Positions 1 to 64,000 of a DNA stretch of 64,000 nucleotides are shown here, one piece after another. This stretch comes from Catellatospora bangladeshensis (GTDB lineage: Bacteria; Actinomycetota; Actinomycetes; Mycobacteriales; Micromonosporaceae): contig NZ_BONF01000011.1 in the NCBI RefSeq assembly GCF_016862575.1, positions 248,001 through 312,000 on the forward strand, written 5' to 3'. The notes below the pieces were generated by a model. The model saw nothing but the letters and a program-made list of their open reading frames with translations, had not been told where the DNA came from and did no database searches. A program made the translations under genes and the position numbers. Each line of letters begins with the position of its first letter. Position 1 is the stretch's first letter.

Positions 1-34
1 GCGCGCGCATCCACGTCCATGACTCTCACGATCG

Positions 35-568
35 GTGACCGCCATGACCCGAACCGAAAGCCCGTCCCCGAAGCGCCGCGGCCTCCTGCGCGCGGTGTCC
101 ACGCTGCTCACCGCGGCCCTTCTCGCCGTGGGCCTGTCCGTCGCCGGGAACGTCGCCACCGCCACCCCCGCGCAGGCCCTCTGCGTGACGCCCGCCCTGG
201 TGGGCAACTGGTCGAACATCGACCCGGCGACCAACCACATCGTCCGCGCCGACATCCAGTTCTTCTGCAGCGACGTCGTCACCTGCGACGCGGACACCGG
301 CATCTGCACCCGGCCCCCGTCGTACTACCGCATCCGCCCGTTCGGGGCGTGCGTGCCCACCGCCTGCGACTGGGGCTGGCGGAACATGACCGCCATGAGC
401 GACGGCTGGCAGCGCACGCAGTACGTGTACAGCTGGGCGACCGTCGACGTCTGGGCCCGCACCGAGGCCTGGTACGGCCGCACCTACCTGCGGATCTGGA
501 GCAACACCGACTTCACCGCCGCCGACGGCCGCACCGACTTCGCCCGCGACGAGTGGTTCCTGCGGTGA
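35..568 (+). CDS. Small secreted Cys-containing protein, function unknown
   Basis: About 174-177 residues. GTG at 35 and ATG at 44 are both possible starts; the ATG at 44 gives the more usual signal peptide, with basic residues (SPKRRGLLR), a hydrophobic core (LLTAALLAVGLSVAG) and an Ala-x-Ala-like cleavage region near TPAQALC. The mature part is about 130 residues with six or more Cys and many Trp/Tyr, which suggests a small disulfide-bonded extracellular domain. I do not recognise the family. The promoter is cut by the window edge. It converges with the multicopper oxidase gene and shares a strong hairpin terminator with it. Confidence 0.8.
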   Translation: MTAMTRTESPSPKRRGLLRAVSTLLTAALLAVGLSVAGNVATATPAQALCVTPALVGNWSNIDPATNHIVRADIQFFCSDVVTCDADTGICTRPPSYYRIRPFGACVPTACDWGWRNMTAMSDGWQRTQYVYSWATVDVWARTEAWYGRTYLRIWSNTDFTAADGRTDFARDEWFLR

Positions 569-572
569 GCAC

Positions 573-609
573 GCCGCCGGCGGGAGCCCCCTGAGCCCCC
601 GCCGGCGGC
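573..609. terminator. Bidirectional hairpin terminator between convergent genes
   Basis: Perfect 12-bp inverted repeat GCCGCCGGCGGG (573-584) / CCCGCCGGCGGC (598-609) with a 13-nt loop. It starts 5 nt after the stop of the upstream + strand gene and 11 nt after the stop of the - strand oxidase. There is no U-tract, as is usual in high-GC actinomycetes. Confidence 0.75.
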
Positions 610-619
610 CTCCCCCCGG

Positions 620-2131
620 TCAGTGCCCGGCGTGGGCCAGGTGCGAGCCGTGGTCGATCACCCCCGGCCTGCCGCCCGGCGGCACCACCACGAACTGGCC
701 CATCATCCCGGCGTCCTCGTGGAACAGCACGTGGCAGTGGAACATGTACGGCGTGTCCGCGTCCGCGTAGTCGGTGAACCGCATGATCAGCTCATACGTC
801 TCGTCCGGGTGCAGGTAGACGGTGTCCTTCCAGCCCGACAGCCGCGGCGGCGGCGCGGCCCCGCTGACGGTGAGCACCTGGAACTGCACGTCGTGCACGT
901 GGAAGTTGTGCGGCTGCCCGTCGTTGTTGACGACCCGCCACACCTCCGTGGTGTCCTGCTCGGGCGCGAAGTCGACCCGGGTCATGTCCATCTGCCTGCT
1001 GTTGATGCTGTGCCCGCTGAACTTGAACTCCCGCTGCTGCGCGGCGTCAGCGCGGTCGAGCCGCGGTGTGGCGACCAGCCGCTGCGGCACCTCCGGGCTC
1101 GCGGAAAGCGTCCCCGAGGCCCGCAGTTGCAGCACGTCGAACGAGTCCGCCCCGCCGGTGAACCGCCCGAACACGCCCGTGCCCAGGTCCGGCGGGTAGC
1201 TGCGCAGCACCGTCCGCTCCCCCGCCTTGACCGTCACCACGATCTCGGCCCGCTCACCCGGCGACAGCATGAGCCGGTCCGTCCGGTGCGCCGCCTCCAG
1301 CAGCCCGCCGTCCGTACCCACCAGGTCGAACTGACGCCCGTCGGCGAACCCGAAGTCGTAGACGCGCGCGTTGGACCCGTTCAGCAGCCGCAGCCGCACC
1401 CGCTGCGTCTTCACCTCCAGGTACGGCCCGACGGTGCCGTTGACGGCGATGGTGTCGCCGAGGACGCCGACCCCGCTGAAGATCCCCGGGGCGTCGTCGA
1501 GCTTGCCCTTCGCGTCGAACTTGCGGTCCTGCACGATCACCGGGATGTCGTCGACGCCGTACTCGTGCGGCAGCGCCGCGACCGAGGTGGCCGGGTCGTC
1601 GACGATGAACATGCCGGCCAGGCCCTGGTACACGTGCTTGGCGGTCTCGCCGTGCAGGTGCGGGTGATACCAGAGCGACGCGGCGGGCTGCTCGATCTTC
1701 CAGGCCGGCGACCAGGTCCTGCCGGGTGCCACGAGCTGGTGCGGGCCGCCGTCCATCTCGGGCGGCAGGTGCATGCCGTGCCAGTGCACCGTGGTCGTCT
1801 GGTCGAGGCCGTTGGTCACGTTGACCACGACCTGCTCGCCGCGCGTGGCGCGCAGCGTCGGGCCGAGCACGTCGCCGTTGAACCCCCAGGTCGGCGTCGT
1901 GCCCCGGCCGAAGTCGTGCGTGCCCGCCTGCGCCCGGAGGTCGAACACGCGGCGGCCGCCCTCCAGCCGCGACGGCGCGAGCGGCGGCACCGCCAGCGGC
2001 CGTGTGAAGTCGACCGCGTCGGTCGTGTCGACCGTCTGGCTGTTCCAGATCCAGACACCGGCCCCCGCACACACCGTGCACAGCAGCGCGACCACGATGC
2101 CCAGCACCGCCAGCACCCTCCTGAGGCGCAC
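620..2131 (-). CDS. Multicopper oxidase (CueO/CotA/laccase-like)
   Basis: About 503 residues from GTG at 2131, chosen because GGGAG lies about 9 nt upstream; a TTG at 2140 would put the ribosome site too close. An N-terminal hydrophobic segment (VLAVLGIVVALLCTVCAG) acts as signal peptide or anchor, so the enzyme works outside the membrane. All four copper-binding blocks of three-domain multicopper oxidases are visible: HWHG near residue 115, HPHLHGE near 155, HNFHVHDVQF near 408 and HCHVLFHEDAGMM near 465. The set is complete for one type-1 and one trinuclear copper centre, so it should oxidise phenolics, Cu(I) or similar substrates with O2. It ends in a His-rich tail (DHGSHLAHAGH). The true substrate cannot be read from sequence. 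Confidence 0.93.
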   Translation of the reverse strand: MRLRRVLAVLGIVVALLCTVCAGAGVWIWNSQTVDTTDAVDFTRPLAVPPLAPSRLEGGRRVFDLRAQAGTHDFGRGTTPTWGFNGDVLGPTLRATRGEQVVVNVTNGLDQTTTVHWHGMHLPPEMDGGPHQLVAPGRTWSPAWKIEQPAASLWYHPHLHGETAKHVYQGLAGMFIVDDPATSVAALPHEYGVDDIPVIVQDRKFDAKGKLDDAPGIFSGVGVLGDTIAVNGTVGPYLEVKTQRVRLRLLNGSNARVYDFGFADGRQFDLVGTDGGLLEAAHRTDRLMLSPGERAEIVVTVKAGERTVLRSYPPDLGTGVFGRFTGGADSFDVLQLRASGTLSASPEVPQRLVATPRLDRADAAQQREFKFSGHSINSRQMDMTRVDFAPEQDTTEVWRVVNNDGQPHNFHVHDVQFQVLTVSGAAPPPRLSGWKDTVYLHPDETYELIMRFTDYADADTPYMFHCHVLFHEDAGMMGQFVVVPPGGRPGVIDHGSHLAHAGH

Positions 2132-2310
2132 CCTGACCAACTCCCTTCCCCGGGTCCTGTGAAGCGCAGACAGGGTGCCGGGCGCCGATCGGGCACGTCG
2201 AGGGATAGACCGGGATACCCGGGACAGGCCAGGGGATTCCCCCCGGTCGTGAGCGAGTTCACCGGGGGAACCCTGACGGGATCTCCCGGTAGAGCGTTTA
2301 CGGTCGTACG

Positions 2311-3510
2311 GTGACCGCCGCGCCCCTCCCCGCCACCGCCCGCCACGAGCCCTGGCCGCTGGCGGGCCTGCTGCTGGTGGCCGCGGGCACGTTCCTGTCG
2401 GTGACCACCGAGATGGTGCCGATGGGCCTGCTCAGCTCGATCAGCCGGGACCTCGGCGTCAGCGAGCCCACCGTCGGTCTGCTCGTCACCGGGTACGCCC
2501 TGATGGTGGCGCTGTTCGCGGCGCCCCTGGGGCGGCTGACCGCCCGGTTCCCGCGCCGCGGCCTGCTGGTCTGCACGCTGCTGGCGTACTCCGCGAGCAA
2601 CGTGCTGATGGCCGTGAGCACCGTGTATCCGCTGGCCGCGGCCGCCCGGCTGCTGGGCGGCCTCACGCACGGCGCGTTCTGGGCCATGTGCGCCGGATAC
2701 GTCGCCCGCATGGTCACCCCCGACCGGGTCGGCCGTGCGGTGACCCTGGTGTTCGCCGGGGGCACGGTGGCGATCCTGCTCGGCGTTCCCGCAGGGACCG
2801 CGCTCGGCGTCGCGATCGGCTGGCGGGCCGCGTTCGCGGTGCTGGCCGGGGTCGGCGTGGTGCTGGCGCTGGTCGGCTGGCGGCTGCTGCCCGACTTCCC
2901 CGGCGAGGCCGCCGGCAACGGGATGAGCCTGCTGCGTGTGCTGCGCACACCGTCCGTGGCGATCGTGGTGGTCACCACCGCGGTCACCATGCTCGGCTAC
3001 TTCAGCTTCTACACCTACATCTCGCCGTTCCTGCAGGCCACCGGCCTGAGCGAGGAGGCGCTGAGCCCCGCGCTGCTCGGCTACGGCGCGGCCGGCGCGG
3101 TCGGCCTGCTCGCCGCCGGGCTGCTCGTGGACAAGCGGCCCCGGCTGGCCATGCTGGGCGGGGTCGTCCTCCTGACCGGCGCGCTGGTCGTGCTCGCCCT
3201 GGCCGGGACGACCCCCGCGCTGGCGGTGGCCGCCGCCGCGCTGGCCGGTCTCGCGCTCAACGCCCTGGCCACGCTGGTGCAGGCGGCGATCCTGCGGGCC
3301 GCCCCGGCGGGCGCCGCCGACACCGCCGCCGCGCTCAACGCCTCGGCCTTCAACCTGGGCATCGGCGGCGGCGCGCTGCTCGGCGGCCTGGCGCTCAGCG
3401 GCTGGGGCGCGGCCTCGCTGCCGCTCGTCGCGGCGGTGCTGACCACCGCCGGCATCGGTGGCGTGCTGTACGGCCGCCGGGAGGGCTTCCCCGCCACGGT
3501 GCCCCTGTGA
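2311..3510 (+). CDS. MFS transporter, DHA1-type drug/metabolite exporter
   Basis: 399 residues, about 12 transmembrane helices, and the cytoplasmic loop 2-3 signature [10 protein letters not shown] typical of the major facilitator superfamily. The overall look is that of the AraJ/Cmx-like DHA1 exporters that expel drugs or sugars by proton antiport; substrate unknown. GTG at 2311 sits 6 nt after a TACGGT box (2299-2304) with no ribosome site, so the transcript is probably leaderless. It is divergent from the multicopper oxidase, with about 180 nt between them, and is followed closely by tex. Confidence 0.9.
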
Positions 3511-3544
3511 ACCGCCGCGGCCTGCGAGCGGGCAGAATGGCGGC

Positions 3545-5926
3545 GTGACGACGTCCATTAACCAGCGCATCGCCGAGGAGCTCGGCGTACGGAACAACCA
3601 GGTGACCGCGGCGGTCGAGCTGCTCGACGGCGGGGCCACCGTCCCGTTCATCGCCCGCTACCGCAAGGAGGTCACCGGCGCGCTGGACGACGAGCAGCTG
3701 CGCAACCTCGAAGAGCGGCTGCGCTACCTGCGCGAGCTGGAGGAGCGCCGGACCACGATCATCGAGTCGATCCGGTCGCAGGGCAAGCTCGACGACGCGC
3801 TGCTGGCGCAGATCATGGCCGCCGACGCGAAGGCGCGGCTGGAGGACATCTACCTGCCGTACAAGCCGAAGCGGCGTACCAAGGCGATGATCGCCCGCGA
3901 GGCGGGCCTGGAGCCGCTCGCGGACCTGCTGCTCGGCGACCCGTCGCACGACCCGCAGACCGCCGCCGCGGCGTACGTCGACGCGGACAAGGGCGTGGCC
4001 GACACCGGCGCCGCGCTGGAGGGCGCCCGCGCCATCCTGGTCGAGCGCTTCGGCGAGAACGCCGACCTCATCGGCGCGCTGCGCGAGCTGATGTGGACCC
4101 GCGGCCGGATCGTCTCCAAGATGCGCGACGGCAAGGCCGAGGAGGGCGCGAAGTTCTCCGACTACTTCGACTTCTCCGAGCCGTACGCCAAGCTGCCCAG
4201 CCACCGCATCCTCGCCATGTTCCGGGGCGAGAAGGAGGAGGTGCTGGACCTGGTCATGGAGCCGGACGAGCCGCAGCCCGAGGGCGCGCCCGCCGGCCCG
4301 ACCGTGTTCGAGGGACGGATCGCCGCCGCGTTCGGCATCAGCGACCGCGGCCGCCCGGCCGACAAGTGGCTGAACGACACCGTGCGCTGGGCCTGGCGCA
4401 CCCGCATCCTGGTGCACCTGGGCCTGGACCTGCGCAACCGGCTCTGGCAGGCCGCCGAGGAGGAGGCCGTCCGGGTCTTCGCGATGAACCTGCGCGACCT
4501 GCTGCTGGCCGCCCCGGCGGGCACCCGCGCCACGATGGGCCTGGACCCGGGCTACCGCACCGGCGTCAAGGTCGCCGTCGTCGACGCCACCGGCAAGGTC
4601 GTCGCCACCGACACGATCTACCCGCACGTGCCGCACAACCGCTGGAACGAGTCCCTGGCCAGCCTCGCCAAGCTGTGCGCGGCGCACAAGGTCGAGCTGA
4701 TCGCCATCGGCAACGGCACCGCCTCCCGCGAGACCGACAAGCTCGCCATCGACCTGATCAAGCTCGCGCCGCACCTCAACCTGACGAAGATCGTCGTCTC
4801 CGAGGCGGGCGCGTCGGTGTACTCCGCCTCCGCGTACGCCTCGCAGGAGCTGCCCAGCCTCGACGTGTCGCTGCGCGGCGCGGTGTCCATCGCCCGCCGC
4901 CTGCAGGACCCGCTCGCCGAGCTGGTGAAGATCGACCCGAAGTCCATCGGCGTCGGGCAGTACCAGCACGACCTGTCCGAGGTGAAGCTGTCCCGCTCGC
5001 TGGACGCGGTGGTCGAGGACTGCGTGAACGGCGTCGGCGTCGACGTGAACACCGCGTCCGCGCCGCTGCTGGCCCGGGTGTCCGGCATCAGCGCCGGGCT
5101 GGCCGAGAACATCGTGCTGCACCGCGACGCCAACGGCCCGTTCCGCTCGCGCACCGCGCTCAAGGAGGTGCCGCGCCTCGGGCCGAAGGCGTTCGAGCAG
5201 TGCGCGGGCTTCCTGCGCATCCCCAACGGCGACAACCCGCTCGACGCGTCCAGCGTGCACCCCGAGGCGTACCCGGTGGTGCAGCGCATCCTGAAGAACA
5301 ACGGCGTCGAGATGGCCAAGCTCATCGGCAACGGCTCGCTGCTGCGCACCCTCAAGCCGGCGGAGTACGCCGACGACGTGTTCGGCCTGCCGACCGTCAC
5401 CGACATCATCAAGGAGCTGGAGAAGCCCGGCCGCGACCCCCGCCCGGCCTTCAAGACCGCGTCCTTCAAGGACGGCGTCGAGAAGATCGGCGACCTGCAG
5501 CCCGGCATGCTGCTGGAGGGCGTGGTCACGAACGTGGCCGCGTTCGGCGCGTTCGTCGACATCGGCGTGCACCAGGACGGCCTGGTCCACGTCTCGGCGA
5601 TGTCGCGCAACTTCGTCAGCGACCCGCGCGACGTGGTCAAGTCCGGCGACGTGGTCAAGGTGAAGGTGCTCGACGTGGACATCCCGCGCAAGCGCATCTC
5701 GCTGACCCTGCGCCTGGAGGACGAAGCGGCTCCGGCCGGCGGCGACCGCGGGCAGCGCGGCGGCGGCGGTGACCGCGGCCAGCGCGGCGGCCAGGGTGGT
5801 CAGCGCGGCGGCCAGGGCGGCCAGCGCGGTGGCGGCGGGCAGCCCCGCCAGCGCAACGAGGCACCCGTCGCCAACAGCGCCATGGCCGACGCCCTGCGCC
5901 GGGCGGGCCTCGACAAGCTCCGCTGA
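3545..5926 (+). CDS. tex: Tex, S1-domain transcription accessory protein
   Basis: 793 residues from GTG at 3545 ([15 protein letters not shown]). The family order is intact: Tex_N helical region, YqgF/RNase H-like domain beginning near residue 331 ([16 protein letters not shown]), helix-hairpin-helix region near 498 ([18 protein letters not shown]) and a C-terminal S1 RNA-binding domain near 654-724 ([20 protein letters not shown]). Tex binds nucleic acid and elongating RNA polymerase in the cytoplasm. Unusually, the S1 domain is followed by about 40 residues of Gly/Gln/Arg repeats (units such as GDRGQRGG and GQGGQRGG), a low-complexity RG-rich tail that may add RNA affinity. The final peptide [16 protein letters not shown] is a likely helical end. 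A perfect hairpin terminator follows. Confidence 0.96.
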
Positions 5927-5949
5927 ACTTCCCCTGACCGGCATTGCCA

Positions 5950-5989
5950 AAGCTCCCGCCACGCTGTCAACGCAGCGTGGCGGGAGCTT
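5950..5989. terminator. Bidirectional intrinsic terminator (17-bp perfect stem)
   Basis: AAGCTCCCGCCACGCTG (5950-5966), 6-nt loop, perfect complement at 5973-5989. It lies between the convergent tex and the small membrane protein gene. The same stem sequence recurs at 63411-63455, so it may belong to a dispersed family. Confidence 0.85.
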
Positions 5990-6014
5990 CATCATGGTCC
6001 CGGAGCGGAAGCGC

Positions 6015-6305
6015 TCAACCCGCGCGAAGGCGGCGCCGGCGGGTGAGGACGATCAGTCCCACGCCGCCCGCGGCGAGCGCCGTGCCGACGAGCGCGGTCA
6101 CGATGTTGGTGCTCATGTCGTCCTCGATGTCGGCCACGTCCACCTGGCGCCAGCGCAGCTCCTGCTCGCCTTCCGCCTCGGCCAGCCGCTGCTCGGCCCG
6201 GGGCAGCTGGTCGGCGAGCTGCGTGTAGCCGTACGCGCTGCCCACCGCCAGGAACAGCCCCAACCCGATGAGCAGCACTCCCACGGCGTACGACACTCTC
6301 CACAT
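6015..6305 (-). CDS. Small membrane protein with two TM helices
   Basis: 96 residues from ATG at 6305 with a GGGAGG ribosome site. Two hydrophobic helices (VGVLLIGLGLFLAVGSAYGY near 9-28 and IVTALVGTALAAGGVGLIVL near 68-87) flank about 38 charged, Leu/Glu/Arg-rich residues that look helical and could form a short coiled coil (QLPRAEQRLAEAEGEQEL). The end is basic (TRRRRLRAG), placing the C-terminus in the cytoplasm. I do not recognise a family. It is followed by the neighbouring small membrane gene's region on the same strand, but a 130-nt gap makes an operon unlikely. Confidence 0.75.
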   Translation of the reverse strand: MWRVSYAVGVLLIGLGLFLAVGSAYGYTQLADQLPRAEQRLAEAEGEQELRWRQVDVADIEDDMSTNIVTALVGTALAAGGVGLIVLTRRRRLRAG

Positions 6306-6440
6306 GGCGCCTCCCCGGCCCTCGTGTTCACCGACCCGGGGAAGCTACGGCCGCCGCAGCATCGTCCGCGGCGGCCGCCTTACGTCACCGCAGGCCACGG
6401 GCGGGGCATACGCTCCCGGAGCGGCCCGGTGCGGGAGGTG

Positions 6441-6887
6441 TCAGCCGCACACCCGCCACTCGCCGTCCTCCTTCAGCAGCGGGAAGCCCTGCGTCATGAC
6501 GGCTCCCGTCTCGGCCTGGGTGAGGCGCATCGTGATGACCGCGGTGGTGGTGGAGTTCATCTGCTTGATGCTGGTGCCGGTCACCTCGTACTTGCTGATC
6601 TTCAGCTGAGCCGTCTGCACCCGGGTGTAGTCGGCCTCGGAGGTGCTCGCCTGGACCCTGTCGCACAGCCGCCCGTACGCGCCGTGGTAGTCCCCGGCCA
6701 TGATGTCCTCGACGTAGGCGACCGCGACGTCGCGGGCCGGGCCGGTCGCCTCCTGCACGCCGCGGAACAGCAGCACCGCGCCGGTGATGCCGCCACCGCA
6801 GCACAGCACCAGGACGATGGCGACGATGATCAGGATGCGCTTGGTGTTGCTCTTCTTCGCCGGCGGCGGCGGAGGCACGAAGGTCAT
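6441..6887 (-). CDS. Membrane-anchored small protein, DUF4878-like fold possible
   Basis: 148 residues from ATG at 6887. It has a short Pro-rich cytoplasmic start (TFVPPPPPAKKSN), one transmembrane segment (ILIIVAIVLVLCCGGGITGAVLLF) and an outer domain of about 100 residues. The outer domain has the pattern of lumazine-binding/SnoaL-like DUF4878 proteins: helix with YVEDIMAGDYHGAYGRLCD, then strands ending in EDGEWRVCG. Cys residues near 76 and at the penultimate position could form a disulfide. Such proteins are common single-pass accessory proteins in actinomycetes with no assigned function. The family assignment is inferred from pattern only. Confidence 0.75.
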   Translation of the reverse strand: MTFVPPPPPAKKSNTKRILIIVAIVLVLCCGGGITGAVLLFRGVQEATGPARDVAVAYVEDIMAGDYHGAYGRLCDRVQASTSEADYTRVQTAQLKISKYEVTGTSIKQMNSTTTAVITMRLTQAETGAVMTQGFPLLKEDGEWRVCG

Positions 6888-6931
6888 GGCGCCAATATGA
6901 ACGATCAACGCAAGCGGTCTAGGGTCGGTGG

Positions 6932-7849
6932 ATGAGCGCCTTCCGGTTGTCCTCGAACGTGTTCGCCGTCCCGTCCGCGAACGCCTTCACGGACCGGTGC
7001 CGGCTGGCCGAGCGGCTCGGATACGACACCGTGTTCGCCGCCGACCATCTCGGCGCGCCCGCGCCGTTCCCGGTGCTGGTCGCGGCTGCCGCAGCCACCG
7101 AACGGCTGCGGGTGGGCACGTTGGTGCTGAACGTGCCGTTCTGGAATCCGGCGCTGCTGGCCCGGGAGATCGCCACGGCGGACCTGCTCACCGGCGGGCG
7201 GCTGGAGGTCGGTCTCGGCGCGGGCCACATGAAGTGGGAGTTCGACGCGGCGGGCATCCCGTTCGAGCGGTTCGGCGCCCGCACCGCCCGGCTCGCCGAG
7301 ACGATCACCGAGCTGGGCCGCTGGTTCCGGGCCGAAGACACCAGACCGCTGCCTGGCGGCGCGCCCCCGCTTCCGGTGCAGAAGAAGGGCTTCGGGGGGT
7401 ACGGGCCGCCGCTGATCGTCGGCGGCACCGGAGACCGGGTGCTGCGTATCGCCGCCGAGCATGCCGACATCGTCTCGATCGCGGGGGCGTACCAGGTCAA
7501 GAACGCCGACCCGGGCACCTTCCGGCTGGGCACGGCCGCGGAGACGGACGAGCGGGTGGCGTTCACCCGGGCGCTGGCCGGGCCACGGGCCGCTGGGATC
7601 GAATGGCACACGCTGATCCAGCTGGTGGTCGAGACAGACGACCGCGCGGCGAAGGCGGAGGAGCTGTCCGCTCGGGTGGGCATGCCCGCGGCGGAGGTGC
7701 TGGAGTGCCCGTTCCTGCTGTTCGGCACGGCGGACGAGATGGCGGCGCAGTTGAGCCGGCAGCGCGAGCGCTGGGGCTTCAGCTACCTGACCGTGCATGA
7801 TCCGTACCTGGAGGCGTTCGCGCCGGTCATCGCCGCACTGCGGGGCTGA
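6932..7849 (+). CDS. LLM-class F420-dependent oxidoreductase (TIGR03621-like)
   Basis: 305 residues. Luciferase-like monooxygenase TIM-barrel features: DTVFAADHLG near 30, RVGTLVLNVPFWNPALLAREIATAD, GRLEVGLGAGH and IVGGTGDRVLRIAAEHADIV. These match the family that uses coenzyme F420 in actinobacteria. The substrate is unknown. ATG at 6932 follows a TAGGGT box (6920-6925) by exactly 6 nt, so it is probably translated from a leaderless transcript. It shares a divergent promoter region with the small membrane protein gene to its left. Confidence 0.9.
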   Translation: MSAFRLSSNVFAVPSANAFTDRCRLAERLGYDTVFAADHLGAPAPFPVLVAAAAATERLRVGTLVLNVPFWNPALLAREIATADLLTGGRLEVGLGAGHMKWEFDAAGIPFERFGARTARLAETITELGRWFRAEDTRPLPGGAPPLPVQKKGFGGYGPPLIVGGTGDRVLRIAAEHADIVSIAGAYQVKNADPGTFRLGTAAETDERVAFTRALAGPRAAGIEWHTLIQLVVETDDRAAKAEELSARVGMPAAEVLECPFLLFGTADEMAAQLSRQRERWGFSYLTVHDPYLEAFAPVIAALRG

Positions 7850-7927
7850 GAAGGGCAGCGGGTGGCGGCGCGCATCGCCGCGTCGATGTGCGGCGCTCCG
7901 CCCGACCCCGTGGCAGCATGGATCGAC

Positions 7928-8746
7928 ATGAACGTCGCCGAGCACGTCGAGGCGCGGCCCGCGCCCGCGCTGCGGCCGTACGTGCGCCGGTACTCCGGCT
8001 ACCACTACCGCGGCTTCGCCCCGGGAGTGCATCTGGGCCTGCCGTCCTCCGCGCTGACCGTCGTGATCAGCTTCGACGAGCCCACGCTCGTGGCGCTGTC
8101 CCCCGGCGAGCCGCCGACCGGGTATGCCGCCCTGGCCAGCGGCCTGTCCCTGGCCCCCGCCTTCATCCACCACGACGGCGCCCAGTACGGCGTGCAGCTG
8201 GACCTCACCCCGGCGGGCGCCCGCGCCCTGTTCGGCGTGCCCGCCGCGGCACTGGCCGCCGCCGTGCTGCCGCTGGACCTCGAACCCCTGACCGACCGGC
8301 TGCGCACCGCGTCCTGGCCGGAACGGTTCACGCTGCTCGACGCCGCGCTCACCGCCCGCCTGCGCCCGGCCGACGCCGCACCCGAGCTGGTGTACGCCTG
8401 GCAGCGGGTGCAACGCTCCGGCGGTGACCTGCGGGTCGGCGAGCTGGCCGCCGAGACCGGCTGGAGCCGCCGCACCCTGTGCTCCCGCTTCACCGCCGAG
8501 TACGGCGTCGGCCCCAAGGACGCGCTGCGCCTGGCCCGGTTCGGCCGCTCGCGGCGGCTCGTGCAGCGGATCGACCGGCCGGCGCTGGCCGAGGTCGCCG
8601 CTGCCTGCGGCTACCACGACCAGGCGCATCTGGCCCGGGAGTGGCGCGAGTTCGCCGGGGTCGCGCCGTCGCGCTGGCTGGCCGCCGAGGAGCTTCCCAT
8701 AAGTACAAGCCAGGACGGCTCCGCTGCCGCGACCCTGGAGCCATGA
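7928..8746 (+). CDS. AraC-family regulator with DUF6597-type sensor
   Basis: 272 residues from ATG at 7928 (MNVAEHVEARPAPALRPYV). The N-terminal 130 residues resemble the DUF6597 sensor found in AraC proteins (LRPYVRRYSGYHYRGFAPG, LPSSALTVVISFDEP). The C-terminal two-helix-turn-helix domain is clear: VGELAAETGWSRRTLCSRFTAEYG then LAEVAAACGYHDQAHLAREWREFAGVAPSRW. It overlaps the downstream VOC gene by 4 nt (ATGA), so the two are translationally coupled and likely act together. Confidence 0.9.
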   Translation: MNVAEHVEARPAPALRPYVRRYSGYHYRGFAPGVHLGLPSSALTVVISFDEPTLVALSPGEPPTGYAALASGLSLAPAFIHHDGAQYGVQLDLTPAGARALFGVPAAALAAAVLPLDLEPLTDRLRTASWPERFTLLDAALTARLRPADAAPELVYAWQRVQRSGGDLRVGELAAETGWSRRTLCSRFTAEYGVGPKDALRLARFGRSRRLVQRIDRPALAEVAAACGYHDQAHLAREWREFAGVAPSRWLAAEELPISTSQDGSAAATLEP

Positions 8747-9129
8747 CCGATCGCGAAACCATGGTCTGGCCCTGCCTGACCTACCCCGACGCCGGCGCCG
8801 CCATCACGTTCCTGGAGGAGGCGTTCGGGTTCACCGCCACCGCCGTGCACGGCACCGGCGACACCGTCGCGCACGCCGAGCTGCGCTGGCCGCTCGGCGG
8901 CGGCGTCATGCTGGGCAGCCCCCGGCCGGACAACGTGCACGACATCCCGGCCGGGCAGGGCCTGGTCTACGTCGTCACCGACAAGCCCGACGCCCTCTTC
9001 GCCCGCGCCGTCGCGGCCGGTGCGACGGTGGTCCGCGAGCTGCGCGACGAGGACTACGGCTCGCGCGGCTTCACCGTCCGCGACCCCCAGGGCATCCTCT
9101 GGAGCTTCGGCACCTACACCGGCGAGTGA
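8743..9129 (+). CDS. VOC-superfamily (glyoxalase/bleomycin-resistance fold) protein
   Basis: 128 residues from the ATG at 8743 that overlaps the stop of the AraC gene. Paired beta-alpha-beta-beta-beta modules are visible: PCLTYPDAGAAITFLEEAFG at the start and GLVYVVTDKPDALFARAVAAG then GSRGFTVRDPQGILWSFGTY at the end. The C-terminal D-P-x-G-x-x-W is typical of the family. VOC proteins bind metals or hydrophobic ligands for isomerase, dioxygenase or drug-binding roles; the exact reaction is not evident. The regulator upstream probably controls it. Confidence 0.9.
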   Translation: MTDRETMVWPCLTYPDAGAAITFLEEAFGFTATAVHGTGDTVAHAELRWPLGGGVMLGSPRPDNVHDIPAGQGLVYVVTDKPDALFARAVAAGATVVRELRDEDYGSRGFTVRDPQGILWSFGTYTGE

Positions 9130-9173
9130 GCCCACAGGCCGCCCCGCCGCCCGCCCGCCCGCCCGCCGCCCGC

Positions 9174-9256
9174 CCAAGATCATCCGACTTGCCTGGCACC
9201 TGGGCGTATCTTGAGCGCGCTTTCGCCCACTTGCCAGGCAAGTTGGACGATCTTGG
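9174..9256. repeat. 75-bp GATC-to-GATC palindromic element, copy A
   Basis: Core 9178-9252. Arms contain ACTTGCCTGGCA and TGCCAGGCAAGT, framed by CCAAGATC and GATCTTGG. The centre has CTGGGCGTATCTTG then CTTTCGCCC. Same core length (75 bp) as the copies at 16679-16753 and 55055-55129. It lies between the convergent VOC and sugar-kinase genes and occupies most of the 209-nt gap. Confidence 0.85.
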
Positions 9257-9266
9257 GCGGGCCACG

Positions 9267-9311
9267 CAAGTTGGACGATCTTGGCTTGCGACACGAGACG
9301 GACGATCTTGG
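9267..9311. repeat. Two solo or chimeric arms of the palindromic element families
   Basis: CAAGTTGGACGATCTTGG (9267-9284) repeats the right arm of copy A. Then GACACGAGACGGACGATCTTGG-type sequence (9290-9311) joins the GACACGAGAC arm of the 61-bp family to the GGACGATCTTGG end of the 75-bp family. Confidence 0.7.
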
Positions 9312-9338
9312 CGTCGGGCAACGGGCGATGTGACGGCG

Positions 9339-10259
9339 TCAGGTGCCGGACCGGGCGGCGGCGATACGGGCGGCGCCCACCTCGCCCGGGCCCGCGGTGA
9401 CCGTGGCGGTGCCGGGCAGGTGGTGGGCCAGCAGCCGGATCACCGCCTCGCGCACCGGGCGGGAGCCGCCCAGCACGCTGCCCGCCAGCACCACCGGGCC
9501 GTCCGCGTGCACCTCCACGACGGTGTCCACCAGGTGCGCGGCACAGCGTTCGACAAGCGCGGCGGCCTGCGGGTCGCCGGCCTCGGCGGCCTCGGTGACC
9601 AGGGGCGCGAGCCGGGACAGGTGGCGCGGCTCCTGGTCGTGCAGCGCGCCGATCAGGTCGTCGGCGGCCTGCCGGGACGCGGCGGCAGGCAGCACGCCGA
9701 GCACGGCCGTCGCGACGGCGCGGGTCAGGTGCCCCTCGGGGACGCGGGAGTACAGCTCACGGGCAGTCAGCGCGGCCGCCTCGCGGCCCAGCCAGAACCC
9801 GGAGCCCAGATCGCCGAGCAGCCAGCCGATGCCGTCCGCGCTCGCCGTCATCACCCCGTGCTCGATGCGCGCCGCGATCGCCCCGGTGCCGGAGATCAGC
9901 ACCGTGCCGCGCGGCTCGGGCGTGCCGGCGGCGTACGCCACCTCGACATCACCGACCGGCCGCACCGGCACCAGAAGCCCCAGCTCCGCAAAGGCGGTCT
10001 CATAGGCGGACGCAACGGCGGGGTCGGTGAACCGGCCGGTCCCCGCGATGCCCATCACCGCACAGCGCACCTCAGCAGGGTCGAGGCCGGTCAGGGCCGC
10101 CCGGACGGCGTCCGACACCGCGGCCACGGCCTCGGGCAGCGGCACCGAGACCGGGTTGCCGGCGCCCGCGCGGCCGAAGCCGGCGCGGGCGCCGTCGAGC
10201 GTGGTGATCAGCGCCCGTGACGACGTGCCGCCGACGTCGAGGCCGAGGACGAGGGTCAC
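9339..10259 (-). CDS. BadF/BadG-type sugar kinase, probable N-acetylglucosamine kinase
   Basis: 306 residues from GTG at 10259, chosen for the AAAGGA ribosome site 9 nt upstream. The ASKHA ATPase fold is clear: phosphate-1 loop LGLDVGGTSSRALI at the N-terminus, phosphate-2/adenosine motifs VLISGTGAIAAR and GIGWLLGDLGSGFWLGREA, and VVLAGSVLGGSRPV near the end. Members of this family phosphorylate GlcNAc in the cytoplasm. Its place as the last gene of an RpiR-SIS-NgcEFG operon supports GlcNAc (or GlcNAc released from chitobiose) as substrate. Only 42 nt separate it from the GH16 gene, so it is cotranscribed. Confidence 0.88.
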   Translation of the reverse strand: MTLVLGLDVGGTSSRALITTLDGARAGFGRAGAGNPVSVPLPEAVAAVSDAVRAALTGLDPAEVRCAVMGIAGTGRFTDPAVASAYETAFAELGLLVPVRPVGDVEVAYAAGTPEPRGTVLISGTGAIAARIEHGVMTASADGIGWLLGDLGSGFWLGREAAALTARELYSRVPEGHLTRAVATAVLGVLPAAASRQAADDLIGALHDQEPRHLSRLAPLVTEAAEAGDPQAAALVERCAAHLVDTVVEVHADGPVVLAGSVLGGSRPVREAVIRLLAHHLPGTATVTAGPGEVGAARIAAARSGT

Positions 10260-10301
10260 GGGCGCTGATCCTTTCACTTCATCGGGACCGGGTCGACTGC
10301 G

Positions 10302-11528
10302 TCAGCAGCGGCCCAGGTCCTCCCACTGCACGGTCCAGCCGGGCTCGCTGCCCTGAGTCCACCACTTGGCGCGCCACAGGTGCACGCCGTCGCCGGACTT
10401 CGGGCCGCTGGGGTTGCCGTTGGCGCTGCGCTCCCACTTGACCTGCTGGCCGGTGGTGTAGACGCCGCTGATCGTCCAGGTCGCCGCGTTGGCGCAGCCG
10501 GTGCCGCCGGTCGGCGGGGCCGACGGGGACGGCGAGCTGCTCGGCGGGGCCGAGGGCGACGACGAGGGCGGGGTGCTCGGGCCGGTAGACGGCGAGGCGG
10601 TGGGGCAGGTGCCGCCGCCGGTGCCGACGGTGTCGGTGTGCGCCACGTTCTGCGCCCGGTACGAGCCGACACGGGTGTTGACCTGCGCCGGGGTGAGCAC
10701 CTCGTTCTGCGAGTACAGCACGTAGTCGACCTGCTGGCGGTAGGTCGACATGCCGCCGGTGTGCGCGGCCGCGTCGATGAACCACAGGTTGAAGTTGATC
10801 GACATGTTCGTCTCGGGGTAGTAGATGCCGCTGTGGTCGGCGACCAGGTTCCCGTCGATGTAGTACTTCACGTGCCCGGCCGAGACCGTGAACACGAGGT
10901 CGTGCCAGCCCGCGAACGACTGCCGCTGCTCGCCGTGGGCGTTGACGGCCTCCCACGGGTCGGGGCGGTAGGTCTCCCACGTGGTCTCGTACATGATGTT
11001 CGACGGCTCGCCCCACCCGCCGTTGGGCAGGTACTCGAAGTCGATCTCGCCGTAGTTCGGGTCCATCGGGGCGGCCAGCGGGGTGATGGTGAAGAACGTC
11101 TCCACCAGGTGGTCGCCGTCGTTGCCGGAGACCGGCGCGTCGGTGAACTTGACCCGCGCGGCGTAGGTGCCCTCGAAGAACTTCTGCTGGTGGTACAGCT
11201 CCGCCTGGCTGGTGCCGCCGGCCGTGCCGTCGGTGGACGCCTGCAGCTGCAGGGACTTGGCGCCGTCCACGGTCGGGAACGAGACGTTGCTGGTCGGCCA
11301 GGAGGCACCGGGGATGCCGGGGCCGCCGGAGTAGGTGCGCACCGTCCAGCCGCGCTGCTGGATCAGCGGATCGCTCGGCCCGCTGTAGCTGAAATCGTCG
11401 AACAGGGCGTTGCAGGTGGCCGCCGCGGCGGACGCGGTGGTGCCCGCGGTGAGCGCGACCAGCGTGCCGGCGGTGAGCGCCAGTGCGGTGGCGCCGAGCG
11501 CGGCGACGATGGGACGTCGGAGGGACAC
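10302..11528 (-). CDS. Secreted GH16 glycoside hydrolase with CBM5/12-type chitin-binding domain
   Basis: 408 residues from GTG at 11528 with GAAAGGAG upstream. Order: signal peptide (1-34, ending TASAAA), GH16 beta-jelly-roll catalytic domain (about 40-285), Ser/Pro linker (about 308-342) and a C-terminal chitin-binding module (about 345-408; WTISGVYTTGQQVKWE, AKWWTQGSEPG). The GH16 catalytic motif E-I-D-F-E is intact at residues 161-165 (nucleophile E161, acid/base E165). GH16 enzymes usually cleave beta-1,3- or beta-1,3/1,4-glucans. A GH16 core on a chitin-binding module fits attack on fungal walls, where chitin and glucan are interwoven. It is embedded between the GlcNAc importer and kinase genes. 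Confidence 0.9.
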   Translation of the reverse strand: MSLRRPIVAALGATALALTAGTLVALTAGTTASAAAATCNALFDDFSYSGPSDPLIQQRGWTVRTYSGGPGIPGASWPTSNVSFPTVDGAKSLQLQASTDGTAGGTSQAELYHQQKFFEGTYAARVKFTDAPVSGNDGDHLVETFFTITPLAAPMDPNYGEIDFEYLPNGGWGEPSNIMYETTWETYRPDPWEAVNAHGEQRQSFAGWHDLVFTVSAGHVKYYIDGNLVADHSGIYYPETNMSINFNLWFIDAAAHTGGMSTYRQQVDYVLYSQNEVLTPAQVNTRVGSYRAQNVAHTDTVGTGGGTCPTASPSTGPSTPPSSSPSAPPSSSPSPSAPPTGGTGCANAATWTISGVYTTGQQVKWERSANGNPSGPKSGDGVHLWRAKWWTQGSEPGWTVQWEDLGRC

Positions 11529-11570
11529 TTGTTTCTCCTTTCGGGGTGGCGGACTACGGTGGGTGGCACC

Positions 11571-11605
11571 CCCGGGTGCGCCGCGTGAGAGGCGGCGCAC
11601 CCGGG
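11571..11605 (-). terminator. Very strong 14-bp hairpin inside the amino-sugar operon
   Basis: CCCGGGTGCGCCGC (11571-11584), 7-nt loop, perfect complement at 11592-11605. It lies in the 202-nt gap between ngcG (ends 11731) and the GH16 gene (starts 11528), 43 nt upstream of the GH16 start. It may be a partial terminator or an mRNA-stabilising hairpin that uncouples hydrolase from transporter expression. Confidence 0.65.
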
Positions 11606-11730
11606 GCCTGGTGCCCCGTGGGTCCGTTGGTGCGGGAGGTGCCTTCTTGCGGGCACGGTCGAGCACGCCGAGAAGCACGTTCTCCCCGAGTTCGGCGTCT
11701 GCGCCCGCCCGTGCGGTCTGTGGTGTGGTG

Positions 11731-12540
11731 TTACTTGAGGGCGCCGGAGGTCAGCCCGGCGCGGATCTGCCGCTGGAAGAAGACGTACGCGAGCAGCACC
11801 GGCAGGATCGCGATGACCAGCCCGGCGAACAGGCCGCTCCAGTCGCTGCGGTAGCCCTGGCTCACTGCCAGCTCGGCGAGGCCCTGAGCCAGGACGTAGT
11901 GGTCCGGGTCCGGGTTGAGCACCTTCGGCAGCAGGTACTGGTTCCACAGGCCGAGGAAGTTGAAGATGCCCACGCTGACCATGCCCGGCCGGGCCATCGG
12001 CAGCATGACCTTGAAGAACACCCCGGCGTGCGAGGCGCCGTCGATGAACGCGGCCTCGGCGACCGCGCCCGGCAGCGAGCGGAAGAACCCGTGCAGGAAG
12101 AACACGGTGAACGGCAGGGCGTACGCGGCGTACACGAGGATCAGCCCGTGGTACGTGCCGAGCAAACCGAGGTTGTCCACCACGAAGAACAGCGGCACCA
12201 GCGCGAGGAACACCGGGAACAGCATCCCCGCCACCAGCAGGTAGTAGATGAACCGGTTGCCCGGGAACTCGTAGCGGGCCAGGCAGTACGCCGTCAGCGC
12301 GCCGAGCAGCATGGTCAGCGCGAGCGCGCCGCCCACCACGATCAGCGTGTTGAGCAGGTACTGCCCGATCGAGGCCTGGTCCCAGGCGCGGGACCAGTTG
12401 TCGAACCGGAGCTCGGCCGGCGGCGTCCACGGGCTGTCGAAGATCTCCGCGTCGGTCTTGAACGACGACATGAAGGCCCACAGCAGCGGCAGCGTCACCA
12501 GCGCGGCCCACAGCGTCAGCACGGCGTGCTTGATCCTCAT
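11731..12540 (-). CDS. ngcG: Sugar ABC transporter inner-membrane permease (NgcG-like)
   Basis: 269 residues. MalG-type permease of the CUT1 carbohydrate importers: six predicted helices, N-terminal HAVLTLWAALVTLPLLWAFMSSF, and the cytoplasmic EAA loop EAAFIDGASHAGVFFKVMLP that docks the ATPase. It overlaps the ngcF gene by 4 nt (ATGA). No ATP-binding subunit is encoded nearby, as expected for actinobacterial CUT1 systems that share a distant MsiK ATPase. The substrate call (GlcNAc/chitobiose) rests on the strongly NgcE-like binding protein and the flanking genes. Confidence 0.9.
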   Translation of the reverse strand: MRIKHAVLTLWAALVTLPLLWAFMSSFKTDAEIFDSPWTPPAELRFDNWSRAWDQASIGQYLLNTLIVVGGALALTMLLGALTAYCLARYEFPGNRFIYYLLVAGMLFPVFLALVPLFFVVDNLGLLGTYHGLILVYAAYALPFTVFFLHGFFRSLPGAVAEAAFIDGASHAGVFFKVMLPMARPGMVSVGIFNFLGLWNQYLLPKVLNPDPDHYVLAQGLAELAVSQGYRSDWSGLFAGLVIAILPVLLAYVFFQRQIRAGLTSGALK

Positions 12541-13412
12541 GCCAGCTCCACCCGCTCCCGCTTGGTGACCCGCAGCAGCAGCACCGCGATGGACAGGGTG
12601 AGGAAGAAGATCGCCACCCCCATGGCCGAGGCGTAGCCGAACTTCCCGAAGGCGAACGCGGTCCGGTAGAGGCCCAGCCCCATCACCTCGGTGCTGTTGT
12701 CCGGGCCGCCCGGCCCGACCGTCATGATCTGGACCAGGGCGAACCCGTCCAGCGCCGCGATGCCCAGGTAGATCCAGCCGACCTGCACGCTCTCCCAGAT
12801 CAGCGGGAGCGTGATCCGCCGGAACACGGTCACCGGCCCGGCCCCGTCGATGGCCGCGGCCTCGACGATGTCCTCCGGCACCGACTCCATCGCAGCCGAG
12901 AACAGCACCACGTAGAAGCCGACCGACGACCAGATCAGCACGATCATCACGCACCACAGCGCCAGGTCCGGCTCGGCCAGCCACGAGCGCCGCCACGAGT
13001 CCAGGCCCACCGCCGACAGCGCCCCGTTGAGCAGGCCGCTGTTGGGGGTGTACACGAACTGCCAGAGCACCGCGATGATCGCGACGCTGAGCAGCTGCGG
13101 GAAGAAGTACACCACCCGGTACACCCTGGTGCCCTTGGTCGCGGCGGCCAGCGCCAGCGCGATCGCGATGACGGCCAGCGGCACGACAAGCAGCATCAGC
13201 CCGTTGTGGCGCAGCCCCGCCAGGAACAGCGGGTCACTCCACAGCCTGCCGAAGTTGTCCAGCCCGGTGAACTCCGGGGCGCTGTCCACGCCGTTCCAGT
13301 TCGTGAACGCGAGCTGGAACGCCTGCAGGTACGGCGACAGGACGAACACGCCGTACAGCGCCAGGGGCACGATCAGCGCCCCCACCAGGAACCGGTACTT
13401 GCCGTGCCGCAT
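12537..13412 (-). CDS. ngcF: Sugar ABC transporter inner-membrane permease (NgcF-like)
   Basis: 291 residues, MalF-type CUT1 permease. The N-terminus (YRFLVGALIVPLALYGVFVL) and the loop LAFTNWNGVDSAPEFTGLDN are typical. The EAA motif is EAAAIDGAGPVTVFRRITLP, with about six transmembrane helices. It begins 6 nt after the stop of the binding-protein gene and overlaps ngcG by 4 nt, so the three are translationally coupled. It should form a heterodimeric channel with NgcG, with ATP supplied by an unlinked MsiK-type subunit. Confidence 0.9.
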   Translation of the reverse strand: MRHGKYRFLVGALIVPLALYGVFVLSPYLQAFQLAFTNWNGVDSAPEFTGLDNFGRLWSDPLFLAGLRHNGLMLLVVPLAVIAIALALAAATKGTRVYRVVYFFPQLLSVAIIAVLWQFVYTPNSGLLNGALSAVGLDSWRRSWLAEPDLALWCVMIVLIWSSVGFYVVLFSAAMESVPEDIVEAAAIDGAGPVTVFRRITLPLIWESVQVGWIYLGIAALDGFALVQIMTVGPGGPDNSTEVMGLGLYRTAFAFGKFGYASAMGVAIFFLTLSIAVLLLRVTKRERVELA

Positions 13413-13418
13413 GGCCCC

Positions 13419-14810
13419 TCACCGCTTGTGCTTGACGATGGAGCTGTCCTTGGCGACCGCGTCGGCGGCCTTCTGCACGCGCTCGGCCCACTGCTGCGGG
13501 TTGATGCGCTTGGTGGCCAGCTCGCCCGTCGCGTCGTCGACCGCCTTCGACAGCGGCGCGTACCAGGTGCGGAACTTGTAGCTGAACACGTTCGGGCCGG
13601 CCGCCTTGACCGCCTCGGCCACCGAGCCCAGGCCGCTGGTCAGGGTGAGCCCGTCGGTGGCGCCGGTGACCACCGGCAGCGCCTTGGCGCTCTCGGCGAA
13701 GCCGCGCGCGACCTGCTTGGAGAACAGGTAGCGCAGGAACTCCAGACCGCCCTGCGGGTTCTTGGCCTTCGCGGGCACCAGGAACGACTCGCTGCTGGCG
13801 GCCATCACCGCGCCGTTGGGCAGCTTGTCCGAGCTGGTCAGCGCGGGCACGGTCGCCATGACCATGTCGAACCCGGCCGGGGTGACCTGCTGCTGCTCGC
13901 CCTCCAGCCAGGAGCCGCACGGGATGAACGCCACCTGGCCCTTGCACCACGCGTTCTGCGCCTCGGTGTGGGACAGGCCCTCCGAGCCGGGCAGGATGTG
14001 CCCGCGTACCGCGAGCTGGTGGATCGCCTCCGCGGCGGCCACGACGGCGGGCTGCTGCCACGCCCCGGCCTCCAGGTTGTCGATCGCCTTGACCGCCTCG
14101 ACGCCGCCGGCCTTGGCGGCCATCGACAGCAGCGGGTCGTTCAGGTACTCCGGGTACTTGCCCTGCCAGGTCCAGGGGGCCAGACCGGCCTTCTTGATCT
14201 CGTCGTTGAGGGTGAGCATCTCCTCCCACGTCTTGGGGAAGGTCCACCCGTGCTTGGCGAACAGCGACTTGGAGTACCAGACGCCCCACAGCACCGACGA
14301 GTAGTTGAGCACCAGCGGCTTGCCGTCGAACGTGCCGTCCTCGATCACGCCCGGCATGAGCGTGTCGCGTACCTTCTTGCCCGGGTCGTCCACGGCCGGG
14401 GCGTCCAGCAGCTCGGTCAGGTCCTTCAGCTTGCCCGCCGAAACCAGGGTGGCCAGGTCGAGGCGGCCCGCGCCGCTGTTGTCGACCACGTCCGGCGGGC
14501 TGTCGGCCACGAACCGCGGCTGCAGCACCTCGCCCACGCCCTGGATGCCCTTGTGGTCGATGGCGACCTTCGGGTGCTTCTCCTTCAGCCGGGTCCCGGC
14601 GTCGATCGCGTACTGGTCGCCGTACCCACCCTTGAAGATCACCACTTCCAGGCCGGCGTCGGCCGGCACGCCCAGCGGGTTCTCCGCGCTGACGTCGCCC
14701 TTGCCCGCGCCCTCGTTATCGCCGCCACCACCGGTGGCGCAGGCGGCCAGCGTGGTGCTCGCCGCTGCGGCAGCCGCGCTGAGCAGCGCGCCGCGTCTTG
14801 TAAGGTTCAT
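13419..14810 (-). CDS. ngcE: N-acetylglucosamine/diacetylchitobiose-binding lipoprotein (NgcE-like)
   Basis: 463 residues from ATG at 14810 with GAAGGG upstream. The signal peptide carries paired Arg (NLTRRGALLS) and ends in a lipobox LAAC, so it is a membrane-tethered solute-binding lipoprotein, possibly Tat-exported. The mature sequence closely follows Streptomyces NgcE as I remember it: VVIFKGGYGDQY, NNSGAGRLD-like VVDNSGAGRLDLATL, VWYSKSLFAKHGWTFPKTWE, TWQGKYPEYLNDP, AFIPCGSWLE and the C-terminal DSSIVKHKR. NgcE captures GlcNAc and chitobiose outside the cell. Together with NgcF/G downstream it forms the importer of this operon. Confidence 0.9.
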   Translation of the reverse strand: MNLTRRGALLSAAAAAASTTLAACATGGGGDNEGAGKGDVSAENPLGVPADAGLEVVIFKGGYGDQYAIDAGTRLKEKHPKVAIDHKGIQGVGEVLQPRFVADSPPDVVDNSGAGRLDLATLVSAGKLKDLTELLDAPAVDDPGKKVRDTLMPGVIEDGTFDGKPLVLNYSSVLWGVWYSKSLFAKHGWTFPKTWEEMLTLNDEIKKAGLAPWTWQGKYPEYLNDPLLSMAAKAGGVEAVKAIDNLEAGAWQQPAVVAAAEAIHQLAVRGHILPGSEGLSHTEAQNAWCKGQVAFIPCGSWLEGEQQQVTPAGFDMVMATVPALTSSDKLPNGAVMAASSESFLVPAKAKNPQGGLEFLRYLFSKQVARGFAESAKALPVVTGATDGLTLTSGLGSVAEAVKAAGPNVFSYKFRTWYAPLSKAVDDATGELATKRINPQQWAERVQKAADAVAKDSSIVKHKR

Positions 14811-14844
14811 GATGTCGCCCTTCATGCACACAGGGGTTGATGGG

Positions 14845-15579
14845 TTAGGCGATACGCCGGATGCGCCCGGCGTATCGCGCTTCCAACTGCTGGTTGTGCT
14901 CATAGCCGCCGGCGATGTTGGCGGACAGGTAGATCGGCGGGGTCTGACCCGCCTCCTCCAGGCGCCGCACGACCTCGGTGACCACCATCTGGGCCAGCAC
15001 GGCCGCGGTCACCGACGACACGGCGCCGGACTGGTTGGGCATGATCACGTCGCCGTACGGGGCGCCGTTGTCCAGCACCACGTCGGCGATCTCGGACAGC
15101 CGCTTCCCGGACGGGTGGCGCGGCTGCGACTGCGCGGTGTGCGCCAGCGACGTCACCGCGATCAACTGGTGGCCCTTCTCCTTGATGAGCAGGGCCAGCT
15201 CGACCACCACCCCGTTGATGCCGGAGTTGGAGGCCAGCACGAACACGTCCGCGGGCTGGATCGGGGCCAGCTCGTAGAGCCGGTGCGCCACCTCGGTGCG
15301 CCGCTCCAGCAGCTGGTCCTCCAGCACCTCGCGCGGCTCGCCGCCCCACAGCACGATGTCGCGCAGCGCGATGCGGTTCGTCGGCACCAGGCCCCCGGCC
15401 CGGCCCGCGATCTCCATCGCGAGCGCCTCGGAGTGCCCGCTGCCGAACGCCTGCACCACGCCGCCCGCGTTCAGGCTCTCCGTGATCAGGTCGGCGGCCC
15501 GCTGCACGTTGGCGGCCTGCCCGGTGCCCACCTTGCCCACCAGCTCGGTGATGGCTTCCAGGTACGTCTGCGCGTTCAT
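14845..15579 (-). CDS. SIS-domain phosphosugar-binding protein (UPF0309 type)
   Basis: 244 residues from ATG at 15579. A single sugar-isomerase domain: ESLNAGGVVQAFGSGHSEAL near 40, then PADVFVLASNSGINGVVVEL near 115. This matches UPF0309 SIS proteins that sit next to GlcNAc transporters and kinases in actinobacteria. It probably binds or isomerises an amino-sugar phosphate such as GlcNAc-6-P, but no deaminase-type signature is visible, so the reaction is uncertain. It lies 34 nt upstream of ngcE and 40 nt downstream of the RpiR gene, within the operon. Confidence 0.87.
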   Translation of the reverse strand: MNAQTYLEAITELVGKVGTGQAANVQRAADLITESLNAGGVVQAFGSGHSEALAMEIAGRAGGLVPTNRIALRDIVLWGGEPREVLEDQLLERRTEVAHRLYELAPIQPADVFVLASNSGINGVVVELALLIKEKGHQLIAVTSLAHTAQSQPRHPSGKRLSEIADVVLDNGAPYGDVIMPNQSGAVSSVTAAVLAQMVVTEVVRRLEEAGQTPPIYLSANIAGGYEHNQQLEARYAGRIRRIA

Positions 15580-15619
15580 CTCGCTCCTCGTGTTGCTCGT
15601 GGGTTGGCCGCGCGGTCGC

Positions 15620-16534
15620 TCACTCGGCTGCGTCACCGCGCCGCGCGTGGCGGCGCCGGTGCGAGGTCGGCTCGTCGTGCAGCCGGTGTGCCTCCACCGC
15701 CCGCGCGGTGACCTCGAACGCCTCGGTGGTCCGCGCGTACGTCCGCTGCGCCACCGCGACGTAGATCAGATCGACGGCGACCAGCTGCCCGTGCAGCGCC
15801 GACAGCGCCGCCAGCCGGAACGTCGTCTCGTGCACCGCCGTGGTCAGCACCACGTCGGCGGCCTCGGCCAGCGGCGACTTGTCGAACGAGGTCACCGCGA
15901 CGGTCAGCGCGCCCTGCTCGGCCGCCTCCGCCAGCACCTCGATCACCTCACGGGTGCGGCCGCTGTGTGAGAAGCCGATCGCGACGTCGCCGGGGCCGAG
16001 CAGCGCCGCGTTGGTCAGCGCCTTGTGCGCGTCCAGACGGTGCCAGCAGGGCACCCGGATGCGCTCCAGCCGGAACTGCATCTCCTGCGCCGTGGTGCCG
16101 GAGCTGCCCAGCCCGAACAGCTCCACCCGCTGCGCGCCCGCGATCGCGTCGGCGACCCGCGCCACCTGGGTGAGGTCCAGCCGGGCCGCGGTCTCCTGGA
16201 TGGCGCGCGCGTCGGCGCTGGCGATCACGCCGAGCACGCGGTCCATCGGGTCGCCCGGCTCGATCTCGCGGTCGATGTCGGTCTCCCAGCGCGCCTGCGC
16301 CTCGCGCCCGCTCTCGGTCGCGATCGCCACCCGCAGCGCCGCGTACCCCCGGAAGCCCAGCACCCGGCAGAACCGCGTCACCGTGGCGGTGGAGGTCCCC
16401 GCGCGCTCGGCGAGGTCCACGATGGACGCCTGCGCCGCCAGCGCCGGGTCCTCCAGGATCTGCTCCGCCACCCGCTGCAGCGCGTCAGGCAGGTTCGGCA
16501 GCTCCATCCGCATACGACCGATGACACCCTGCAC
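15620..16534 (-). CDS. MurR/RpiR-family transcriptional regulator
   Basis: 304 residues from GTG at 16534 with GAAGGGGA upstream. The N-terminal HTH_6 domain (PDALQRVAEQILEDPALAAQ, then LAERAGTSTATVTRFCRVLG) is followed by a C-terminal SIS effector domain (RVELFGLGSSGTTAQEMQFR, VAIGFSHSGRTREVIEVL). RpiR proteins sense phosphosugars through the SIS domain. As first gene of the operon it likely autoregulates the whole RpiR-SIS-NgcEFG-GH16-kinase unit through the palindrome just upstream. The last about 25 residues are His/Arg-rich (SHRRRHARRGDAAE), an extra basic tail. Confidence 0.93.
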   Translation of the reverse strand: MQGVIGRMRMELPNLPDALQRVAEQILEDPALAAQASIVDLAERAGTSTATVTRFCRVLGFRGYAALRVAIATESGREAQARWETDIDREIEPGDPMDRVLGVIASADARAIQETAARLDLTQVARVADAIAGAQRVELFGLGSSGTTAQEMQFRLERIRVPCWHRLDAHKALTNAALLGPGDVAIGFSHSGRTREVIEVLAEAAEQGALTVAVTSFDKSPLAEAADVVLTTAVHETTFRLAALSALHGQLVAVDLIYVAVAQRTYARTTEAFEVTARAVEAHRLHDEPTSHRRRHARRGDAAE

Positions 16535-16569
16535 GTGAATTCCCCTTCACCACGATCCGTTGATGAAGA

Positions 16570-16621
16570 AAATTACGATCCACCGTCCACAGTGTCAATC
16601 CCTCACGTCAAAAATTTTGAC
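16570..16621 (-). promoter_or_regulatory. Promoter and probable RpiR operator of the amino-sugar operon
   Basis: On the minus strand TTGACA (16593-16598) is separated by 17 nt from TAATTT (16570-16575), a near-consensus housekeeping promoter. Immediately upstream is the palindrome GTCAAAAATTTTGAC (16607-16621), with perfect 7-bp arms, and an extra TTTTGA half site near 16650. A/T-rich TTTTGA palindromes are typical RpiR targets. This is the most AT-rich stretch in the region. Confidence 0.75.
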
Positions 16622-16675
16622 GCCCCCACCCTCCCAACCCCAGCAATAATTTTGATCACCCGGTCGCGTGTAGAC

Positions 16676-16757
16676 GAAGATCGCCCGACTTGCCTGGCAG
16701 GCGGGCGTATCTTGGGCGCGGATAAGCCCAGGTGCCAGGCAAGTCGGGCGATCATGG
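16676..16757. repeat. 75-bp GATC-to-GATC palindromic element, copy B
   Basis: Core 16679-16753, arms GATCGCCCGACTTGCCTGGC and its exact complement (21-bp perfect arms). Same orientation and length as copy A. It lies between the amino-sugar operon promoter and the 3' end of the glycosyltransferase gene. Confidence 0.85.
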
Positions 16758-16769
16758 CGCCCGCGGCGG

Positions 16770-18170
16770 TCAGATGCGGACGAAGCCGATCATCGCGAGA
16801 CCCGCGGCGGCCTGGGCGATCGAGGCGGCGACGACGATCGCGGCGGGCCAGAAGCGTGCGGTCCGCGTACACAGCCACGCCGCCCCGACTTGAAGGAACA
16901 CGGCCATGAAGATCCACAGCCGGACGGTCTCGCCGCGGTTGATGCCCCACAGGTCGAGCACCGCCAGCACGGCGAGCCCGGACAGGACCAGCACCGCGAC
17001 GGGGTGCGCGGAGCGGCGGCGCACCGCGTCCACCGCCGCGACGGCCAGCAGCAGGCAGGACGCGAACCCGGCCGCCATCGCCAGGTACCACAGGTTGCGG
17101 CTCAGCCACATCCCGTACGGCCGGTGCCGCTCGTTGAAGTCGTTCGCGTCGGCGAGCACGTACCCGAAGTTGTCGAACAGGTCGTAGCCGAAGCTCAGCC
17201 GCAGCGCGGCGTAGCAGGCGGCGAACCCGGCCACCGCCCACCCGACCAGGCGCAGCACGTCCCGCCAGGCCAGGCTGCGCCGCCACAGCGCCACCCCGAG
17301 CAGCGCCGCGAACACCAGCCCCAGGACGAGCGGCAGCGCCTCGAAGAACACGACCAGGTAGAGCGCCGCGCCCAGCCCCAGCGCCCAGCCGAGGCGGCGG
17401 GTCCGCAGGAAGCGCACGTGCAGCCACAGCGCCAGCAGGATCGGCACCGGGGAGAGCGCGTTCAGCACCGGCGTGAAGTACAGCGTGCCCGGCACGAACA
17501 GGCCCAGCACCAGCGTGTACAGCGCGAGCGTGCGGTCGCCGGTCAGCTCGCGCACGATCAGCCACAGCAGCACCGCGGACAGGTTCGCCAGCACCACGAT
17601 CGCCACGCCCATGCCCGCCGGGCTCAGGCCGAGCGCGTCGAGGCCGAAGTACAGCAGCGTCTTGCCGGGCATGTTGGTGCGCGCGTGCGGGGGCAGCTGC
17701 TCGACCAGGCCCATGTAGTTCCCGAGGAACTCGGTGAAGCCCCAGCGCTGCGACGGCGAGTAGAACGAGTTGGCCCGGTCGCTGGCCACGACCTGGCCGA
17801 GCGACGGCAGCGCGTACACCCGCAGCAGCAGCTGCACCGGCACCGCGGCGGCGAACCAGCCCACCGCCACGGCCGCGTCGAACCGGGCGGGCGCCCGCCG
17901 CGACAGCCACAGCAGCCCGAGCACCACCGGCACCGCGACCGCGGCCGGCCACAGCACGTGCCACTGCCCCGCCAGCCGGTCGTACGGGTAGGTCCAGCCT
18001 CCCTCGCGCGAGCCCGTCGGCAGCAGGCGCAGCAGCATCGCCACCACGACCAGCACGGTCAGCCCGGCGCCGGCCAGCACCGGCCACGCCACCAGCCGGG
18101 GCACCCGGGACCCGTCCGTCCCCGTGGGTGCGGCGGCCGCCACCCGCTCCTCGAGCAGTACCTCGTTCAC
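16770..18170 (-). CDS. Polytopic membrane protein, probable GT-C-fold glycosyltransferase
   Basis: 466 residues with about 11-12 hydrophobic helices. A long loop after the second or third helix carries polar, aromatic sequence (ASDRANSFYSPSQRWGFTEF) and the stretch HARTNMPGKTLLYFGLDALG. The latter resembles the H-x-P-G motif in PMT/ArnT-like GT-C enzymes that use polyprenyl-phosphate sugars. No clear early Asp-Glu/Asp-Asp catalytic pair could be assigned, so the family call is tentative. It would act in the plasma membrane on cell-envelope glycans. It is monocistronic, with a short HTH protein gene upstream on the same strand. Confidence 0.7.
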   Translation of the reverse strand: MNEVLLEERVAAAAPTGTDGSRVPRLVAWPVLAGAGLTVLVVVAMLLRLLPTGSREGGWTYPYDRLAGQWHVLWPAAVAVPVVLGLLWLSRRAPARFDAAVAVGWFAAAVPVQLLLRVYALPSLGQVVASDRANSFYSPSQRWGFTEFLGNYMGLVEQLPPHARTNMPGKTLLYFGLDALGLSPAGMGVAIVVLANLSAVLLWLIVRELTGDRTLALYTLVLGLFVPGTLYFTPVLNALSPVPILLALWLHVRFLRTRRLGWALGLGAALYLVVFFEALPLVLGLVFAALLGVALWRRSLAWRDVLRLVGWAVAGFAACYAALRLSFGYDLFDNFGYVLADANDFNERHRPYGMWLSRNLWYLAMAAGFASCLLLAVAAVDAVRRRSAHPVAVLVLSGLAVLAVLDLWGINRGETVRLWIFMAVFLQVGAAWLCTRTARFWPAAIVVAASIAQAAAGLAMIGFVRI

Positions 18171-18221
18171 CTGTCGCCCTCCCTGTCCGGTTCGCAGGGG
18201 CTAACGAGCCAGGGCACGAAG

Positions 18222-18249
18222 AAGGCCCCGGCGTCGCTGCCAGGGCCTT
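18222..18249 (-). terminator. Hairpin terminator after the small HTH gene
   Basis: AAGGCCCCGGC (18222-18232) pairs with GCCAGGGCCTT (18239-18249) across a 6-nt loop, with one mismatch. On the minus strand it starts 18 nt after the stop of the small gene and is followed by TTCTTC. Confidence 0.7.
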
Positions 18250-18266
18250 ACGAGTGCACGCCCGCG

Positions 18267-18467
18267 TCAGGCGGCGGCAGGGACCTCACACATGATCGAC
18301 AGGATCTCCTCGACGGACACGTTCGCCCGGCTGGCGACGTGTTCGATCGGCACGTTCGACGCGATGGCCTCACGGATCGCCGATCGCCAGACCTTGTCGG
18401 AGTCGTCCGTACGCTCGGCGGACGCCTGGTCCACCGCGCACAGCGCAAGATCAGATATGACGGACAC
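18267..18467 (-). CDS. 66-residue helix-turn-helix-like small protein
   Basis: Start GTG at 18467 is fixed by the very strong ribosome site GAGGAGGAATAAC immediately upstream; longer readings in the same frame run into repeat sequence. The protein is acidic and predicted all-helical. Its C-terminal half, SAIREAIASNVPIEHVASRA followed by NVSVEEILSIM, has helix-turn-helix spacing (AIxxxVPIEHVASRANVSVEEI), like small actinobacterial DNA-binding or adaptor proteins. No known family was recognised. It has its own terminator and strong translation signals, so I consider it a real gene. Confidence 0.72.
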   Translation of the reverse strand: MSVISDLALCAVDQASAERTDDSDKVWRSAIREAIASNVPIEHVASRANVSVEEILSIMCEVPAAA

Positions 18468-18668
18468 GTTATTCCTCCTCGGGGACGTCCCGTTGCGGAA
18501 CGCCACGAGGACGTCAGCCCGGCGGCCACGCTCGCCCTCGCATCTCCCACCCTCTGTCACCCGCACCCCCGAAACATCCGCCACCACGCCCAATCCCCCC
18601 ACCGAAACCGGACAGAAGTCGCCAAACCTCCGAGCTCCCACGCACCGCGGCGGGGCCGGCACCTCGAA

Positions 18669-18729
18669 GATCGCTCGTTCGTGTCGGAAAGTGCAGCGGA
18701 GCCGCAGATTCTGACACGAGACCGCGATC
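18669..18729 (+). repeat. 61-bp GATC-to-GATC palindromic element, copy D
   Basis: Core exactly 61 bp. Conserved marks: GTGTCGGAAAGTGCAG on the left and CTGACACGAGACCGCGATC on the right. Same orientation as the copies at 28798, 28902 and 34810. It is in the 520-nt gap upstream of GH81, about 30 nt before the first LacI-type operator. Confidence 0.82.
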
Positions 18730-18755
18730 ATCGCCCGGGCCCGCGTCCGCGGGTG

Positions 18756-18773
18756 CGTGAGAGCGCTCTCACG
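18756..18773. promoter_or_regulatory. LacI-family operator 1 upstream of GH81
   Basis: CGTGAGAGCGCTCTCACG is a perfect 18-bp palindrome with the central CG and GAGCGCTC core of LacI/CebR-type sites that control glucan-degrading genes in actinomycetes. The apparent promoter lies about 90 nt downstream. Confidence 0.75.
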
Positions 18774-18860
18774 AAGAGACGGAGGGCCCACGGACACCCG
18801 GCCGTGGCCACTTAAGGTAAGCCGCTCAAGGATTAACTCTCTAGCCATCGCCGCGAAACA

Positions 18861-18911
18861 TTGACGTATCGAACGCTTCCCGATAACTTCTGCGCTCAGA
18901 GAGCGCTCTCA
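18861..18911 (+). promoter_or_regulatory. GH81 promoter with overlapping LacI-family operator 2
   Basis: TTGACG (18861-18866) with a suboptimal 15-nt spacer to GATAAC (18882-18887) is a plausible promoter. AGAGAGCGCTCTCA (18898-18911) places a second GAGAGCGCTCTC palindrome at the expected transcription start. The two operators are about 138 nt apart centre to centre, about 13 helical turns, compatible with looping repression. The promoter call is weaker than the operator call. Confidence 0.65.
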
Positions 18912-18986
18912 CGTGCGCTCGGCTACGCGCTCCATCGCTCCTCCGTTCTCCCTGCATGCAGCCCCCCAGCCCCGGAGGCCAGGCAC

Positions 18987-21900
18987 ATGGAAATGACGAT
19001 CCGATCAACGACCCCGGGCGGCCTGTCCCGCCAACCGGGTCAGCACCGCCGCACCTGGGCGCACCGACGCGCCCTCATCCTCGGCGCGGTCTCCGTGCTG
19101 GCCGCCGCCACGTTCGGGCTCGCCATCGCGCAGACCGCCGAGGCCGGCACCGTCGGCGCCGGCAGCTACGCCGACACCCTGCCCGCCGGCCGCGCCCTGC
19201 CCGTGGGCTGCGGCAACCTGACCAACAACCCCCGGCAGTGGGTCACCGCCAACGCCCCCGCCGGCGGCGTGCCCACCAACGACTGGTGGTCGTCGCTGCT
19301 GTTCAAGAAGTTCGACTGCTCCTACAGCGAGCCGCTGCACGCGCACCCGATCTCCTACGACACCCTCGCGGGCGGTCTCGGGTTCTCCTACAACACCACC
19401 GCCGCGATCAGCGGCTCCGCGACCGGCCCCGGCGAGTTCCACTACCCGTACGTGCAGGACATCCTCGTCGGCGTGGCGGGCCTGAACTCGCCCGACAGCA
19501 AGGTCGACGGGTGGAGCGACTGGACCGTCACGCCGTACTGGAGCGACGGCGCGCGGACCATGAAGGCCACCATCGGCCACGGCCTGCCGTTCGCGTACTT
19601 CCAGATCACCGGCGGCAACGCGCAGATCACCGCAGCCGGCACGCCGACCGTGTGGTCGAACACCGGCGGCCAGCTCGGCTTCACGGTCAACGGCCGTGAC
19701 TACGTCGCGTACGCGCCGAGCGGCTCGACCTGGACGGTCAGCGGCACCTCGATCAGCTCGACGCTGAACGGCCAGGGCTTCTTCTCCGTCGCCGTGCTGC
19801 CCGCCGGCGCCGACCGGGCCGCGCTCGCGAGCACCTACGGCCAGTACGCCCACGCGCACGTCACCGGCACCCGCGTGTCCTACAGCTACAACCAGGCCGC
19901 GAGCACGCTGAACACGACGTACACGTACCTCACCACGCCGCGCCAGGGCACGCAGACCGCCACGGTCGCCGCGCTCTACCCGCACCAGTGGAACAGCCTC
20001 ACCGGGGCGAGCCCGCTGGCGAACACCTACACCTCGGCCCGCGGCCAGATGAAGATCCTCACCGGGATCAGCTCGTTCACGACCTCGATGAAGTACACCG
20101 GCGTGCTGCCGGAGATCCCCGCGGTCGCCGACAGCTCCGGCGCGGACCTGACCACGATCACCAACTACCTGAACGCGGTCGCGGCCAACCCGGCCGACTT
20201 CCGCGGCGACGACACCTACTGGACCGGCAAGGGCCTGGGCCGCGCCGCCCGCATCGCGGAGATCGCCGACCAGCTCGGCCTGACCTCGATCCGGGACACC
20301 GCGCTGTCCACGATCCGGACCCGGCTCAACGACTGGTTCACCGCCTCGTCAGGCAAGACCACCCGCGTCTTCTACTACAACGCCACCTGGGGCACCCTCA
20401 TCGGCTACCCGGCGTCGTACGGCTCGGACCAGGAGCTCAACGACCACCACTTCCACTACGGCTACTTCGTGGCGGCGGCGGCGACGCTGGCCAAGTTCGA
20501 CCCGACCTGGGCGACCAACGCGCAGTACGGCGGCATGGTGGACCTGCTGATCCGCGACGCCAACAACTACGACCGCAACGACACCCGCTTCCCGTTCCTG
20601 CGTGACTTCGACATCTACGCCGGTCACGACTGGGCGGCCGGGCACGGCGCGTTCGGCGCGGGCAACAACCAGGAGTCCTCCTCCGAGGGCATGAACTTCG
20701 CCAACGCCCTGATCCAGTGGGGCCAGGCGACCGGCAACACCACCGTGCGCGACGCGGGCATCTTCATCTACACCACCCAGTCCGCGGCGATCGCCGAGTA
20801 CTGGTTCGACGTGCGCAACCAGAACTTCCCGGCCGCCTTCGGGCACAACACGGTCGGCATGGTCTGGGGCGACGGCGGCGCGTACGCGACCTGGTTCTCC
20901 GGCGAGCCGGAGATGATCCAGGGCATCAACATGCTGCCGATCACCGGCGGCCACTTCTACCTCGGCGACAACCCCGCCTACGTGCAGACCAACTACAACG
21001 AGCTGGTCACCAACAACGGCGGCGCGCCGACGGTCTGGCAGGACATCCTGTGGGAGTTCCTCGCCCTGGGCAACGGCCAGACCGCGCTGAACAACTTCAA
21101 CGCCAACTCCGGGTTCACCTCGGAGGAGGGCGAGAGCAAGGCGCACACGTACCACTGGATCCGCAACCTGGCCGCGCTCGGCAACGTGGACACCACGGTG
21201 ACCGCGAACCACCCGCTGGCCAAGGTCTTCACCAAGTCGGGCGTACGCACCTACGTCGCGTCCAACATCGGCAGCAGCGCGATCACGGTGACCTTCTCCA
21301 ACGGCACCGTGCTCAACGTGCCCGCCTGCAAGACGGTCACCTCGGGCGCGTTCACCTGGAGCGGCGGCGGCGCCTGCGGCGGCACCAACCCGTCGCCGTC
21401 GAACCCGCCGTCCTCGCCGCCGGCCTCGCCGAGCCCGTCGCCGTCGGCCCCGCCGTCGCCGAGCCCGTCGACCTCGCCGAACCCGCCCGGCAACTTCGCC
21501 GCGACGCGCTACCTCGTCTCCGGTGGCGGCCTGCCCGGCACCGCGGGCGCGGCCGGCTCGGTCACGATCAGCGCGGCCGGCGGCAACTGGGACGGCAATC
21601 CGCACAACCCGCAGACGTTCACCGCCACCGGCCTTTCCGCCAACCACAACGGCGGCGCCACGAACTTCGACATGTTCGTGGACGCGGGCACCGGCGTCGG
21701 CAACGCCACGCAGGTCCGGGTGTCGTACGACTTCACCGGCAACGGCAGCTGGGACCGGCTGGAGACGTACAACTACTTCCCGACCGACCCGGTAGCCGGG
21801 TACGAGCACTACACCCAGGCGTTCGGGAGCAAGACCACCAGCGGGGCGTTCGCGAACCTGGCGAACGGCTCGGTGCGGGTCGAGATCTGGAGCGCCATCG

Positions 21901-22370
21901 GCAGCACGGCCACCACGCTAGGCATCGGCAACCAGTCCCGCGTGGTGCTGCCGTACACCGGCACCACCACCCAGCCCTCGGTCAACGTGGCCCTCAACAA
22001 GCCGACGCTGACCTCCAGCACCGAGAGCGCGACCTACCCCGGCTCGGCGGCGGTGGACGGCAACACGACCACCACCCGCTGGTCCAGCACGTTCAGCGAC
22101 CCGCAGTGGCTGCGCGTCGACCTCGGCCAGACCTACTCGATCAGCCGCGTGCGGCTGGTCTGGGAGGCCGCCTACGGCTCGGCGTACCAGATCCAGACGT
22201 CGCCCGACGGCAACACCTGGACCACCATCCGCTCGGTCACCGGCGGTGACGGCGGCGTCGACGACCTCACCGGCCTGACCGGCAGCGGCCGCTACGTCCG
22301 CGTCAACGGCACCACCCGCGCCACCGCCTGGGGCTACTCCCTCTTCGAATTCGAGGTCTACGCCCCGTAA
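18987..22370 (+). CDS. Secreted GH81 endo-beta-1,3-glucanase with two C-terminal binding domains
   Basis: 1127 residues from ATG at 18987 with GGAGG 8 nt upstream. A long signal peptide ends near AQTAEA. The GH81 catalytic domain spans about 60-790, with the family landmarks DHHFHYGYF near 486 and NNQESSSEGMNFANA near 561, which carry the catalytic Asp and Glu. A Pro/Ser linker (about 802-834) leads to a beta-sandwich of about 145 residues, possibly CBM56-like but not certain, and then an F5/8-type C domain (CBM32-like, about 990-1127; NVALNKPTLTSSTES, WLRVDLGQTYSISRVRLVWE). GH81 enzymes cleave internal beta-1,3-glucan (laminarin, curdlan, fungal wall). Twin LacI-type operators imply substrate-induced expression. 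Confidence 0.95.
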   Translation: MEMTIRSTTPGGLSRQPGQHRRTWAHRRALILGAVSVLAAATFGLAIAQTAEAGTVGAGSYADTLPAGRALPVGCGNLTNNPRQWVTANAPAGGVPTNDWWSSLLFKKFDCSYSEPLHAHPISYDTLAGGLGFSYNTTAAISGSATGPGEFHYPYVQDILVGVAGLNSPDSKVDGWSDWTVTPYWSDGARTMKATIGHGLPFAYFQITGGNAQITAAGTPTVWSNTGGQLGFTVNGRDYVAYAPSGSTWTVSGTSISSTLNGQGFFSVAVLPAGADRAALASTYGQYAHAHVTGTRVSYSYNQAASTLNTTYTYLTTPRQGTQTATVAALYPHQWNSLTGASPLANTYTSARGQMKILTGISSFTTSMKYTGVLPEIPAVADSSGADLTTITNYLNAVAANPADFRGDDTYWTGKGLGRAARIAEIADQLGLTSIRDTALSTIRTRLNDWFTASSGKTTRVFYYNATWGTLIGYPASYGSDQELNDHHFHYGYFVAAAATLAKFDPTWATNAQYGGMVDLLIRDANNYDRNDTRFPFLRDFDIYAGHDWAAGHGAFGAGNNQESSSEGMNFANALIQWGQATGNTTVRDAGIFIYTTQSAAIAEYWFDVRNQNFPAAFGHNTVGMVWGDGGAYATWFSGEPEMIQGINMLPITGGHFYLGDNPAYVQTNYNELVTNNGGAPTVWQDILWEFLALGNGQTALNNFNANSGFTSEEGESKAHTYHWIRNLAALGNVDTTVTANHPLAKVFTKSGVRTYVASNIGSSAITVTFSNGTVLNVPACKTVTSGAFTWSGGGACGGTNPSPSNPPSSPPASPSPSPSAPPSPSPSTSPNPPGNFAATRYLVSGGGLPGTAGAAGSVTISAAGGNWDGNPHNPQTFTATGLSANHNGGATNFDMFVDAGTGVGNATQVRVSYDFTGNGSWDRLETYNYFPTDPVAGYEHYTQAFGSKTTSGAFANLANGSVRVEIWSAIGSTATTLGIGNQSRVVLPYTGTTTQPSVNVALNKPTLTSSTESATYPGSAAVDGNTTTTRWSSTFSDPQWLRVDLGQTYSISRVRLVWEAAYGSAYQIQTSPDGNTWTTIRSVTGGDGGVDDLTGLTGSGRYVRVNGTTRATAWGYSLFEFEVYAP

Positions 22371-22376
22371 CGAATG

Positions 22377-22430
22377 AAAGGAAGGGCACCTTCTTAACGC
22401 TATGCGTTGTAGAAGGTGCCCTTCTTAACG
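22377..22430. repeat. GAAGGGCACCTTC palindromic element, copy 1
   Basis: Inverted arms GAAGGGCACCTTCT (22381-22394) and AGAAGGTGCCCTTC (22411-22424), centre TAACGCTATGCGTTGT. It fills the gap between the convergent GH81 and triple-repeat protein genes and probably terminates both. Confidence 0.88.
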
Positions 22431-22437
22431 TCCGGGA

Positions 22438-23304
22438 TCAGGTGGCGCAGATCGCGTACGCCGTCGCCGTCCAGTTCTCGGCGAACCCGGTCGCGTCCTC
22501 GATCACCGCGACGTCCGACCCGGACACCGCACCCGGCCCCCACAGCCCGATCCGGTCGAAGTGCGCCTCGCCGCCGGCCGTGTGATCGCCACCCGTGCCG
22601 TGCAGCTTCTTGCCCACGGGACACGCCACGCTGATGCCCTTGCTGATCGAGTTCGCGGCCGTCGTCGCCGACACCCGCTGCTGCCCGGCCACCGGGTTCA
22701 CGCAGATCGCGTACGCGTACGCCGAGTACGCCCCCGACGCCACCTCGTCCCCGCCGACCTCCACGGACAGCTCGGTGAGGTCCGCCGACGGCACGATGCT
22801 CCGGATGAGGAAGTGGCCGCCGCCGACCGCGGCCGCCCCGGTGCCGATCACCTTCTTGCCGGACGGGCAGGACAGGTGCACCCCGACCACGTTCGTGCCG
22901 GAACTCGCCGTGTACGAGCCGGAGACGACCTGCCAGCCGGTCACACCCGAGCCGCAGATCGCCCAGGAGTACATGGTCCAGTTGCCGGCGAAGGCGGCGG
23001 ACTCCCGCGCCACGGCGTAGTAGGAGTGGGTCGGGTAGCCGGCCGCGGCCGGGATCATCGAGCTGAGGTGCACCAGGGCGCCGCCGTCGACGATGTCGGC
23101 GCCGCCGCCGAGCAGCACCTTGCCGGCCGGGCATACCGCGTTGGCGGTCTTGAACGACTCCGAACCGGTCAGGTCGCTCCAGTCGATGGTGACGATCAGG
23201 CCGGTCACCGCCTGGGCCGGAGCCGCCGTGACCAGGGACGCGGCCGCGCCCAGCAGCACGGCGGCGACCCCGGCCAGAAGTTTCGAGCTTCGGTTGAGGG
23301 ACAT
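22438..23304 (-). CDS. Secreted protein of three about 85-residue repeats, unknown function
   Basis: 288 residues from ATG at 23304. A signal peptide (LLAGVAAVLLGAAASLVTAAPAQA) is followed by three tandem modules. Each begins with a Cys-Pro-x-Gly-Lys motif and Gly-rich turn (CPAGKVLLGGGADI, CPSGKKVIGTGAAAV, CPVGKKLHGTGGDH) and ends with an aromatic-Ala-Ile-Cys motif (SWAICGSG, YAICVNP, YAICAT). The two Cys per module are therefore likely disulfide-paired. I do not recognise a catalytic site. The repeat layout suggests a three-bladed or trefoil-like binding protein, but that is inference. It converges with the GH81 gene. Confidence 0.85.
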   Translation of the reverse strand: MSLNRSSKLLAGVAAVLLGAAASLVTAAPAQAVTGLIVTIDWSDLTGSESFKTANAVCPAGKVLLGGGADIVDGGALVHLSSMIPAAAGYPTHSYYAVARESAAFAGNWTMYSWAICGSGVTGWQVVSGSYTASSGTNVVGVHLSCPSGKKVIGTGAAAVGGGHFLIRSIVPSADLTELSVEVGGDEVASGAYSAYAYAICVNPVAGQQRVSATTAANSISKGISVACPVGKKLHGTGGDHTAGGEAHFDRIGLWGPGAVSGSDVAVIEDATGFAENWTATAYAICAT

Positions 23305-23462
23305 GGCGCACCTCGCGAACCACTCGGGCGGCCTGCTGCGGCCGCGGGGCCTCAAGGTAGGACCACCCGGGGCCCGGAGCACCCGACCAGCGCCTACCCG
23401 ACAGCAGCCCGAGTCCTCGAAACCGGTGCGCAAGGTTCGCCGCATACCGCTAGGTTGTCCCG

Positions 23463-25121
23463 ATGCCTGAAACCGGAGACTGGCCCGAGCCGCAGATGGT
23501 CCATACCGGCTGCTGCGAGGGATCGCGGTGGCGCCTCCGGCTGCCCGGACCCAGCAGCGACCGCGGCCAGGTCCGGCTGGCCGGCCTGGCCCTGAACCCG
23601 TCCGCGCCCGACGACGTCCTGGTCGCGCTGGTCAGGGCGGGCGGGCGGCTGCCCCGGCTGGTGCTGGCCGAGCATTTCCGCTACCACACATGGCTGTGCG
23701 AGGAGCGTCCGGAGGTGGCCGCAGCGCTGGTGACGGTGACGACGGAGACCGGCGACCCGCACCTGCTGGAGCGGCTCAAGCTCGTGGCCGCGTTCCCACC
23801 CGACGCGATCGCGGCGCTGGCCGTCTCGCCCGACTACCGGGTACGGGCCGCGGTGCCCTGGATAACGGGCTGCCCACCGGAGACGATGGCGGCGCTCGCC
23901 GCCGATCCCCATCCCGAGGTGCGGCGCAACACGGTCTGGGTGGACCAGCTGAGCCCGGAGATCCAGATCGTGCTCGCCCGTGATCCGGACCGGGCGGTGC
24001 GGGACGCGGTCAGCCAGCGCGACGCGCTTCCGGCCGAGGCGCGCGACATCCTCGCCCGGGACGAGGATGTCGAGATCCGCGCGAACGTGCTGGATGCGAC
24101 CGACGGCGGGTTGACCGGAGAGGTCGCCGAAGAGATGGCCCGACACCCCGATCCCGATGTCCGCGTGTGGGCAGCGGGCACGGAGCCGCTGTCCCTCGAG
24201 ACGAGGTGGGTGCTGGCCGGCGATCCGGTGCCGGCAGTACGCCAGGCGGTGGGCTTGTCGGGATACACGCCGGGACCAGTGCTCGCGACACTCGCCGACG
24301 ACGCCGACCAGGAGGTCCGCCGGAGGGTCGCGCTGCACGGTGCCACCCCACCGGAGAGCCTGCAGGCCCTGGCCATGGACCCGGACGAGGAGGTCGCGAG
24401 GACGGCCGTCACCGCGATCTCCGGCAAGCGGCACCGCCCGCTGCCAGCCTTCGAGCGGTTGGCGGCGAGCGCCGGGCGGCTCTCCGTCAAGCAGCTCCGG
24501 GACCTGCTCGGCGCCACGGTCAAGTCCGGCTGCGAACCCGGCCCGCGTCCCTGGCCGGTCGAAGAGGCGCCGGACCTCCGGCAGGCGCTCATGGCCCGGT
24601 GCGCGGTGTCACCGGATGCCCGCCTGCGCGCCATGGCCGCGGCCGACTGGTGGCTGCCGGCGGAGACCGCCGCACAGCTGGTGAGCGACCGTGATCCCAT
24701 GGTCCGCCGCTGGCTCGCCCGGCACTGCCGGGACAAGGAGATCCTCATCCGTCTCGCCGAAGCGCCGGACGAGGGAGTCGGCGAGGCGCTGGCCGACAAC
24801 GGCTACACCCCGGCGGACGTGCTGGAAGGGCTGCCGGCCAAGCCGCTCCGGCTCGCCCGGCACCGCAACGCCTCCGGCTCGCTGCTGGCCCGCCTGCTCG
24901 TGGACGCCGACCACGCCACCCGGATCGCCATCGCCGAGAACCGGAACACTCCACCAACGACCCTGGCGGGGCTCGCCCTGGGCGACACCGAGCGTGATGT
25001 CATCCATGCCGCCTGCGCCAACGCCGCCCTACCGGTCGAGACAATGTGGGAACTCGTACAGGCGGTGAGACCGCCGGAACCGGCTGACGGCATTCACGGC
25101 GGCATCATCCGCCAGGGTTAA
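23463..25121 (+). CDS. LRV/HEAT-type alpha-solenoid repeat protein
   Basis: 552 residues made of about 18 helical repeats of roughly 24 residues. Their core is Leu/Val-Ala-x-Asp-Pro-x-x-x-Val-Arg-x-x-Val/Ala (e.g. LAADPHPEVRRNTVW, LARDPDRAVRDAVSQ, MARHPDPDVRVWAAG, LADDADQEVRRRVAL, LVSDRDPMVRRWLAR). This is the leucine-rich-repeat-variant pattern. There is no signal peptide, so it is cytoplasmic and probably a protein-interaction scaffold. ATG at 23463 follows TAGGTT (23451-23456) by 6 nt, consistent with a leaderless transcript. The stop codon TAA lies at the edge of a palindromic element. Confidence 0.85.
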   Translation: MPETGDWPEPQMVHTGCCEGSRWRLRLPGPSSDRGQVRLAGLALNPSAPDDVLVALVRAGGRLPRLVLAEHFRYHTWLCEERPEVAAALVTVTTETGDPHLLERLKLVAAFPPDAIAALAVSPDYRVRAAVPWITGCPPETMAALAADPHPEVRRNTVWVDQLSPEIQIVLARDPDRAVRDAVSQRDALPAEARDILARDEDVEIRANVLDATDGGLTGEVAEEMARHPDPDVRVWAAGTEPLSLETRWVLAGDPVPAVRQAVGLSGYTPGPVLATLADDADQEVRRRVALHGATPPESLQALAMDPDEEVARTAVTAISGKRHRPLPAFERLAASAGRLSVKQLRDLLGATVKSGCEPGPRPWPVEEAPDLRQALMARCAVSPDARLRAMAAADWWLPAETAAQLVSDRDPMVRRWLARHCRDKEILIRLAEAPDEGVGEALADNGYTPADVLEGLPAKPLRLARHRNASGSLLARLLVDADHATRIAIAENRNTPPTTLAGLALGDTERDVIHAACANAALPVETMWELVQAVRPPEPADGIHGGIIRQG

Positions 25122-25170
25122 AAAGGGCACCTTCTACTACGCATAGCGTTAAGAAGGTGCCCTTCCTTTT
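25121..25170. repeat. GAAGGGCACCTTC-family palindromic element, copy 2
   Basis: AAGGGCACCTTCT arm, centre ACTACGCATAGCGTTA, then AGAAGGTGCCCTTCC. Both flanking convergent genes stop within it: TAA at 25119-25121 on + and TAA at 25169-25171 on -. Confidence 0.88.
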
Positions 25171-25537
25171 AGTGGGTGGGGTGGATGGCGATGACCTGGG
25201 CGGTGCGGGCCCAGTCGGAGAGGGCGGCGTCCTCGTGCCAGCCCTCGTAGCGGGCGGCCATGAGGCGGCGGACGGCGTCCTCGGTGAAGGGGGCGTCGGT
25301 CAGGGGGCGGGCCTCGGCGGGGACGGCGCCGTCGGTGGTGAGGTCACGGGTGCCGCCGAGGCGCCATAAGACCTGTGGGTTGGCCAGGATGTTGCGCACC
25401 CAGTCGGAGGTCGCGGGGTCGCCTGCCATCAGGTACATGACGCCGCCGTGTGCCACGTACCAGATCTCGATGGTGTGCCACTTGCCGGTGACCCGGCCGA
25501 TGGTGCTCAGGTATGCGTATTCGCTGCTCTCGGTCAT
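25169..25537 (-). CDS. Deazaflavin (F420)-dependent nitroreductase-family protein (DUF385)
   Basis: About 122 residues from ATG at 25537; a GTG at 25543 is an alternative. The split beta-barrel Ddn-type pattern is present: STIGRVTGKWHTIEIWYVAH, YLMAGDPATSDWVRNILANP and a C-terminal region rich in Ala/Arg ending AIHPTH. Family members bind F420 or a related cofactor and reduce quinones, nitro compounds or biliverdin-like substrates. No neighbour indicates the substrate. The end of the gene abuts a palindromic element. Confidence 0.85.
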   Translation of the reverse strand: MTESSEYAYLSTIGRVTGKWHTIEIWYVAHGGVMYLMAGDPATSDWVRNILANPQVLWRLGGTRDLTTDGAVPAEARPLTDAPFTEDAVRRLMAARYEGWHEDAALSDWARTAQVIAIHPTH

Positions 25538-25571
25538 GAACACGATCTTGCCGGTTCAAGCGTGCTTGAGG

Positions 25572-26885
25572 TCAAGCCGCTGTGATCCGGAACAACGTGA
25601 TCTCTCCGAAGTGCTCGGTGCGGGTCTGCGGGTAGCGGCGGCGCAGCAGCGAGGCGAAGAACTCCGGGCCGGTCAGCACGGGCAGGTCCGCGGGCAGCGC
25701 CTTGACCGCCGGTCCGTGCGTGTACACGAGCACCACCTCGCCCGCCTGGCGCAGCCCCACCCGCAGCAGCCGGGACAGCTCGCGCTGCTCGTACAGCCGC
25801 CACACGTCCACGCTCACCACCGCCTCGAACGCGCCGTCGGGGTACGGCGACCACGTGCCCAGCAGGTGCAGGTTGCTATCGGAGCGCGGTCGCCCGTGGT
25901 CGTGGGTGACCGCCCGCTCCCCCAGCGGCACCTCGTCGGTGCCGAACGCCTGCCACAGCACCGCCCGGCCGCCGAACTCGGCGCCGAGCACCGGCCACAC
26001 CTCGGCCAGCCGCCCCACCCCGTGCTCGGCGCAGGCGGCCAGCGCCTGCCGGTAGTGCCGGATCTTGCGGGTGACCTCGGTCGGCGCGGGCAGGTCAACC
26101 AGCTCCGCGTCCAGGCACCGGTGCCGGTCCCGGAACAGCTCCAGGTTGACCCCGTAGTCCTGCTGCAGGTTGGCCAGGTCGCGTACGGCCGGCACGTGGA
26201 ACCCGGCCGCGAGCGGGTCGTACCCGAACGCCGCGTCGCCGAGCACCCGGTGCACCCGCAGCGCCAGGTCGGTGTCCTCGAAGCCCCAGCGCGTGCCGTA
26301 CGCCTCGTCGAACCCGCCCGCGTCCAGCACCGCCTGCCGGGGCAGCGACACGTTGTTGGTCAGCGCGAACACCCACGGCGCGCCCGCCAGCCACTCCTGC
26401 GGCGACTCGTCGCGCCCCGGCACCCGGAACCGGAAGTCCTCGTGCCGCGGCCCGGCCAGCTCGTGCGTGAGCGGCGCACCTTCCAGCGCGGCGGCCAGCA
26501 CGGCCCAGTCCCCCTCGTACCGCTTGCCGATCAGCACCGCGGGCCCGTCGCGCCTGTCGTGGAAGGCGAGGTGCCGTTCCAGCAGCCGGGGCTCGGCAAG
26601 CACGTCGCTGTCGAGGAAGCAGAGCAGCTCGCCCGCGGCCAGCGCCACGGCCCGGTTGCGCGCGGCGGCCCGGCCCCGGTTCTCCGGCAGGCTGTCGAAC
26701 CGGAACGCGAACGGGTACACCGCGCCGGTCAGCTCTGCGTACGGCGCCGGATCGGAGCCGTCGTTGACCACCACGACCTCGAACAGCGCCGGGTCGAGGG
26801 TCTGCCGGCGCAGCGCGGCGAGGGTCAGCGCGAGCGTGTGCGCGTCGCCGAAGGTCGGGATGAGCACGCTCAGGCGCGGGGACAT
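25572..26885 (-). CDS. GT2-family glycosyltransferase
   Basis: 437 residues from ATG at 26885 (GGAGGGCC upstream). The GT-A fold begins at once: RLSVLIPTFGDAHTLALTLA, VVVVNDGSDP, ENRGRAAARNRAVALA and the metal-binding DSD in LLCFLDSDVLAEP. A galactosyltransferase-like acceptor region follows (GFDEAYGTRWGFEDTDLALR). The C-terminal about 150 residues are less conserved and may bind the acceptor. It has no transmembrane segment, so it acts at the cytoplasmic face on a surface glycan or secondary metabolite. It is divergent from the metG leader. Confidence 0.88.
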   Translation of the reverse strand: MSPRLSVLIPTFGDAHTLALTLAALRRQTLDPALFEVVVVNDGSDPAPYAELTGAVYPFAFRFDSLPENRGRAAARNRAVALAAGELLCFLDSDVLAEPRLLERHLAFHDRRDGPAVLIGKRYEGDWAVLAAALEGAPLTHELAGPRHEDFRFRVPGRDESPQEWLAGAPWVFALTNNVSLPRQAVLDAGGFDEAYGTRWGFEDTDLALRVHRVLGDAAFGYDPLAAGFHVPAVRDLANLQQDYGVNLELFRDRHRCLDAELVDLPAPTEVTRKIRHYRQALAACAEHGVGRLAEVWPVLGAEFGGRAVLWQAFGTDEVPLGERAVTHDHGRPRSDSNLHLLGTWSPYPDGAFEAVVSVDVWRLYEQRELSRLLRVGLRQAGEVVLVYTHGPAVKALPADLPVLTGPEFFASLLRRRYPQTRTEHFGEITLFRITAA

Positions 26886-26935
26886 GGCCCTCCGTTCCAG
26901 CGGCGGGGCCGCGTCCATGGACTACCGCCCGATCC

Positions 26936-26998
26936 TGAAAGCTCCGGAGAGCGCTTTCAAGCGCTGCCCATCCAGTGGAACACGTCGATTTTCGAAAA
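26936..26998. promoter_or_regulatory. Palindromic sites upstream of the GT2 gene and metG leader
   Basis: TGAAAGC (26936-26942) and GCTTTCA (26953-26959) form perfect 7-bp arms split by 10 nt. The overlapping GAGAGCGCTTTC differs by one base from the LacI-type GAGAGCGCTCTC operators before GH81. TTTTCGAAAA (26989-26998) is a separate perfect palindrome in a locally AT-rich stretch. Binding factors unknown. Confidence 0.45.
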
Positions 26999-27110
26999 TG
27001 CTGCGAATGGGCAGGTCGGCGCCTGTCCGCACCCGCCGCTGTCATCGACCCGACCCGCCGCCGCTGCAAACGCCTCGTCCGTGCGCGGCGGCCGGTGCTA
27101 CCGTGAGCGC

Positions 27111-27161
27111 GTGATCTACTCGTCGTGCCAGGTGATGATGCCCCGCTTCCGGGGCTGCTGA
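27111..27161 (+). CDS. Leaderless 16-residue leader peptide ahead of metG
   Basis: GTG at 27111 is exactly 6 nt after TACCGT (27099-27104). The peptide is VIYSSCQVMMPRFRGC and stops at 27159-27161. Its only ATG codons are the tandem pair at 27135-27140, placed immediately before the 5' arm of a hairpin. For a gene that charges tRNA-Met this is the layout of a transcription- or translation-attenuating leader: scarce Met-tRNA would stall ribosomes at the Met pair and change the downstream fold. No homologue is known to me; the assignment is inferred from position and codon content. Confidence 0.55.
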   Translation: MIYSSCQVMMPRFRGC

Positions 27162-27199
27162 CACGCGCGTACACACGCCAGGCCCCGCGTCCGGGGCCT
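27140..27199 (+). promoter_or_regulatory. Candidate attenuator: two interchangeable hairpins before metG
   Basis: Hairpin 1: GCCCCG-CTTC-CGGGGC (27140-27155). Hairpin 2: AGGCCCCG-CGTC-CGGGGCCT (27180-27199). The arms are interchangeable, so arm 2 of hairpin 1 can instead pair with arm 1 of hairpin 2. Hairpin 1 overlaps the end of the leader peptide. There is no U-tract after hairpin 2, so the output could be Rho-independent without U-tract, Rho-dependent or translational. Confidence 0.55.
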
Positions 27200-27245
27200 C
27201 GGCGACGGGTCGACGCTCCGGCTTGGATTCGAGCAGGAGGCACCC

Positions 27246-28757
27246 ATGACCCGCGTCTACCTCACCACCACCATCCCGTACGTCAACGCCGCCCCGCACC
27301 TCGGCTTCGCGCTGGAGGCGGTGCAGGCCGACGTGCTCGCCCGGCACCACCGCGCCCGCGGGCACCAGGTCAGGCTGCTCACCGGCACCGACGACAACTC
27401 GCTGAAGAACGTGCTCGCCGCCGAGCAGGCCGGGCTGCCCGTGCAGGACTTCGTCGACTCCAACGCGGCCCGCTTCGCCGCGCTGCGCGAGCCGCTCGCA
27501 TTGTCGTACGACGACTTCATCCGCACCAGCCGCGACCCGCGCCACCGCCCCGGTGTCGAGGCGCTCTGGCGCGCCTGCGCGCACGACCTCTACCAGGACA
27601 CCTACGAGGGCCTGTACTGCGTCGGCTGCGAGCACTACCTCACCCCCGACGAACTGGACGGATCCGGGCACTGTCCCGAGCACCGCACCCCGCCGCAGCG
27701 CATCACCGAGCAGAACTGGTTCTTCCGGCTGTCCCGCTACGCCGCGCCGCTGCGGGAGGCGATCACCGGCGGTCGGCTGCGCATCGAACCCGAGTCGCGC
27801 CGCAACGAGGTGCTCGCCTTCATCGACGCCGGGCTGCGCGACTTCTCCGTCTCCCGTTCGCAGGCCCGCGCCCGGGGCTGGGGCATCACCGTGCCGGACG
27901 ACCCCGGCCAGGTGATCTACGTGTGGTGGGACGCCCTGGGCAACTACCTCACCGCCCTCGGGTACGGGTCGGACGGCGACGCCTACCGCACCTGGTGGGA
28001 GCAGGCCGACCGGCGCGTGCACGTGATCGGCAAGGGCGTGCTGCGCTTCCATGCCGTGTACTGGCCCGCGATCCTGCTGTCGGCCGGGCTGCCGCTGCCC
28101 ACCGACATCCTGATCCACGACTACCTCACCGCCGGCGGGCAGAAGATCAGCAAATCATCGGGTACGCCGGTGGACCCCGTCGCGCTCGCCGGGCGCTACG
28201 GCACCGACGCGGTGCGGTGCTGGCTGCTGCGCGAGGTGCCCCGGGTCGGCGACGCCGACTTCACCGTCGACCGGCTCGTCGAGCGCGCCGACGCGGACCT
28301 GGCCGGGGGCGCGGGCAACCTGGTCAACCGGGTGGTCACCATGGTCCACCGCTACCGGGCCGGGCTGGTCCCGGCCGACGCCGTTCCGGTGCCCGAGGCG
28401 AAGGAGCTGGTGGAGGCCGTCGCGGAGGCGCCGTGGACGATCGCGGCCGGGCTGGACGACTTCGACTTCCGGCGGGCCGCGGCGGCGGTGTGGGCGGTGG
28501 TCGAGGAGGCCAACCGGTTCGTCGAGCAGACGCGGCCGTGGGAGCTGGCGAAGGCGGAACGGTCCGGCGACCCCGACGCCGGGGTACGCCTCGACGGCGC
28601 GCTGGCCGCCCTGCTGACCGCCTGCCGAGCGGTGGGCGACCTGCTGGCCCCGTTCCTGCCCGGCGCCTCCGCCCTGGTCACCGCCCAGTGCACACCCGGC
28701 CCCGACGGCACCCTGCCCCCGCCCGCTCCCCTGTTCCCCCGCCTCACCGACTCCTGA
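27246..28757 (+). CDS. metG: Methionine--tRNA ligase
   Basis: 503 residues with a GCAGGAGG ribosome site. Class Ia synthetase: the HIGH-equivalent HLGF in NAAPHLGFALEAVQADV near 18, the KMSKS-equivalent KISKS near residue 301, and VWWDALGNYLTALGY of the catalytic core. The connective-peptide zinc knot reads CVGC ... CPEH, so the fourth ligand is His rather than Cys. It lacks the C-terminal tRNA-binding extension of larger MetRSs. The reduced size and the attenuator-like leader suggest a regulated second copy, but a primary role cannot be excluded. It charges tRNA-Met with methionine in the cytoplasm. Confidence 0.92.
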   Translation: MTRVYLTTTIPYVNAAPHLGFALEAVQADVLARHHRARGHQVRLLTGTDDNSLKNVLAAEQAGLPVQDFVDSNAARFAALREPLALSYDDFIRTSRDPRHRPGVEALWRACAHDLYQDTYEGLYCVGCEHYLTPDELDGSGHCPEHRTPPQRITEQNWFFRLSRYAAPLREAITGGRLRIEPESRRNEVLAFIDAGLRDFSVSRSQARARGWGITVPDDPGQVIYVWWDALGNYLTALGYGSDGDAYRTWWEQADRRVHVIGKGVLRFHAVYWPAILLSAGLPLPTDILIHDYLTAGGQKISKSSGTPVDPVALAGRYGTDAVRCWLLREVPRVGDADFTVDRLVERADADLAGGAGNLVNRVVTMVHRYRAGLVPADAVPVPEAKELVEAVAEAPWTIAAGLDDFDFRRAAAAVWAVVEEANRFVEQTRPWELAKAERSGDPDAGVRLDGALAALLTACRAVGDLLAPFLPGASALVTAQCTPGPDGTLPPPAPLFPRLTDS

Positions 28758-28797
28758 CCCACCCCACCCCGGCCGGCGCCGGCCGCCGCGGCGCGAA

Positions 28798-28858
28798 GAT
28801 CGCCGTCTCGTGTCACAAAGTGCAGCCAGACCACAGGTTGTGACACGAGACGCCGATC
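28798..28858 (+). repeat. 61-bp GATC-to-GATC palindromic element, copy A
   Basis: Left arm GATCGCCGTCTCGTGTCAC, loop with AAAGTGCAG and CCACAGGTT, right arm GTGACACGAGACGCCGATC. Arms are 19 bp with one mismatch. It starts about 40 nt after the metG stop. Confidence 0.88.
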
Positions 28859-28901
28859 ATCGGTCGTCACGACCAGCGCCCCGGGGAACGGTCGGCCCCA
28901 T

Positions 28902-28962
28902 GATCGGCGTCTCGTGTCAGAAAGTGTGGCTGGACCGCAGGTTTGGACACGAGGCAGCGATC
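28902..28962 (+). repeat. 61-bp GATC-to-GATC palindromic element, copy B
   Basis: Left GATCGGCGTCTCGTGTCAG, loop AAAGTGTGG ... CCGCAGGTT, right GGACACGAGGCAGCGATC. Same length and orientation as copy A, 43 nt away from it, forming a tandem pair between metG and the Sap/GAP gene. Confidence 0.85.
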
Positions 28963-29017
28963 ATGGACCGGCCGGGCCGGCCGCGCCCGGCGGGCCGGGG
29001 CAGGCGGGTCGGTGGGG

Positions 29018-29695
29018 TCAGTGCCAGAGGCCGCCGAGGCCCTTGCCGAACAGGACGGCGCCGATGACGGCGAGCAGGACGGTCATGACGGCGGCGTTGT
29101 GCTCGGCGAGCCACGCGTGGAGGCGCTTGAGCCACGGGCCCATCCGGTCGCGGGCGAACTCGTAGCCGATGACCGGGATGGCGACCGTGCTTACCGCGAT
29201 CACCGCGAAGATGAGCACCGCGAGCGCGGCCCCGCCCGCGCTCAGCCCGGCCGTGCCGACGACGAGCCCGGCGGCCGCCAGCAGGGGCAGGTTCTTCACG
29301 TTGCCGGCGGAGAGCAGGAGGCCGAGCCCGATCGCCTTACCAGTGGTGATCTTGTCGACTGCCGCGAGCCACATCGGCATCTTCGGCTGCTCGCCGGGCT
29401 TGGGCCGGCTCCGCCACTGCCAGACGGCGAGGCCGAGCAGCAGCAGGCCCAGCACCAGCTTGATCACCGACGCGATGGTCGTCGGCTCGCCGCCGGAGCC
29501 GATACTGGTGCGCCCGGCCAGCGCGATGAAGACGACGACGGCGACCATGATGCCGATGACCCAGCCGAGCAGGAAGCCCGCCGCGGCGGCACCGGCGCGC
29601 GGGGCGAGCAGCATGATGATGACCGCGATGATCGGGATCGGGCTGATCGCCACCCCGAGCGCCAGTGGCAGCAGTTCCCCGATCACCTCGCCCAT
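29018..29695 (-). CDS. GAP/Sap-family (SfLAP, PF11139-like) membrane protein
   Basis: 225 residues with about six transmembrane helices in two triads. The N-terminus LLPLALGVAISPIPIIAVII and the block GKAIGLGLLLSAGNVKNLPL with its conserved Asn are typical of the Sap/GAP proteins. These resemble LysE exporters, and in mycobacteria they are linked to lipid export. The substrate here is unknown. A second, diverged paralogue lies at 31734-32411, flanking the DUF72 and GT8 genes. It is divergent from DUF72, with about 50 nt between the start codons. Confidence 0.85.
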   Translation of the reverse strand: MGEVIGELLPLALGVAISPIPIIAVIIMLLAPRAGAAAAGFLLGWVIGIMVAVVVFIALAGRTSIGSGGEPTTIASVIKLVLGLLLLGLAVWQWRSRPKPGEQPKMPMWLAAVDKITTGKAIGLGLLLSAGNVKNLPLLAAAGLVVGTAGLSAGGAALAVLIFAVIAVSTVAIPVIGYEFARDRMGPWLKRLHAWLAEHNAAVMTVLLAVIGAVLFGKGLGGLWH

Positions 29696-29746
29696 GGCAA
29701 GCAGCGTATGGCGTGCAACCGGCTTGTTCGGGGTAAACGCCCAGGT

Positions 29747-30622
29747 ATGGGCGAGATCCTGGTGGGCACGGCGTCGTGGACCGACAGCACCCTGCTCGCG
29801 TCGGGCTGGTACCCGGAGTCGGCGAACACGCCGGAGCGGCGGCTGAAGTACTACGCGACGCGGTTCCCGCTGGTCGAGGTCGACGCGACCTACTACGCCG
29901 TGCCAGGGGAGAGCACGGTCGAGCTGTGGGCGGCGCGTACGCCGAAGGACTTCACCTTCAACATCAAGGCGTTCAGCATGCTCACCGGGCACCCGACGAA
30001 GGTGAGCGCGCTGCCCAAGGACCTGCGCCCGGAGACCGACAAGCGCAACGTGTACCCGGACGGGCTGGACCGGCAGGCGTACGAGGACGTGTGGAGCCGC
30101 TTCCTGTCCGCGCTGGACCCGCTGGTCGAGGCGGGCAAGCTGGGGATGCTGCTGTTCCAGTTCCCGCCGTGGTTCACCATCCGCCGCGACAACAAGCAGT
30201 ACCTGCTGGAGGTGGCGAAGCGCTGCGCGCCGCTGCGGGTGGGCATCGAGTTGCGCCACGAGTCGTGGTTCAAGGGCGACAACGCGGCCGAGACGCTCGA
30301 GTTCCTGCGAAAGCACGAGCTGCCGTACGTGTGCGTGGACATGCCGCAGGGGCACAAGAACTCGGTGCCACCGGTGCTCGCGGCGACCGCCGACCTGGCC
30401 GCGGTGCGCTTCCACGGGCACAGCGACAGGTGGACCAGCAAGGACATCCACGAGAAGTTCGGCTACCTGTACAAGCCGCGCGAGCTGAAGGACTGGGCGC
30501 CGAAGCTGCGCGAGCTGGCCGGCGACGCCGAGCGCACGCACGTGCTGATGAACAACTGCTACTCCGACTATGCCCAGCGCAACGCGGCCCAGCTGGTCGA
30601 TCTGCTGTCGGGGGACAGCTGA
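29747..30622 (+). CDS. DUF72 (YecE-like) TIM-barrel protein
   Basis: 291 residues from ATG at 29747. The DUF72 pattern is complete: MGEILVGTASWTD at the N-terminus, YYATRFPLVEVDATYYAVPG, TPKDFTFNIKAFSMLTGHP, GMLLFQFPPWF, IELRHESWF and AVRFHGH-containing third quarter. The final FGYLYKPRELKDWAPKLREL and NNCYSDYAQRNA are also typical. The domain is an about 290-residue TIM barrel of unknown catalytic function that is frequent in bacteria. It shares an upstream region with the divergent Sap/GAP gene. Confidence 0.93.
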   Translation: MGEILVGTASWTDSTLLASGWYPESANTPERRLKYYATRFPLVEVDATYYAVPGESTVELWAARTPKDFTFNIKAFSMLTGHPTKVSALPKDLRPETDKRNVYPDGLDRQAYEDVWSRFLSALDPLVEAGKLGMLLFQFPPWFTIRRDNKQYLLEVAKRCAPLRVGIELRHESWFKGDNAAETLEFLRKHELPYVCVDMPQGHKNSVPPVLAATADLAAVRFHGHSDRWTSKDIHEKFGYLYKPRELKDWAPKLRELAGDAERTHVLMNNCYSDYAQRNAAQLVDLLSGDS

Positions 30623-30650
30623 GACGGCGGCCGGCGTCCATGATGGGCAC

Positions 30651-30833
30651 ATGTCGCACGAGTCGGAACCTCCCGCCCGGCCCTCGGCCCGGCGCGCGCT
30701 GCTGCTCGGTGTCGCCGGCGCGATCCTCCTGATCGCCAGCGTGCTGGGCTGCGCCCTCCTGCTCACCACGCTGTGGGGGAGCAACGCACAACCCGCCGCT
30801 TCATATGCGGCGGCGTCGGCGGGCATCCGCTGA
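30651..30833 (+). CDS. Single-span small membrane protein
   Basis: 60 residues from ATG at 30651, 28 nt after the DUF72 stop. A charged, Pro-rich start (SHESEPPARPSARR) leads into one transmembrane helix (ALLLGVAGAILLIASVLGCALLLTTLW) and a short Ala-rich outer tail. No family recognised. It may be cotranscribed with DUF72. Support is the clean membrane topology and position; no strong ribosome site is visible, so confidence is moderate. Confidence 0.55.
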   Translation: MSHESEPPARPSARRALLLGVAGAILLIASVLGCALLLTTLWGSNAQPAASYAAASAGIR

Positions 30834-30908
30834 CCATTGCAAGTTGTAGACAGATATCCAGCAAGAACGCGATGGTAATCATGCAAGCTCTGTGATAGAC
30901 AGTCGTGC
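30834..30908 (+). promoter_or_regulatory. AT-rich promoter region of the GT8 gene
   Basis: This 75-nt gap is far less GC-rich than its surroundings. It contains TTGCAAGTTG, then TAGACAG twice (30847-30853 and 30895-30901). TGATAG next to the second copy could act as a -10 about 10 nt from the ATG. Exact promoter boxes are uncertain. Confidence 0.4.
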
Positions 30909-31721
30909 ATGGACATCGCCTTCGCGTTCGACGAGGCATACGCCGAGCACGTGCAGGTCGCGGTGGAGTCGGTGCTCGACTGCCATCCCGGCTCCCCCGG
31001 CCTGACGTTCTGGCTGCTCACCACGGAGGCGGTGGCCAAGGAGCGGGAGCCCGCGCTGCGCCGCCAGCTCGCGGGCCGGGGCCGCCTGCGCCTGCTCACC
31101 ACCGGCGACGAGTTCCGCGCCCTGCCCGTCGTCGGCGAGGAGTGGCTGTCCTACGTCTCCGCCGGCATGTACCTGCGGCTGCTGCTGCCCGCTCTGGTCG
31201 GCCCGGACGTCACCCGGCTGCTCTACCTCGACGTGGACGTGCAGGTCAGCGGCGACCTGACGCCGCTGTGGCAGCTCGACCTCGGCGACGCCCCGCTGGC
31301 CGCCGTGCGCGACGCGTTCACGGCCACGTTCGCCACCCACGGCGGCGTGCCCGGGGCCGGGCCGGAGCACGACCCGGACGCGCCGTACTTCAACTCCGGC
31401 GTGCTGCTGATGAACCTGCCGGTGTGGCGGCGCGACCGGATCAGCGCCCAGTGCCTGACCTACCTCGCCGCGTACGCCGACCGGCTGCGCTTTCCCGACC
31501 AGGACGCGCTGAACCTGATCGCCTACGGCCGCTGGCTGCGGCTGCCGCACCGCTGGAACAACATGCGCAGCTTCCTGCTGGAGCAGACCCCGGACACCCC
31601 GCACGACACCCGCGTCATGCACTTCGCCGGTCCGCGCAAGCCGTGGACCGAGGGCTTCCGGCCCGGCTTCCGGTACGAGCGGTATCAGGCGCTCGCCGCC
31701 CGCGCCGCCGCCTACGGCTGA
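30909..31721 (+). CDS. GT8-family glycosyltransferase
   Basis: 270 residues. GT8 signatures in order: MDIAFAFDEAYAEHVQVAVE at the start, RLLYLDVDVQVSGDLTPLW with the metal-binding D-V-D near 102, PYFNSGVLLMNLPVWR near 158, DQDALNLIAYG and the C-terminal HFAGPRKPWTEGF. The enzyme transfers a hexose from a UDP-sugar with retention of configuration, at the inner membrane face; family members build lipopolysaccharide-type or other surface glycans. It lies between two Sap/GAP transporters, so its product might be exported. No signal peptide or transmembrane segment is seen. Confidence 0.92.
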   Translation: MDIAFAFDEAYAEHVQVAVESVLDCHPGSPGLTFWLLTTEAVAKEREPALRRQLAGRGRLRLLTTGDEFRALPVVGEEWLSYVSAGMYLRLLLPALVGPDVTRLLYLDVDVQVSGDLTPLWQLDLGDAPLAAVRDAFTATFATHGGVPGAGPEHDPDAPYFNSGVLLMNLPVWRRDRISAQCLTYLAAYADRLRFPDQDALNLIAYGRWLRLPHRWNNMRSFLLEQTPDTPHDTRVMHFAGPRKPWTEGFRPGFRYERYQALAARAAAYG

Positions 31722-31733
31722 CCGGCCCGCTGG

Positions 31734-32411
31734 TCAGTGCCCGAGCAGGGTGCGCGCGCCGTGGCTGATCAGCAGCACCCCGAAGACGAGCAGCAGGCCC
31801 GCCATGACCAGCAGGTGATGGCGGGACAGCCAGGTCTTGCACCGGTCGAGGTGGGTCGCGGCCCGCTCCCCGCCGGCCAGGTACAGCCCGACCAGCACGA
31901 TCACCGGCAGGCATGAGATCAGCGAGAACACGCTCAGGGCCAGCACCGCGACGGCGGTCGGATCGCCGGCCAGGCCGTGTGCGGCGCCCGCGCACAGGGC
32001 CAGGTTCTTCGGGTCCACGCCGTACATCAGCAGCGCCAGCACGGCGGCCTTGACCGGTGACCACCGGTCGGCGCTCGCCATCCACTTCGGCATCGCGTGC
32101 TGCCCGTTGCTGCGCCGGTGCCGCACCACGTGCAGGTACGCCGCCGCGAGCAGCCCGACGCCGAACACGACCCGCAGCACCCCGGCGGCGGTGCCCGATC
32201 CGCCGTCCATCCCGACCCGGTAGCCCTGCCCGGCGAGCAGGTACACGGCCGAGCTGACCGCGATCACGCCGGCCAGCGCCCCGGCCAGGAACGCCGGTCC
32301 CGCCACCCGGGCGCGCCGGGAGAACAGCACCAGGATCGCCGCGATGATCGGCAGCGGGCTCGCCGCCACCCCCAGCGCGTACGGCACCACCCCCGCCAGC
32401 GCCCCACCCAT
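31734..32411 (-). CDS. GAP/Sap-family membrane protein, second paralogue
   Basis: 225 residues, the same length as the paralogue at 29018-29695. Matching landmarks: VPYALGVAASPLPIIAAILV at the N-terminus, KWMASADRWSPVKAAVLALL in the middle and the amide-containing KNLAL after VDP. Six helices are expected. It converges with the GT8 gene, with only 12 nt between the stops. The sequence has diverged considerably from its paralogue, so this is not a recent duplication. Export of a lipid or glycolipid is a family-based guess. Confidence 0.83.
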   Translation of the reverse strand: MGGALAGVVPYALGVAASPLPIIAAILVLFSRRARVAGPAFLAGALAGVIAVSSAVYLLAGQGYRVGMDGGSGTAAGVLRVVFGVGLLAAAYLHVVRHRRSNGQHAMPKWMASADRWSPVKAAVLALLMYGVDPKNLALCAGAAHGLAGDPTAVAVLALSVFSLISCLPVIVLVGLYLAGGERAATHLDRCKTWLSRHHLLVMAGLLLVFGVLLISHGARTLLGH

Positions 32412-32528
32412 GCCCTCATCCTGCGGCTTCCCGCACGCCGATCTGGCGCGAACGCCCCCATCCGCGTCCGGAACGCAGGCGGCCCGCCCCGCCGAGGTGG
32501 CGTGGGCGGGCCGGTGCGCTCGCGTGGG

Positions 32529-33776
32529 TCAGGGGCAGCTGAGAACGCCGTCGAGCGGGTCGGCGCCGCACAGGTCGAAGCCGGGGCCGCCGTCGACGGT
32601 GTCGTTGCCGCGCACCCGGTCGCCGACGGAGAGGATGTCGTCGCCGTCCTCGCCGTACACCGTGTCGGATCCGTTGCCGCCGCTGACGAAGTCGCGGCCG
32701 GGACCGCCGTAGATCGTGTCGTCGCCGCCGAGGCCGTTGATGATGTCGCTGCCGCCCAGGCCGCAGATGACGTCGTTGCCGGGCGTGCCGTTGAGCACGT
32801 CGCTGCGCTGGGTGCCGGTGATCGTGCAGACCGGTCCGGCCGGCGCGATCCGGGTGTCCTCGCTGTCGGCGTTGTCGGCCGTGTTCGGGTCGTGCGTGGC
32901 GCTGGTGATGCCGCTGCTGTTGGTGATCATGCCGGTCGCGGCCGGGTTCACCGTGACGACCAGCGTGAACGTGGCCGTGCCGGTGGCCAGGCTGCTCCTG
33001 GTCGCGGTTACCGTGCCGGTGCCGCCGACCGGCGGCGTGCTCGCCGTCCAGCCCGCGGGCGAGCTGAACGAGACGAACGTGGTGTTCGCTGGGATGTCGT
33101 CGGTGAACACGACGTTCTGCGCGGCGTTCGGCCCGCTGTTGCCCACCTCGATCGTGTACGTCAGCAGGCCGCCGGCCGTCACCGGGTCCGGCGCGTCCGT
33201 CTTGCGGATGGCGAGGTTCGCCGAGGGCTGCCCGATCTGGGTGGTCTCGGTGGAGGTGTTGCTGTCTGGGTCCGGGTCGGCGGTGGCCGAGGCGACCTTG
33301 GCGGTGTTCGACAGCTGCCCGGTGGCGGCGGCGTCGACGGCCACGACCAGCGTGAATGTGGCCGTGCCGACGGCGAGGCTGTCGGCGGTCGCGCTGACGG
33401 TGCCGGTGGTGCCGACCGGCGGTGTCGTCGCGGTCCAGCCCGCGGGCGAGCTGAGCGAGACGAACGTGGTCCCCGCCGGGAGGGTATCGGTCAGCTCGGC
33501 GTCCTCGGCCACGTCCGGACCGTTGTTGGTGACCGTGATCGTGTAGGTCAGGTTCCCGCCCGGGAGCACGGGGTCGTCCGAGTCGCCCTTGTCCACCGCG
33601 AGGTCGGCCTCGACAACGGACCCGCTGTTGCGCGGATTCGGCGCACCCTCGTGCACCTGGTTGATGACGATGTCGGGTGAGACCGCCGCGGCGGCCGACG
33701 GCAGGACCGGCCCCGCCAGCGACGCCGACATGCCGACCAGGGCAGGCAGGGCCGCCCTCCGTACCCAGTGACGCAT
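32529..33776 (-). CDS. Secreted protein with two DUF11 repeats and RTX-like calcium repeats
   Basis: 415 residues with an AGGAGG ribosome site. The signal peptide ends near SAAAA. Two DUF11 beta-sandwich repeats follow (VLPGGNLTYTITVTNNGPDV ... TFTLVVAVDAAATG and VTAGGLLTYTIEVGNSGPNA ... TFTLVVTVNPAATG). Then come RTX nonapeptide repeats near residues 320-395 (GTPGNDVICGLGGSDIINGL, GGDDTIYGGPGRDFVSGGNG), which fold into a Ca2+-bound beta-roll outside the cell. The last residues contain two Cys. It may be a surface adhesin or matrix protein; no catalytic domain is seen. Confidence 0.9.
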   Translation of the reverse strand: MRHWVRRAALPALVGMSASLAGPVLPSAAAAVSPDIVINQVHEGAPNPRNSGSVVEADLAVDKGDSDDPVLPGGNLTYTITVTNNGPDVAEDAELTDTLPAGTTFVSLSSPAGWTATTPPVGTTGTVSATADSLAVGTATFTLVVAVDAAATGQLSNTAKVASATADPDPDSNTSTETTQIGQPSANLAIRKTDAPDPVTAGGLLTYTIEVGNSGPNAAQNVVFTDDIPANTTFVSFSSPAGWTASTPPVGGTGTVTATRSSLATGTATFTLVVTVNPAATGMITNSSGITSATHDPNTADNADSEDTRIAPAGPVCTITGTQRSDVLNGTPGNDVICGLGGSDIINGLGGDDTIYGGPGRDFVSGGNGSDTVYGEDGDDILSVGDRVRGNDTVDGGPGFDLCGADPLDGVLSCP

Positions 33777-33920
33777 GCGTTCCTCCTCGAGCCCGGACCG
33801 GGCCTGCTACACCTGGTCCGTCCAACTGGCCGAGTGCGAGATGGTTACGCATCGTCGTGATACGACTACACTGTGTTCGCAGACCTGGAGGGCGGCCGCC
33901 CGGCGGGCTACGCTCGCACG

Positions 33921-34160
33921 GTGACCGACCTCCTCGTCCTGCTCGGACTCGCCGCCGCCGTCGCCGCAACGCTGGCCGGCTTCCGGTGGCTGGCGGCGAA
34001 GGTGCGCCGCAGCGGGGTCGGGACGCCGCTCATGGGGCCGATCGACCAGCTCTACCGCCCCGCGGCGCACCAGTTCCACCAGGAGAGCCGCCTCGGCGAG
34101 CTGCACGCGGCTCCCCGGCCCTCCGCCGACGACCGGCCGCAGCCGTCCAGCCTGCCCTGA
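33921..34160 (+). CDS. Small membrane protein with C-terminal cytoplasmic tail
   Basis: 79 residues from GTG at 33921, which lies 6 nt after TACGCT (33909-33914), so it is probably leaderless. One N-terminal transmembrane helix (DLLVLLGLAAAVAATLAGF) is followed by a basic stretch (RWLAAKVRRSG) and about 45 polar residues including GPIDQLYRPAAHQFHQES. No family recognised. It is divergent from the RTX gene and converges with the DUF6939-like gene. Confidence 0.65.
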   Translation: MTDLLVLLGLAAAVAATLAGFRWLAAKVRRSGVGTPLMGPIDQLYRPAAHQFHQESRLGELHAAPRPSADDRPQPSSLP

Positions 34161-34167
34161 CCGTCGA

Positions 34168-34731
34168 TCACTCCGCCTGCTCCGGCGGCCAGTCCCCCAG
34201 CAGGTGGCGGCGGATCAGCGCCGCGTGCGACAGCGGGGTGCGCACGTCCGCCGGGTCGCCGTTGAGGGTGTAGTCCAGCAGCACCAGCGGACCGGTCGCC
34301 GCCAGCGCACGCAGCTCGGCGACCTGCGCTGCGGCCGGGCCTTCGAGCACGTGCCGGAACGTCGGCAGGTAGATCTCCCGCCGCGCCCGCTGGTAGCCGA
34401 GCAGCTCGGTGCCGTGCAGGCCGCGGCGGTGGCCCAGCGGCGGCCCGTACGCCGAGGCCGTGCGCTTGAGCCCGCGCATGGCGGTGACGCGCAGCTTCGA
34501 CTCGTCCACGTCGGCGTGCGCGAACACCTTCAGCGCCTGCCAAACGCCCTCGACGGACTGGCTGGTCACCCCCGGCGTGAACGGCACCGGGATCCCGCCG
34601 TGCGGATAGAACGGGCTCAGCCGCACCCACGGCTCCGGCCCGCGCGACGTCACGTCCACGACCGCGGCTCCCGGAAACGCCGCCGCCAGCGACGCCGCGC
34701 TCCGCCGCCTGCTGGCCACCTGGACATCCAT
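34168..34731 (-). CDS. Conserved cytoplasmic protein, DUF6939-like
   Basis: 187 residues from ATG at 34731 with GGGAGG upstream. Soluble, no signal. Conserved-looking blocks are VVDVTSRGPEPWVRLSPFYP, GGIPVPFTPGVTSQSVEGVW, KLRVTAMRGLKRTASAYGPP and REIYLPTFRHVLEG. These match a family of actinobacterial proteins I associate with DUF6939, with no known activity. It is monocistronic and converges with the small membrane protein gene. The family name is from memory and not certain. Confidence 0.75.
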   Translation of the reverse strand: MDVQVASRRRSAASLAAAFPGAAVVDVTSRGPEPWVRLSPFYPHGGIPVPFTPGVTSQSVEGVWQALKVFAHADVDESKLRVTAMRGLKRTASAYGPPLGHRRGLHGTELLGYQRARREIYLPTFRHVLEGPAAAQVAELRALAATGPLVLLDYTLNGDPADVRTPLSHAALIRRHLLGDWPPEQAE

Positions 34732-34809
34732 GACGCCTCCCCCGCCGCGACCGACACCGCATCCTGCCCCGCCGGTACGACACTCGCCCGCGCCCCGAGG
34801 TACCGCCAT

Positions 34810-34870
34810 GATCGCGATCTAGTGTCAGAAAGTGCGCTGTAGCCACAGGTTGTGACACGAGACCGCGATC
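34810..34870 (+). repeat. 61-bp GATC-to-GATC palindromic element, copy C
   Basis: Left GATCGCGATCTAGTGTCAG, loop AAAGTGCGC ... CCACAGGTT, right GTGACACGAGACCGCGATC. It lies between the DUF6939-like gene's 5' side and the 3' end of the Ser/Thr kinase gene, 22 nt from the kinase stop. Confidence 0.87.
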
Positions 34871-34891
34871 AACGCCTGAGCGGCCGGGGGG

Positions 34892-36700
34892 CTACTTGGG
34901 GTTGGGTATGAAGCTGGCGGTGATCAGGGCGAACTCGTCGAGGTTGTCCTGCCACTTCGACTCCGGAGTGGACCAGTAGATGGCGTGGGCCTGCTTCGGG
35001 CCGGTGACGAAGCCGCGGTTGATGACGTGGTTGCGCCCGCCCCGGCCCTGGTAGGTGAACTCCCAGTCGGCGCAGGCCAGGAAGTAGTCGACCTTCTCGA
35101 TGCGCACCCGGCGGTAGTCGTTCCAGTCGCCGGCCGCGACCCGCCGCGCCTCCTGCCGCTTCCAGTCGGCGACGGGATCCTTCTTCGGGAAGTCGGACTG
35201 GTCCACCAGCAGCAGCCGCCCGCCGCTGGGCTCCTTGAACCGCACGATGGAGCCCTCCCGGGTCACCCGCCAGTTCTTGGGCACGGCGACCGAGAAGCCC
35301 GTGCGGTCCTTGTACATGTGCCAGCCCGCAGGAAGCACCAGCGCGGCGGGCGACGGCGACGCGCTCGGCGACGGGGCAGCGCTCGGGCCGGCCGCGGAAG
35401 TGCTGGGGGCGGCGGGGGCGCCCTGCTCGCGCGGCTTGTCCCCGAGCCGGGGCAGCAGGAACACCGCGCCCACGACCAGCACCGCCAGCCCGGCCGCGAC
35501 CAGCGCGGCCAGACGCACCCGGCCCGGCCGCGCAGGCGCGACACCGTCCGCGGCGGACACGGCCTCACCCGAGCCCGTGCCGGAGCCGCCACGATCGCCG
35601 GCCGCTGCCGGAGCCGCCGCCGGCTCGGCCGGGCCGGGTACCGTCGCCCGCGCCTCACGCTTGCCGGACGCGGGCGTCTCGGACGAGGTGATCGCAGCGC
35701 CCGCGACGGCCGCGGCCGCCTGGCCCTGGTCGGCGGGCCGGTCAGTGCCCTGCTGCGGCGTGGGCTCGTTCGCCGCCGCGTCGGCGAGTTCGGCGCGCTT
35801 GCTGCGGGGCACGTAGGCGGGCTGCCGCTGGGCGGGCACGGTTTTGGCGCGTACCCCCGGGAAGGCCGCGCCACCGCGGCGGCCGACGGCGACGCGCAGC
35901 AGGGTCTGCTCGGCCTCGGCGGCCTTCATCCGCACGGAAGGGTCCTTGCGCAGCAGGCCGGACAGCAGCGGCTTGAGGGGCCCCGCCAGCCGTGGCGGGG
36001 TGGGCTCCTCGGTGGCCAGCGCGGCCAGCGTCGCCATGGCGTTCGGGCGGTGGTACGGCCCCTGCCCCTCCACGGCCGCGTACAGCGTCGCGCCCAGCGA
36101 CCACAGGTCCGCGGCGGGACCGACGTCGCCGCCGTCGACGCGTTCCGGGGCGATGTAGGACGGCGAGCCGAGGATGAAGCCGGTGCGCGTCACGGCGGGG
36201 TCGCCGGGCAGCGTGGCCAGGCCGAAGTCGGTGAGCACGACGCGGCCGTCGTCGCCCACCATCACGTTGGCGGGTTTGACGTCGCGGTGCAGCATGCCCG
36301 CGTTGTGCGCGGCGCGCAGCGCGGCCAGCACGCCGAGCCCGATGTCGGCGACGCGCTCGGGCGCCAGCGGGCCCTCCTCGGCCATGACCGCCGCCAGCGA
36401 GCGGCCGGTGAGGCGCTCCATCACGATCCAGGGCCGGCCGTCCACGTTGACCACGTCGAAGATGCGCACCACGTTGGGGTGGCTGACCCGGGCGATGGCA
36501 CGGGCCTCGCGCATCGAGCGGGCGTACATCTCGTCGCGTTCCTCGGTGGTCAGCCCGGCCGGGGGCACGACCTCCTTCACCGCGACGTCGCGCTTGAGGC
36601 TCTCGTCGGTGGCGAGCCAGACCATGCCCATCCCGCCCTGACCCAGGGGTTCACGGAGCCGGTATCGGTCAGCGAGTACGTGCGGCGGCACAACGGGCAT
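34892..36700 (-). CDS. Transmembrane Ser/Thr protein kinase (PknB-type) with outer domain
   Basis: 602 residues from ATG at 36700, which sits 6 nt after TACCGT on the minus strand (leaderless). Kinase domain 10-270: glycine loop GQGGMG 20-25, lysine K42, catalytic HRDVKPAN 138-145, DFG 158-160 and the SPSYIAPE activation segment. A long Ala/Pro/Ser-rich linker follows, then a transmembrane helix 396-417 and an outer about 150-residue domain (LPAGWHMYKDRTGFSVAVPK, WRVTREGSIVRFKEPSGGRL). This resembles the extracytoplasmic modules found on actinobacterial STPKs and lacks PASTA repeats. It should sense an outside cue and phosphorylate cytoplasmic targets. Confidence 0.95.
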   Translation of the reverse strand: MPVVPPHVLADRYRLREPLGQGGMGMVWLATDESLKRDVAVKEVVPPAGLTTEERDEMYARSMREARAIARVSHPNVVRIFDVVNVDGRPWIVMERLTGRSLAAVMAEEGPLAPERVADIGLGVLAALRAAHNAGMLHRDVKPANVMVGDDGRVVLTDFGLATLPGDPAVTRTGFILGSPSYIAPERVDGGDVGPAADLWSLGATLYAAVEGQGPYHRPNAMATLAALATEEPTPPRLAGPLKPLLSGLLRKDPSVRMKAAEAEQTLLRVAVGRRGGAAFPGVRAKTVPAQRQPAYVPRSKRAELADAAANEPTPQQGTDRPADQGQAAAAVAGAAITSSETPASGKREARATVPGPAEPAAAPAAAGDRGGSGTGSGEAVSAADGVAPARPGRVRLAALVAAGLAVLVVGAVFLLPRLGDKPREQGAPAAPSTSAAGPSAAPSPSASPSPAALVLPAGWHMYKDRTGFSVAVPKNWRVTREGSIVRFKEPSGGRLLLVDQSDFPKKDPVADWKRQEARRVAAGDWNDYRRVRIEKVDYFLACADWEFTYQGRGGRNHVINRGFVTGPKQAHAIYWSTPESKWQDNLDEFALITASFIPNPK

Positions 36701-36917
36701 CCGAGGACGGTACCGAACACGTATGCGCTTACACACCCCCGGGAACCGGAGTGTGATCTGGATCTGGCAACCCCTTCAGGCGACCCGTGCCAACCGTTCG
36801 GCGCACCGCAGCGGCCGCTCGGCGCGTGTCTGGAGACGAATGGGCAAGCCGTGCGGCGCGAGCTGCGTATCCTCCCCGCACCGTTGATCCATCCCTTCAT
36901 GCGAGGAGGCACGCGCC

Positions 36918-37142
36918 ATGGCGGATCCGACGCCCCCACCGCGGCCCGGCGATCGCAGTCCCTGGAACTGGCTGCTGCTGATCCCCATCGTCCTGCCGCT
37001 GATCACCGTCTTCTTCAACGCCGAGAGCCCGGACCTGCTGGGCTTCCCGCGTTTCTACTGGCAGCAGCTGGCGTACATCCTGGTCGGCGTCAGCACCACG
37101 ACGCTGGTGTACCAGATGACCAAGCGGCGCGGGGAGGGCTGA
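36918..37142 (+). CDS. DUF3311 small subunit of a monocarboxylate permease
   Basis: 74 residues with a GAGGAGG ribosome site. Two transmembrane helices (WNWLLLIPIVLPLITVFFN and QQLAYILVGVSTTTLVYQM) with a charged end (TKRRGEG). DUF3311 proteins are encoded immediately before MctP-type Na+/solute symporters. Here the spacing to the symporter gene is 3 nt, so the two are one operon and probably one transport complex, like the small subunits of acetate or pantothenate symporters. Confidence 0.9.
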   Translation: MADPTPPPRPGDRSPWNWLLLIPIVLPLITVFFNAESPDLLGFPRFYWQQLAYILVGVSTTTLVYQMTKRRGEG

Positions 37143-37145
37143 CCT

Positions 37146-38795
37146 ATGTGGCGTGACCATCTCACCGAGATCATCATCTTCTCGCTGCTGTTCGTCGGCG
37201 TGAGCGCGATGGGCTTCGTCGCGTCCCGCTGGCGGCGGCCGGTCGACATGGAGCACCTGGACGAGTGGGGCCTGGGCGGGCGCAACTTCGGCTCGTGGAT
37301 CACCTGGTTCCTCGTCGGCGGCGACCTCTACACGGCGTACACCTTCGTGGCGGTGCCGGCCCTGGTGTTCGGCGCGGGCGCGATGGGCTTCTTCGCGGTG
37401 CCCTACACCGTCATCATCTACCCGATGTTCTTCCTGGTGCTGGTCCGGCTCTGGTCGGTGTCGCACCGGCACGGCCTGGTCACCCCCGCCGACTTCGTCC
37501 GCGCCCGGTTCGGCTCGCCGACGCTGGCGCTGCTGGTGGCGATCACCGGCATCGTGGCGACTATGCCGTACATCGCGCTGCAGCTGGTCGGCATCGAGGC
37601 CGTGCTCAAGACCATGGGCGTCACCGGCGACTCGGCCCTGGCCCGGCACGCGCCGATCATCATCGCGTTCGCGATCCTGGCCGCGTACACCTACCAGTCC
37701 GGCCTGCGCGCCCCCGCGCTGATCGCGTTCGTCAAGGACACGCTGATCTACATCGTCATCCTGGTCGCGATCTTCTGGCTGCCCGCGCAGCTGGGCGGCT
37801 GGGGTGCGATCTTCGGCGCGGCGGCCGACAAGTTCGAGGCCAGCCCGGCCGCCAGTGACGGGCTGCTGCTCAACGCGAACAACCAGCTGCAGTACATCAC
37901 CCTGGCGTTCGGCTCGGCGCTGGCGCTGTTCCTCTACCCGCACTCGGTCACCGGGGTGCTCGCCTCCCGCAACCGGGACGTGATCAAGCGGAACATGTCC
38001 GCGCTGCCGGCGTACTCCCTGCTGCTGGGCCTGCTCGCGATGCTGGGCTTCGCCGCGATCGCGGCCGGGGTCAAGCCGCTGCCCGGCGCGAAGGAAGGCT
38101 CGGTGGACACCAACACCATCGTGCCGGTGCTGTTCGACAAGCAGTTCCCGGACTGGTTCGCCGGCGTCGCGTTCGCCGCGATCGGCATCGGCGCGCTGGT
38201 GCCCGCCGCGATCATGTCGATCGCCGCGGCGAACCTGTTCACCCGCAACGTCTACAAGGAGTACCTGAACCGCACGGCGACCCCGGCCCAGGAGGCCAAG
38301 GTCAGCAAGATCTCCTCGCTGGTGGTGAAGGTCGGCGCGCTGCTGTGCATCGTCCTGCTGGACCCGCAGTTCTCCATCGACCTGCAGCTCATCGGCGGTG
38401 TGATCATCCTGCAGACGCTGCCCTCGGTGGCGCTGGGCCTGTTCACCCGCTGGTTCCACAAGGGCGCGCTGATCGCGGGCTGGGTCGCCGGCATGGGCTT
38501 CGGCATGTGGATGCTCTACCAGATCGCCAACCCGGCGACGGGGCGTATGCACTTCGCCGGCTCGGCCTTCCCGCTGGAGAAGCTCGGCTTCGACACCAAG
38601 ATGACCATCTACGCCGGGTTCGTCGCGGTGCTGGTCAACCTGCTCGTCGCGGTGCTCGGCACGCTGCTGCTGCGGGCCGTCAGGGTCGCCGACGGGCCGG
38701 ACGCCACCGAGCACGGCGACTACTTCGTCGACGAGGGCTCGCCCCGTCGCGACGCGGACCTCGACTCCGAGGGGGAGCCGGTAGCCGTCGCCTAG
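37146..38795 (+). CDS. mctP: Sodium:solute symporter, monocarboxylate permease MctP-like
   Basis: 549 residues with about 13 transmembrane helices. SSS-family features: DEWGLGGRNFGSWITWFLVG, a GG-DLYTAYTFVAVP turn in helix 1-2, LVTPADFVRARFGSP and GIGALVPAAIMSIAAANLFT near residue 355, which carries the Na+-binding Ser/Ala pattern. The C-terminus is acidic (GSPRRDADLDSEGEPVAVA). With DUF3311 upstream it matches the MctP uptake system for lactate, pyruvate, acetate or other short acids. The exact substrate is inferred. A hairpin and a palindromic repeat follow the stop. Confidence 0.87.
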   Translation: MWRDHLTEIIIFSLLFVGVSAMGFVASRWRRPVDMEHLDEWGLGGRNFGSWITWFLVGGDLYTAYTFVAVPALVFGAGAMGFFAVPYTVIIYPMFFLVLVRLWSVSHRHGLVTPADFVRARFGSPTLALLVAITGIVATMPYIALQLVGIEAVLKTMGVTGDSALARHAPIIIAFAILAAYTYQSGLRAPALIAFVKDTLIYIVILVAIFWLPAQLGGWGAIFGAAADKFEASPAASDGLLLNANNQLQYITLAFGSALALFLYPHSVTGVLASRNRDVIKRNMSALPAYSLLLGLLAMLGFAAIAAGVKPLPGAKEGSVDTNTIVPVLFDKQFPDWFAGVAFAAIGIGALVPAAIMSIAAANLFTRNVYKEYLNRTATPAQEAKVSKISSLVVKVGALLCIVLLDPQFSIDLQLIGGVIILQTLPSVALGLFTRWFHKGALIAGWVAGMGFGMWMLYQIANPATGRMHFAGSAFPLEKLGFDTKMTIYAGFVAVLVNLLVAVLGTLLLRAVRVADGPDATEHGDYFVDEGSPRRDADLDSEGEPVAVA

Positions 38796-38810
38796 CGGCG
38801 GCACGGCAAG

Positions 38811-38841
38811 GGGTGGGTGCGCAGGTCCCGCACACCCACCC
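38811..38841 (+). terminator. Hairpin after mctP
   Basis: GGGTGGGTG (38811-38819) pairs perfectly with CACCCACCC (38833-38841), 13-nt loop. It begins 16 nt after the symporter stop and is followed at once by a palindromic repeat element. Confidence 0.65.
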
Positions 38842-38842
38842 G

Positions 38843-38925
38843 AAGGAAGGGCACCTTCGTCAGCTCGCGAAGCGAGATGAGCAGCAGCTCAGCACGCTAT
38901 GCGTAGTAGAAGGTGCCCTTCTTAA
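38843..38925. repeat. GAAGGGCACCTTC palindromic element, copy 3 (long-loop form)
   Basis: Outer arms AGGAAGGGCACCTTC and GAAGGTGCCCTTCTT are separated by about 50 nt that contain their own CAGCTCGC/GCGAGATGAG structure, then CACGCTATGCGTAGTA. The same long insert occurs in copy 8 (58757-58840). It lies between the convergent mctP and DUF2630 genes. Confidence 0.85.
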
Positions 38926-38932
38926 CCCCTCA

Positions 38933-39178
38933 TCACTGCAGGTAGCCCTCGACCTGGGAGACGTCGGCCGCCTTGGCGTCGTCGGGGTTCTCGCCCGCGT
39001 CGCGCAGCGCCCGGCGGCGGCGCAGCAGGTCCCAGCACTGGTCGAGCGTCTCTTCCAGGTCGCGCAGGCGGGCCGACTCCGTCTCCGGGTCGATGGCGCC
39101 CTGCAGGCGCTTCGTACGCAGCTGGTGCTCCTCGGCGACCAGCACGTCGATCCGATCGAGGATCTGCTTCTCGTCCAT
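38933..39178 (-). CDS. DUF2630 family protein
   Basis: 81 residues, acidic and entirely helical (EKQILDRIDVLVAEEHQLRT, ESARLRDLEETLDQCWDLLR). The pattern IxxRIxxLVxEEHxLR ... DLEVxLDQCWDLLRxRRAxR is the DUF2630 signature of actinobacteria, probably a small helical hairpin. Function unknown. It is followed by a palindromic element shared with mctP. Confidence 0.92.
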   Translation of the reverse strand: MDEKQILDRIDVLVAEEHQLRTKRLQGAIDPETESARLRDLEETLDQCWDLLRRRRALRDAGENPDDAKAADVSQVEGYLQ

Positions 39179-39277
39179 GTCTCCAGCGTTCCACGCCGCC
39201 GGGCCCTTCGCCCGGGGATCACGGGACGGGCGGGACGGGCATGCCGCCGACAGGCCGTCGCGCGGGCGTGGACCTGG

Positions 39278-39697
39278 TCAGCCGAGCCAGCCGTAGAGGC
39301 GTTCGACGTGGATGCGGACCACGAGGCGGGAGTCGGCGACCATCGCCGCGCGGTACTCGGCCCAGTCCGGGTGCTCGCCGCGGATCCCCCGGTACACCTC
39401 GACCAGCTCCGCCACCGCCGCGTCATCCGGCCCCGCGGCCACCTCGGACAGCTCGGCGACGCCCTCCGCCACCGCGTACGCCCCACCACCCGGCACCGTC
39501 ACGTGGAAGCTCACCCGGGGGTCACGGCGCAGGTTGCGCACCTTGGCCCGCCCGTCCGTGCTGGAGAACCGGATCACCCCGCCGGTGACCAGGTAGTCGA
39601 CGTTGGACAGCTGCGGCCGCCCGTCGCGCTTGATCGTGGCCAGCACCCCGCGGCCGGTGTCCCCGATGATCCGCCACAGCCCGTCCTGCTCACCCAT
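39278..39697 (-). CDS. PPOX-class F420-dependent oxidoreductase
   Basis: 139 residues from ATG at 39697 (GAGGGGAGC upstream). Split-barrel flavin/deazaflavin fold: GRGVLATIKRDGRPQLSNVD at the N-terminus, VIRFSSTDGRAKVRNLRRDP in the middle and YAVAEGVAELSEVAAGPDDA. The RPQLSNVDY and AKVRNLRRDPR motifs are typical of F420-binding PPOX-class enzymes. It lies 11 nt after the FMN-reductase stop, so it is likely in the MarR-regulated operon with that gene. Confidence 0.88.
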   Translation of the reverse strand: MGEQDGLWRIIGDTGRGVLATIKRDGRPQLSNVDYLVTGGVIRFSSTDGRAKVRNLRRDPRVSFHVTVPGGGAYAVAEGVAELSEVAAGPDDAAVAELVEVYRGIRGEHPDWAEYRAAMVADSRLVVRIHVERLYGWLG

Positions 39698-39708
39698 GCC
39701 CGCTCCCC

Positions 39709-40278
39709 TCACGCCGCGACCCGCGCGCCGGACAGCACGCCGGTCAGCAGCCGCATCTCGTCCAGCATGCCCCGGGCGGCGTGCCCCATGGCCGCGGTCG
39801 GGGCGAGCACGCCGTCGGCGTCCACGGTCTGGCGCAGGTGGATGTTGACCGCCTCGGCGACCGGCACCATGCGCAGCGCCGCGATCACGGGCTTGAGCTG
39901 CTCGACCGCACGCATGCCGGCCGAGGACATGCCGTAGCTGACGAAGCCGGCCGGCTTGTGGTGCCACTCGCGGTAGAGGTAGTCGAGCGCGTTCTTCAGC
40001 GGCGCGCTGTAACCCCGGTTGTACTCCGGCATGACGAACACGAAGGCGTCGGCGGCCGCGGTGGTCTCGCTCCAGCGGCGGGTGTGCTCGTGGGTGTACG
40101 GGCCGCCGTCGACCGGCTGGCCGGGCTCGTCGTGGAACGGCAGCGCCAGCTCGGCGAGGTCGGCCACGTGCACGTCGAAGGCCCCGTGCGCGGTGGCGGT
40201 GGCGGCGAACCAGTCGCCGATGACGTGACCGATCCGGCCGGGCCGGGTCGAGGCGACGATGACGTTGAGGCGTGGCAT
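39709..40278 (-). CDS. NADPH-dependent FMN/azo reductase family protein
   Basis: 189 residues from ATG at 40278 with AAGGAG 6 nt upstream. Flavodoxin-like reductase: phosphate-binding loop ASTRPGRIG near 9-17, then FVFVMPEYNRGYSAPLKNAL near 80-100 and PAGFVSYGMSSAGMRAVEQL. These enzymes use NAD(P)H to reduce FMN, quinones or azo compounds. It is divergent from a MarR regulator with twin palindromic operators between them, which indicates induction by a small toxic molecule. The PPOX-class gene lies just downstream. Confidence 0.92.
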   Translation of the reverse strand: MPRLNVIVASTRPGRIGHVIGDWFAATATAHGAFDVHVADLAELALPFHDEPGQPVDGGPYTHEHTRRWSETTAAADAFVFVMPEYNRGYSAPLKNALDYLYREWHHKPAGFVSYGMSSAGMRAVEQLKPVIAALRMVPVAEAVNIHLRQTVDADGVLAPTAAMGHAARGMLDEMRLLTGVLSGARVAA

Positions 40279-40289
40279 CCCGTACTCCT

Positions 40290-40349
40290 TTGTTGACATG
40301 TCACCAACATAGCCAGACGGTTGGTGACATGTCAACAAGGGGGTATGGT
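40290..40349. promoter_or_regulatory. Twin MarR operators and divergent promoters
   Basis: TTGTTGACATGTCACCAAC (40290-40308) and its exact complement (40320-40338) form 19-bp perfect arms around 11 nt; each arm holds the palindrome TGACATGTCA. Rightward promoter: TTGGTG (40321-40326), 17 nt, TATGGT (40344-40349). Leftward: TATGTT on the minus strand at 40306-40311 with TTGACA at 40331-40336 (19-nt spacer). The operators overlap both promoters. Confidence 0.85.
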
Positions 40350-40356
40350 GAAGCCC

Positions 40357-40818
40357 GTGACTGAACCCCGCTGGCTCGACGAGCGGCAGGCCCGCGCCTG
40401 GCGCGGCTACCGGCGCATGCGCGCCCTGCTCGACCTGCAGATCACCCGCGACCTGGCCGCCGACAGCGGCCTGTCCGACGCCGACTACGACGTGCTGTCC
40501 AACCTGTCGGAGGTCTCGCCGCACCGGCTGCGGCTGACCGAGCTCGCGGCGACCATGCTGTGGTCCAAGAGCCGGCTGTCCCACCACCTCACCCGCATGC
40601 AGCAGCGCGGCCTGGTCGACCGGGAGGAGTGCCCCGGCGACGCCCGGGGCTCGATGATCGTGCTGACCGAGGCGGGGCTGCGCGCCATCGAGGAGGCCGC
40701 ACCGCACCACGTCGAGTCGGTACGCCGCAACATGATCGATCTGCTGACCGAGGAGGAGATCGCCGCGCTCGACACACTGTCCCACCGCGTGGTCGCGCAC
40801 CTGAGCGGCGAGGGTTAA
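40357..40818 (+). CDS. MarR-family transcriptional regulator
   Basis: 153 residues from GTG at 40357, 7 nt after the TATGGT -10 box, so probably leaderless; ATG at 40345 overlaps that box and is unlikely. Winged helix: LTELAATMLWSKSRLSHHLT, then RMQQRGLVDREECPGDARGS and the wing SMIVLTEAGLRAIEEAAPHH. The flanking helices dimerise. It should repress itself and the divergent FMN-reductase/PPOX operon and release DNA on binding a phenolic or electrophilic ligand. Its stop codon lies within a palindromic element. Confidence 0.93.
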   Translation: MTEPRWLDERQARAWRGYRRMRALLDLQITRDLAADSGLSDADYDVLSNLSEVSPHRLRLTELAATMLWSKSRLSHHLTRMQQRGLVDREECPGDARGSMIVLTEAGLRAIEEAAPHHVESVRRNMIDLLTEEEIAALDTLSHRVVAHLSGEG

Positions 40819-40868
40819 GAAGGTGCCCTTCCTATACGGATAGCGTTAAGAGGGTGCCCTTCCTTTTC
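40814..40868. repeat. GAAGGGCACCTTC-family element, copy 4 (direct-repeat form)
   Basis: Both arms read the same way: GTTAAGAAGGTGCCCTTCCT (40814-40833) and GTTAAGAGGGTGCCCTTCCT (40845-40864). So this copy is a tandem direct repeat rather than an inverted repeat. It contains the TAA stop of the MarR gene and precedes the co-directional SDR gene. Confidence 0.85.
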
Positions 40869-40891
40869 GGAGGGCGGTGGAGAGGACGGGT

Positions 40892-41575
40892 ATGAGCGGG
40901 ACGGTGCTGGTCACAGGTGGCACGGGCGGACTGGGGGCGGCGGTGACCAGGCGGCTGCTCGACGAGGGCCGGCGGGTGGTCGTGCCGTGGCACTCCGAGG
41001 ACGAGCTGACCCGGGTGCCCTCCGGGGACTCCGGGCTGGTGCTGGTGCAGGCGGATCTCACCGACCCGGCCGCGGTCGGGGCGGTGGCCGCGAAGGCCGC
41101 GGCGGACCCGGACCGGCCGCTGCGGGCCGTGGTGAACCTGGTTGGCGGGTTCGCGATGGGCGGGCGGGTGCACGAGACGCCCGTCGAGGAGTTCGAGGCG
41201 CAGCTGCGGCTGAACCTGCGCCCGGCGTACCTGGTGTGCCAGGCGACCCTGCCGCACCTGGCCGCCGCGGGCGGCGGCAGCGTGGTGCTGGTGTCCAGCC
41301 AGGCCGTGCGCAAGCCGTTCCGGGGCGCGGCGGGTTACCTCACCGCGAAGACCGCCGTGCTGGGCCTGGCCGGCGCGCTGCACGCCGAGTACGCCAAGGA
41401 CGGCGTGCGGGTGAACACGATCCTGCCCGGCGTCATCGACACCCCCGCCAACCGCGCGTCGATGCCGGACGCCGACCGCAGCGGCTGGACCGCACCGGAG
41501 GACATCGCCACCACCGTCGCGTTCCTGTGCTCCGACGCGTCGAAGGCCGTACGCGACTCGCAGCTGCTCGTCTGA
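40892..41575 (+). CDS. Short-chain dehydrogenase/reductase
   Basis: 227 residues from ATG at 40892. Rossmann glycine motif TGGTGGLG at 8-15, NAG-like segment VVNLVGGF, catalytic Ser in SVVLVSSQAVR and the active-site pair in GYLTAKTAVLGLAG (YxxxK). The C-terminal region NTILPGVIDTPANRASMPDA is typical of classical SDRs. It would use NAD(P)H to reduce or oxidise a small alcohol or ketone; substrate unknown. It follows the MarR gene on the same strand across a palindromic repeat and may be separately transcribed. Confidence 0.93.
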   Translation: MSGTVLVTGGTGGLGAAVTRRLLDEGRRVVVPWHSEDELTRVPSGDSGLVLVQADLTDPAAVGAVAAKAAADPDRPLRAVVNLVGGFAMGGRVHETPVEEFEAQLRLNLRPAYLVCQATLPHLAAAGGGSVVLVSSQAVRKPFRGAAGYLTAKTAVLGLAGALHAEYAKDGVRVNTILPGVIDTPANRASMPDADRSGWTAPEDIATTVAFLCSDASKAVRDSQLLV

Positions 41576-41578
41576 GAC

Positions 41579-42043
41579 TCACCCACGCGGCCGGTCCGGG
41601 TGGAACACGCCGCCCTCGGCGAACATCGCCCGCGCCACCGCGTGCCCGCGCTCGGCGGCGCCCCGGAACCACTCCTCCGACTCCGCCAGCCCCCGGTGTT
41701 GTTCGACCAGGCGGCCCATGTCGAACAGCGCCTCGGCGTCGCCTGCCTCGGCGGCCCGGCGCAGCCACAGCTCGGCAGCGTCCAGATCGCCATTGATCTT
41801 GTACGCGAGCCCGAGCGTGCGCATCGCGACCGGGTCGCCCTGCGCGGCGGCCAGGGCCAGTTGCCCGGTGTCGCGCAGCATCCGCCGGACCATCGTCGCG
41901 CGCAGCCCGAACCGGCCGCCCGAGGTCACCCAGACCCACAGCACGCCCAGACCCCACACGATCCAGCCCGCGGTGCGCAGGCCGCCGCTGTCGGCCGCGA
42001 ACCCCCAGATCGTGAGCACCGCAGCGGCCACGAACAGCACCAT
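41579..42043 (-). CDS. Membrane protein with Sel1-like repeats
   Basis: 154 residues from ATG at 42043 (GGAAGGAG upstream). The N-terminus has two transmembrane helices (LFVAAAVLTIWGFA and AGWIVWGLGVLWVWVTSGG). Two to three Sel1-type TPR repeats follow: AAQGDPVAMRTLGLAYKINGD, AELWLRRAAEAGDAEALFDM, SEEWFRGAAERGHAVARAMF. Such cytoplasmic repeats bind partner proteins. It converges with the SDR gene with only 3 nt between the stops. Role unknown. Confidence 0.83.
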   Translation of the reverse strand: MVLFVAAAVLTIWGFAADSGGLRTAGWIVWGLGVLWVWVTSGGRFGLRATMVRRMLRDTGQLALAAAQGDPVAMRTLGLAYKINGDLDAAELWLRRAAEAGDAEALFDMGRLVEQHRGLAESEEWFRGAAERGHAVARAMFAEGGVFHPDRPRG

Positions 42044-42235
42044 GGCCCACTCCTTCCCGCTGATCCGCGACAGTGCCCGCACGGTACGGCCGCCCCGCGC
42101 CCGCCCGCACGGGCCCGCGGCCACGCGACCGCCCCGCCGAAGACGCCACCGCACGGCGGCGACCACGCCGCACAGTGCCCGGACCAGCGCCGCAGGGTGG
42201 CGCCCGGCGTGCGGCTCCGCCGCCCGGCGTCCGCT

Positions 42236-42274
42236 CCCGGACCGGCCCGGAGCGGGAGCCGCGACCGGTCCGGG
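42236..42274 (-). terminator. Hairpin downstream of the GNAT gene
   Basis: CCCGGACCGG (42236-42245) and CCGGTCCGGG (42265-42274) are perfect 10-bp arms. They lie about 57 nt after the stop of the leftward GNAT gene, in the otherwise featureless 287-nt gap 42044-42330. Confidence 0.5.
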
Positions 42275-42330
42275 CACGGATCCGCCGACCTGCCGGTCCC
42301 CCTGATGACGGGCGCCGCGGTCAAGCTGCT

Positions 42331-43128
42331 CTAACCGAAGTCCGGGTGGGGCAGGTAGCGGTCCAGGGCGATCGGGTCGCCACCGCTGGACATGAACACG
42401 TCCATGTCGGCGATGCTGAACCCGGCCTCCAGCAGCAGCGGCAGCAGCGGGTTCGGGCCGAGCACGGCCAGCGCCGCCGTGCCCGCCGCACGGTGTGCCG
42501 CCAGCGCGGCCAGCACAGCGTCCGCGCACGCCTGCGTGGTGCGGCCGCCGGCCGGGCCGACCAGCACCCGGTCGCCCAGCGCGCGCACGACCGCGTAGCC
42601 ATCGGCGGTCCGGTGCACGCTCACCCCCGGCAGGGCGGCGTACCAGGCCAGGTCGGCGTCGCGGCGGCCACCGGAGGCGTCGGCGTCCAGGGCGGCGATG
42701 TCGGCCGCAGCGGCGGTGGGCTCGCGGCCGGGCAGCCCGCCGAGCGGGCCGCGCAGGTAGAGCAGCGGGCAGACCGGGCGCATCCCCTGCCGGATGTAGA
42801 GCGCCACCGCCCGCGGGTCGGACGAGGCGAAGGTGACCCGCGGCGCGGTGACGGGCAGCAGCCGGGCCAGCAGCGCCCGGCCCAGGCCCGACGACTGGTG
42901 CTCGGGCAGCACGAACAGGTCGGCCAGGTGGGTCAGCCCGCCGCGCAGGAACGTCGCGCCGAACCCGACCGGCTCGGTCCCCGCGAACCCCGCCAGCAGC
43001 CGCCCGTTGGCCAGCTCGCGGTCGAGGTAGTCCGGGCGGCGCGGCCACATCGCCAGGTTGCCGAACCGCCGCGCGACGGCGCGTACCCCGGCCAGGTCGT
43101 CCGGGGCGGCCTGCCGCACGGTGTACAC
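42331..43128 (-). CDS. GNAT-family N-acetyltransferase with extra C-terminal domain
   Basis: 265 residues. The N-terminal GNAT domain is clear: VRQAAPDDLAGVRAVARRF, LTHLADLFVLPEHQSSGLGR with the acetyl-CoA loop QSSGLG, and SSDPRAVALYIRQGMRPVCP. The second half (about 140-265) is a further alpha/beta domain ending LLLEAGFSIADMDVFMSSGG, which resembles a second, degenerate GNAT fold. Two-domain GNATs of this length are common in actinomycetes. Substrate unknown. It has no close operon partner. Confidence 0.87.
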   Translation of the reverse strand: MYTVRQAAPDDLAGVRAVARRFGNLAMWPRRPDYLDRELANGRLLAGFAGTEPVGFGATFLRGGLTHLADLFVLPEHQSSGLGRALLARLLPVTAPRVTFASSDPRAVALYIRQGMRPVCPLLYLRGPLGGLPGREPTAAAADIAALDADASGGRRDADLAWYAALPGVSVHRTADGYAVVRALGDRVLVGPAGGRTTQACADAVLAALAAHRAAGTAALAVLGPNPLLPLLLEAGFSIADMDVFMSSGGDPIALDRYLPHPDFG

Positions 43129-43192
43129 GCCGGGCAGCCTAACCGACGCGCGGCCGCTGACCGGGTCGTTCCGGCAGCGGCCGCCGGCGCCG

Positions 43193-43678
43193 TCAGGGGG
43201 CCAGGCAGGCGGCGAGTTCGGAGTGGTCGTACATCCAGAACCCGTAGAAGCCGATGGTCACCCAGCGGTTGACGCGCCAGTAGCGGTAGTCGGTCTCGAT
43301 GACCCAGCCGGGCCACGACTCCAGCGGCGCGAGCGCCATCCGGGTGCCGGCGTACTGGTACGCACCGGCCGACGCGGTGCCGCAGCGGGCACCGCTGGTG
43401 CTGGTCACCGCCAGATCGGCGGAGGAGACGATGGTGGCGCCGTCGCACTTGACGACGTAGCTGCGGCGGTAGTTGTTGTTGAAGGCGTCGGCGACCTGCC
43501 AGTAGCGGTAGCCGTCGACCGTGCCGATCAGCCAGAACGTGTCGCTGCTGCCCGAGCGGCTGTAGCTGCCGATCGCCGAGCAGGCCAGGGGGTCCGGCGC
43601 GGCGTGCGCGGCGGCCGGGGCGGCGAGCACGGATGCCAGTGCCGCCAGTACGGCGGCGAGCGCGAGCCTAGTTCTCAT
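43193..43678 (-). CDS. Small secreted Trp/Tyr-rich protein
   Basis: 161 residues from ATG at 43678. The signal peptide ends at AHAA. The mature part of about 130 residues has four Cys (likely two disulfides) and aromatic repeats such as GYRYWQVADAFNNNYRRSYV and ETDYRYWRVNRWVTIGFYGF. The internal similarity of YRYWQV and YRYWRV suggests two copies of a small beta domain. Function unknown. The aromatic content is reminiscent of small secreted binding proteins. Confidence 0.8.
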   Translation of the reverse strand: MRTRLALAAVLAALASVLAAPAAAHAAPDPLACSAIGSYSRSGSSDTFWLIGTVDGYRYWQVADAFNNNYRRSYVVKCDGATIVSSADLAVTSTSGARCGTASAGAYQYAGTRMALAPLESWPGWVIETDYRYWRVNRWVTIGFYGFWMYDHSELAACLAP

Positions 43679-43726
43679 GCCCCGCAAGGTAGGGCCGCCG
43701 GTCGCCGGAGCACAGCCGCCCGACGC

Positions 43727-44320
43727 CTAGCCGACATCAGCACCGCCGTCCGGGCGGGGGAACATCGCGGACGCGGCGGCGCGCAGGTTGGCGCGGGCCG
43801 CGTCGGGCGAGCCCAGGTAACCCGCCACCATCGCCCCGTCCCGCAGCATGACCAGGGTGTCCGCGCCGAGCTGCGGGTCGGCGTACCCGATGGTGGTCAG
43901 CAGCCCGGCCAGCGCGTCGCGGAACCAGGCGCGGTGCGTCACCACGGCGCGGTGGACCGGATGGTCCGGGTCCGGGAACTCGGCCGCGGCGTTGATGAAC
44001 GGGCAGCCGCGGAACCCGGGCGCGCAGATGTCCTCGCCGATGCCCTCGACACACAGGCCGAGCAGCCGGTAAGGATCGGCGGTGACCGCCTGCGCCGCCG
44101 CGAGCCGGGCCCGGATGTCCGCGTCGGCCGCCTCGACGTAAGCACGGACCAGGTCGTCCTTGCCGGGAAAGTGGCGGTAGAAGGTGGCCCGGGTGACCTG
44201 GGCCTGCTCGATCACCCGGTCCACCCCCACCGCGTGGATGCCCTCGGCGTAGAAGGTCCGGGCCGCGGCGGCGAGCAGCCGCTCGCGCGCCGCGGAGGGC
44301 TTTGCCGTCATCTCGGTCAC
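43727..44320 (-). CDS. TetR-family transcriptional regulator
   Basis: 197 residues from GTG at 44320, which follows TAGTCT by 6 nt (leaderless); ATG at 44311 is an alternative. N-terminal HTH: RERLLAAAARTFYAEGIHAV, VDRVIEQAQVTRATFYRHFP. The C-terminal ligand domain contains CAPGFRGCPFINAAAEFPDP with a Cys pair typical of one TetR subgroup. The alpha/beta hydrolase gene lies directly upstream on the same strand. Two AGAACG-type palindromes in front of that gene are the likely targets. Confidence 0.92.
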   Translation of the reverse strand: MTEMTAKPSAARERLLAAAARTFYAEGIHAVGVDRVIEQAQVTRATFYRHFPGKDDLVRAYVEAADADIRARLAAAQAVTADPYRLLGLCVEGIGEDICAPGFRGCPFINAAAEFPDPDHPVHRAVVTHRAWFRDALAGLLTTIGYADPQLGADTLVMLRDGAMVAGYLGSPDAARANLRAAASAMFPRPDGGADVG

Positions 44321-44342
44321 CTGCCCAGACTAGGAACCCCGG

Positions 44343-45140
44343 TCAGCGGGCGTGTGCCGCGGCCCAGGCGAGCGCGTGGTCGGCGACCTCCTCCCAGCCG
44401 TCCTGGCCCACCGTGAAGTGGCTGCGGCCGGGGTACTCGCGGTACTCGGTGAGCGCGGGCGAGTGCCGGTAGAGGCGGTGGTTGGCCCGGTTCACCGAGG
44501 CGGGCACGATGTTGTCGGCACCGCCCGCGACGAACAGCAGCGGCGCGCGGTCGGCGCGGCGTACGTCGACGGCCAGCGGCGACCTCGGGTCCAGGTTCGC
44601 GAACGCGCCCTGGAACAGCATCCGCGCGGCGGCGGGCACGTGGTAGCGGTCGTACGCCTCCCGGGACCGCTGCGCGCTGAGCGTGTTGGTGAAGGCGTAG
44701 TGGAACTGCTCGTGCGTGAACGGCACGGCCCGGTTGCGGTTGGCGGGGTTGCCGAGCACCGGCGACGCCGCCTTGAGCTGGGTGAACGGGAGCCGGTAGA
44801 CGCCGCGCACCTGTCCGGAGTGGATGGCGACGCCGGCCGCGCCCAGGCCCCGGTCGAGCATGAGCTGAGTGAGCAGGCCGCCGAAGGAGTGGCCCATGAT
44901 GATCGGCCGGGTGGGCAGGTCGGAGATGATCCGCTCGTAGTGGTCGGCGACCTGCGCGACGCCGAGCCCGGCCAGCGGCGACGGGTCGCGCCGCAGCGCC
45001 TCGACCCCGCCCTCCAGGCCCGGCCAGCTCGGGGCGAGCACGCGGTAGCCCTGCCGGGTGTAGCGGTCGATCCAGTGCTCCCAGCTCAGCGGGGTCATCC
45101 ACAGGCCGTGGATCAGCACGATCGTGTCGGGGGCGGTCAT
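44343..45140 (-). CDS. Alpha/beta hydrolase
   Basis: 265 residues from ATG at 45140. Canonical fold: TIVLIHGLWMTPLSWEHWID with the oxyanion HG, nucleophile elbow GHSFGG with Ser85, acid region LLFVAGGADNIVP and catalytic His in YPGRSHFTVG. No signal peptide, so it is cytoplasmic; it looks like haloperoxidase/esterase-type hydrolases. It is separated from the TetR gene by 22 nt. The palindromes upstream suggest inducible expression, probably in response to an ester or lactone substrate. Confidence 0.92.
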   Translation of the reverse strand: MTAPDTIVLIHGLWMTPLSWEHWIDRYTRQGYRVLAPSWPGLEGGVEALRRDPSPLAGLGVAQVADHYERIISDLPTRPIIMGHSFGGLLTQLMLDRGLGAAGVAIHSGQVRGVYRLPFTQLKAASPVLGNPANRNRAVPFTHEQFHYAFTNTLSAQRSREAYDRYHVPAAARMLFQGAFANLDPRSPLAVDVRRADRAPLLFVAGGADNIVPASVNRANHRLYRHSPALTEYREYPGRSHFTVGQDGWEEVADHALAWAAAHAR

Positions 45141-45163
45141 GGCTCCTGCCTTCTCATCAAGGT

Positions 45164-45240
45164 AGAACGAACGTTCTGTCTGCCGTTGACGGTAGACCGT
45201 CGCGCGCGGCCGGCTCAAGAGTCGGGAGAACGATCGTTCT
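45164..45240 (-). promoter_or_regulatory. Promoter with two TetR-type operators
   Basis: AGAACGAACGTTCT (45164-45177, one centre mismatch) and AGAACGATCGTTCT (45227-45240, perfect 14-bp palindrome). On the minus strand TTGAGC (45213-45218), an 18-nt spacer and TACCGT (45189-45194) form a promoter; the first operator covers the predicted start site. Confidence 0.75.
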
Positions 45241-45284
45241 ATGTCCTGCGTCACGTTTACGGCGGGGCGAGGTAGGGTGCGACC

Positions 45285-45752
45285 ATGACGGCCGCCCTTG
45301 ACGCGCTCACCGCCGCAGGTCTCGACCACCGCGTGATCCGGCACGGCCCGGTGCGCAGCCTGGCGGAGGCCGCCGCCGCGCGCGGTGTGGAGATCCCCGA
45401 CGTGGTGAAGACGATCGTGGTGCGGCGCGGTGCGGACGACTACCTGTTCGTGCTGGTCCCCGGCGGTCGGGTGATCTCGTGGCCCAAGCTGCGGGCGCTG
45501 CTGGGCGTCTCGCGGCTGTCCCTGCCGGACGCCGCCGAGGCCAAGGACGCCACGGGGTACGAGCGCGGCACGATCACGCCGTACGGCTCGCGCAAGCCGT
45601 GGCCGGTGATCGCCGACGAGCGGCTGCGCGGCCGGGAGATCACCCTCGGCGCGGGCGAGCACGGCACCGCCGTCGCGCTCGACGCCGACGCCTCCGTGTC
45701 CGGCCTCGCCGGCACCTGGTCCGACGTGACCGACCCCGAACCCGTCCCCTGA
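45285..45752 (+). CDS. YbaK/EbsC-family aminoacyl-tRNA deacylase
   Basis: 155 residues. YbaK/ProX-type pattern: VRSLAEAAAARGVEIPDVVK near 22, TIVVRRGADDYLFVLVPGGR with the conserved Lys just before it, and AKDATGYERGTITPYGSRKP, the loop that holds the substrate pocket. These free-standing domains hydrolyse mischarged tRNAs such as Cys- or Ala-tRNA-Pro. ATG at 45285 is 6 nt after TAGGGT (45273-45278), indicating a leaderless transcript. It is followed by a palindromic element and converges with the MocR gene. Confidence 0.9.
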   Translation: MTAALDALTAAGLDHRVIRHGPVRSLAEAAAARGVEIPDVVKTIVVRRGADDYLFVLVPGGRVISWPKLRALLGVSRLSLPDAAEAKDATGYERGTITPYGSRKPWPVIADERLRGREITLGAGEHGTAVALDADASVSGLAGTWSDVTDPEPVP

Positions 45753-45823
45753 CCTTGCCCTGACCCGACCCTGCCCGGCGCCCCGCCCTGCACTTGCGCG
45801 GCTCGGACGGCGGGCGCGCGGGC

Positions 45824-45877
45824 GTTAAGAAGGTGCCCTTCCTCTACCGAAACCGTTAAGAAGGTGCCCTTCCTTTC
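45824..45877. repeat. GAAGGGCACCTTC-family element, copy 5 (direct-repeat form)
   Basis: Two copies of GTTAAGAAGGTGCCCTTCCT (45824-45843 and 45855-45874) in the same orientation, 11 nt apart. On the minus strand the second copy encodes the end of the MocR gene: codons for Lys-Gly-Arg-Ala-Pro-Ser and the TAA stop. Confidence 0.87.
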
Positions 45878-47262
45878 ATCGCTTGGGCTAGGCGGATGAC
45901 GGCTTCGGGGATGAGGGCGGGTGGGGTGGCGGCGTAGGTGAGGCGCAGGTGGGGGGCCGGGGGTTCGGCGGCGTACCAGGGGCGGCCGGGGAAGACGACG
46001 ACGCCGGATGCGGCCGCCGCGGCGGCCAGGGCGGTGTCGTCGGTGCCGCCGGGCAGGGGCGCCCACAGGTGCAGGCCGCCGCGCGGGATCCGGGCCGGGA
46101 CCAGGTCGGGCAGGTGGCGGGACAGGGCCGAGAGCAGTGCCTCGCGGCGGTCGCGCAGGGCGGTGCGCAGGGTGCGGCGGTGGCGGGACCAGGCCGGGGA
46201 GGTCACGAACTCCAGGGCCGCCTGCTGCAGCGGGCCGGACACGAAGAAGTCGTCGAGCAGCCGGGCGGCGCGCAGCCGCGCCCCGGCCGGGCCGCGCGCG
46301 CCGATCGCGGCCACCCGCATGCCCGGTGCGGTCGACTTGGTGAGCGAGCGCAGGTAGACGACGTGCCCGTCGGGGTCGCCGGCGGCCAGCGGCGCGGGCG
46401 GCTCGCCGTCGATGGTCAGGTCGCGGGCGTAGTCGTCCTCGATCAGGAACGCCCCGGCGGCGCGCCCCGCATCGGCGACGTCGGCGCGGCGGTGCGCGGC
46501 CAGGGTGGCGCCGTGCGGGTTGGCGTACAGCGGCTGGCAGTAGAACAGCCGCGCCCCGGTGCGGGCGAACGCCGCGGCGAGCTGGTCCGGGCGTACCCCG
46601 TCGGCGTCGGCGGGCACCGGCACCACCCGCAGCCCGGCGGCCCGCGCCGCGGCCAGCGCGCCGAGGTACGTCGGGGACTCGACGAGCAGCGTGTCGCCGG
46701 GCGCGGCCAGCGCGCGCAGCGCGGTGGACAGCGCGGCCTGACCGCCGGGGCAGATCACCATGTCCTCGGCGCGCAGCCCGCCCCCCGCCTCCCGGGCGAA
46801 CCAGTCGCGCAGGTCGGCCCGGCCCTCGACGGGTCCGCGCTGCCAGGCGGCGGGCTGGCGGGCGGCTCGGGTGAGCGCGGCGCCGAGCGCGGCGGCCGGC
46901 TGCAGGTCCGCGTCGAGGTATCCGCCGGACAGCGCGATCGCCCCGGCGGGCGGTATCGCCAGTAACGCCTGCAGCTCCTGCTCGCCGGGCAACGCCGCGC
47001 CGAGGGCGACCGTCTGCCAGGACAGGTCCGGCACGCGGCGCTCGTCCGGCGCGGGCGCGGCGGCGAAGGTGCCCTTGCCGGGCCGTGCTTCGAGCACCCC
47101 CTGGACCGCGAGCTGCCGGATCGCCTCGGCGACGGTGACCGGGGACGCCTGGTGCCGTGCGGTCAGCTCGCGCACCGACGGCAGCCGGGTGCCCGGTGCG
47201 GCCGCCAGGGCCAGCCCGCGCAGATCTTGGATAACGCGGTCCACTGCGTTACCGTTGTTCAT
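45856..47262 (-). CDS. MocR-type (GntR + aminotransferase) PLP-dependent regulator
   Basis: 468 residues. GntR winged helix at 1-70 (VIQDLRGLALAAAPGTRLPS, VRELTARHQASPVTVAEAIR) fused to a class-I aminotransferase-like domain. The PLP lysine is in SLTKSTAPGMRVAAIG, with CPGGQAALSTALRALAAPGD and EDDYARDLTIDGE also typical. MocR regulators use bound PLP as effector or sense amino compounds. The start codon overlaps that of the divergent EamA gene. The last residues (KGRAPS) and stop are encoded by a palindromic repeat, so the repeat seems to have inserted at or replaced the original 3' end. Confidence 0.93.
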   Translation of the reverse strand: MNNGNAVDRVIQDLRGLALAAAPGTRLPSVRELTARHQASPVTVAEAIRQLAVQGVLEARPGKGTFAAAPAPDERRVPDLSWQTVALGAALPGEQELQALLAIPPAGAIALSGGYLDADLQPAAALGAALTRAARQPAAWQRGPVEGRADLRDWFAREAGGGLRAEDMVICPGGQAALSTALRALAAPGDTLLVESPTYLGALAAARAAGLRVVPVPADADGVRPDQLAAAFARTGARLFYCQPLYANPHGATLAAHRRADVADAGRAAGAFLIEDDYARDLTIDGEPPAPLAAGDPDGHVVYLRSLTKSTAPGMRVAAIGARGPAGARLRAARLLDDFFVSGPLQQAALEFVTSPAWSRHRRTLRTALRDRREALLSALSRHLPDLVPARIPRGGLHLWAPLPGGTDDTALAAAAAASGVVVFPGRPWYAAEPPAPHLRLTYAATPPALIPEAVIRLAQAMKGRAPS

Positions 47263-47302
47263 GAGAGACAAGAGTAACGCTACTGTGCCGGATCCGGTAA
47301 CG
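47232..47302. promoter_or_regulatory. Clustered GTAACG motifs at the divergent MocR/EamA start
   Basis: TAACGC (47232-47237) and GCGTTA (47246-47251) form an inverted pair with an 8-nt spacer inside the MocR 5' coding region. Further TAACGC (47275-47280) and GTAACG (47297-47302) lie on the other side. Candidate MocR binding sites controlling both genes. TACTGT (47281-47286) and, on minus, TACTCT are possible -10 boxes. Confidence 0.55.
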
Positions 47303-48205
47303 GCATCGGCCGACCCGGTCGGCGGCCTGGTCCTCGGCGCGCTGGGCGTGCTCGCGTTCAGCATGTCGCTGCCTGCCACCCGCGTCGCCGTGCAGCAGCT
47401 CGACCCGTGGTTCATCGCGTTCGGCCGGGCAGTCGGCGCCGCCCTGCTGGCCTGGGCGTACCTGCGCTGGACCGGCGCCCCGCGCCCCACCCGCGCCCAG
47501 TGGCGGCGGCTGGCCGTGGTCGCCGCCGGGGTCGTGATCGGATTCCCGCTGTTCAGCTCGCTCGCGCTGACCACCCAGACCGCCGCCCACGGTGCGGTCG
47601 TGGTCGCGCTGCTGCCCGCGATGACCGCGGTGTTCGCGGTGCTGCGCGCCGGGGAGCGCCCGTCGCCGCTGTTCTGGGCCGCCGCCGCGGCCGGGCTGCT
47701 GGCCGTGCTCGCGTTCCTCGTCGCGGGCGGCGCGGTGCGGGGCGCGCTCACCGTCGCCGACCTGTACCTGGTCGCCGCCGTGGTGCTGTGCGGGCTCGGC
47801 TACGCCGAGGGCGGTGCGCTGGCCCGCGAGCTGGGCGGGGCGCGCACCATCTGCTGGGCGCTGCTGGTGTCGCTGCCCGTCACGGTGCCGATCACGCTGC
47901 TGTCGGTCGCCGTGCACCCGCCGCGCGCCGACGCGGCGGCCTGGGCCTCGTTCGGCTACGTCACCGTGATCTCCATGTTCCTGGGCTTCTTCGCCTGGTA
48001 CGCGGGCCTGGCCCGGGGCGGCATCGCCCGGGTGGGCCAGATCCAGCTCGCGCAACCCGTGCTGACGATGGCATGGTCGGCACTGCTGCTCGGCGAGGCG
48101 GTCACCCCCGCCTCGATCGGCGCGGCGCTGGTGGTGCTCGCCTGCGTGGCGGCGATCCAGCGCACCCGCCGTCCCGCCCTGACCCCCGCCGCCCGGAAGG
48201 CCTGA
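47261..48205 (+). CDS. EamA/DMT-family transporter
   Basis: 314 residues if started at ATG 47261; GTG at 47285 is also possible. Ten transmembrane helices in two EamA repeats: GGLVLGALGVLAFSMSLPAT ... and AAVVLCGLGYAEGGALAREL ..., with the motif FAWYAGLARGGIARVGQIQL and LGEAVTPASIGAALVVLACV at the end. DMT members export amino acids or other metabolites, e.g. RhtA/YdcZ-like. Divergence from a MocR regulator fits control by an amino compound. It forms an operon with PaiB (2-nt gap). Confidence 0.9.
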   Translation: MRDKSNATVPDPVTASADPVGGLVLGALGVLAFSMSLPATRVAVQQLDPWFIAFGRAVGAALLAWAYLRWTGAPRPTRAQWRRLAVVAAGVVIGFPLFSSLALTTQTAAHGAVVVALLPAMTAVFAVLRAGERPSPLFWAAAAAGLLAVLAFLVAGGAVRGALTVADLYLVAAVVLCGLGYAEGGALARELGGARTICWALLVSLPVTVPITLLSVAVHPPRADAAAWASFGYVTVISMFLGFFAWYAGLARGGIARVGQIQLAQPVLTMAWSALLLGEAVTPASIGAALVVLACVAAIQRTRRPALTPAARKA

Positions 48206-48207
48206 CG

Positions 48208-48834
48208 ATGTACACACCCGCCCACTTCGCCGCCGACGAGGCCGCCGTACGCGAGCTGCTGGCCGGGCCCGGCGCGGCGGACCTGGTCACCGCGACCGCC
48301 GAGGGTCTGGCCGCGACGACGCTGCCGCTGCTGTTCGACCCGGCCGCCGGGCCGCACGGCGCGCTGCTGGGCCACCTGGCCCGCAACAACGACCAGTGGC
48401 GCCGCCCGGTGCTCGGCGAGGCCCTGGTGATCGTGCGCGGCCCGGACGCCTACGTCTCCCCCGCCTGGTACGCGTCGAAGGCCGAGCACGGCCGCGTCGT
48501 GCCGACCTGGAACTACGCCGTGGTGCACGCGTACGGCGAGCTGGTCGTGCACGACGACCCGGCCTGGACCGGCGACCTCGTGCGCCGCCTGACCGACCGG
48601 CACGAGCAGGGCCGCGCCCACCCGTGGTCGGTCGACGACGCGCCCGCCGCGTACGTCGCGGGCCAGCTGCGCGCCATCGTCGGCGTCGAGCTGCGCATCA
48701 GCCGCGTCGAGGCGAAGTGGAAGCTCAGCCAGAACCGCCCACCGGCCGATGTGGACGGCGTCGTCGCGGGCCTGCGCGCCGGCGGCGACCAGCGCACCGC
48801 CGACGCGGTCGAGCGGGCCCGTCCCGCGAGCTGA
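48208..48834 (+). CDS. PaiB-like FMN-binding protein
   Basis: 208 residues from ATG at 48208. PaiB/FMN-binding split-barrel pattern: MYTPAHFAADEAAVRELLAG at the start, LPLLFDPAAGPHGALLGHLA, RNNDQWRR, VIVRGPDAYVSPAWYASKAE, VPTWNYAVVHAYGEL and KWKLSQNRPPADVDGVV near the end. The family was first described as a negative regulator in Bacillus but binds FMN/haem and may be an enzyme. It is cotranscribed with the EamA exporter and so probably belongs to the same MocR-controlled response. Confidence 0.92.
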   Translation: MYTPAHFAADEAAVRELLAGPGAADLVTATAEGLAATTLPLLFDPAAGPHGALLGHLARNNDQWRRPVLGEALVIVRGPDAYVSPAWYASKAEHGRVVPTWNYAVVHAYGELVVHDDPAWTGDLVRRLTDRHEQGRAHPWSVDDAPAAYVAGQLRAIVGVELRISRVEAKWKLSQNRPPADVDGVVAGLRAGGDQRTADAVERARPAS

Positions 48835-48909
48835 TCACCGGACTGCCGCGGCGGCGCCGTTACGGCTAGCATTCGAGGCCCCGACGGCGCCATACCCCCG
48901 GAGCCCCCC

Positions 48910-50034
48910 ATGACGCGCTCTGCTCGGCTGTTCATCCTGCTCGGCGTGGTGCTGGCCCTGATCGGCGGCGGCGCCTACGCCGCCGTGCGGGTCGCCCAGA
49001 CGCGGGTGGACGAAGCCATCCCCCAGGTCGACCTGTTCGGCCCGAGCGACTCCCCGGAGCCGTCGGCGCCGCCGAGCCCCAGTCCCAGCCCGACGCCCCC
49101 GGCCGGGGCGGACATCACCGGCCCGCTGAACTTCCTCATCGTCGGCATCGACACCCGCGAGGCGCAGAAGGGCTCGCCGCCGCACGGCGACGTGGTGATG
49201 ATCCTGCACGTCGACAAGACCCTCAGCAACGCGTACCTCACCTCGCTGCCCCGCGACCTGCTGGTGGACATCCCGGCGTTCAAGCCGTCCCGTTACGGCG
49301 GCGGCCGCAGCAAGCTGACCCACGCGATGACCTTCGGCGGGCGGGTGCCGGGCAAGAGCGGCACCTGGAACATCGCGCAGGGCTTCCAGCTCATGGCCAA
49401 GGCGGTAAGCGGGTACACCGGCATCAAGCGCTTCGACGCGGGCGCGGTGATCACGTTCCGCGGCTACACGAAGCTGATCGACGCGCTGGGCGGCGTGGAC
49501 CTGTACGTCGACCAGAAGGTGGTCTCCATCCACCGCCGCCCGGACGGCGTGCACCGCGCCGTCTGCCGCGGCTGCGAGCACGGCTACTCCGGGCCGCGCA
49601 TGACCTACAACGTCGGCACCCGGCACCTGACCGGCTGGCAGGCGCTGGACTACGCGCGCCAGCGCTACACCACCGGCGGCGAGTACACCCGTCAGCGCCA
49701 CCACCGGCAGCTGATGAAGGCCATGCTCACCAAGGCGCTGAGCCGGGACGTGCTCACCGACCCGGCGAAGTTCGACGGCATCGTGGCCGCGCTGGGCGCG
49801 ACGCTGACCTTCGACGGCCGCGGCCGCAAGCCCACCGAGTTCCTCTACGCCCTGCGCAACATCCGCCCCGCCAACCTGACCCTGACCGGCATGCCCGGCG
49901 GCGGCGTCTTCACCGGCGGCGGCTACCAGGGCGAACGCCTCGACGCCGTGCAGAAGACCTACTTCGCGGCCCTGCGCGCCGACACCCTCGCCGCCTGGAC
50001 CAAGTCCCACCCCAAACTCGTCAACACCCGCTAG
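48910..50034 (+). CDS. LytR-CpsA-Psr family cell-wall polymer ligase
   Basis: 374 residues. A transmembrane start (LFILLGVVLALIGGGAYAAV), a Pro/Ser linker (about 45-70) and the LCP domain from about 75: PLNFLIVGIDTREAQKGSPP, SDVVMILHVD-like GDVVMILHVDKTLSNAYLTS, LPRDLLVDIPAF, DYARQRYTTGGEYTRQRHHR with the conserved Arg residues. LCP enzymes attach teichoic-acid-like or glycan polymers from lipid carriers to peptidoglycan outside the membrane. TAGCAT (48867-48872) is a likely -10 box, with CGGAG before the ATG. A palindromic element follows the stop. Confidence 0.94.
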   Translation: MTRSARLFILLGVVLALIGGGAYAAVRVAQTRVDEAIPQVDLFGPSDSPEPSAPPSPSPSPTPPAGADITGPLNFLIVGIDTREAQKGSPPHGDVVMILHVDKTLSNAYLTSLPRDLLVDIPAFKPSRYGGGRSKLTHAMTFGGRVPGKSGTWNIAQGFQLMAKAVSGYTGIKRFDAGAVITFRGYTKLIDALGGVDLYVDQKVVSIHRRPDGVHRAVCRGCEHGYSGPRMTYNVGTRHLTGWQALDYARQRYTTGGEYTRQRHHRQLMKAMLTKALSRDVLTDPAKFDGIVAALGATLTFDGRGRKPTEFLYALRNIRPANLTLTGMPGGGVFTGGGYQGERLDAVQKTYFAALRADTLAAWTKSHPKLVNTR

Positions 50035-50036
50035 CG

Positions 50037-50088
50037 AAAGGAAGGGCACCTTCTTAACGCTATGCGTATAAGAAGGTGCCCTTCCTAA
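50037..50088. repeat. GAAGGGCACCTTC palindromic element, copy 6
   Basis: GAAGGGCACCTTCTTAACGC, then TATGCGTATA, then AGAAGGTGCCCTTCCTAA. Inverted form, 3 nt after the LytR-family stop and upstream of a co-directional GNAT gene. Confidence 0.87.
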
Positions 50089-50151
50089 CCTCCGCGGAGC
50101 GGCGGCGTAGCGTGGCGCTGGTCGCGTGGGTACGGGGTGGAAGGCGGGAGC

Positions 50152-50679
50152 ATGGTGCAGCAGGTGGCGGTGCGGGCGGCGGGGCCGGGCGACGTGGCGG
50201 CGGTCGTGGCGCTGGTCGAGTCGGCGTACCGCGGCGACAGCAGCCGGGCCGGCTGGACCACCGAGGCGGACCTGCTCGACGGCCAGCGCACCGATCCCGA
50301 GGCGGTCGCCGCGCACGTGGCCGCGCCCGGCAGCGTGATCCTGCTGGCCGAGCGCGACGGGGAGCTGCTGGCCTGCTGCCACCTGGAGCGCCACGACGGC
50401 TACGCCTACTTCGGCATGTTCGCCGTGCGCCCCGACCTGCAGGGCGGCGGCCTCGGCAAGGCCGTGATCGCCGAAGCCGAGCGTTACGCCAGCGCCGAGT
50501 GGGGCGTGCCGCAGCTGCACATGACCGTGATCACGGTCCGCGCGGAGCTGATCGCCTGGTACGAGCGGCGTGGTTACGCCCGCACCGGGCAGACCAGCCC
50601 GTTCCCGTACGGCGACGAGCGCTTCGGCCTGCCCCGGCGCGACGATCTCGAATTCGAGCTGCTGGTCAAGAAGCTCTAG
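50152..50679 (+). CDS. GNAT-family N-acetyltransferase
   Basis: 175 residues from ATG at 50152, preceded by GGAAGGCGGGAG. GNAT motifs in order: VAVRAAGPGDVAAVVALVES, YAYFGMFAVRPDLQGGGLGK with the acetyl-CoA loop QGGGLGK, and ELIAWYERRGYARTGQTSPF. It probably acetylates a small amine. TAGCGT near 50107 may be its -10 box. Its TAG stop overlaps the TAG stop of the convergent hydrolase in the shared sequence CTAG. Confidence 0.92.
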   Translation: MVQQVAVRAAGPGDVAAVVALVESAYRGDSSRAGWTTEADLLDGQRTDPEAVAAHVAAPGSVILLAERDGELLACCHLERHDGYAYFGMFAVRPDLQGGGLGKAVIAEAERYASAEWGVPQLHMTVITVRAELIAWYERRGYARTGQTSPFPYGDERFGLPRRDDLEFELLVKKL

Positions 50680-51467
50680 GCGAACCACTCCTTGAGCACC
50701 GGCGCGACCGCCTCCGGCTTGAGCAGGTGCGTCTGCCCCGGCAGCGTGCGGTACTCGGCCTGCGGCAGCGCCCCGGCCAGCGCCTTGGCGGCGTTGCGCA
50801 TGTACTGCGGGCTCTTGCCGCCGTCCATGACCAGCGCGGGCAGCTGCGCCCCGGCCCAGCGCTGCGCGTTCAGCGGCCGTCCCGCGCCGGTGTCGCCGAG
50901 CACCCGGAAGTCGTAGGGCAGCGTGTGCGCGACCCGCTTCAGCTTCGGCCAGTTCGGCATCAGCCGGAACAGCGCGACCAGGAAGGCGGGCATGCCGACG
51001 GTGCGCATGAACGTGGCGACCGCGTCCCCGCGCCGCCCCTGCGCGATCATGGCGTCCATCCTGTCCAGGTAGTCGTCCGGGCGCGGCTCGTGCGTGCCGT
51101 CGACGATGAACGGCGGCTCGTACACGGCCAACTTGCGGATGCCGCCCAGCCGCGCGGCGGCGTCGCAGGCCAGCACCGCGCCCGACGAGATGCCGTAGAG
51201 GTAGACGTCGCCGCCCGCCTCCTTGATCAACGCGTCCAGGTCCTCGACCTCGCGCTCGACGCTGTAGGGCGCGGTGTCGCCGGACTCGCCACGGCCGCGC
51301 CGGTCGTACGTCCACACCGTGAACCGGTCGGCGAGCTGCCTGGCCAGCGGCCCGGCCGGGCCCATCCGCCGGAAGCACATCGCCCCGTCGACCAGCACGA
51401 CCGCCGGGCCCTGCCCGATCCTCGTGTACGCGATCGCGGTGCCGTCCGCGGAGATGACGCTGCTCAT
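50676..51467 (-). CDS. Alpha/beta hydrolase
   Basis: 263 residues from ATG at 51467 (GAAGGAG upstream). Fold features: GTAIAYTRIGQGPAVVLVDG, YDRRGRGESGDTAPYSVERE, nucleophile elbow GISSGA with Ser94, acid-loop PALVMDGGKSP and His in LPGQTHLLKP. Homologues are common next to ArsR/SRPBCC pairs in actinomycetes. It is the third gene of that operon, 17 nt after the SRPBCC gene. Reaction unknown. Confidence 0.9.
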   Translation of the reverse strand: MSSVISADGTAIAYTRIGQGPAVVLVDGAMCFRRMGPAGPLARQLADRFTVWTYDRRGRGESGDTAPYSVEREVEDLDALIKEAGGDVYLYGISSGAVLACDAAARLGGIRKLAVYEPPFIVDGTHEPRPDDYLDRMDAMIAQGRRGDAVATFMRTVGMPAFLVALFRLMPNWPKLKRVAHTLPYDFRVLGDTGAGRPLNAQRWAGAQLPALVMDGGKSPQYMRNAAKALAGALPQAEYRTLPGQTHLLKPEAVAPVLKEWFA

Positions 51468-51484
51468 GGGGTGCTCCTTCGAAG

Positions 51485-52225
51485 TCATGCCGCGAACGTC
51501 CGGTCCAGCCAGGACCGCCACGCCGCATCGGGATCGGGTTCGGTGGGGGTGAACAGGTGGTGCATGGCCAGCATCGAGCCCTGGAAGCCGCGCACGAAGC
51601 GCAGCAGCGCGTCCGGGGTGCGCACGCCGAGCGCGTGGGCGCTGACGTGGTAGACCGTGCCGGTGAGCGCCGCACCGCCCACGGTCGGCGTGACCGGGTC
51701 GCCGGGCCGGGGATCGTGGGCCAGGCCGAGCGCGCCGTGCAGCGCCGTCCAGGCCCGCGGCCAGTCGGCCACCGGCGGCCCGAACACGGTGACCGGCCGG
51801 GCCGTGCGGCCCCGGAACCAGGTCAGATACTCGCCGAGGGTGCCGTAGAACAGGGCCAGTCCCAGGCCCATCGCCTCGAACTCGTCGGCCCAGTCGTCGC
51901 CGGGCAGGAAACCACTGGTCACGGTACGCAGCACGGCGCTGCCGCCGGCCCGTGCCTCGATGAGGAACTCGTACGCCACGAACCGGCCGTCGGCGTCGGG
52001 CGGCTCACCGTAGGCCAGCCGCCGTCCGGGCTCCCACGCCGTGATCGGCAGCGTCGGGGCGTACCCACCGAAGACGGTGCTGACCGCACCGTCCGGTCCG
52101 GGCGCCACCTCGTTGCGGCCCATGAACCACGAGTCGATGCCGGGGCCGGTCGCGATCGCCGCCCAGATCTCCTCGGGGGTGGCCTCGACCGGCAGGTCGT
52201 GCCGGACCTCGAAGTCCCTGCCCAT
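51485..52225 (-). CDS. SRPBCC (AHSA1/START-like) domain protein
   Basis: 246 residues. The AHSA1-type helix-grip fold is visible: FEVRHDLPVEATPEEIWAAI at the start, GPGIDSWFMGRNEVAPGPDG, ITAWEPGRRLAYGEPPDADG and FEAMGLGLALFYGTLGEYLT. A further about 90 C-terminal residues form an additional domain. Such proteins bind hydrophobic ligands and are typically paired with an ArsR regulator. Here they are separated by only 1 nt, so the pair is translationally coupled. Confidence 0.9.
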   Translation of the reverse strand: MGRDFEVRHDLPVEATPEEIWAAIATGPGIDSWFMGRNEVAPGPDGAVSTVFGGYAPTLPITAWEPGRRLAYGEPPDADGRFVAYEFLIEARAGGSAVLRTVTSGFLPGDDWADEFEAMGLGLALFYGTLGEYLTWFRGRTARPVTVFGPPVADWPRAWTALHGALGLAHDPRPGDPVTPTVGGAALTGTVYHVSAHALGVRTPDALLRFVRGFQGSMLAMHHLFTPTEPDPDAAWRSWLDRTFAA

Positions 52226-52226
52226 C

Positions 52227-52823
52227 TCAGTCCTCCTCCGCCTGGCGGGTCACGCTCGGGTGCACGGCGACGATCACCCGGTGCTCGCGCCCGCCCTCGG
52301 CCCGCTCGTCGTGATACTTGCTGACCAGGCCCGCGACGGCCGACGCCAGCTCCTCGGCGAACGCGGCCCGGTCGGCCGGGCTCGCGAACCGGACCGTGCC
52401 GTCCATCGCGAACGTGGCCAGCCGCTTCTTCGCCCGCGCCGCGCCGGTGAGCAGCTCGCCCACGTCGCGGACCAGGCGCGCGGCCAGGGCCAGCAGCCAG
52501 CGCGCGGACAGCCGGTCGGGGGCGCGGCCGGGGTCGGGCTGCACCGCGGACAGCGCGATCGGGGAGATCACATAGGACGCGGCGGTGGCCTGGAGCACGC
52601 GCTCGGTGACGTTGCCCTTGCGGCGCTCCTCCACCAGCTCGACCAGCCCGTGCCGCTCCAGCTCGCGCAGGTGGTAGTTGACCTTCTGCCGGGGCTGGCC
52701 GATCTTCGCGGCCAGGGTGGTGGCCGAGCCGGGCTCCACCAGCGCGGCCAGCAGCCGGGCCCGGATCGGGTCCAGCGACGCCTCGGCCGCGGCCGGATCG
52801 TCGATCACCGCAACATCGAACAT
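52227..52823 (-). CDS. ArsR-family transcriptional regulator
   Basis: 198 residues from ATG at 52823. Winged helix: LDPIRARLLAALVEPGSATT, LAAKIGQPRQKVNYHLRELE, RHGLVELVEERRKGNVTERV. No Cys-rich metal site is visible (no Cys at all in the HTH region), so it probably does not sense metal. The C-terminal about 110 residues are a helical extension. It is the first gene of the ArsR-SRPBCC-hydrolase operon, with a leaderless promoter whose spacer contains a GACAA/TTGTC palindrome suited to autoregulation. Confidence 0.92.
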   Translation of the reverse strand: MFDVAVIDDPAAAEASLDPIRARLLAALVEPGSATTLAAKIGQPRQKVNYHLRELERHGLVELVEERRKGNVTERVLQATAASYVISPIALSAVQPDPGRAPDRLSARWLLALAARLVRDVGELLTGAARAKKRLATFAMDGTVRFASPADRAAFAEELASAVAGLVSKYHDERAEGGREHRVIVAVHPSVTRQAEED

Positions 52824-52829
52824 GCCCAC

Positions 52830-52858
52830 ACCCTGCCACCGACAAATTTTCTTGTCAA
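52830..52858 (-). promoter_or_regulatory. Leaderless promoter and operator of the ArsR operon
   Basis: Minus strand TTGACA (52853-52858), 17-nt spacer, CAGGGT (52830-52835), then 6 nt to the ATG. The palindrome GACAAATTTTCTTGTC (52841-52856) overlaps the -35 box and spacer, in a sharply AT-rich pocket. Confidence 0.75.
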
Positions 52859-53040
52859 GCCCCCACCTGCGATCCGGCAGCCCTCGCGCACGGCGCGACA
52901 CCTCACCCGCGCGCCCCGGCCGCAGCGCGGAAACGGACGAACGCGACAGCCCGGAGTCCCCGCACCTGACGAAGGTCAGAAATCCCACAGCAGATCAGGA
53001 ATCAGGCGAACCCGCCTCCACCCGGCGTTAGCGTCGAGGC

Positions 53041-53850
53041 ATGACGAACCCGATCGCCGATATCAGCGTGCCTGAACTCGCCCGGCAGATCGCGCAGCTG
53101 GAGCGTCAGGACGTCGACCGCGGCGCGCTCGACGTGTGCACCCTCACCATGGAACTGCGCCACCAGTACCGCCGCGCCCTGCTCGCCCGCGACCAGGCGG
53201 CCCTGTCCCTGGTCGCCCGCGAGCGCTGGACCGCCGCCGACGTCGCCGAGGTGATCTGCGGCCACCGCTCCTGCGCGCCCCGTGCCGCGGTCATCCTCGA
53301 CTGGACCGGCCTCACCCCGGACGGCGGCACCGAACGCGACCTGGCCGAACGCCAGCTCGTCGCCACGCAGCTGCGCGAGCTGCTGTCCCTGGCATACGAC
53401 AAGGCGCTGCGCCTGCTGCCCGCGGCGCGCATCGGCACCGGCCTGCCCGACGACCCCCAGGAGCGGCTGGCGCAGACCGCCCACTGGCTGCGCTTCGTCG
53501 ACGGCTACCGGGCCGCCAACCAGGCCTCGCGCATCCTGTTCGCGGCGATCCTGGTGCACCACCACGGCTGGCCGCTGCCCGACGTGGCCGAACTGGGCGC
53601 GGTGACGCCCGACGAGATCCGCGCGGCACTGGCCGCGGCCGAGGCCAGCCCGCCGTCCGATGCCGACAGCGGCCTGCTCGCGCAGCTCGCACTGCTGGAC
53701 CGGGTCCTGGAGACGAACACGGAACGGCTGCTGGCGGTCCGCGAGCGGGCCCTGTCCGACAGCCTCGCCGACGGCGTGCCCGAGCGGGTCGTCGCGGCCC
53801 ACATCGGCCTGCCGGAGCACGAACGCTCCGCCGCCCACTGCCCCGCCTGA
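53041..53850 (+). CDS. Conserved hypothetical helical protein
   Basis: 269 residues from ATG at 53041, 6 nt after TAGCGT (53029-53034), so probably leaderless. The protein is soluble and almost entirely helical and charged. Blocks such as RERWTAADVAEVICGHRSCA and VTPDEIRAALAAAEASPPSD look like short helix-turn-helix-type segments, but no domain is recognised. A run LPDDPQERLAQTAHWLRFVD precedes RAANQASRILFAAILVHHHG. Function unknown. The strong codon bias and promoter support a real gene. Confidence 0.75.
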   Translation: MTNPIADISVPELARQIAQLERQDVDRGALDVCTLTMELRHQYRRALLARDQAALSLVARERWTAADVAEVICGHRSCAPRAAVILDWTGLTPDGGTERDLAERQLVATQLRELLSLAYDKALRLLPAARIGTGLPDDPQERLAQTAHWLRFVDGYRAANQASRILFAAILVHHHGWPLPDVAELGAVTPDEIRAALAAAEASPPSDADSGLLAQLALLDRVLETNTERLLAVRERALSDSLADGVPERVVAAHIGLPEHERSAAHCPA

Positions 53851-53858
53851 CCGGCGCC

Positions 53859-53909
53859 AAGAAGGGCACCTTCTACTACGGAATCCGATGAGAAGGTGCC
53901 CTTCCTTTC
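53859..53909. repeat. GAAGGGCACCTTC palindromic element, copy 7
   Basis: AAGAAGGGCACCTTCT, centre ACTACGGAATCCGATG, then AGAAGGTGCCCTTCCTTTC. It fills the 60-nt gap between convergent genes. Confidence 0.87.
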
Positions 53910-53910
53910 G

Positions 53911-54372
53911 TCACAGGGGTTTGGCGTAGCAGACGGAGAGGTCCCAGCGGTCGTAGGGCGGGTAGTTCGGGATGCGGGTGAAGCCCGCGCGCTCGTAGAC
54001 GGTGATCGCGTCGGGCTGGCGCACGCCGGTCTCCAGTTTGAACAGGCGCGCGCCGGTGCGGGCGGCCAGCTTCTCCGCCTCGGGCATGAGGCGGCGGGCG
54101 ATGCCGCGGCCGCGCCAGGCCGGGTCGACGTACATCCGCTTGAGCTCGGCCTCGCCGCCGTCCAGCGGCTGCACGGCGCAGCAGCCGATCGCCGCGCCGC
54201 CGGCGAGCACCAGCAGGAAGCGGGCAGCCTGCCTGACCTGCGGATGCTCGAAGTCGATCTCCTCGGGGTAGCGGGCGTCCAGCTCCGCGCGCAGCGCGGC
54301 GATCAGCGGCGCCAGCCGCGGATCCTCCGGCGCCACCTCGGCGATCTCGATGGTGGTGGTGTCCGTGCCCAT
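53911..54372 (-). CDS. GNAT-family N-acetyltransferase
   Basis: 153 residues. Motifs: IEIAEVAPEDPRLAPLIAAL, ELKRMYVDPAWRGRGIARRL with the acetyl-CoA loop RGRGIARR, and GVRQPDAITVYERAGFTRIP. The substrate is unknown. Its ATG overlaps the TGA of the TetR gene by 1 nt (TGATG), so the two are translationally coupled and the acetyltransferase should be controlled by that regulator. Confidence 0.93.
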   Translation of the reverse strand: MGTDTTTIEIAEVAPEDPRLAPLIAALRAELDARYPEEIDFEHPQVRQAARFLLVLAGGAAIGCCAVQPLDGGEAELKRMYVDPAWRGRGIARRLMPEAEKLAARTGARLFKLETGVRQPDAITVYERAGFTRIPNYPPYDRWDLSVCYAKPL

Positions 54373-54956
54373 CAACGTGCTCCCAGCAGCAGTTCCAGTT
54401 GGTTGTCGACCGCCGCGACCAGCAGGTCCGGCGGGTAGAGGGCGGGCGTGGCCACGCCGCACAGCGCCAGCCCTTCCAGGAAGGCGACCAGCCCGCGGGC
54501 GCGCAGCTCCAGATCAGGCGGGGGTACGGCGTACGCGTCGCGCAGCAGGCCGGTCAGCCGCCGGATCCAGGACTCGTGCCGGACGGTGTGCTCGGCCAGC
54601 ATCACCGGGTCGGTGCGCGCCGCCATCAGGAACGTGGCCCAGATCGTGGAGTTGAGCCGCCGCTCCTCGTCGAGCGGCACCCCCTCCAGCGCCACCGCCC
54701 GCAGCCGCGCCCTCGGGTCGCCGGGGTCGGGCAGCGCGTCGATGCGCGCCGCCATGCGCCGGTGCATGACGGCCCTGGCGTGCAGGAGCAGCGCGTTCTT
54801 GTCGCGGAAGTAGTGCGCGACCCGCCCGGTGGTGCAGCCGGCCGCGTCGGCGACCGCGCGCAGCGTGAGCCCGTCCAGGCCGTGCTCTCCGACCACCTGC
54901 CACACCGCGGCCGACAGCTGCTCGCGCCGCTCGTCATGATCCACCAGCCTCGGCAC
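54372..54956 (-). CDS. TetR-family transcriptional regulator
   Basis: 194 residues from GTG at 54956. HTH: REQLSAAVWQVVGEHGLDGL, TLRAVADAAGCTTGRVAHYF, RDKNALLLHA. The C-terminal domain is a TetR_C_6-like helical bundle (HRRMAARIDALPDPGDPRAR, RLNSTIWATFLMAARTDPVM). It overlaps the downstream GNAT gene. Immediately upstream are two overlapping 16-bp palindromes built from CGTAAC/GTTACG, which should be its own operator. Confidence 0.93.
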   Translation of the reverse strand: MPRLVDHDERREQLSAAVWQVVGEHGLDGLTLRAVADAAGCTTGRVAHYFRDKNALLLHARAVMHRRMAARIDALPDPGDPRARLRAVALEGVPLDEERRLNSTIWATFLMAARTDPVMLAEHTVRHESWIRRLTGLLRDAYAVPPPDLELRARGLVAFLEGLALCGVATPALYPPDLLVAAVDNQLELLLGAR

Positions 54957-54970
54957 GCCTGCCCCCTTTC

Positions 54971-55000
54971 CGTAACACCCGTTACGTAACAGCCGTTACG
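54971..55000. promoter_or_regulatory. Overlapping TetR operators
   Basis: CGTAACACCCGTTACG (54971-54986) and CGTAACAGCCGTTACG (54985-55000) are two CGTAAC-N4-GTTACG palindromes sharing the central GTTACGTAAC (54981-54990), itself a perfect palindrome. They lie 15-44 nt upstream of the TetR start. Confidence 0.8.
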
Positions 55001-55048
55001 CTAACAGCCCCGGGAGCGCCCGTCCAGCAGTGCCCGCGGCCCTCGCCC

Positions 55049-55135
55049 GGCCAAGACCCACCGACTTGCCTGGCATACGGGCGAAAGCGGGCCCAAGATA
55101 CGCCCAGGTGCCAGGCAAGTCGGTGGATCTTGGCC
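55049..55135. repeat. 75-bp GATC-to-GATC palindromic element, copy C (inverted)
   Basis: Core 55055-55129 (left end GACC instead of GATC). Arms CCACCGACTTGCCTGGCA and TGCCAGGCAAGTCGGTGG match each other but differ from the arms of copies A and B. The centre is the reverse complement of the centre in copies A and B. Confidence 0.85.
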
Positions 55136-55157
55136 GCTCGGCGCTTGGCCGGCGGGG

Positions 55158-56108
55158 TCAGGGGCGGGTGGCGAAGCGGTCGAGGGCGGCGAGCACGACG
55201 TCGCCGATGCCGTTGGCGGAGCCGTGCCCTGCCTGCTCGACGAGGGTCAGCTCGGCGCCGGGCCAGGCCTGGGCCAGGTGCCAGGCGGTGTCGCAAGGGC
55301 TGCTGACGTCGAGCCGGCCGTGCACCAGCACGCCGGGGATCCCGGCCAGCTTCCCGGCGTTGGCGAGCAGCTCGCCGTCCTCCAGGAAGCAGTCGTTGCC
55401 CCAGTAGTGAGTGACCGCCCGCGCGAGGACCATCCGGAACTCCGGGTCGTCGTAGCGCGGGTCGGGGCGGTGGCCGGGCGCGGTGCCCACGTGCACGTCC
55501 TCCCAGTCGCACCAGTCCCGGGCGGCCTTATCCCGCACGGCCGGATCGGGCGAGGCCAGCAGACGCGCGTACGCCGCCGCGAGGTTGCCGTCCCGCTCCC
55601 CCTCGGGCACCCCGTCGCGGAACCGGGCCCACTCCTGCGGGAAGATCCGCCCCATCTGCCGCGTGATCCAGTCGATCTCCCCGGCGGTCCCGGCGGTGAC
55701 GCTGAACAGCACCATCTCCGATACCGACGAGGGGTGGCGCTGCGCGTACGCCTGCCCCAGGGTGGCGCCCCAGGAGGCGCCGAGCACGAGCCAGCGCTCG
55801 ACGCCGAGGTGCTCGCGCAGCCGCTCGATGTCGGCGACGAGGTGCCGGGTCGTGTTGACGGACAGGTCGGTGGCCGGGTCGCCCACGCTGGGCGTGCTGC
55901 GCCCGCAGCCGCGCTGGTCGAACAGCACCACCCGGTATGCCGAAGGGTCGAAGTAGCGCCGCCAGCCCGCCCCCGCGCCGGACCCCGGCCCGCCGTGCAG
56001 CACGACGGCAGGCTTGCCGTGCGGGTTGCCGGAGACCTCCCAGTGCACGAGGTTGCCGTCGCCGACGTCGAGCATGCCGGTGTCGTAGGGCTCGCTCAGC
56101 GGGTACAC
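55158..56108 (-). CDS. pip: Prolyl aminopeptidase (proline iminopeptidase)
   Basis: 316 residues from GTG at 56108 with GGAGG 8 nt upstream. Peptidase S33 features: VHWEVSGNPHGKPAVVLHGG with HGGPGSG, FDQRGCGRSTP, nucleophile elbow GASWGATLG, acid in VLVHGRLDVSSP and His in VEQAGHGSANG. The length of 316 and the DQRGCGRS box fit proline iminopeptidases, which release N-terminal proline from peptides in the cytoplasm. It is divergent from a MarR-type regulator across a 45-nt gap containing a palindrome. Confidence 0.94.
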   Translation of the reverse strand: MYPLSEPYDTGMLDVGDGNLVHWEVSGNPHGKPAVVLHGGPGSGAGAGWRRYFDPSAYRVVLFDQRGCGRSTPSVGDPATDLSVNTTRHLVADIERLREHLGVERWLVLGASWGATLGQAYAQRHPSSVSEMVLFSVTAGTAGEIDWITRQMGRIFPQEWARFRDGVPEGERDGNLAAAYARLLASPDPAVRDKAARDWCDWEDVHVGTAPGHRPDPRYDDPEFRMVLARAVTHYWGNDCFLEDGELLANAGKLAGIPGVLVHGRLDVSSPCDTAWHLAQAWPGAELTLVEQAGHGSANGIGDVVLAALDRFATRP

Positions 56109-56131
56109 GGAACCACCTCCGGGAGAATATG

Positions 56132-56147
56132 ACAGCGCTGTTACATT
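56132..56147. promoter_or_regulatory. MarR operator over divergent pip/marR promoters
   Basis: ACAGCGCTGT (56132-56141) is a perfect palindrome. TACATT (56142-56147), 6 nt before the MarR GTG, is the likely rightward -10 box, so bound regulator would cover its own promoter and sit 24 nt from the pip start. Confidence 0.65.
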
Positions 56148-56153
56148 ATCAGC

Positions 56154-56648
56154 GTGAACGCACTGCCCGAACGCGAGGCGGTCGGCACGCTGCTGCGCCA
56201 CGTGCTGGACCTGCTCGACGGCGACGTGGCCAAGGTGTACGCCGAGCTGGGCCTGACCGACTACCGCCCCCGCCACTCCCCCGTGGTCCGCGCGCTGCTC
56301 GCGGACGGCCCGATGCCCATCCGCGACCTGGCCCGCCGCGTCGGCGTCACCCACTCCGCGGCCAGCCAGACCGTGGCCCAGATGCACCGCGCCGGACTGG
56401 TCGACCTGTCCCCCGGGGCCGACGCCCGCCAGCGCGTGGTCAGCCTGACCGCACAGGCCCGTGACCTGCTGCCCGTCATCGAGGCGGAGTGGGCCGCGAC
56501 CAGCGCGGCGATGCGCGAGCTGGACGCCGAGCTGTCCATGCCGCTGTCCGATCTGCTCACCGAGATCGCGGGCGCGCTGCGGCGCCGGCCGTTCCGGGAG
56601 CGCATTGCTGACGCCGGGCTGACAGTTCCGGAAACGACCGGCGGCTAG
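56154..56648 (+). CDS. MarR-family transcriptional regulator
   Basis: 164 residues from GTG at 56154, 6 nt after TACATT, so leaderless. Winged helix: PVVRALLADGPMPIRDLARR, VGVTHSAASQTVAQMHRAGL, VDLSPGADARQRVVSLTAQA. Helical dimerisation arms lie on both sides. It is divergent from pip and probably regulates it and itself. The metzincin-like protease gene begins 11 nt downstream on the same strand. Confidence 0.93.
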   Translation: MNALPEREAVGTLLRHVLDLLDGDVAKVYAELGLTDYRPRHSPVVRALLADGPMPIRDLARRVGVTHSAASQTVAQMHRAGLVDLSPGADARQRVVSLTAQARDLLPVIEAEWAATSAAMRELDAELSMPLSDLLTEIAGALRRRPFRERIADAGLTVPETTGG

Positions 56649-56659
56649 CATTCCGGGGG

Positions 56660-58060
56660 ATGACGCTCCCGCCTGAAGGCGAGCACCCCCTGATGCGACT
56701 CCTCATCGCCGTCCTGCTCATCACGCCGACCCTCATACCGGTCACCGCCGCCGCGGCCGCCCCGCCTCCGGCGCCGGGCCAGTCCGCCCAGGTCCGGGCC
56801 GTCGCCGCGCCCGCCACGAAGCGGCTGGCCGTCGTGATGATCCAGAACGGGTCCACCGAGGAGCGGCAGACCCAGCTCGCCGACACGGCGTACGCGCGCA
56901 ACCTGTTCCTGGGCGGCAGCGGCTCGCTCGCCTCGTGGACCGACGCGGTGACGCAGGGGCGGCTGCGGTTCACGGCCGCGGGCGACGGCGTCTACCTCGC
57001 CCCGCCGAACGCCGCGCTGGCGGCGGGCGCCAGTGACACGTCGAAGTGCTACAGCGAGGAGGCCCGCGTCACCGCGCAGGACCACCTCGCCGGGCTTGGC
57101 GTGGCCTGGGACTCGGTGGCGGTCCTGTTCGACGTCGGCGCCTGCGACTGGGCCGGGCTCGGCCAGGTGCCGGGCCGGGTGACCTGGTTCCCGCCCCGGC
57201 CGTCGCTGGCCGCGGTCGTGCACGAGATCGGCCACAACCACGGCTACCCGCACGAGACGAAACGCGACTGCCCCGGCAGCATCGTCTCCTCCTGCAAGGC
57301 CAACGGCCACAGCGGCAACTCCCCGATGGGCTCCGGCGGCGCGGGCCGCGGCTACTCCTCGCCCGAGCTGCTGCACAGCGGCTGGCTGGCGGCCGACCGG
57401 CACCGCGACGTGGCCGGGTCGGGCACGTACACGCTGACCCCGCTGCACGCGCCCGCGTCCGCCAGCGGCCTGCGCGCCGTCGAGGTCAAGGCCTCGCGCA
57501 CCCTGCACTACCTCGTCGAGCTGCGCGCCCGCGGCGCCGTGGACAGCGCGGTCGACAAGCCGGGGGTACGCGTCTACGCCGTGCCCGTCAGCGGCAACAC
57601 CCGCGACTACCGCAACGCATACATGATCAATCCGACGCGGTCGGGCAGCCCGCTGCTCGTCCCGGCCGGCACCGTGCTCACCGACCCGGCCAACAAGCTC
57701 ACCATCACCGTGCGCGCCGCCTCGGCGAGCAGCGCCCGGGTCGAGGTGTCCCCGCTCGGCGGCAAGCCCTCACCGAGCCCCTCGCTCTCGCTCACCCCGT
57801 CGCCCAGCGCCCTGCCCAGCGCCGAACCGCTGGTCTCGTCCTCCCCCACGCCCGAGGCCGCGGCCGCCGGCACACCCGCCGTCGCCGCCGCACCGCCCCC
57901 GGCCGGCGCGCCCGAGGTGTCCCTGCTCAGCACGACGCAGCAGGTCAGCGGGGTGCTGATCGGCGGCGCGATGGTCGCGCTGGTAGCCGGGGCCGGGTTC
58001 TGGCTGCTCGGCGTACGCAACTCCGGCCGCCGCCGCCCCCGCCGCCGCCACGCGCGCTGA
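56660..58060 (+). CDS. Membrane-anchored metzincin-like zinc metalloprotease
   Basis: Up to 466 residues; ATG at 56660 or 56693. The signal peptide is LLIAVLLITPTLIPVTAAAA. The catalytic domain carries the full zinc motif HEIGHNHGYPH (H188, E189, H192, H198), i.e. HExxHxxGxxH, and a likely Met-turn at NSPMGSGG about 25 residues later. This is the metzincin layout. Cys pairs (DTSKCYSEE, DVGACDWAG, KRDCPG, SSCKANG) suggest disulfides. A beta-rich region, a Pro/Ser/Ala linker (about 375-425), a final transmembrane helix (VLIGGAMVALVAGAGFWLLG) and an Arg-rich tail follow. The tail lacks LPxTG, so it is a stop-transfer anchor. Substrate unknown. Confidence 0.88.
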   Translation: MTLPPEGEHPLMRLLIAVLLITPTLIPVTAAAAAPPPAPGQSAQVRAVAAPATKRLAVVMIQNGSTEERQTQLADTAYARNLFLGGSGSLASWTDAVTQGRLRFTAAGDGVYLAPPNAALAAGASDTSKCYSEEARVTAQDHLAGLGVAWDSVAVLFDVGACDWAGLGQVPGRVTWFPPRPSLAAVVHEIGHNHGYPHETKRDCPGSIVSSCKANGHSGNSPMGSGGAGRGYSSPELLHSGWLAADRHRDVAGSGTYTLTPLHAPASASGLRAVEVKASRTLHYLVELRARGAVDSAVDKPGVRVYAVPVSGNTRDYRNAYMINPTRSGSPLLVPAGTVLTDPANKLTITVRAASASSARVEVSPLGGKPSPSPSLSLTPSPSALPSAEPLVSSSPTPEAAAAGTPAVAAAPPPAGAPEVSLLSTTQQVSGVLIGGAMVALVAGAGFWLLGVRNSGRRRPRRRHAR

Positions 58061-58109
58061 ACGGCCCGTTCCCACCCGGCTGCCGGGCCGGGCGGGCGAT
58101 AGTGGGTCC

Positions 58110-58754
58110 ATGATGACCGTCGCGATCCTGCTCTACCCGGGGTTCACGGCGCTGGACGCGGTGGGCCCGTACGACGTGCTGGCCCGGCTGCCCGACACCC
58201 ACGTCACGTTCGTCGCCAAGGAGCCCGGCCCGGTCGTCGCCGACACCGGCCTGCTCACCATGAACGCCGCGGCCGCCCTGGCCGACCTGCCCGAACCCAA
58301 CGTCCTCGTGATCCCCGGCGGCCTGGTCGGCGCCTTCGAGGCCGCCGCCGACCCCGTGTACGTCGACTGGACCCGTACCGCCCACGCGACCTCGACCTGG
58401 ACCACCTCCGTCTGCACCGGCGCGCTGATGCTCGGCGCGGCCGGGCTGCTGTCCGGCCAGACGGCCACCACCCACTGGGCGGCCAAGGACTACCTGGCGC
58501 ACTACGGCGCGACCTACGTGCCCGAGCGCTTCGTCGAGCACGGCCGGATCATCACCGCCGCGGGCGTCTCCGCCGGCCTCGACATGGCCCTGCGCCTGGC
58601 CGCGCACCTGGCCGGCGAGGAGCTGGCCCGCGCCGTCCAGCTCGCCCTCGAATACGACCCGCAGCCGCCGTTCCCCGGCGGCTCCCTGCCCACCGCCTCC
58701 CCCGGCACGGTCCAGCTCGCCGTCGACCTGGTCCGCTCCGAAGTGCTCCCCTAG
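58110..58754 (+). CDS. DJ-1/PfpI-family protein (isonitrile hydratase-like)
   Basis: 214 residues from ATG at 58110 (a second ATG follows at once). Class-I amidotransferase-like fold: VAILLYPGFTALDAVGPYDV, NVLVIPGGLVGAFEAAADPV, nucleophile Cys102 in TSVCTGALMLGAAGLLSG and ATTHWAAKDYLAHYGATYVP. The STWTTSVCTG elbow resembles ThiJ/PfpI and isonitrile-hydratase-type members. Cytoplasmic. The exact reaction (hydratase, glyoxalase III or chaperone-like) is not decided by sequence. A long-loop palindromic element follows. Confidence 0.9.
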   Translation: MMTVAILLYPGFTALDAVGPYDVLARLPDTHVTFVAKEPGPVVADTGLLTMNAAAALADLPEPNVLVIPGGLVGAFEAAADPVYVDWTRTAHATSTWTTSVCTGALMLGAAGLLSGQTATTHWAAKDYLAHYGATYVPERFVEHGRIITAAGVSAGLDMALRLAAHLAGEELARAVQLALEYDPQPPFPGGSLPTASPGTVQLAVDLVRSEVLP

Positions 58755-58756
58755 GC

Positions 58757-58840
58757 AAAGGGAAGGGCACCTTCGTCAGCTCGCGTCAGCGAGATGAGCA
58801 GCGGCTCAGCTCGCTTTGCGATGTAGAAGGTGCCCTTCCT
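58757..58840. repeat. GAAGGGCACCTTC palindromic element, copy 8 (long-loop form)
   Basis: Arms AAGGGAAGGGCACCTTC and GAAGGTGCCCTTCCT around an about 45-nt insert with CAGCTCGC and GCGAGATGAGCAGC, almost the same insert as copy 3. It lies between convergent DJ-1 and BASS genes. Confidence 0.86.
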
Positions 58841-58846
58841 GACGCT

Positions 58847-59734
58847 TCAGGCGGCGGGCTCGGGCTCCGGCTCCACCCGGGCGCTGCGGGCGGGGCTGAC
58901 CAGGTAGCCGAAGGCGGCGGCGGTGAAGAACATGATGATGCTGTACACCGCCGCGGGCACCGCCAGCTGTGTGTTGGCCAGCAGCGTGGTCGCGATGAAG
59001 ATGGCAAGGGTGCCGTTGTGGATGCCGATCTCCATCGCGGCGGCGACCGAGTCGGCCCGGTCGATGCGCGCCAGCCGCGGCAGGTAGTAGCCCACGGCGA
59101 GGCTCACCACGTTGAAGACCAGCGCGACCAGCCCGGCACTGGCGAAGTAGTCGGCGACGTTGTCCCGCTCCGACAGCAGCGTGCCGAGGATGACCGCGAC
59201 CAGCACCACCACCGACAGGATCCGCACCGGCTTGTGCATCCGCTCGGCGAACGACACCGAGCGGTGCCGCACGAACATGCCGATCGCGACCGGGATCAGC
59301 ACGATCGCGAACACCTGCAGGGTCTTGCTGAACTGCAGCCCGATCTGGCCGGTGCCGGACATGAAGTAGCCCAGCGACAGGTTCACCACCACCGGCAGCG
59401 TGAAGATCGCCAGCACGGAGTTGACCGCGGTCAGCGTCACGTTGAGCGCGACGTTGCCGCCGAACAGGTGGCTGTACAGGTTGGCCGTGGTGCCGCCGGG
59501 CGAGGCTGCCAGCAGCATCATGCCCACGGCCAGCTCGGGACGCAGGTCGAAGGCCAGGACCAGCCCGAAGCACGCCGCGGGGAGGATCAGCACCTGGCAC
59601 ACCAGCGCGACCAGCACGGCCTTCGGGAAGACGAGGATCCGCCTGAAGTCGGCGACGGTGAGCCCGAGGCCTAGGCCGAGCATCACGATACCGAGAGCGA
59701 CGGGCAGGAACACCTGGGTCAGCACTGAATCCAT
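58847..59734 (-). CDS. BASS-family bile acid:sodium symporter-like transporter
   Basis: 295 residues from ATG at 59734. About nine or ten helices; family marks are LPVALGIVMLGLGLGLTVAD with FRRIL, MLLAASPGGTTANLYSHLFG (the crossover-helix region with conserved Pro-Gly-Gly) and EIGIHNGTLAIFIATTLLAN, which holds the Glu and second crossover. BASS proteins take up organic anions, pantoate or pyruvate with Na+. The substrate is unknown. It is downstream of the divergent FadR-type regulator gene by 79 nt on the same strand and could be its target. Confidence 0.93.
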   Translation of the reverse strand: MDSVLTQVFLPVALGIVMLGLGLGLTVADFRRILVFPKAVLVALVCQVLILPAACFGLVLAFDLRPELAVGMMLLAASPGGTTANLYSHLFGGNVALNVTLTAVNSVLAIFTLPVVVNLSLGYFMSGTGQIGLQFSKTLQVFAIVLIPVAIGMFVRHRSVSFAERMHKPVRILSVVVLVAVILGTLLSERDNVADYFASAGLVALVFNVVSLAVGYYLPRLARIDRADSVAAAMEIGIHNGTLAIFIATTLLANTQLAVPAAVYSIIMFFTAAAFGYLVSPARSARVEPEPEPAA

Positions 59735-59813
59735 AGCCGAGGATTCTTCATCCCCTGTGACCGGCACCACATCAGCCGGACAGCCGACCCGTCCCGCGCG
59801 GCGGCGGGACGGG

Positions 59814-60485
59814 TCAGAGGGCTCGGCGCAGCCACTCCTCGACTCCGGCGACGTGGATCAGCGACCAGGACCGGGCCACCTCGGGGCGGCGGGCGGCGAT
59901 CGCGTCGAGGATGGCCAGGTGCTGCTCGCGGGTGCGTTCCACGGCCCGCTCCTGGGTCAGGCCGCGCCAGATCCGGGCCCGGGTCGTCGGGCCGGACATG
60001 CCGTCGATCAGCGAGCACAGCACCGCGTTGCCCGTCCCGGCCGCGATCAGCCGGTGGAACTCCAGGTCGTTGGCGACCAGCTCCTCCAGCGACGCGTCGG
60101 GGCCGATCGCGTCGACCACCGTGTACAGCTTGGCCACGTCCTCCTCGCTCATCCGCTGCGCGGCCAGCGCCGCCGCCGCCGGTTCGAGGATGCGCCGCAT
60201 CTCCAGGAACTGCAGCACGGTGTCGTCGCGGTGGAAGTCGACGACGAACGTCAGCGCCTCCAGCAGCAGCCCCGGTTCGAGGCTGGTCACGTACGTCCCG
60301 TCGCCCTGGCGCACGTCCAGCACCCGGATCAGCGACAGGGCCTTGACCGCCTCGCGCAGCGAGTTGCGCGACAGCCCCAGCCGCTCGGCGAGATCGGCCT
60401 CCTTGGGCAGCTTGTCGCCGGGGCGCAGCGCACCGGAGAGGATCATCTCCTTGATCTTCTCGATGGCCTCGTCGGTCAGTGCCAT
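59814..60485 (-). CDS. FadR/GntR-family transcriptional regulator (FCD domain)
   Basis: 223 residues from ATG at 60485 with GGGAG upstream. GntR HTH: IEKIKEMILSGALRPGDKLP, KEADLAERLGLSRNSLREAV, RVLDVRQGDGTYV. FCD effector domain: RRILEPAAAALAAQRMSEED, NDLEFHRLIAAGTGNAVLCS, REQHLAILDAIAARRPEVAR with metal-binding Asp/His positions. Members sense carboxylic acids. The BASS transporter gene lies just downstream, so it may regulate organic-acid uptake. A TACACT box on the minus strand near 60609-60614 is a plausible -10, giving an about 115-nt leader. Confidence 0.93.
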   Translation of the reverse strand: MALTDEAIEKIKEMILSGALRPGDKLPKEADLAERLGLSRNSLREAVKALSLIRVLDVRQGDGTYVTSLEPGLLLEALTFVVDFHRDDTVLQFLEMRRILEPAAAALAAQRMSEEDVAKLYTVVDAIGPDASLEELVANDLEFHRLIAAGTGNAVLCSLIDGMSGPTTRARIWRGLTQERAVERTREQHLAILDAIAARRPEVARSWSLIHVAGVEEWLRRAL

Positions 60486-60676
60486 GGTGTGCTCCCTGGT
60501 GCGATGGCCGGCGGCGCTGCCCGGCCGGGCCCCACGCGCAGGCGGGGCGGGGCGGATGTCGAACAGTCCCGCGAGCACAGCGGCGCCGCCGTCTCCATTG
60601 GACATTCAGTGTAGGGCGGCGCGGAAGCATCCCGGCCGCCCGCTTCGATGGACCGCACCTCCCCGACCGGGCGTGG

Positions 60677-60727
60677 TTAAGAAGGGCACCTTCTTCTACG
60701 GAAAGCGTTAAGAAGGTGCCCTTCCTT
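60677..60727. repeat. GAAGGGCACCTTC palindromic element, copy 9
   Basis: TAAGAAGGGCACCTTCTTC, then TACGGAAAGCGTTA, then AGAAGGTGCCCTTCCTT. Inverted form. Unlike the others it lies between divergent genes, about 26 nt upstream of the phosphotransferase start, where a terminator would make little sense. Confidence 0.86.
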
Positions 60728-60752
60728 GCGCTGGGGGGTATGGTCCCGCGGC

Positions 60753-61904
60753 GTGGGACGTGTGGTGACGCTGGTGCTGGTCGACCCTGCCGGGCAGGTG
60801 CTCGGGCGGCTGCCCGAGTTCGAGCTGGAGCTGCCCTGGTGGCAGGAGGCCGGGGACGTCGTCGCGGGCGCCCGCGACGTTCACGGCGTCGAGGTCACCG
60901 TGCTGCGGTTGCTCGGCGCGGACCGGCCGGCCCCGCCCGGCGGGCACGTCACCTACCTCGCCGAGGTCGCAGGTGATCCAGGGCCGCTGCTCCCGGCCAC
61001 TGCCGATCTGGTGCCGCACCCGCGGCGCGCGCCGTGGGCACGGCCCGGCGGCCCGCGTGCCACCCTGGACTGGGCTGAGGCCGAGCTGGCCGCGCTCGGG
61101 CGGCCGGTGACCGCGGCCGTGCAGCAGCGCTCGTGGAACCTGTCCACGCTGTGGCGCCTGGAGACCACCGCCGGGCCGGTATGGCTCAAGCAGGTCCCCG
61201 GCTTCTTCGCCCACGAGGCGGCGGTGCTGCGCTGGCTGGGCGAACACGCCCCCGGCACGGCCCCGGTGCCGCTCGCCGCGGACGGCGGCCGGGTGCTGCT
61301 GGAGGAGCTGCCCGGCACCGACCGCTACGGCGCGGAAGCGGACGAACGCGAGCAGATGCTGGCCCGCCTGCACACCGCCCAGGTCGCCGCCGTGTCCAGG
61401 GCGGACGAGCTGCTCGCCCTGGGCGTGCCCGACCGGCGCGCGCCGAGGCTGGCCGAGCTGATCAGGGCGGTCGTGCGCGCCGACGGCGGGCCGGAGCACC
61501 TGGCGCTGCTCGACGGGCTGGACGGGCGGCTGGCCGCGATCGAGGCCTGCGGGGTGCCGTACACCCTGGTCCACGGGGACTTCCACCCCGGGAACGTGCG
61601 CGGCACGGCCGACCGCCACCACCTCATCGACTGGGGCGACGCCGTGCTCGGGCACCCCGCGATCGACCTGCTGCGCATGTGCGAGCAGCTTCCCGACCCC
61701 GCTCCGCTGCACCGGGCCTGGTGCGACCGGTGGCGGGCGGCGGCCCCCGGCTGCGCGCCGGAGCGCGCGATCGAGCTGATCGGGCCGGTGCTGGCACTGC
61801 GCAACGCGGCGGTGTACGCGGGCTTCCTGACCGCGATCGAGCCCTCGGAGTGGCCGTACCACGCCGGCGACGTGCCGTACTGGCTGGGCCAGGCTCTCGG
61901 CTGA
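60753..61904 (+). CDS. Aminoglycoside-phosphotransferase-type kinase
   Basis: 383 residues from GTG at 60753, 8 nt after TATGGT; GTGs at 60762 and 60765 are alternatives. The first about 100 residues form a separate beta-rich domain (TLVLVDPAGQVLGRLPEFEL, HVTYLAEVAGDPGPLLPATA). The kinase-like fold follows: WLKQVPGFFAHEAAVLRWLG with the Lys, catalytic loop LVHGDFHPGNVRG and metal-binding HLIDWGDAVLGHPAIDLL. Members phosphorylate small molecules such as antibiotics, homoserine or choline. Substrate unknown; resistance is possible but not shown. Confidence 0.88.
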   Translation: MGRVVTLVLVDPAGQVLGRLPEFELELPWWQEAGDVVAGARDVHGVEVTVLRLLGADRPAPPGGHVTYLAEVAGDPGPLLPATADLVPHPRRAPWARPGGPRATLDWAEAELAALGRPVTAAVQQRSWNLSTLWRLETTAGPVWLKQVPGFFAHEAAVLRWLGEHAPGTAPVPLAADGGRVLLEELPGTDRYGAEADEREQMLARLHTAQVAAVSRADELLALGVPDRRAPRLAELIRAVVRADGGPEHLALLDGLDGRLAAIEACGVPYTLVHGDFHPGNVRGTADRHHLIDWGDAVLGHPAIDLLRMCEQLPDPAPLHRAWCDRWRAAAPGCAPERAIELIGPVLALRNAAVYAGFLTAIEPSEWPYHAGDVPYWLGQALG

Positions 61905-62106
61905 GCCCCGCCGAACCCGCCCGCGCCGCCCCGGCCCGGTGCCATCATCCGGGTATGCGGCGGGCCACCACCTCCAAACCTTCCTAGGAACCCGCACGGG
62001 CGGCCGTCCGGCTGGCGTCGAAGGAACCGAACAGTGCTCACGAAACGTCCTGGCGATACGGAAGGATGTTCGCGACGTACGGACCTGGGGAACGGGGTAG
62101 ACGGCG

Positions 62107-63399
62107 ATGAGCCTGAGGAATACGGCGCGCCGGGGGGCGGCCGCGATGGTGCTGGCGGTGCTCATGCCGCTGGCGCTGACCGCTTGTTCGGGAGACGACG
62201 AGGGCCCGGCCTTCGTGAGCGCGACACCGTCCGCGGCCGCCGCGCCGCAGGCCGGCGCCGAGCCGCTGACGCTCGCCGTGACGCCCGCCGAGGCGGCCAA
62301 GAACCAGCCGGTCAGCACCGAGATCGGCACCAAGGTCACCGGCGGCACGGTGCAGACGGTGACGGTGACCGACAGCTCGGGCGGCAAGGTCGCCGGGGCC
62401 ATGCGCGCCGACGGCTCGTCGTGGGTGCCGAGCAAGCCGCTCAAGTACGGCAAGGCGTACAAGGCGACGGTCGTGGTGGCCGACGCGGGCGGGCAGACGG
62501 TCGAGAAGTCGACGTCGTTCACCACCATGGGCCGCCCGAGCAAGAAGACCGGCGCCGGTCTGTACCTGTTCGCCGAGCGCGAGTACGGCGTGGCCATGCC
62601 GGTGGTCATCGAGTTCACCAGCCCGGTGCCGGTGTCGGCGCGGGCCGGGGTGGAGCGGCGGCTGTTCGTGACCACCGACCCGCCGCAGCCCGGCGTGTGG
62701 AGCTGGTCCAGCTCACTGCAGGTGATGTACCGCGGCCCGGAGTTCTGGCAGACCGGCACGAAGATCACGGTGCGGGCCGCGCTGGAGGGCGTGCCGATGG
62801 GCAACGGCCGCTACGGCGACAAGGACCAGAAGGGCGTCGGCAACATCTCCACCACGAAGATCGAGATGAAGGTGGACAACGCCACCAAGCAGATGCAGGT
62901 CTTCAAGAATGACAACCTGGTCAAGACGCTGCCGGTGAGCCTGGGCAAGAAGACCACGCCGTCCTCCTCCGGCACCCTGGTCGTCATGGACAAGCTGCGC
63001 AAGACGGTCTTCGACACCACCGACGACCCCGGCAACGTGGACCGCTACCGCGTCGACATCGAGTACGCCCAGCGCCTGACCTGGGGCGGCGAGTACATCC
63101 ACGCCGCGCCGTGGTCGGTGCAGCACCAGGGCAAGCGCAACGTGTCGCACGGCTGCGTCAACGTGTCCATGGCCAACGCGCAGTACCTGTTCAACCTGAC
63201 CCGCATCGGCGACCCGATCACGATCAAGGGCACCGAGCGCACGGTCAGGCCCGCCAACGGCTGGACCGCGTGGAGCGTCACCTGGGACCAGTTCCTCAAG
63301 GGCAGCGCCCTGCCGATCCCCCCTGAGCTGACCGGCCTCGGCTCGACCCCGGCTCCCTCGGCCTCGGCCACCCCGCAGCCCTCGGTCAGCCCTTCCTGA
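62107..63399 (+). CDS. L,D-transpeptidase lipoprotein (Ig-like + YkuD)
   Basis: 430 residues. Lipobox LTAC with Cys27, so it is anchored in the outer leaflet of the membrane. Two Ig-like domains (about 50-135 and 140-250; LTLAVTPAEAAKNQPVSTEI, GVAMPVVIEFTSPVPVSARA) lead to the YkuD catalytic domain (about 255-380), with NATKQMQVFKNDNLVKTLPV at the start and the active-site SHGCVNVS with Cys350. It makes 3-3 cross-links in peptidoglycan, as the mycobacterial Ldt enzymes do. A Pro/Ser tail ends the protein. The about 200 nt upstream contain no recognised riboswitch. A strong terminator follows. Confidence 0.96.
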   Translation: MSLRNTARRGAAAMVLAVLMPLALTACSGDDEGPAFVSATPSAAAAPQAGAEPLTLAVTPAEAAKNQPVSTEIGTKVTGGTVQTVTVTDSSGGKVAGAMRADGSSWVPSKPLKYGKAYKATVVVADAGGQTVEKSTSFTTMGRPSKKTGAGLYLFAEREYGVAMPVVIEFTSPVPVSARAGVERRLFVTTDPPQPGVWSWSSSLQVMYRGPEFWQTGTKITVRAALEGVPMGNGRYGDKDQKGVGNISTTKIEMKVDNATKQMQVFKNDNLVKTLPVSLGKKTTPSSSGTLVVMDKLRKTVFDTTDDPGNVDRYRVDIEYAQRLTWGGEYIHAAPWSVQHQGKRNVSHGCVNVSMANAQYLFNLTRIGDPITIKGTERTVRPANGWTAWSVTWDQFLKGSALPIPPELTGLGSTPAPSASATPQPSVSPS

Positions 63400-63410
63400 C
63401 CCACCCTCTC

Positions 63411-63455
63411 CGAAGCTCCCGCCACGCTGCTGCGCGCAGCGCGGCGGGAGCTTCG
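63411..63455. terminator. Intrinsic terminator after the L,D-transpeptidase gene
   Basis: CGAAGCTCCCGCCACGCTGC (63411-63430) pairs with 63436-63455 over 20 bp, with one G-U pair and a 5-nt loop. The stem is the same sequence as the terminator after tex (5950-5989). Confidence 0.85.
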
Positions 63456-63515
63456 CAGTTTCAGGGAAACCGCACCTCTCAGGGCAGGGAAGCCTGCACT
63501 TTCCCCGAAACTGCG
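63454..63515. repeat. Second inverted repeat following the terminator
   Basis: CGCAGTTTCAGGGAAA (63454-63469) and TTTCCCCGAAACTGCG (63500-63515) are 16-bp arms with one mismatch. The inner region holds GCAGG-GAAG-CCTGC. It overlaps the end of the preceding terminator and lies just beyond the stop of the convergent gene at 63544. Confidence 0.7.
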
Positions 63516-63543
63516 GCGCTTCAGTCGGGGACCCCGCCCGCGG

Positions 63544-64000
63544 TCAGCGGGGCGCCGGGCCGAAGAGGTGGGGGTATGGGCCTGCGGCGACGACGGCGGT
63601 CAGGGCTGGGTCGGTGAGGAGGATCGACGGGTCGCGGGTGAGGGCGGAGGCGCCCGCGCGGGCGGCGGCGGCCTTCAGTGCCGTGCTGAAGTGCTGGGCC
63701 TCGGCGGTGGAGGGCAGCTCGCCCACCAGCAGCAGCGGTAGCAGCAGGCGCCGGGCGAGCAGCTCCTGGGGCGAGGTCAGGTGCGGTCTGCGTACGACGG
63801 AGACGTTGACGCGCACCGCGTGCTCGTTGCCGGGCGGGACGCCGGGGCGGTCGGTCTCGATCGCGGCATAGCGGTTGCCGTGCGCGACCTCGCAGGGGGC
63901 GCAGTCCAGCGGGCCCAGGCCGAGCCGGGCGCCGCATCCGGAGCAGGCCAGCCGGTCGAGGGCGGCGTCGAACACCCGCCAGTCGTGGCGGTGCGGCTCG
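63544..64000 (-). CDS. Zinc-ribbon-like protein, 5' end outside the window (partial)
   Basis: At least 143 residues; the frame stays open to the right edge (EPHRHDW before VFDAALD), so the true start is probably outside. Four Cys in CSGCGARLGLGPLDCAPCEV have zinc-ribbon or rubredoxin-knuckle spacing (CxxC ... CxxC). The rest is alpha/beta-like (HAVRVNVSVVRRPHLTSPQE, RRLLLPLLLVGELPSTAEAQ) with no recognised domain. It could be a nucleic-acid-binding or metal-binding protein. It converges with the L,D-transpeptidase gene. Confidence 0.65.
   Translation of the reverse strand, partial: EPHRHDWRVFDAALDRLACSGCGARLGLGPLDCAPCEVAHGNRYAAIETDRPGVPPGNEHAVRVNVSVVRRPHLTSPQELLARRLLLPLLLVGELPSTAEAQHFSTALKAAAARAGASALTRDPSILLTDPALTAVVAAGPYPHLFGPAPR

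Follow-up and report, generated by a model that had tools for sequence, protein, structure and literature searches.

Matching arms and conserved bases in a REP-like gene-end palindrome of Catellatospora

Matching changes in the two arms of a hairpin are routinely taken as proof of a functional fold. A 64,000-nucleotide stretch of Catellatospora bangladeshensis DNA (hereafter, the window) holds three copies of a GATC-bounded palindrome whose outer arms differ from copy to copy and mostly still pair. The initial annotation, made from the sequence, concluded that this compensatory change was direct evidence that the folded form matters. Does the agreement between arms record selection on base pairing, or is the palindrome held in place by something else? 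Here, we address this question with copies from the window's own genome (8.83 Mb, 115 contigs) and from relatives in the same genus.

RESULTS

Three copies of one palindrome in the window

The 75-bp cores were recovered at 9178-9252, 16679-16753, and 55055-55129, and the stem words ACTTGCCTGGCA and TGCCAGGCAAGT were present in all three. Similarity between copies reaches about 4 bp past GATC at either side, giving an element of 83 bp. We call this element family A; the letters A to H are our labels for hairpin families, given by script from short motifs. Its features in the window are as follows.

9174..9256, + strand: family A copy 1, TATCTTG centre on the + strand; between convergent stops, those of a glyoxalase-like gene (end 9129) and a BadF-like ATPase gene (end 9339)
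9187..9198, + strand: copy 1 left arm core ACTTGCCTGGCA; partner at 9232-9243, - strand
9202..9213, + strand: conserved asymmetric centre GGGCGTATCTTG of copy 1
9261..9312, + strand: two additional pieces that resemble the right arm and end in GGACGATCTTGG, immediately behind copy 1
16675..16757, + strand: family A copy 2; lies about 12-16 bp past the - strand stop (16770) of a gene that encodes 466 aa and has no Pfam match; an rpiR-type regulator gene (15620-16534) follows
16688..16699, + strand: copy 2 left arm core; partner at 16733-16744, - strand
16703..16714, + strand: centre of copy 2
55051..55133, - strand: family A copy 3, centre on the - strand; about 21-24 bp behind the stop at 55158 (- strand) of an alpha/beta-hydrolase gene
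55064..55075, + strand: copy 3 arm core; partner at 55109-55120, - strand
55094..55105, - strand: centre of copy 3

The element has polarity, as the initial annotation stated: copy 3 carries the centre of copies 1 and 2 in reverse complement. The stem described there as invariant is so in these three copies but not in the family, where TTGCC-W-GGCA has a variable middle base that lacks a pairing partner in 15 of 95 copies (one G.T included). Likewise, the outer-arm letters are as first written and do match in copies 2 and 3 (copy 3 with GACC against GATC at one end), but copy 1 carries one A.C mismatch and one G.T. Words within two mismatches of the stem word occur 15 times in the window, compared with a mean of 3.9 and a maximum of 10 in shuffled sequence (0 of 100 shuffles reached 15). 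Predicted folding energies of the three copies lie between -55 and -62 kcal/mol, with z scores of -8.8 to -10.6. At the place in the relative G006 that corresponds to 9261-9312, most of the stretch (29 columns) is missing and one piece ending GGACGATCTTGG is left.

A fixed layout, confined almost entirely to one genus

In total, 95 unique full-length copies (48 from the own genome and 47 from named relatives) aligned without gaps over 87 columns. The consensus arm is approximately CWW-GATC-RYYSR-ACTTGCCWGGCA, repeated in inverted form around an asymmetric centre (GKGCGTATCTTG...TTCGCCC). Each arm thus consists of GATC, five variable letters, and the core ACTTGCCWGGCA, the invariance of which is partly a matter of choice because many of the 95 copies were retrieved via exact arm words. 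Three free letters per side separate the cores from GKGCG...CGCCC, and TATCTTG stands on one side of the centre only. The five letters after the left GATC were most often GTCCG (26/95), ATCCG (13/95), or GCCCG (12/95). Length is fixed: arm-to-arm distance was 57 bp in 43 of the 43 exact-arm own copies listed, with the gap always 33 where 30-45 was permitted (52-69 bp), and 43 of 44 orthologous pairs between the own genome and G006 were equal in length.

The expectation of many genomic copies held, with a covariance model detecting family A at no fewer than 139 distinct places in the own genome and at least 133 in G006. All 11 Catellatospora genomes matched this model (at least 30 matches each), and exact-arm copies were present in 7 of the 11, numbering from 0 to 46 per genome (43 in the own genome). 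Elsewhere in the Micromonosporaceae, 3 of 139 genomes matched, with 1 to 4 matches apiece. An exact-pattern scan of 84,980 named species returned 47 stretches, 46 from Catellatospora and one unrelated hairpin. This one hit outside the genus, in a betaproteobacterial MAG (L044, position 6794), was rejected because it has a similar core word with other arms. Similarly, what looked like an 850-bp transposon in the own genome (C16:7726-8558) proved to be two complete family A elements behind two genes. A published description of family A was not found in the searched, mostly freely available literature on REPs and palindromic repeats in Actinobacteria, Micromonospora, Salinispora, and Catellatospora.

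Family A lies just behind stop codons

Gene context was assigned for 104 copies (41 own, 47 named loci, 7 from G006, and 9 from other blocks), with genes predicted by our own codon-usage script rather than a published gene finder. Forty-eight copies were in convergent gaps, 41 in co-directional gaps, and 10 in divergent gaps, while 4 were at stretch edges and 1 overlapped a predicted gene end. Background intergenic gaps of at least 100 bp were distributed as 117 convergent, 344 co-directional, and 206 divergent, so that convergent pairs are favoured (binomial p = 2e-12) and divergent promoters avoided (p = 2e-6). The flanking stop was no more than 64 bp away in 79 of the 89 copies having one, nine copies overlapped the annotated stop codon end by 3-6 bp, and 32 of the 41 co-directional copies were closer to the stop than to the next start. 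The location at gene ends that the initial annotation raised as a possibility is therefore borne out. Polarity relative to the gene was mixed (25 opposite, 16 same). At least one of the ten divergent-gap copies, in G006, adjoins an inserted element. In G006, the counterpart of own C11:222890-223500 has a family A copy next to an inserted element that, judged by appearance, is probably of the IS605 OrfB type. A GC-rich hairpin behind a stop codon is a feature of intrinsic terminators that family A shares; a T-run after the hairpin was absent in the three window copies.

Resident copies are conserved in place and base by base

For 45 own copies, both flanks could be matched in G006; family A was present at the same place in 44, and the 45th was a misplaced extraction. 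The gene in front of copy 3 was aligned in eight genomes and has family A behind it in seven, even with a different neighbour, G003 being the genome without. Origin by segmental duplication with shared flanks, considered at the outset, does not account for the copies: flanks of different copies are unrelated.

We compared 41 orthologous pairs of the same orientation and equal length between the own genome and G006. Constrained positions (arm cores, GATC, and the TATCTTG motif) had changed at 30 of 1,804 sites (1.7%), compared with 163 of 738 (22%) at free positions inside and beside the element; most of the compared copies had been picked because their arms were close to the consensus or their scores high, so core change is understated. 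A small set from the C11 block, in which every copy was taken, is exempt from this choice and gave 8/264 constrained versus 22/108 free changes in six same-orientation pairs (p = 2e-7). Per-site change was 0.018 for one GATC and 0 for the other, 0.022 and 0.012 for the two cores, and 0.020 for GGGCG. The centre stretch GGGCGTATCTTG was also slow to evolve, and the TATCTTG motif was conserved in the unpaired loop (6/287 changed, 0.021). The three-letter spacers beside the cores changed at 0.26 and 0.22 per site and positions just outside the element at 0.20-0.22. Hairpin-free intergenic DNA changed at 557 of 8,298 sites over 48 regions (0.067), a value biased low by counting only regions that BLAST aligned throughout. 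The spacers (columns 27-29 and 57-59 of the 87) thus differ between the two genomes at 22-26%, above this 6.7%. Given the slow change at constrained positions, resident family A copies appear to be under base-level purifying selection.

These comparisons bear on whether family A is a MITE or REPIN, a non-autonomous mobile repeat that owes its spread to a transposase and its conservation to transposase recognition. Dispersal in both orientations, fixed size, inverted ends, a symmetric REPIN-like layout, and the overlap with stop codon ends would all suit such an element. However, its copies stay at the same places in G006, and their fixed bases are conserved in place, which mere spread does not require. 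Among the copies read, there were no solo arms and no longer element sharing family A ends; a shared short target duplication in the flanks, looked for by eye, was not seen; and a clean empty site was not found among the compared loci. The own genome and four others of the genus have no TnpA-type (Y1) transposase by PF01797, although 6 of the 11 genomes have one to three, and a RAYT-driven REPIN is accordingly unsupported. We regard this mobile-repeat explanation as unlikely.

Distribution along the chromosome

An alternative reading makes family A a DNA-binding site for chromosome organisation, recognised by gyrase, a nucleoid protein, or a segregation protein, with gene ends as merely tolerated landing places. 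Consistent with this, the palindromic word of the arm is kept irrespective of pairing, and density in G006 is even except for about 1 Mb round the antipode of dnaA: only 5 of 133 copies were located beyond 3.3 Mb from dnaA, compared with 30.9 expected. Against it stand the strong gene-end preference and the absence of replication strand bias (60/133). Moreover, the gap opposite dnaA seems not to be specific to family A. Sampling 600 kb round the antipode in G006 yielded 1 A, 4 D, 3 F, 1 C, 1 H, and 46 unlabelled hairpins, whereas family D has 189 exact copies in the 8.6 Mb of this genome. The control for this comparison measures family A poorly, since the non-terminus sample included a block chosen for A copies, and an HMM detected A in none of ten other 20-kb core stretches. 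The scarcity of family D weakens the idea that A is kept out of the terminus as an organising signal of its own and makes it more likely that the gap is younger DNA that the repeat families have yet to enter, the simplest reading. Between about 4.85 and 6.7 Mb of G006, A and D are scarce, whereas the frequency of unlabelled hairpins matches that of the core sample. Regular spacing was not found (gap coefficient of variation, 1.19; 250-kb counts near random), and 500-kb counts of A were more uneven than random. A role in chromosome organisation consequently seems improbable.

Little covariation of the arms, and a fully matched minority

If the arms compensate because the fold matters, variable positions should pair more often than in shuffled arms. 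Over 95 copies, Watson-Crick pairing at these columns was close to that of shuffled arms, and the inference drawn from compensatory change in the three window copies is not supported. Watson-Crick counts at the four variable outer pairs were 47 (44.4 in shuffles), 47 (40.8), 54 (58.5), and 67 (63.5). The single strongly deviating pair belongs to the inner stem (69 versus 51.5); it reflects species groups that differ in having G-C or T-A there and does not deviate significantly within the own copies or within the others. Among the 41 orthologous pairs, double changes numbered 12 against 10.6 expected, and pair-breaking (22) and pair-making (19) changes were balanced.

Counting G.U as paired in a 66-copy alignment gave a weak positive signal, with 82.8% paired versus 81.8% in shuffles (3 of 500 shuffles) and covariation of 0.104 versus 0.086 (2/500), or 0.287 versus 0.227 (2/500) over the outer five pairs. 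Part of this signal arises because one inner pair differs between species: without it, pairing was 83.0 versus 82.6 (87/500) and covariation 0.094 versus 0.084 (17/500). The remainder is consistent with a minority of copies matched at every outer position. All four outer pairs were matched in 22 of 95 copies, against 9.2 expected, while mean pairing was 2.26 versus 2.18. After removal of seven orthologues, 19 of 88 copies were fully matched (9.0 expected; 0 of 3,000 shuffles reached this value), although selection of copies with both cores exact may favour matched ones. Such all-or-nothing matching suggests copying of whole arms rather than base-by-base compensation. With shuffle-level outer pairing and so few double changes in excess, we rejected the idea that the arms match mainly through compensatory evolution. 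A structured RNA under base-pairing selection, for which the very strong predicted folding, the weak G.U-counted covariation, and the excess of fully matched arms all speak, is the explanation we hold least probable, given the outer-pair counts, the balance of changes between orthologues, an arm-centre base that lacks a partner in either species in 15 of the 41 pairs, and an Rfam search of the window at gathering thresholds that returned 0 matches.

Centres flip between species

Inversion of the centre, which the initial annotation raised as a question about strains, does occur between species. Orientation was the same in 42 of 44 orthologous pairs between the own genome and G006 and inverted in two (copy 3 and L090:1268). 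Two more flips were found in other species pairs (L055/L189 and L282/L028), making four distinct flipped loci. At copy 3, the centre runs opposite to its counterparts in G006, vulcania, and paridis; since these three agree, the change happened in the window's lineage. Descriptively, at each of the four loci, one copy of the two has a long uninterrupted matched stretch.

From the matched arms and the flips together, we infer that the compensatory look and the flipped polarity are by-products of template switching between arms: during replication, such switching would copy one arm onto the other and could invert the centre. The fully matched minority and the two inverted centres in 44 pairs both fit this process. 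Over-dispersion of multi-base changes in the variable blocks was not detected, which indicates that most of the change has a source other than template switching.

Other hairpin families occupy some of the same gene ends

At the copy 2 locus, 11 genomes carry different hairpins: family A in two (own and G006), family B in five (G001, G002, G003, G004, and G010), a shortened B in G005, and family C in three (G007, G008, and G009). The family B hairpin of G001 (L102) at this locus is split by an inserted element. The centre of family C (GAATCCGGCYCAAGATTC) resembles that of family A, while the stems differ. At one locus (L045 versus L035), a plain hairpin stands in place of family A.

In a 190-kb block of the own genome, 33 hairpins scored 15 or more, compared with 2 in a single Markov-shuffled control. 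Of 22 convergent gene ends whose gaps measure 40-99 bp, 18 carried a hairpin of score 12 or more. Before room for a hairpin was required, hairpins were common to the same gene ends across species. Once it was required, the significance of such sharing between families was mostly gone: the association was weak (16/5/9/10, p = 0.06) for any of six genomes and gave p = 0.03 for G004 alone. Dispersed gene-end hairpins were also seen in the own C11 and G006 blocks and in the window (for example, 50039-50086, 60681-60724, 5950-5989, and 63411-63455); they include families D (GAAGGGCACCTTC..., 44-50 bp) and E (AAGCTCCCGCC...). Family F, with CTCGTGTC arms, occurs at window positions 28831-28929.

DISCUSSION

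We favour the reading that family A is a genus-specific, REP-like gene-end hairpin that acts as a terminator or 3' barrier and whose fixed bases are recognised by a putative factor, and we give this a probability of about 0.5. The transcript would form a strong hairpin, effective in both directions, at the end of the transcription unit. A candidate host protein may recognise, as DNA or as RNA, the two TTGCC-W-GGCA palindromes, the GATC ends, and the TATCTTG centre. More speculatively, and in our judgement doubtfully, Catellatospora might mark its gene ends with several palindrome families, each having its own host factor; a factor on TTGCC-W-GGCA or TATCTTG would end transcription or protect 3' ends, and such protein-dependent cassettes, exchangeable between families, would slowly replace plain hairpins in the old chromosome core.

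With more than 100 copies per genome, family A offers a case in which arm agreement looks largely mutational and selection seems to act on particular bases, unpaired ones included. Its orthologous resident copies suggest that a REP-like repeat can be kept where it is by purifying selection and not by spread alone, a point relevant to whether repeats of this kind are selfish or serve the host. These loci are also a tractable set for studying transcription termination in high-GC actinobacteria that lack T-run terminators.

Neisserial DNA uptake sequences are likewise conserved words repeated throughout a genome and often inverted at gene ends. Family A differs in keeping a whole 83-bp layout that includes the centre, and it is not known to act in uptake. 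With intrinsic terminators of high-GC bacteria, family A shares a hairpin soon behind the stop, and relatives have other hairpins at the same ends; unlike them, it is conserved in sequence over more than 100 copies and has a long stem, a large structured centre, and no T-run. Template switching homogenises the arms of inverted repeats and inverts their spacers, according to PMC8604942, and can yield multibase compensatory mutations, according to PMC8794818. Switching at quasi-palindromes is a mutation process rather than an element family, and it accounts for the matched arms and flips of family A but not for its conservation.

The closest likeness is to REPs and REPINs, with which family A shares two conserved inverted words round a spacer, a fixed size, a hairpin, an extragenic location, and many copies. 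According to PMC3733652 and PMC3116915, REPs lie mostly between convergent and co-directional genes, near stops. PMC3733652 describes a GTAG or CGTC tag at one end, outside the pairing, and contains no word beginning with Actinobacteria, Streptomyces, or Micromonospora. In contrast to such REPs, the family A consensus lacks GTAG, and its CGTC falls within the paired arm and varies between copies. No single arm is a stem-loop of the REP type, and the genome has no detected Y1 transposase. Finally, the resident copies of family A are conserved in place between species, and the family belongs to one genus.
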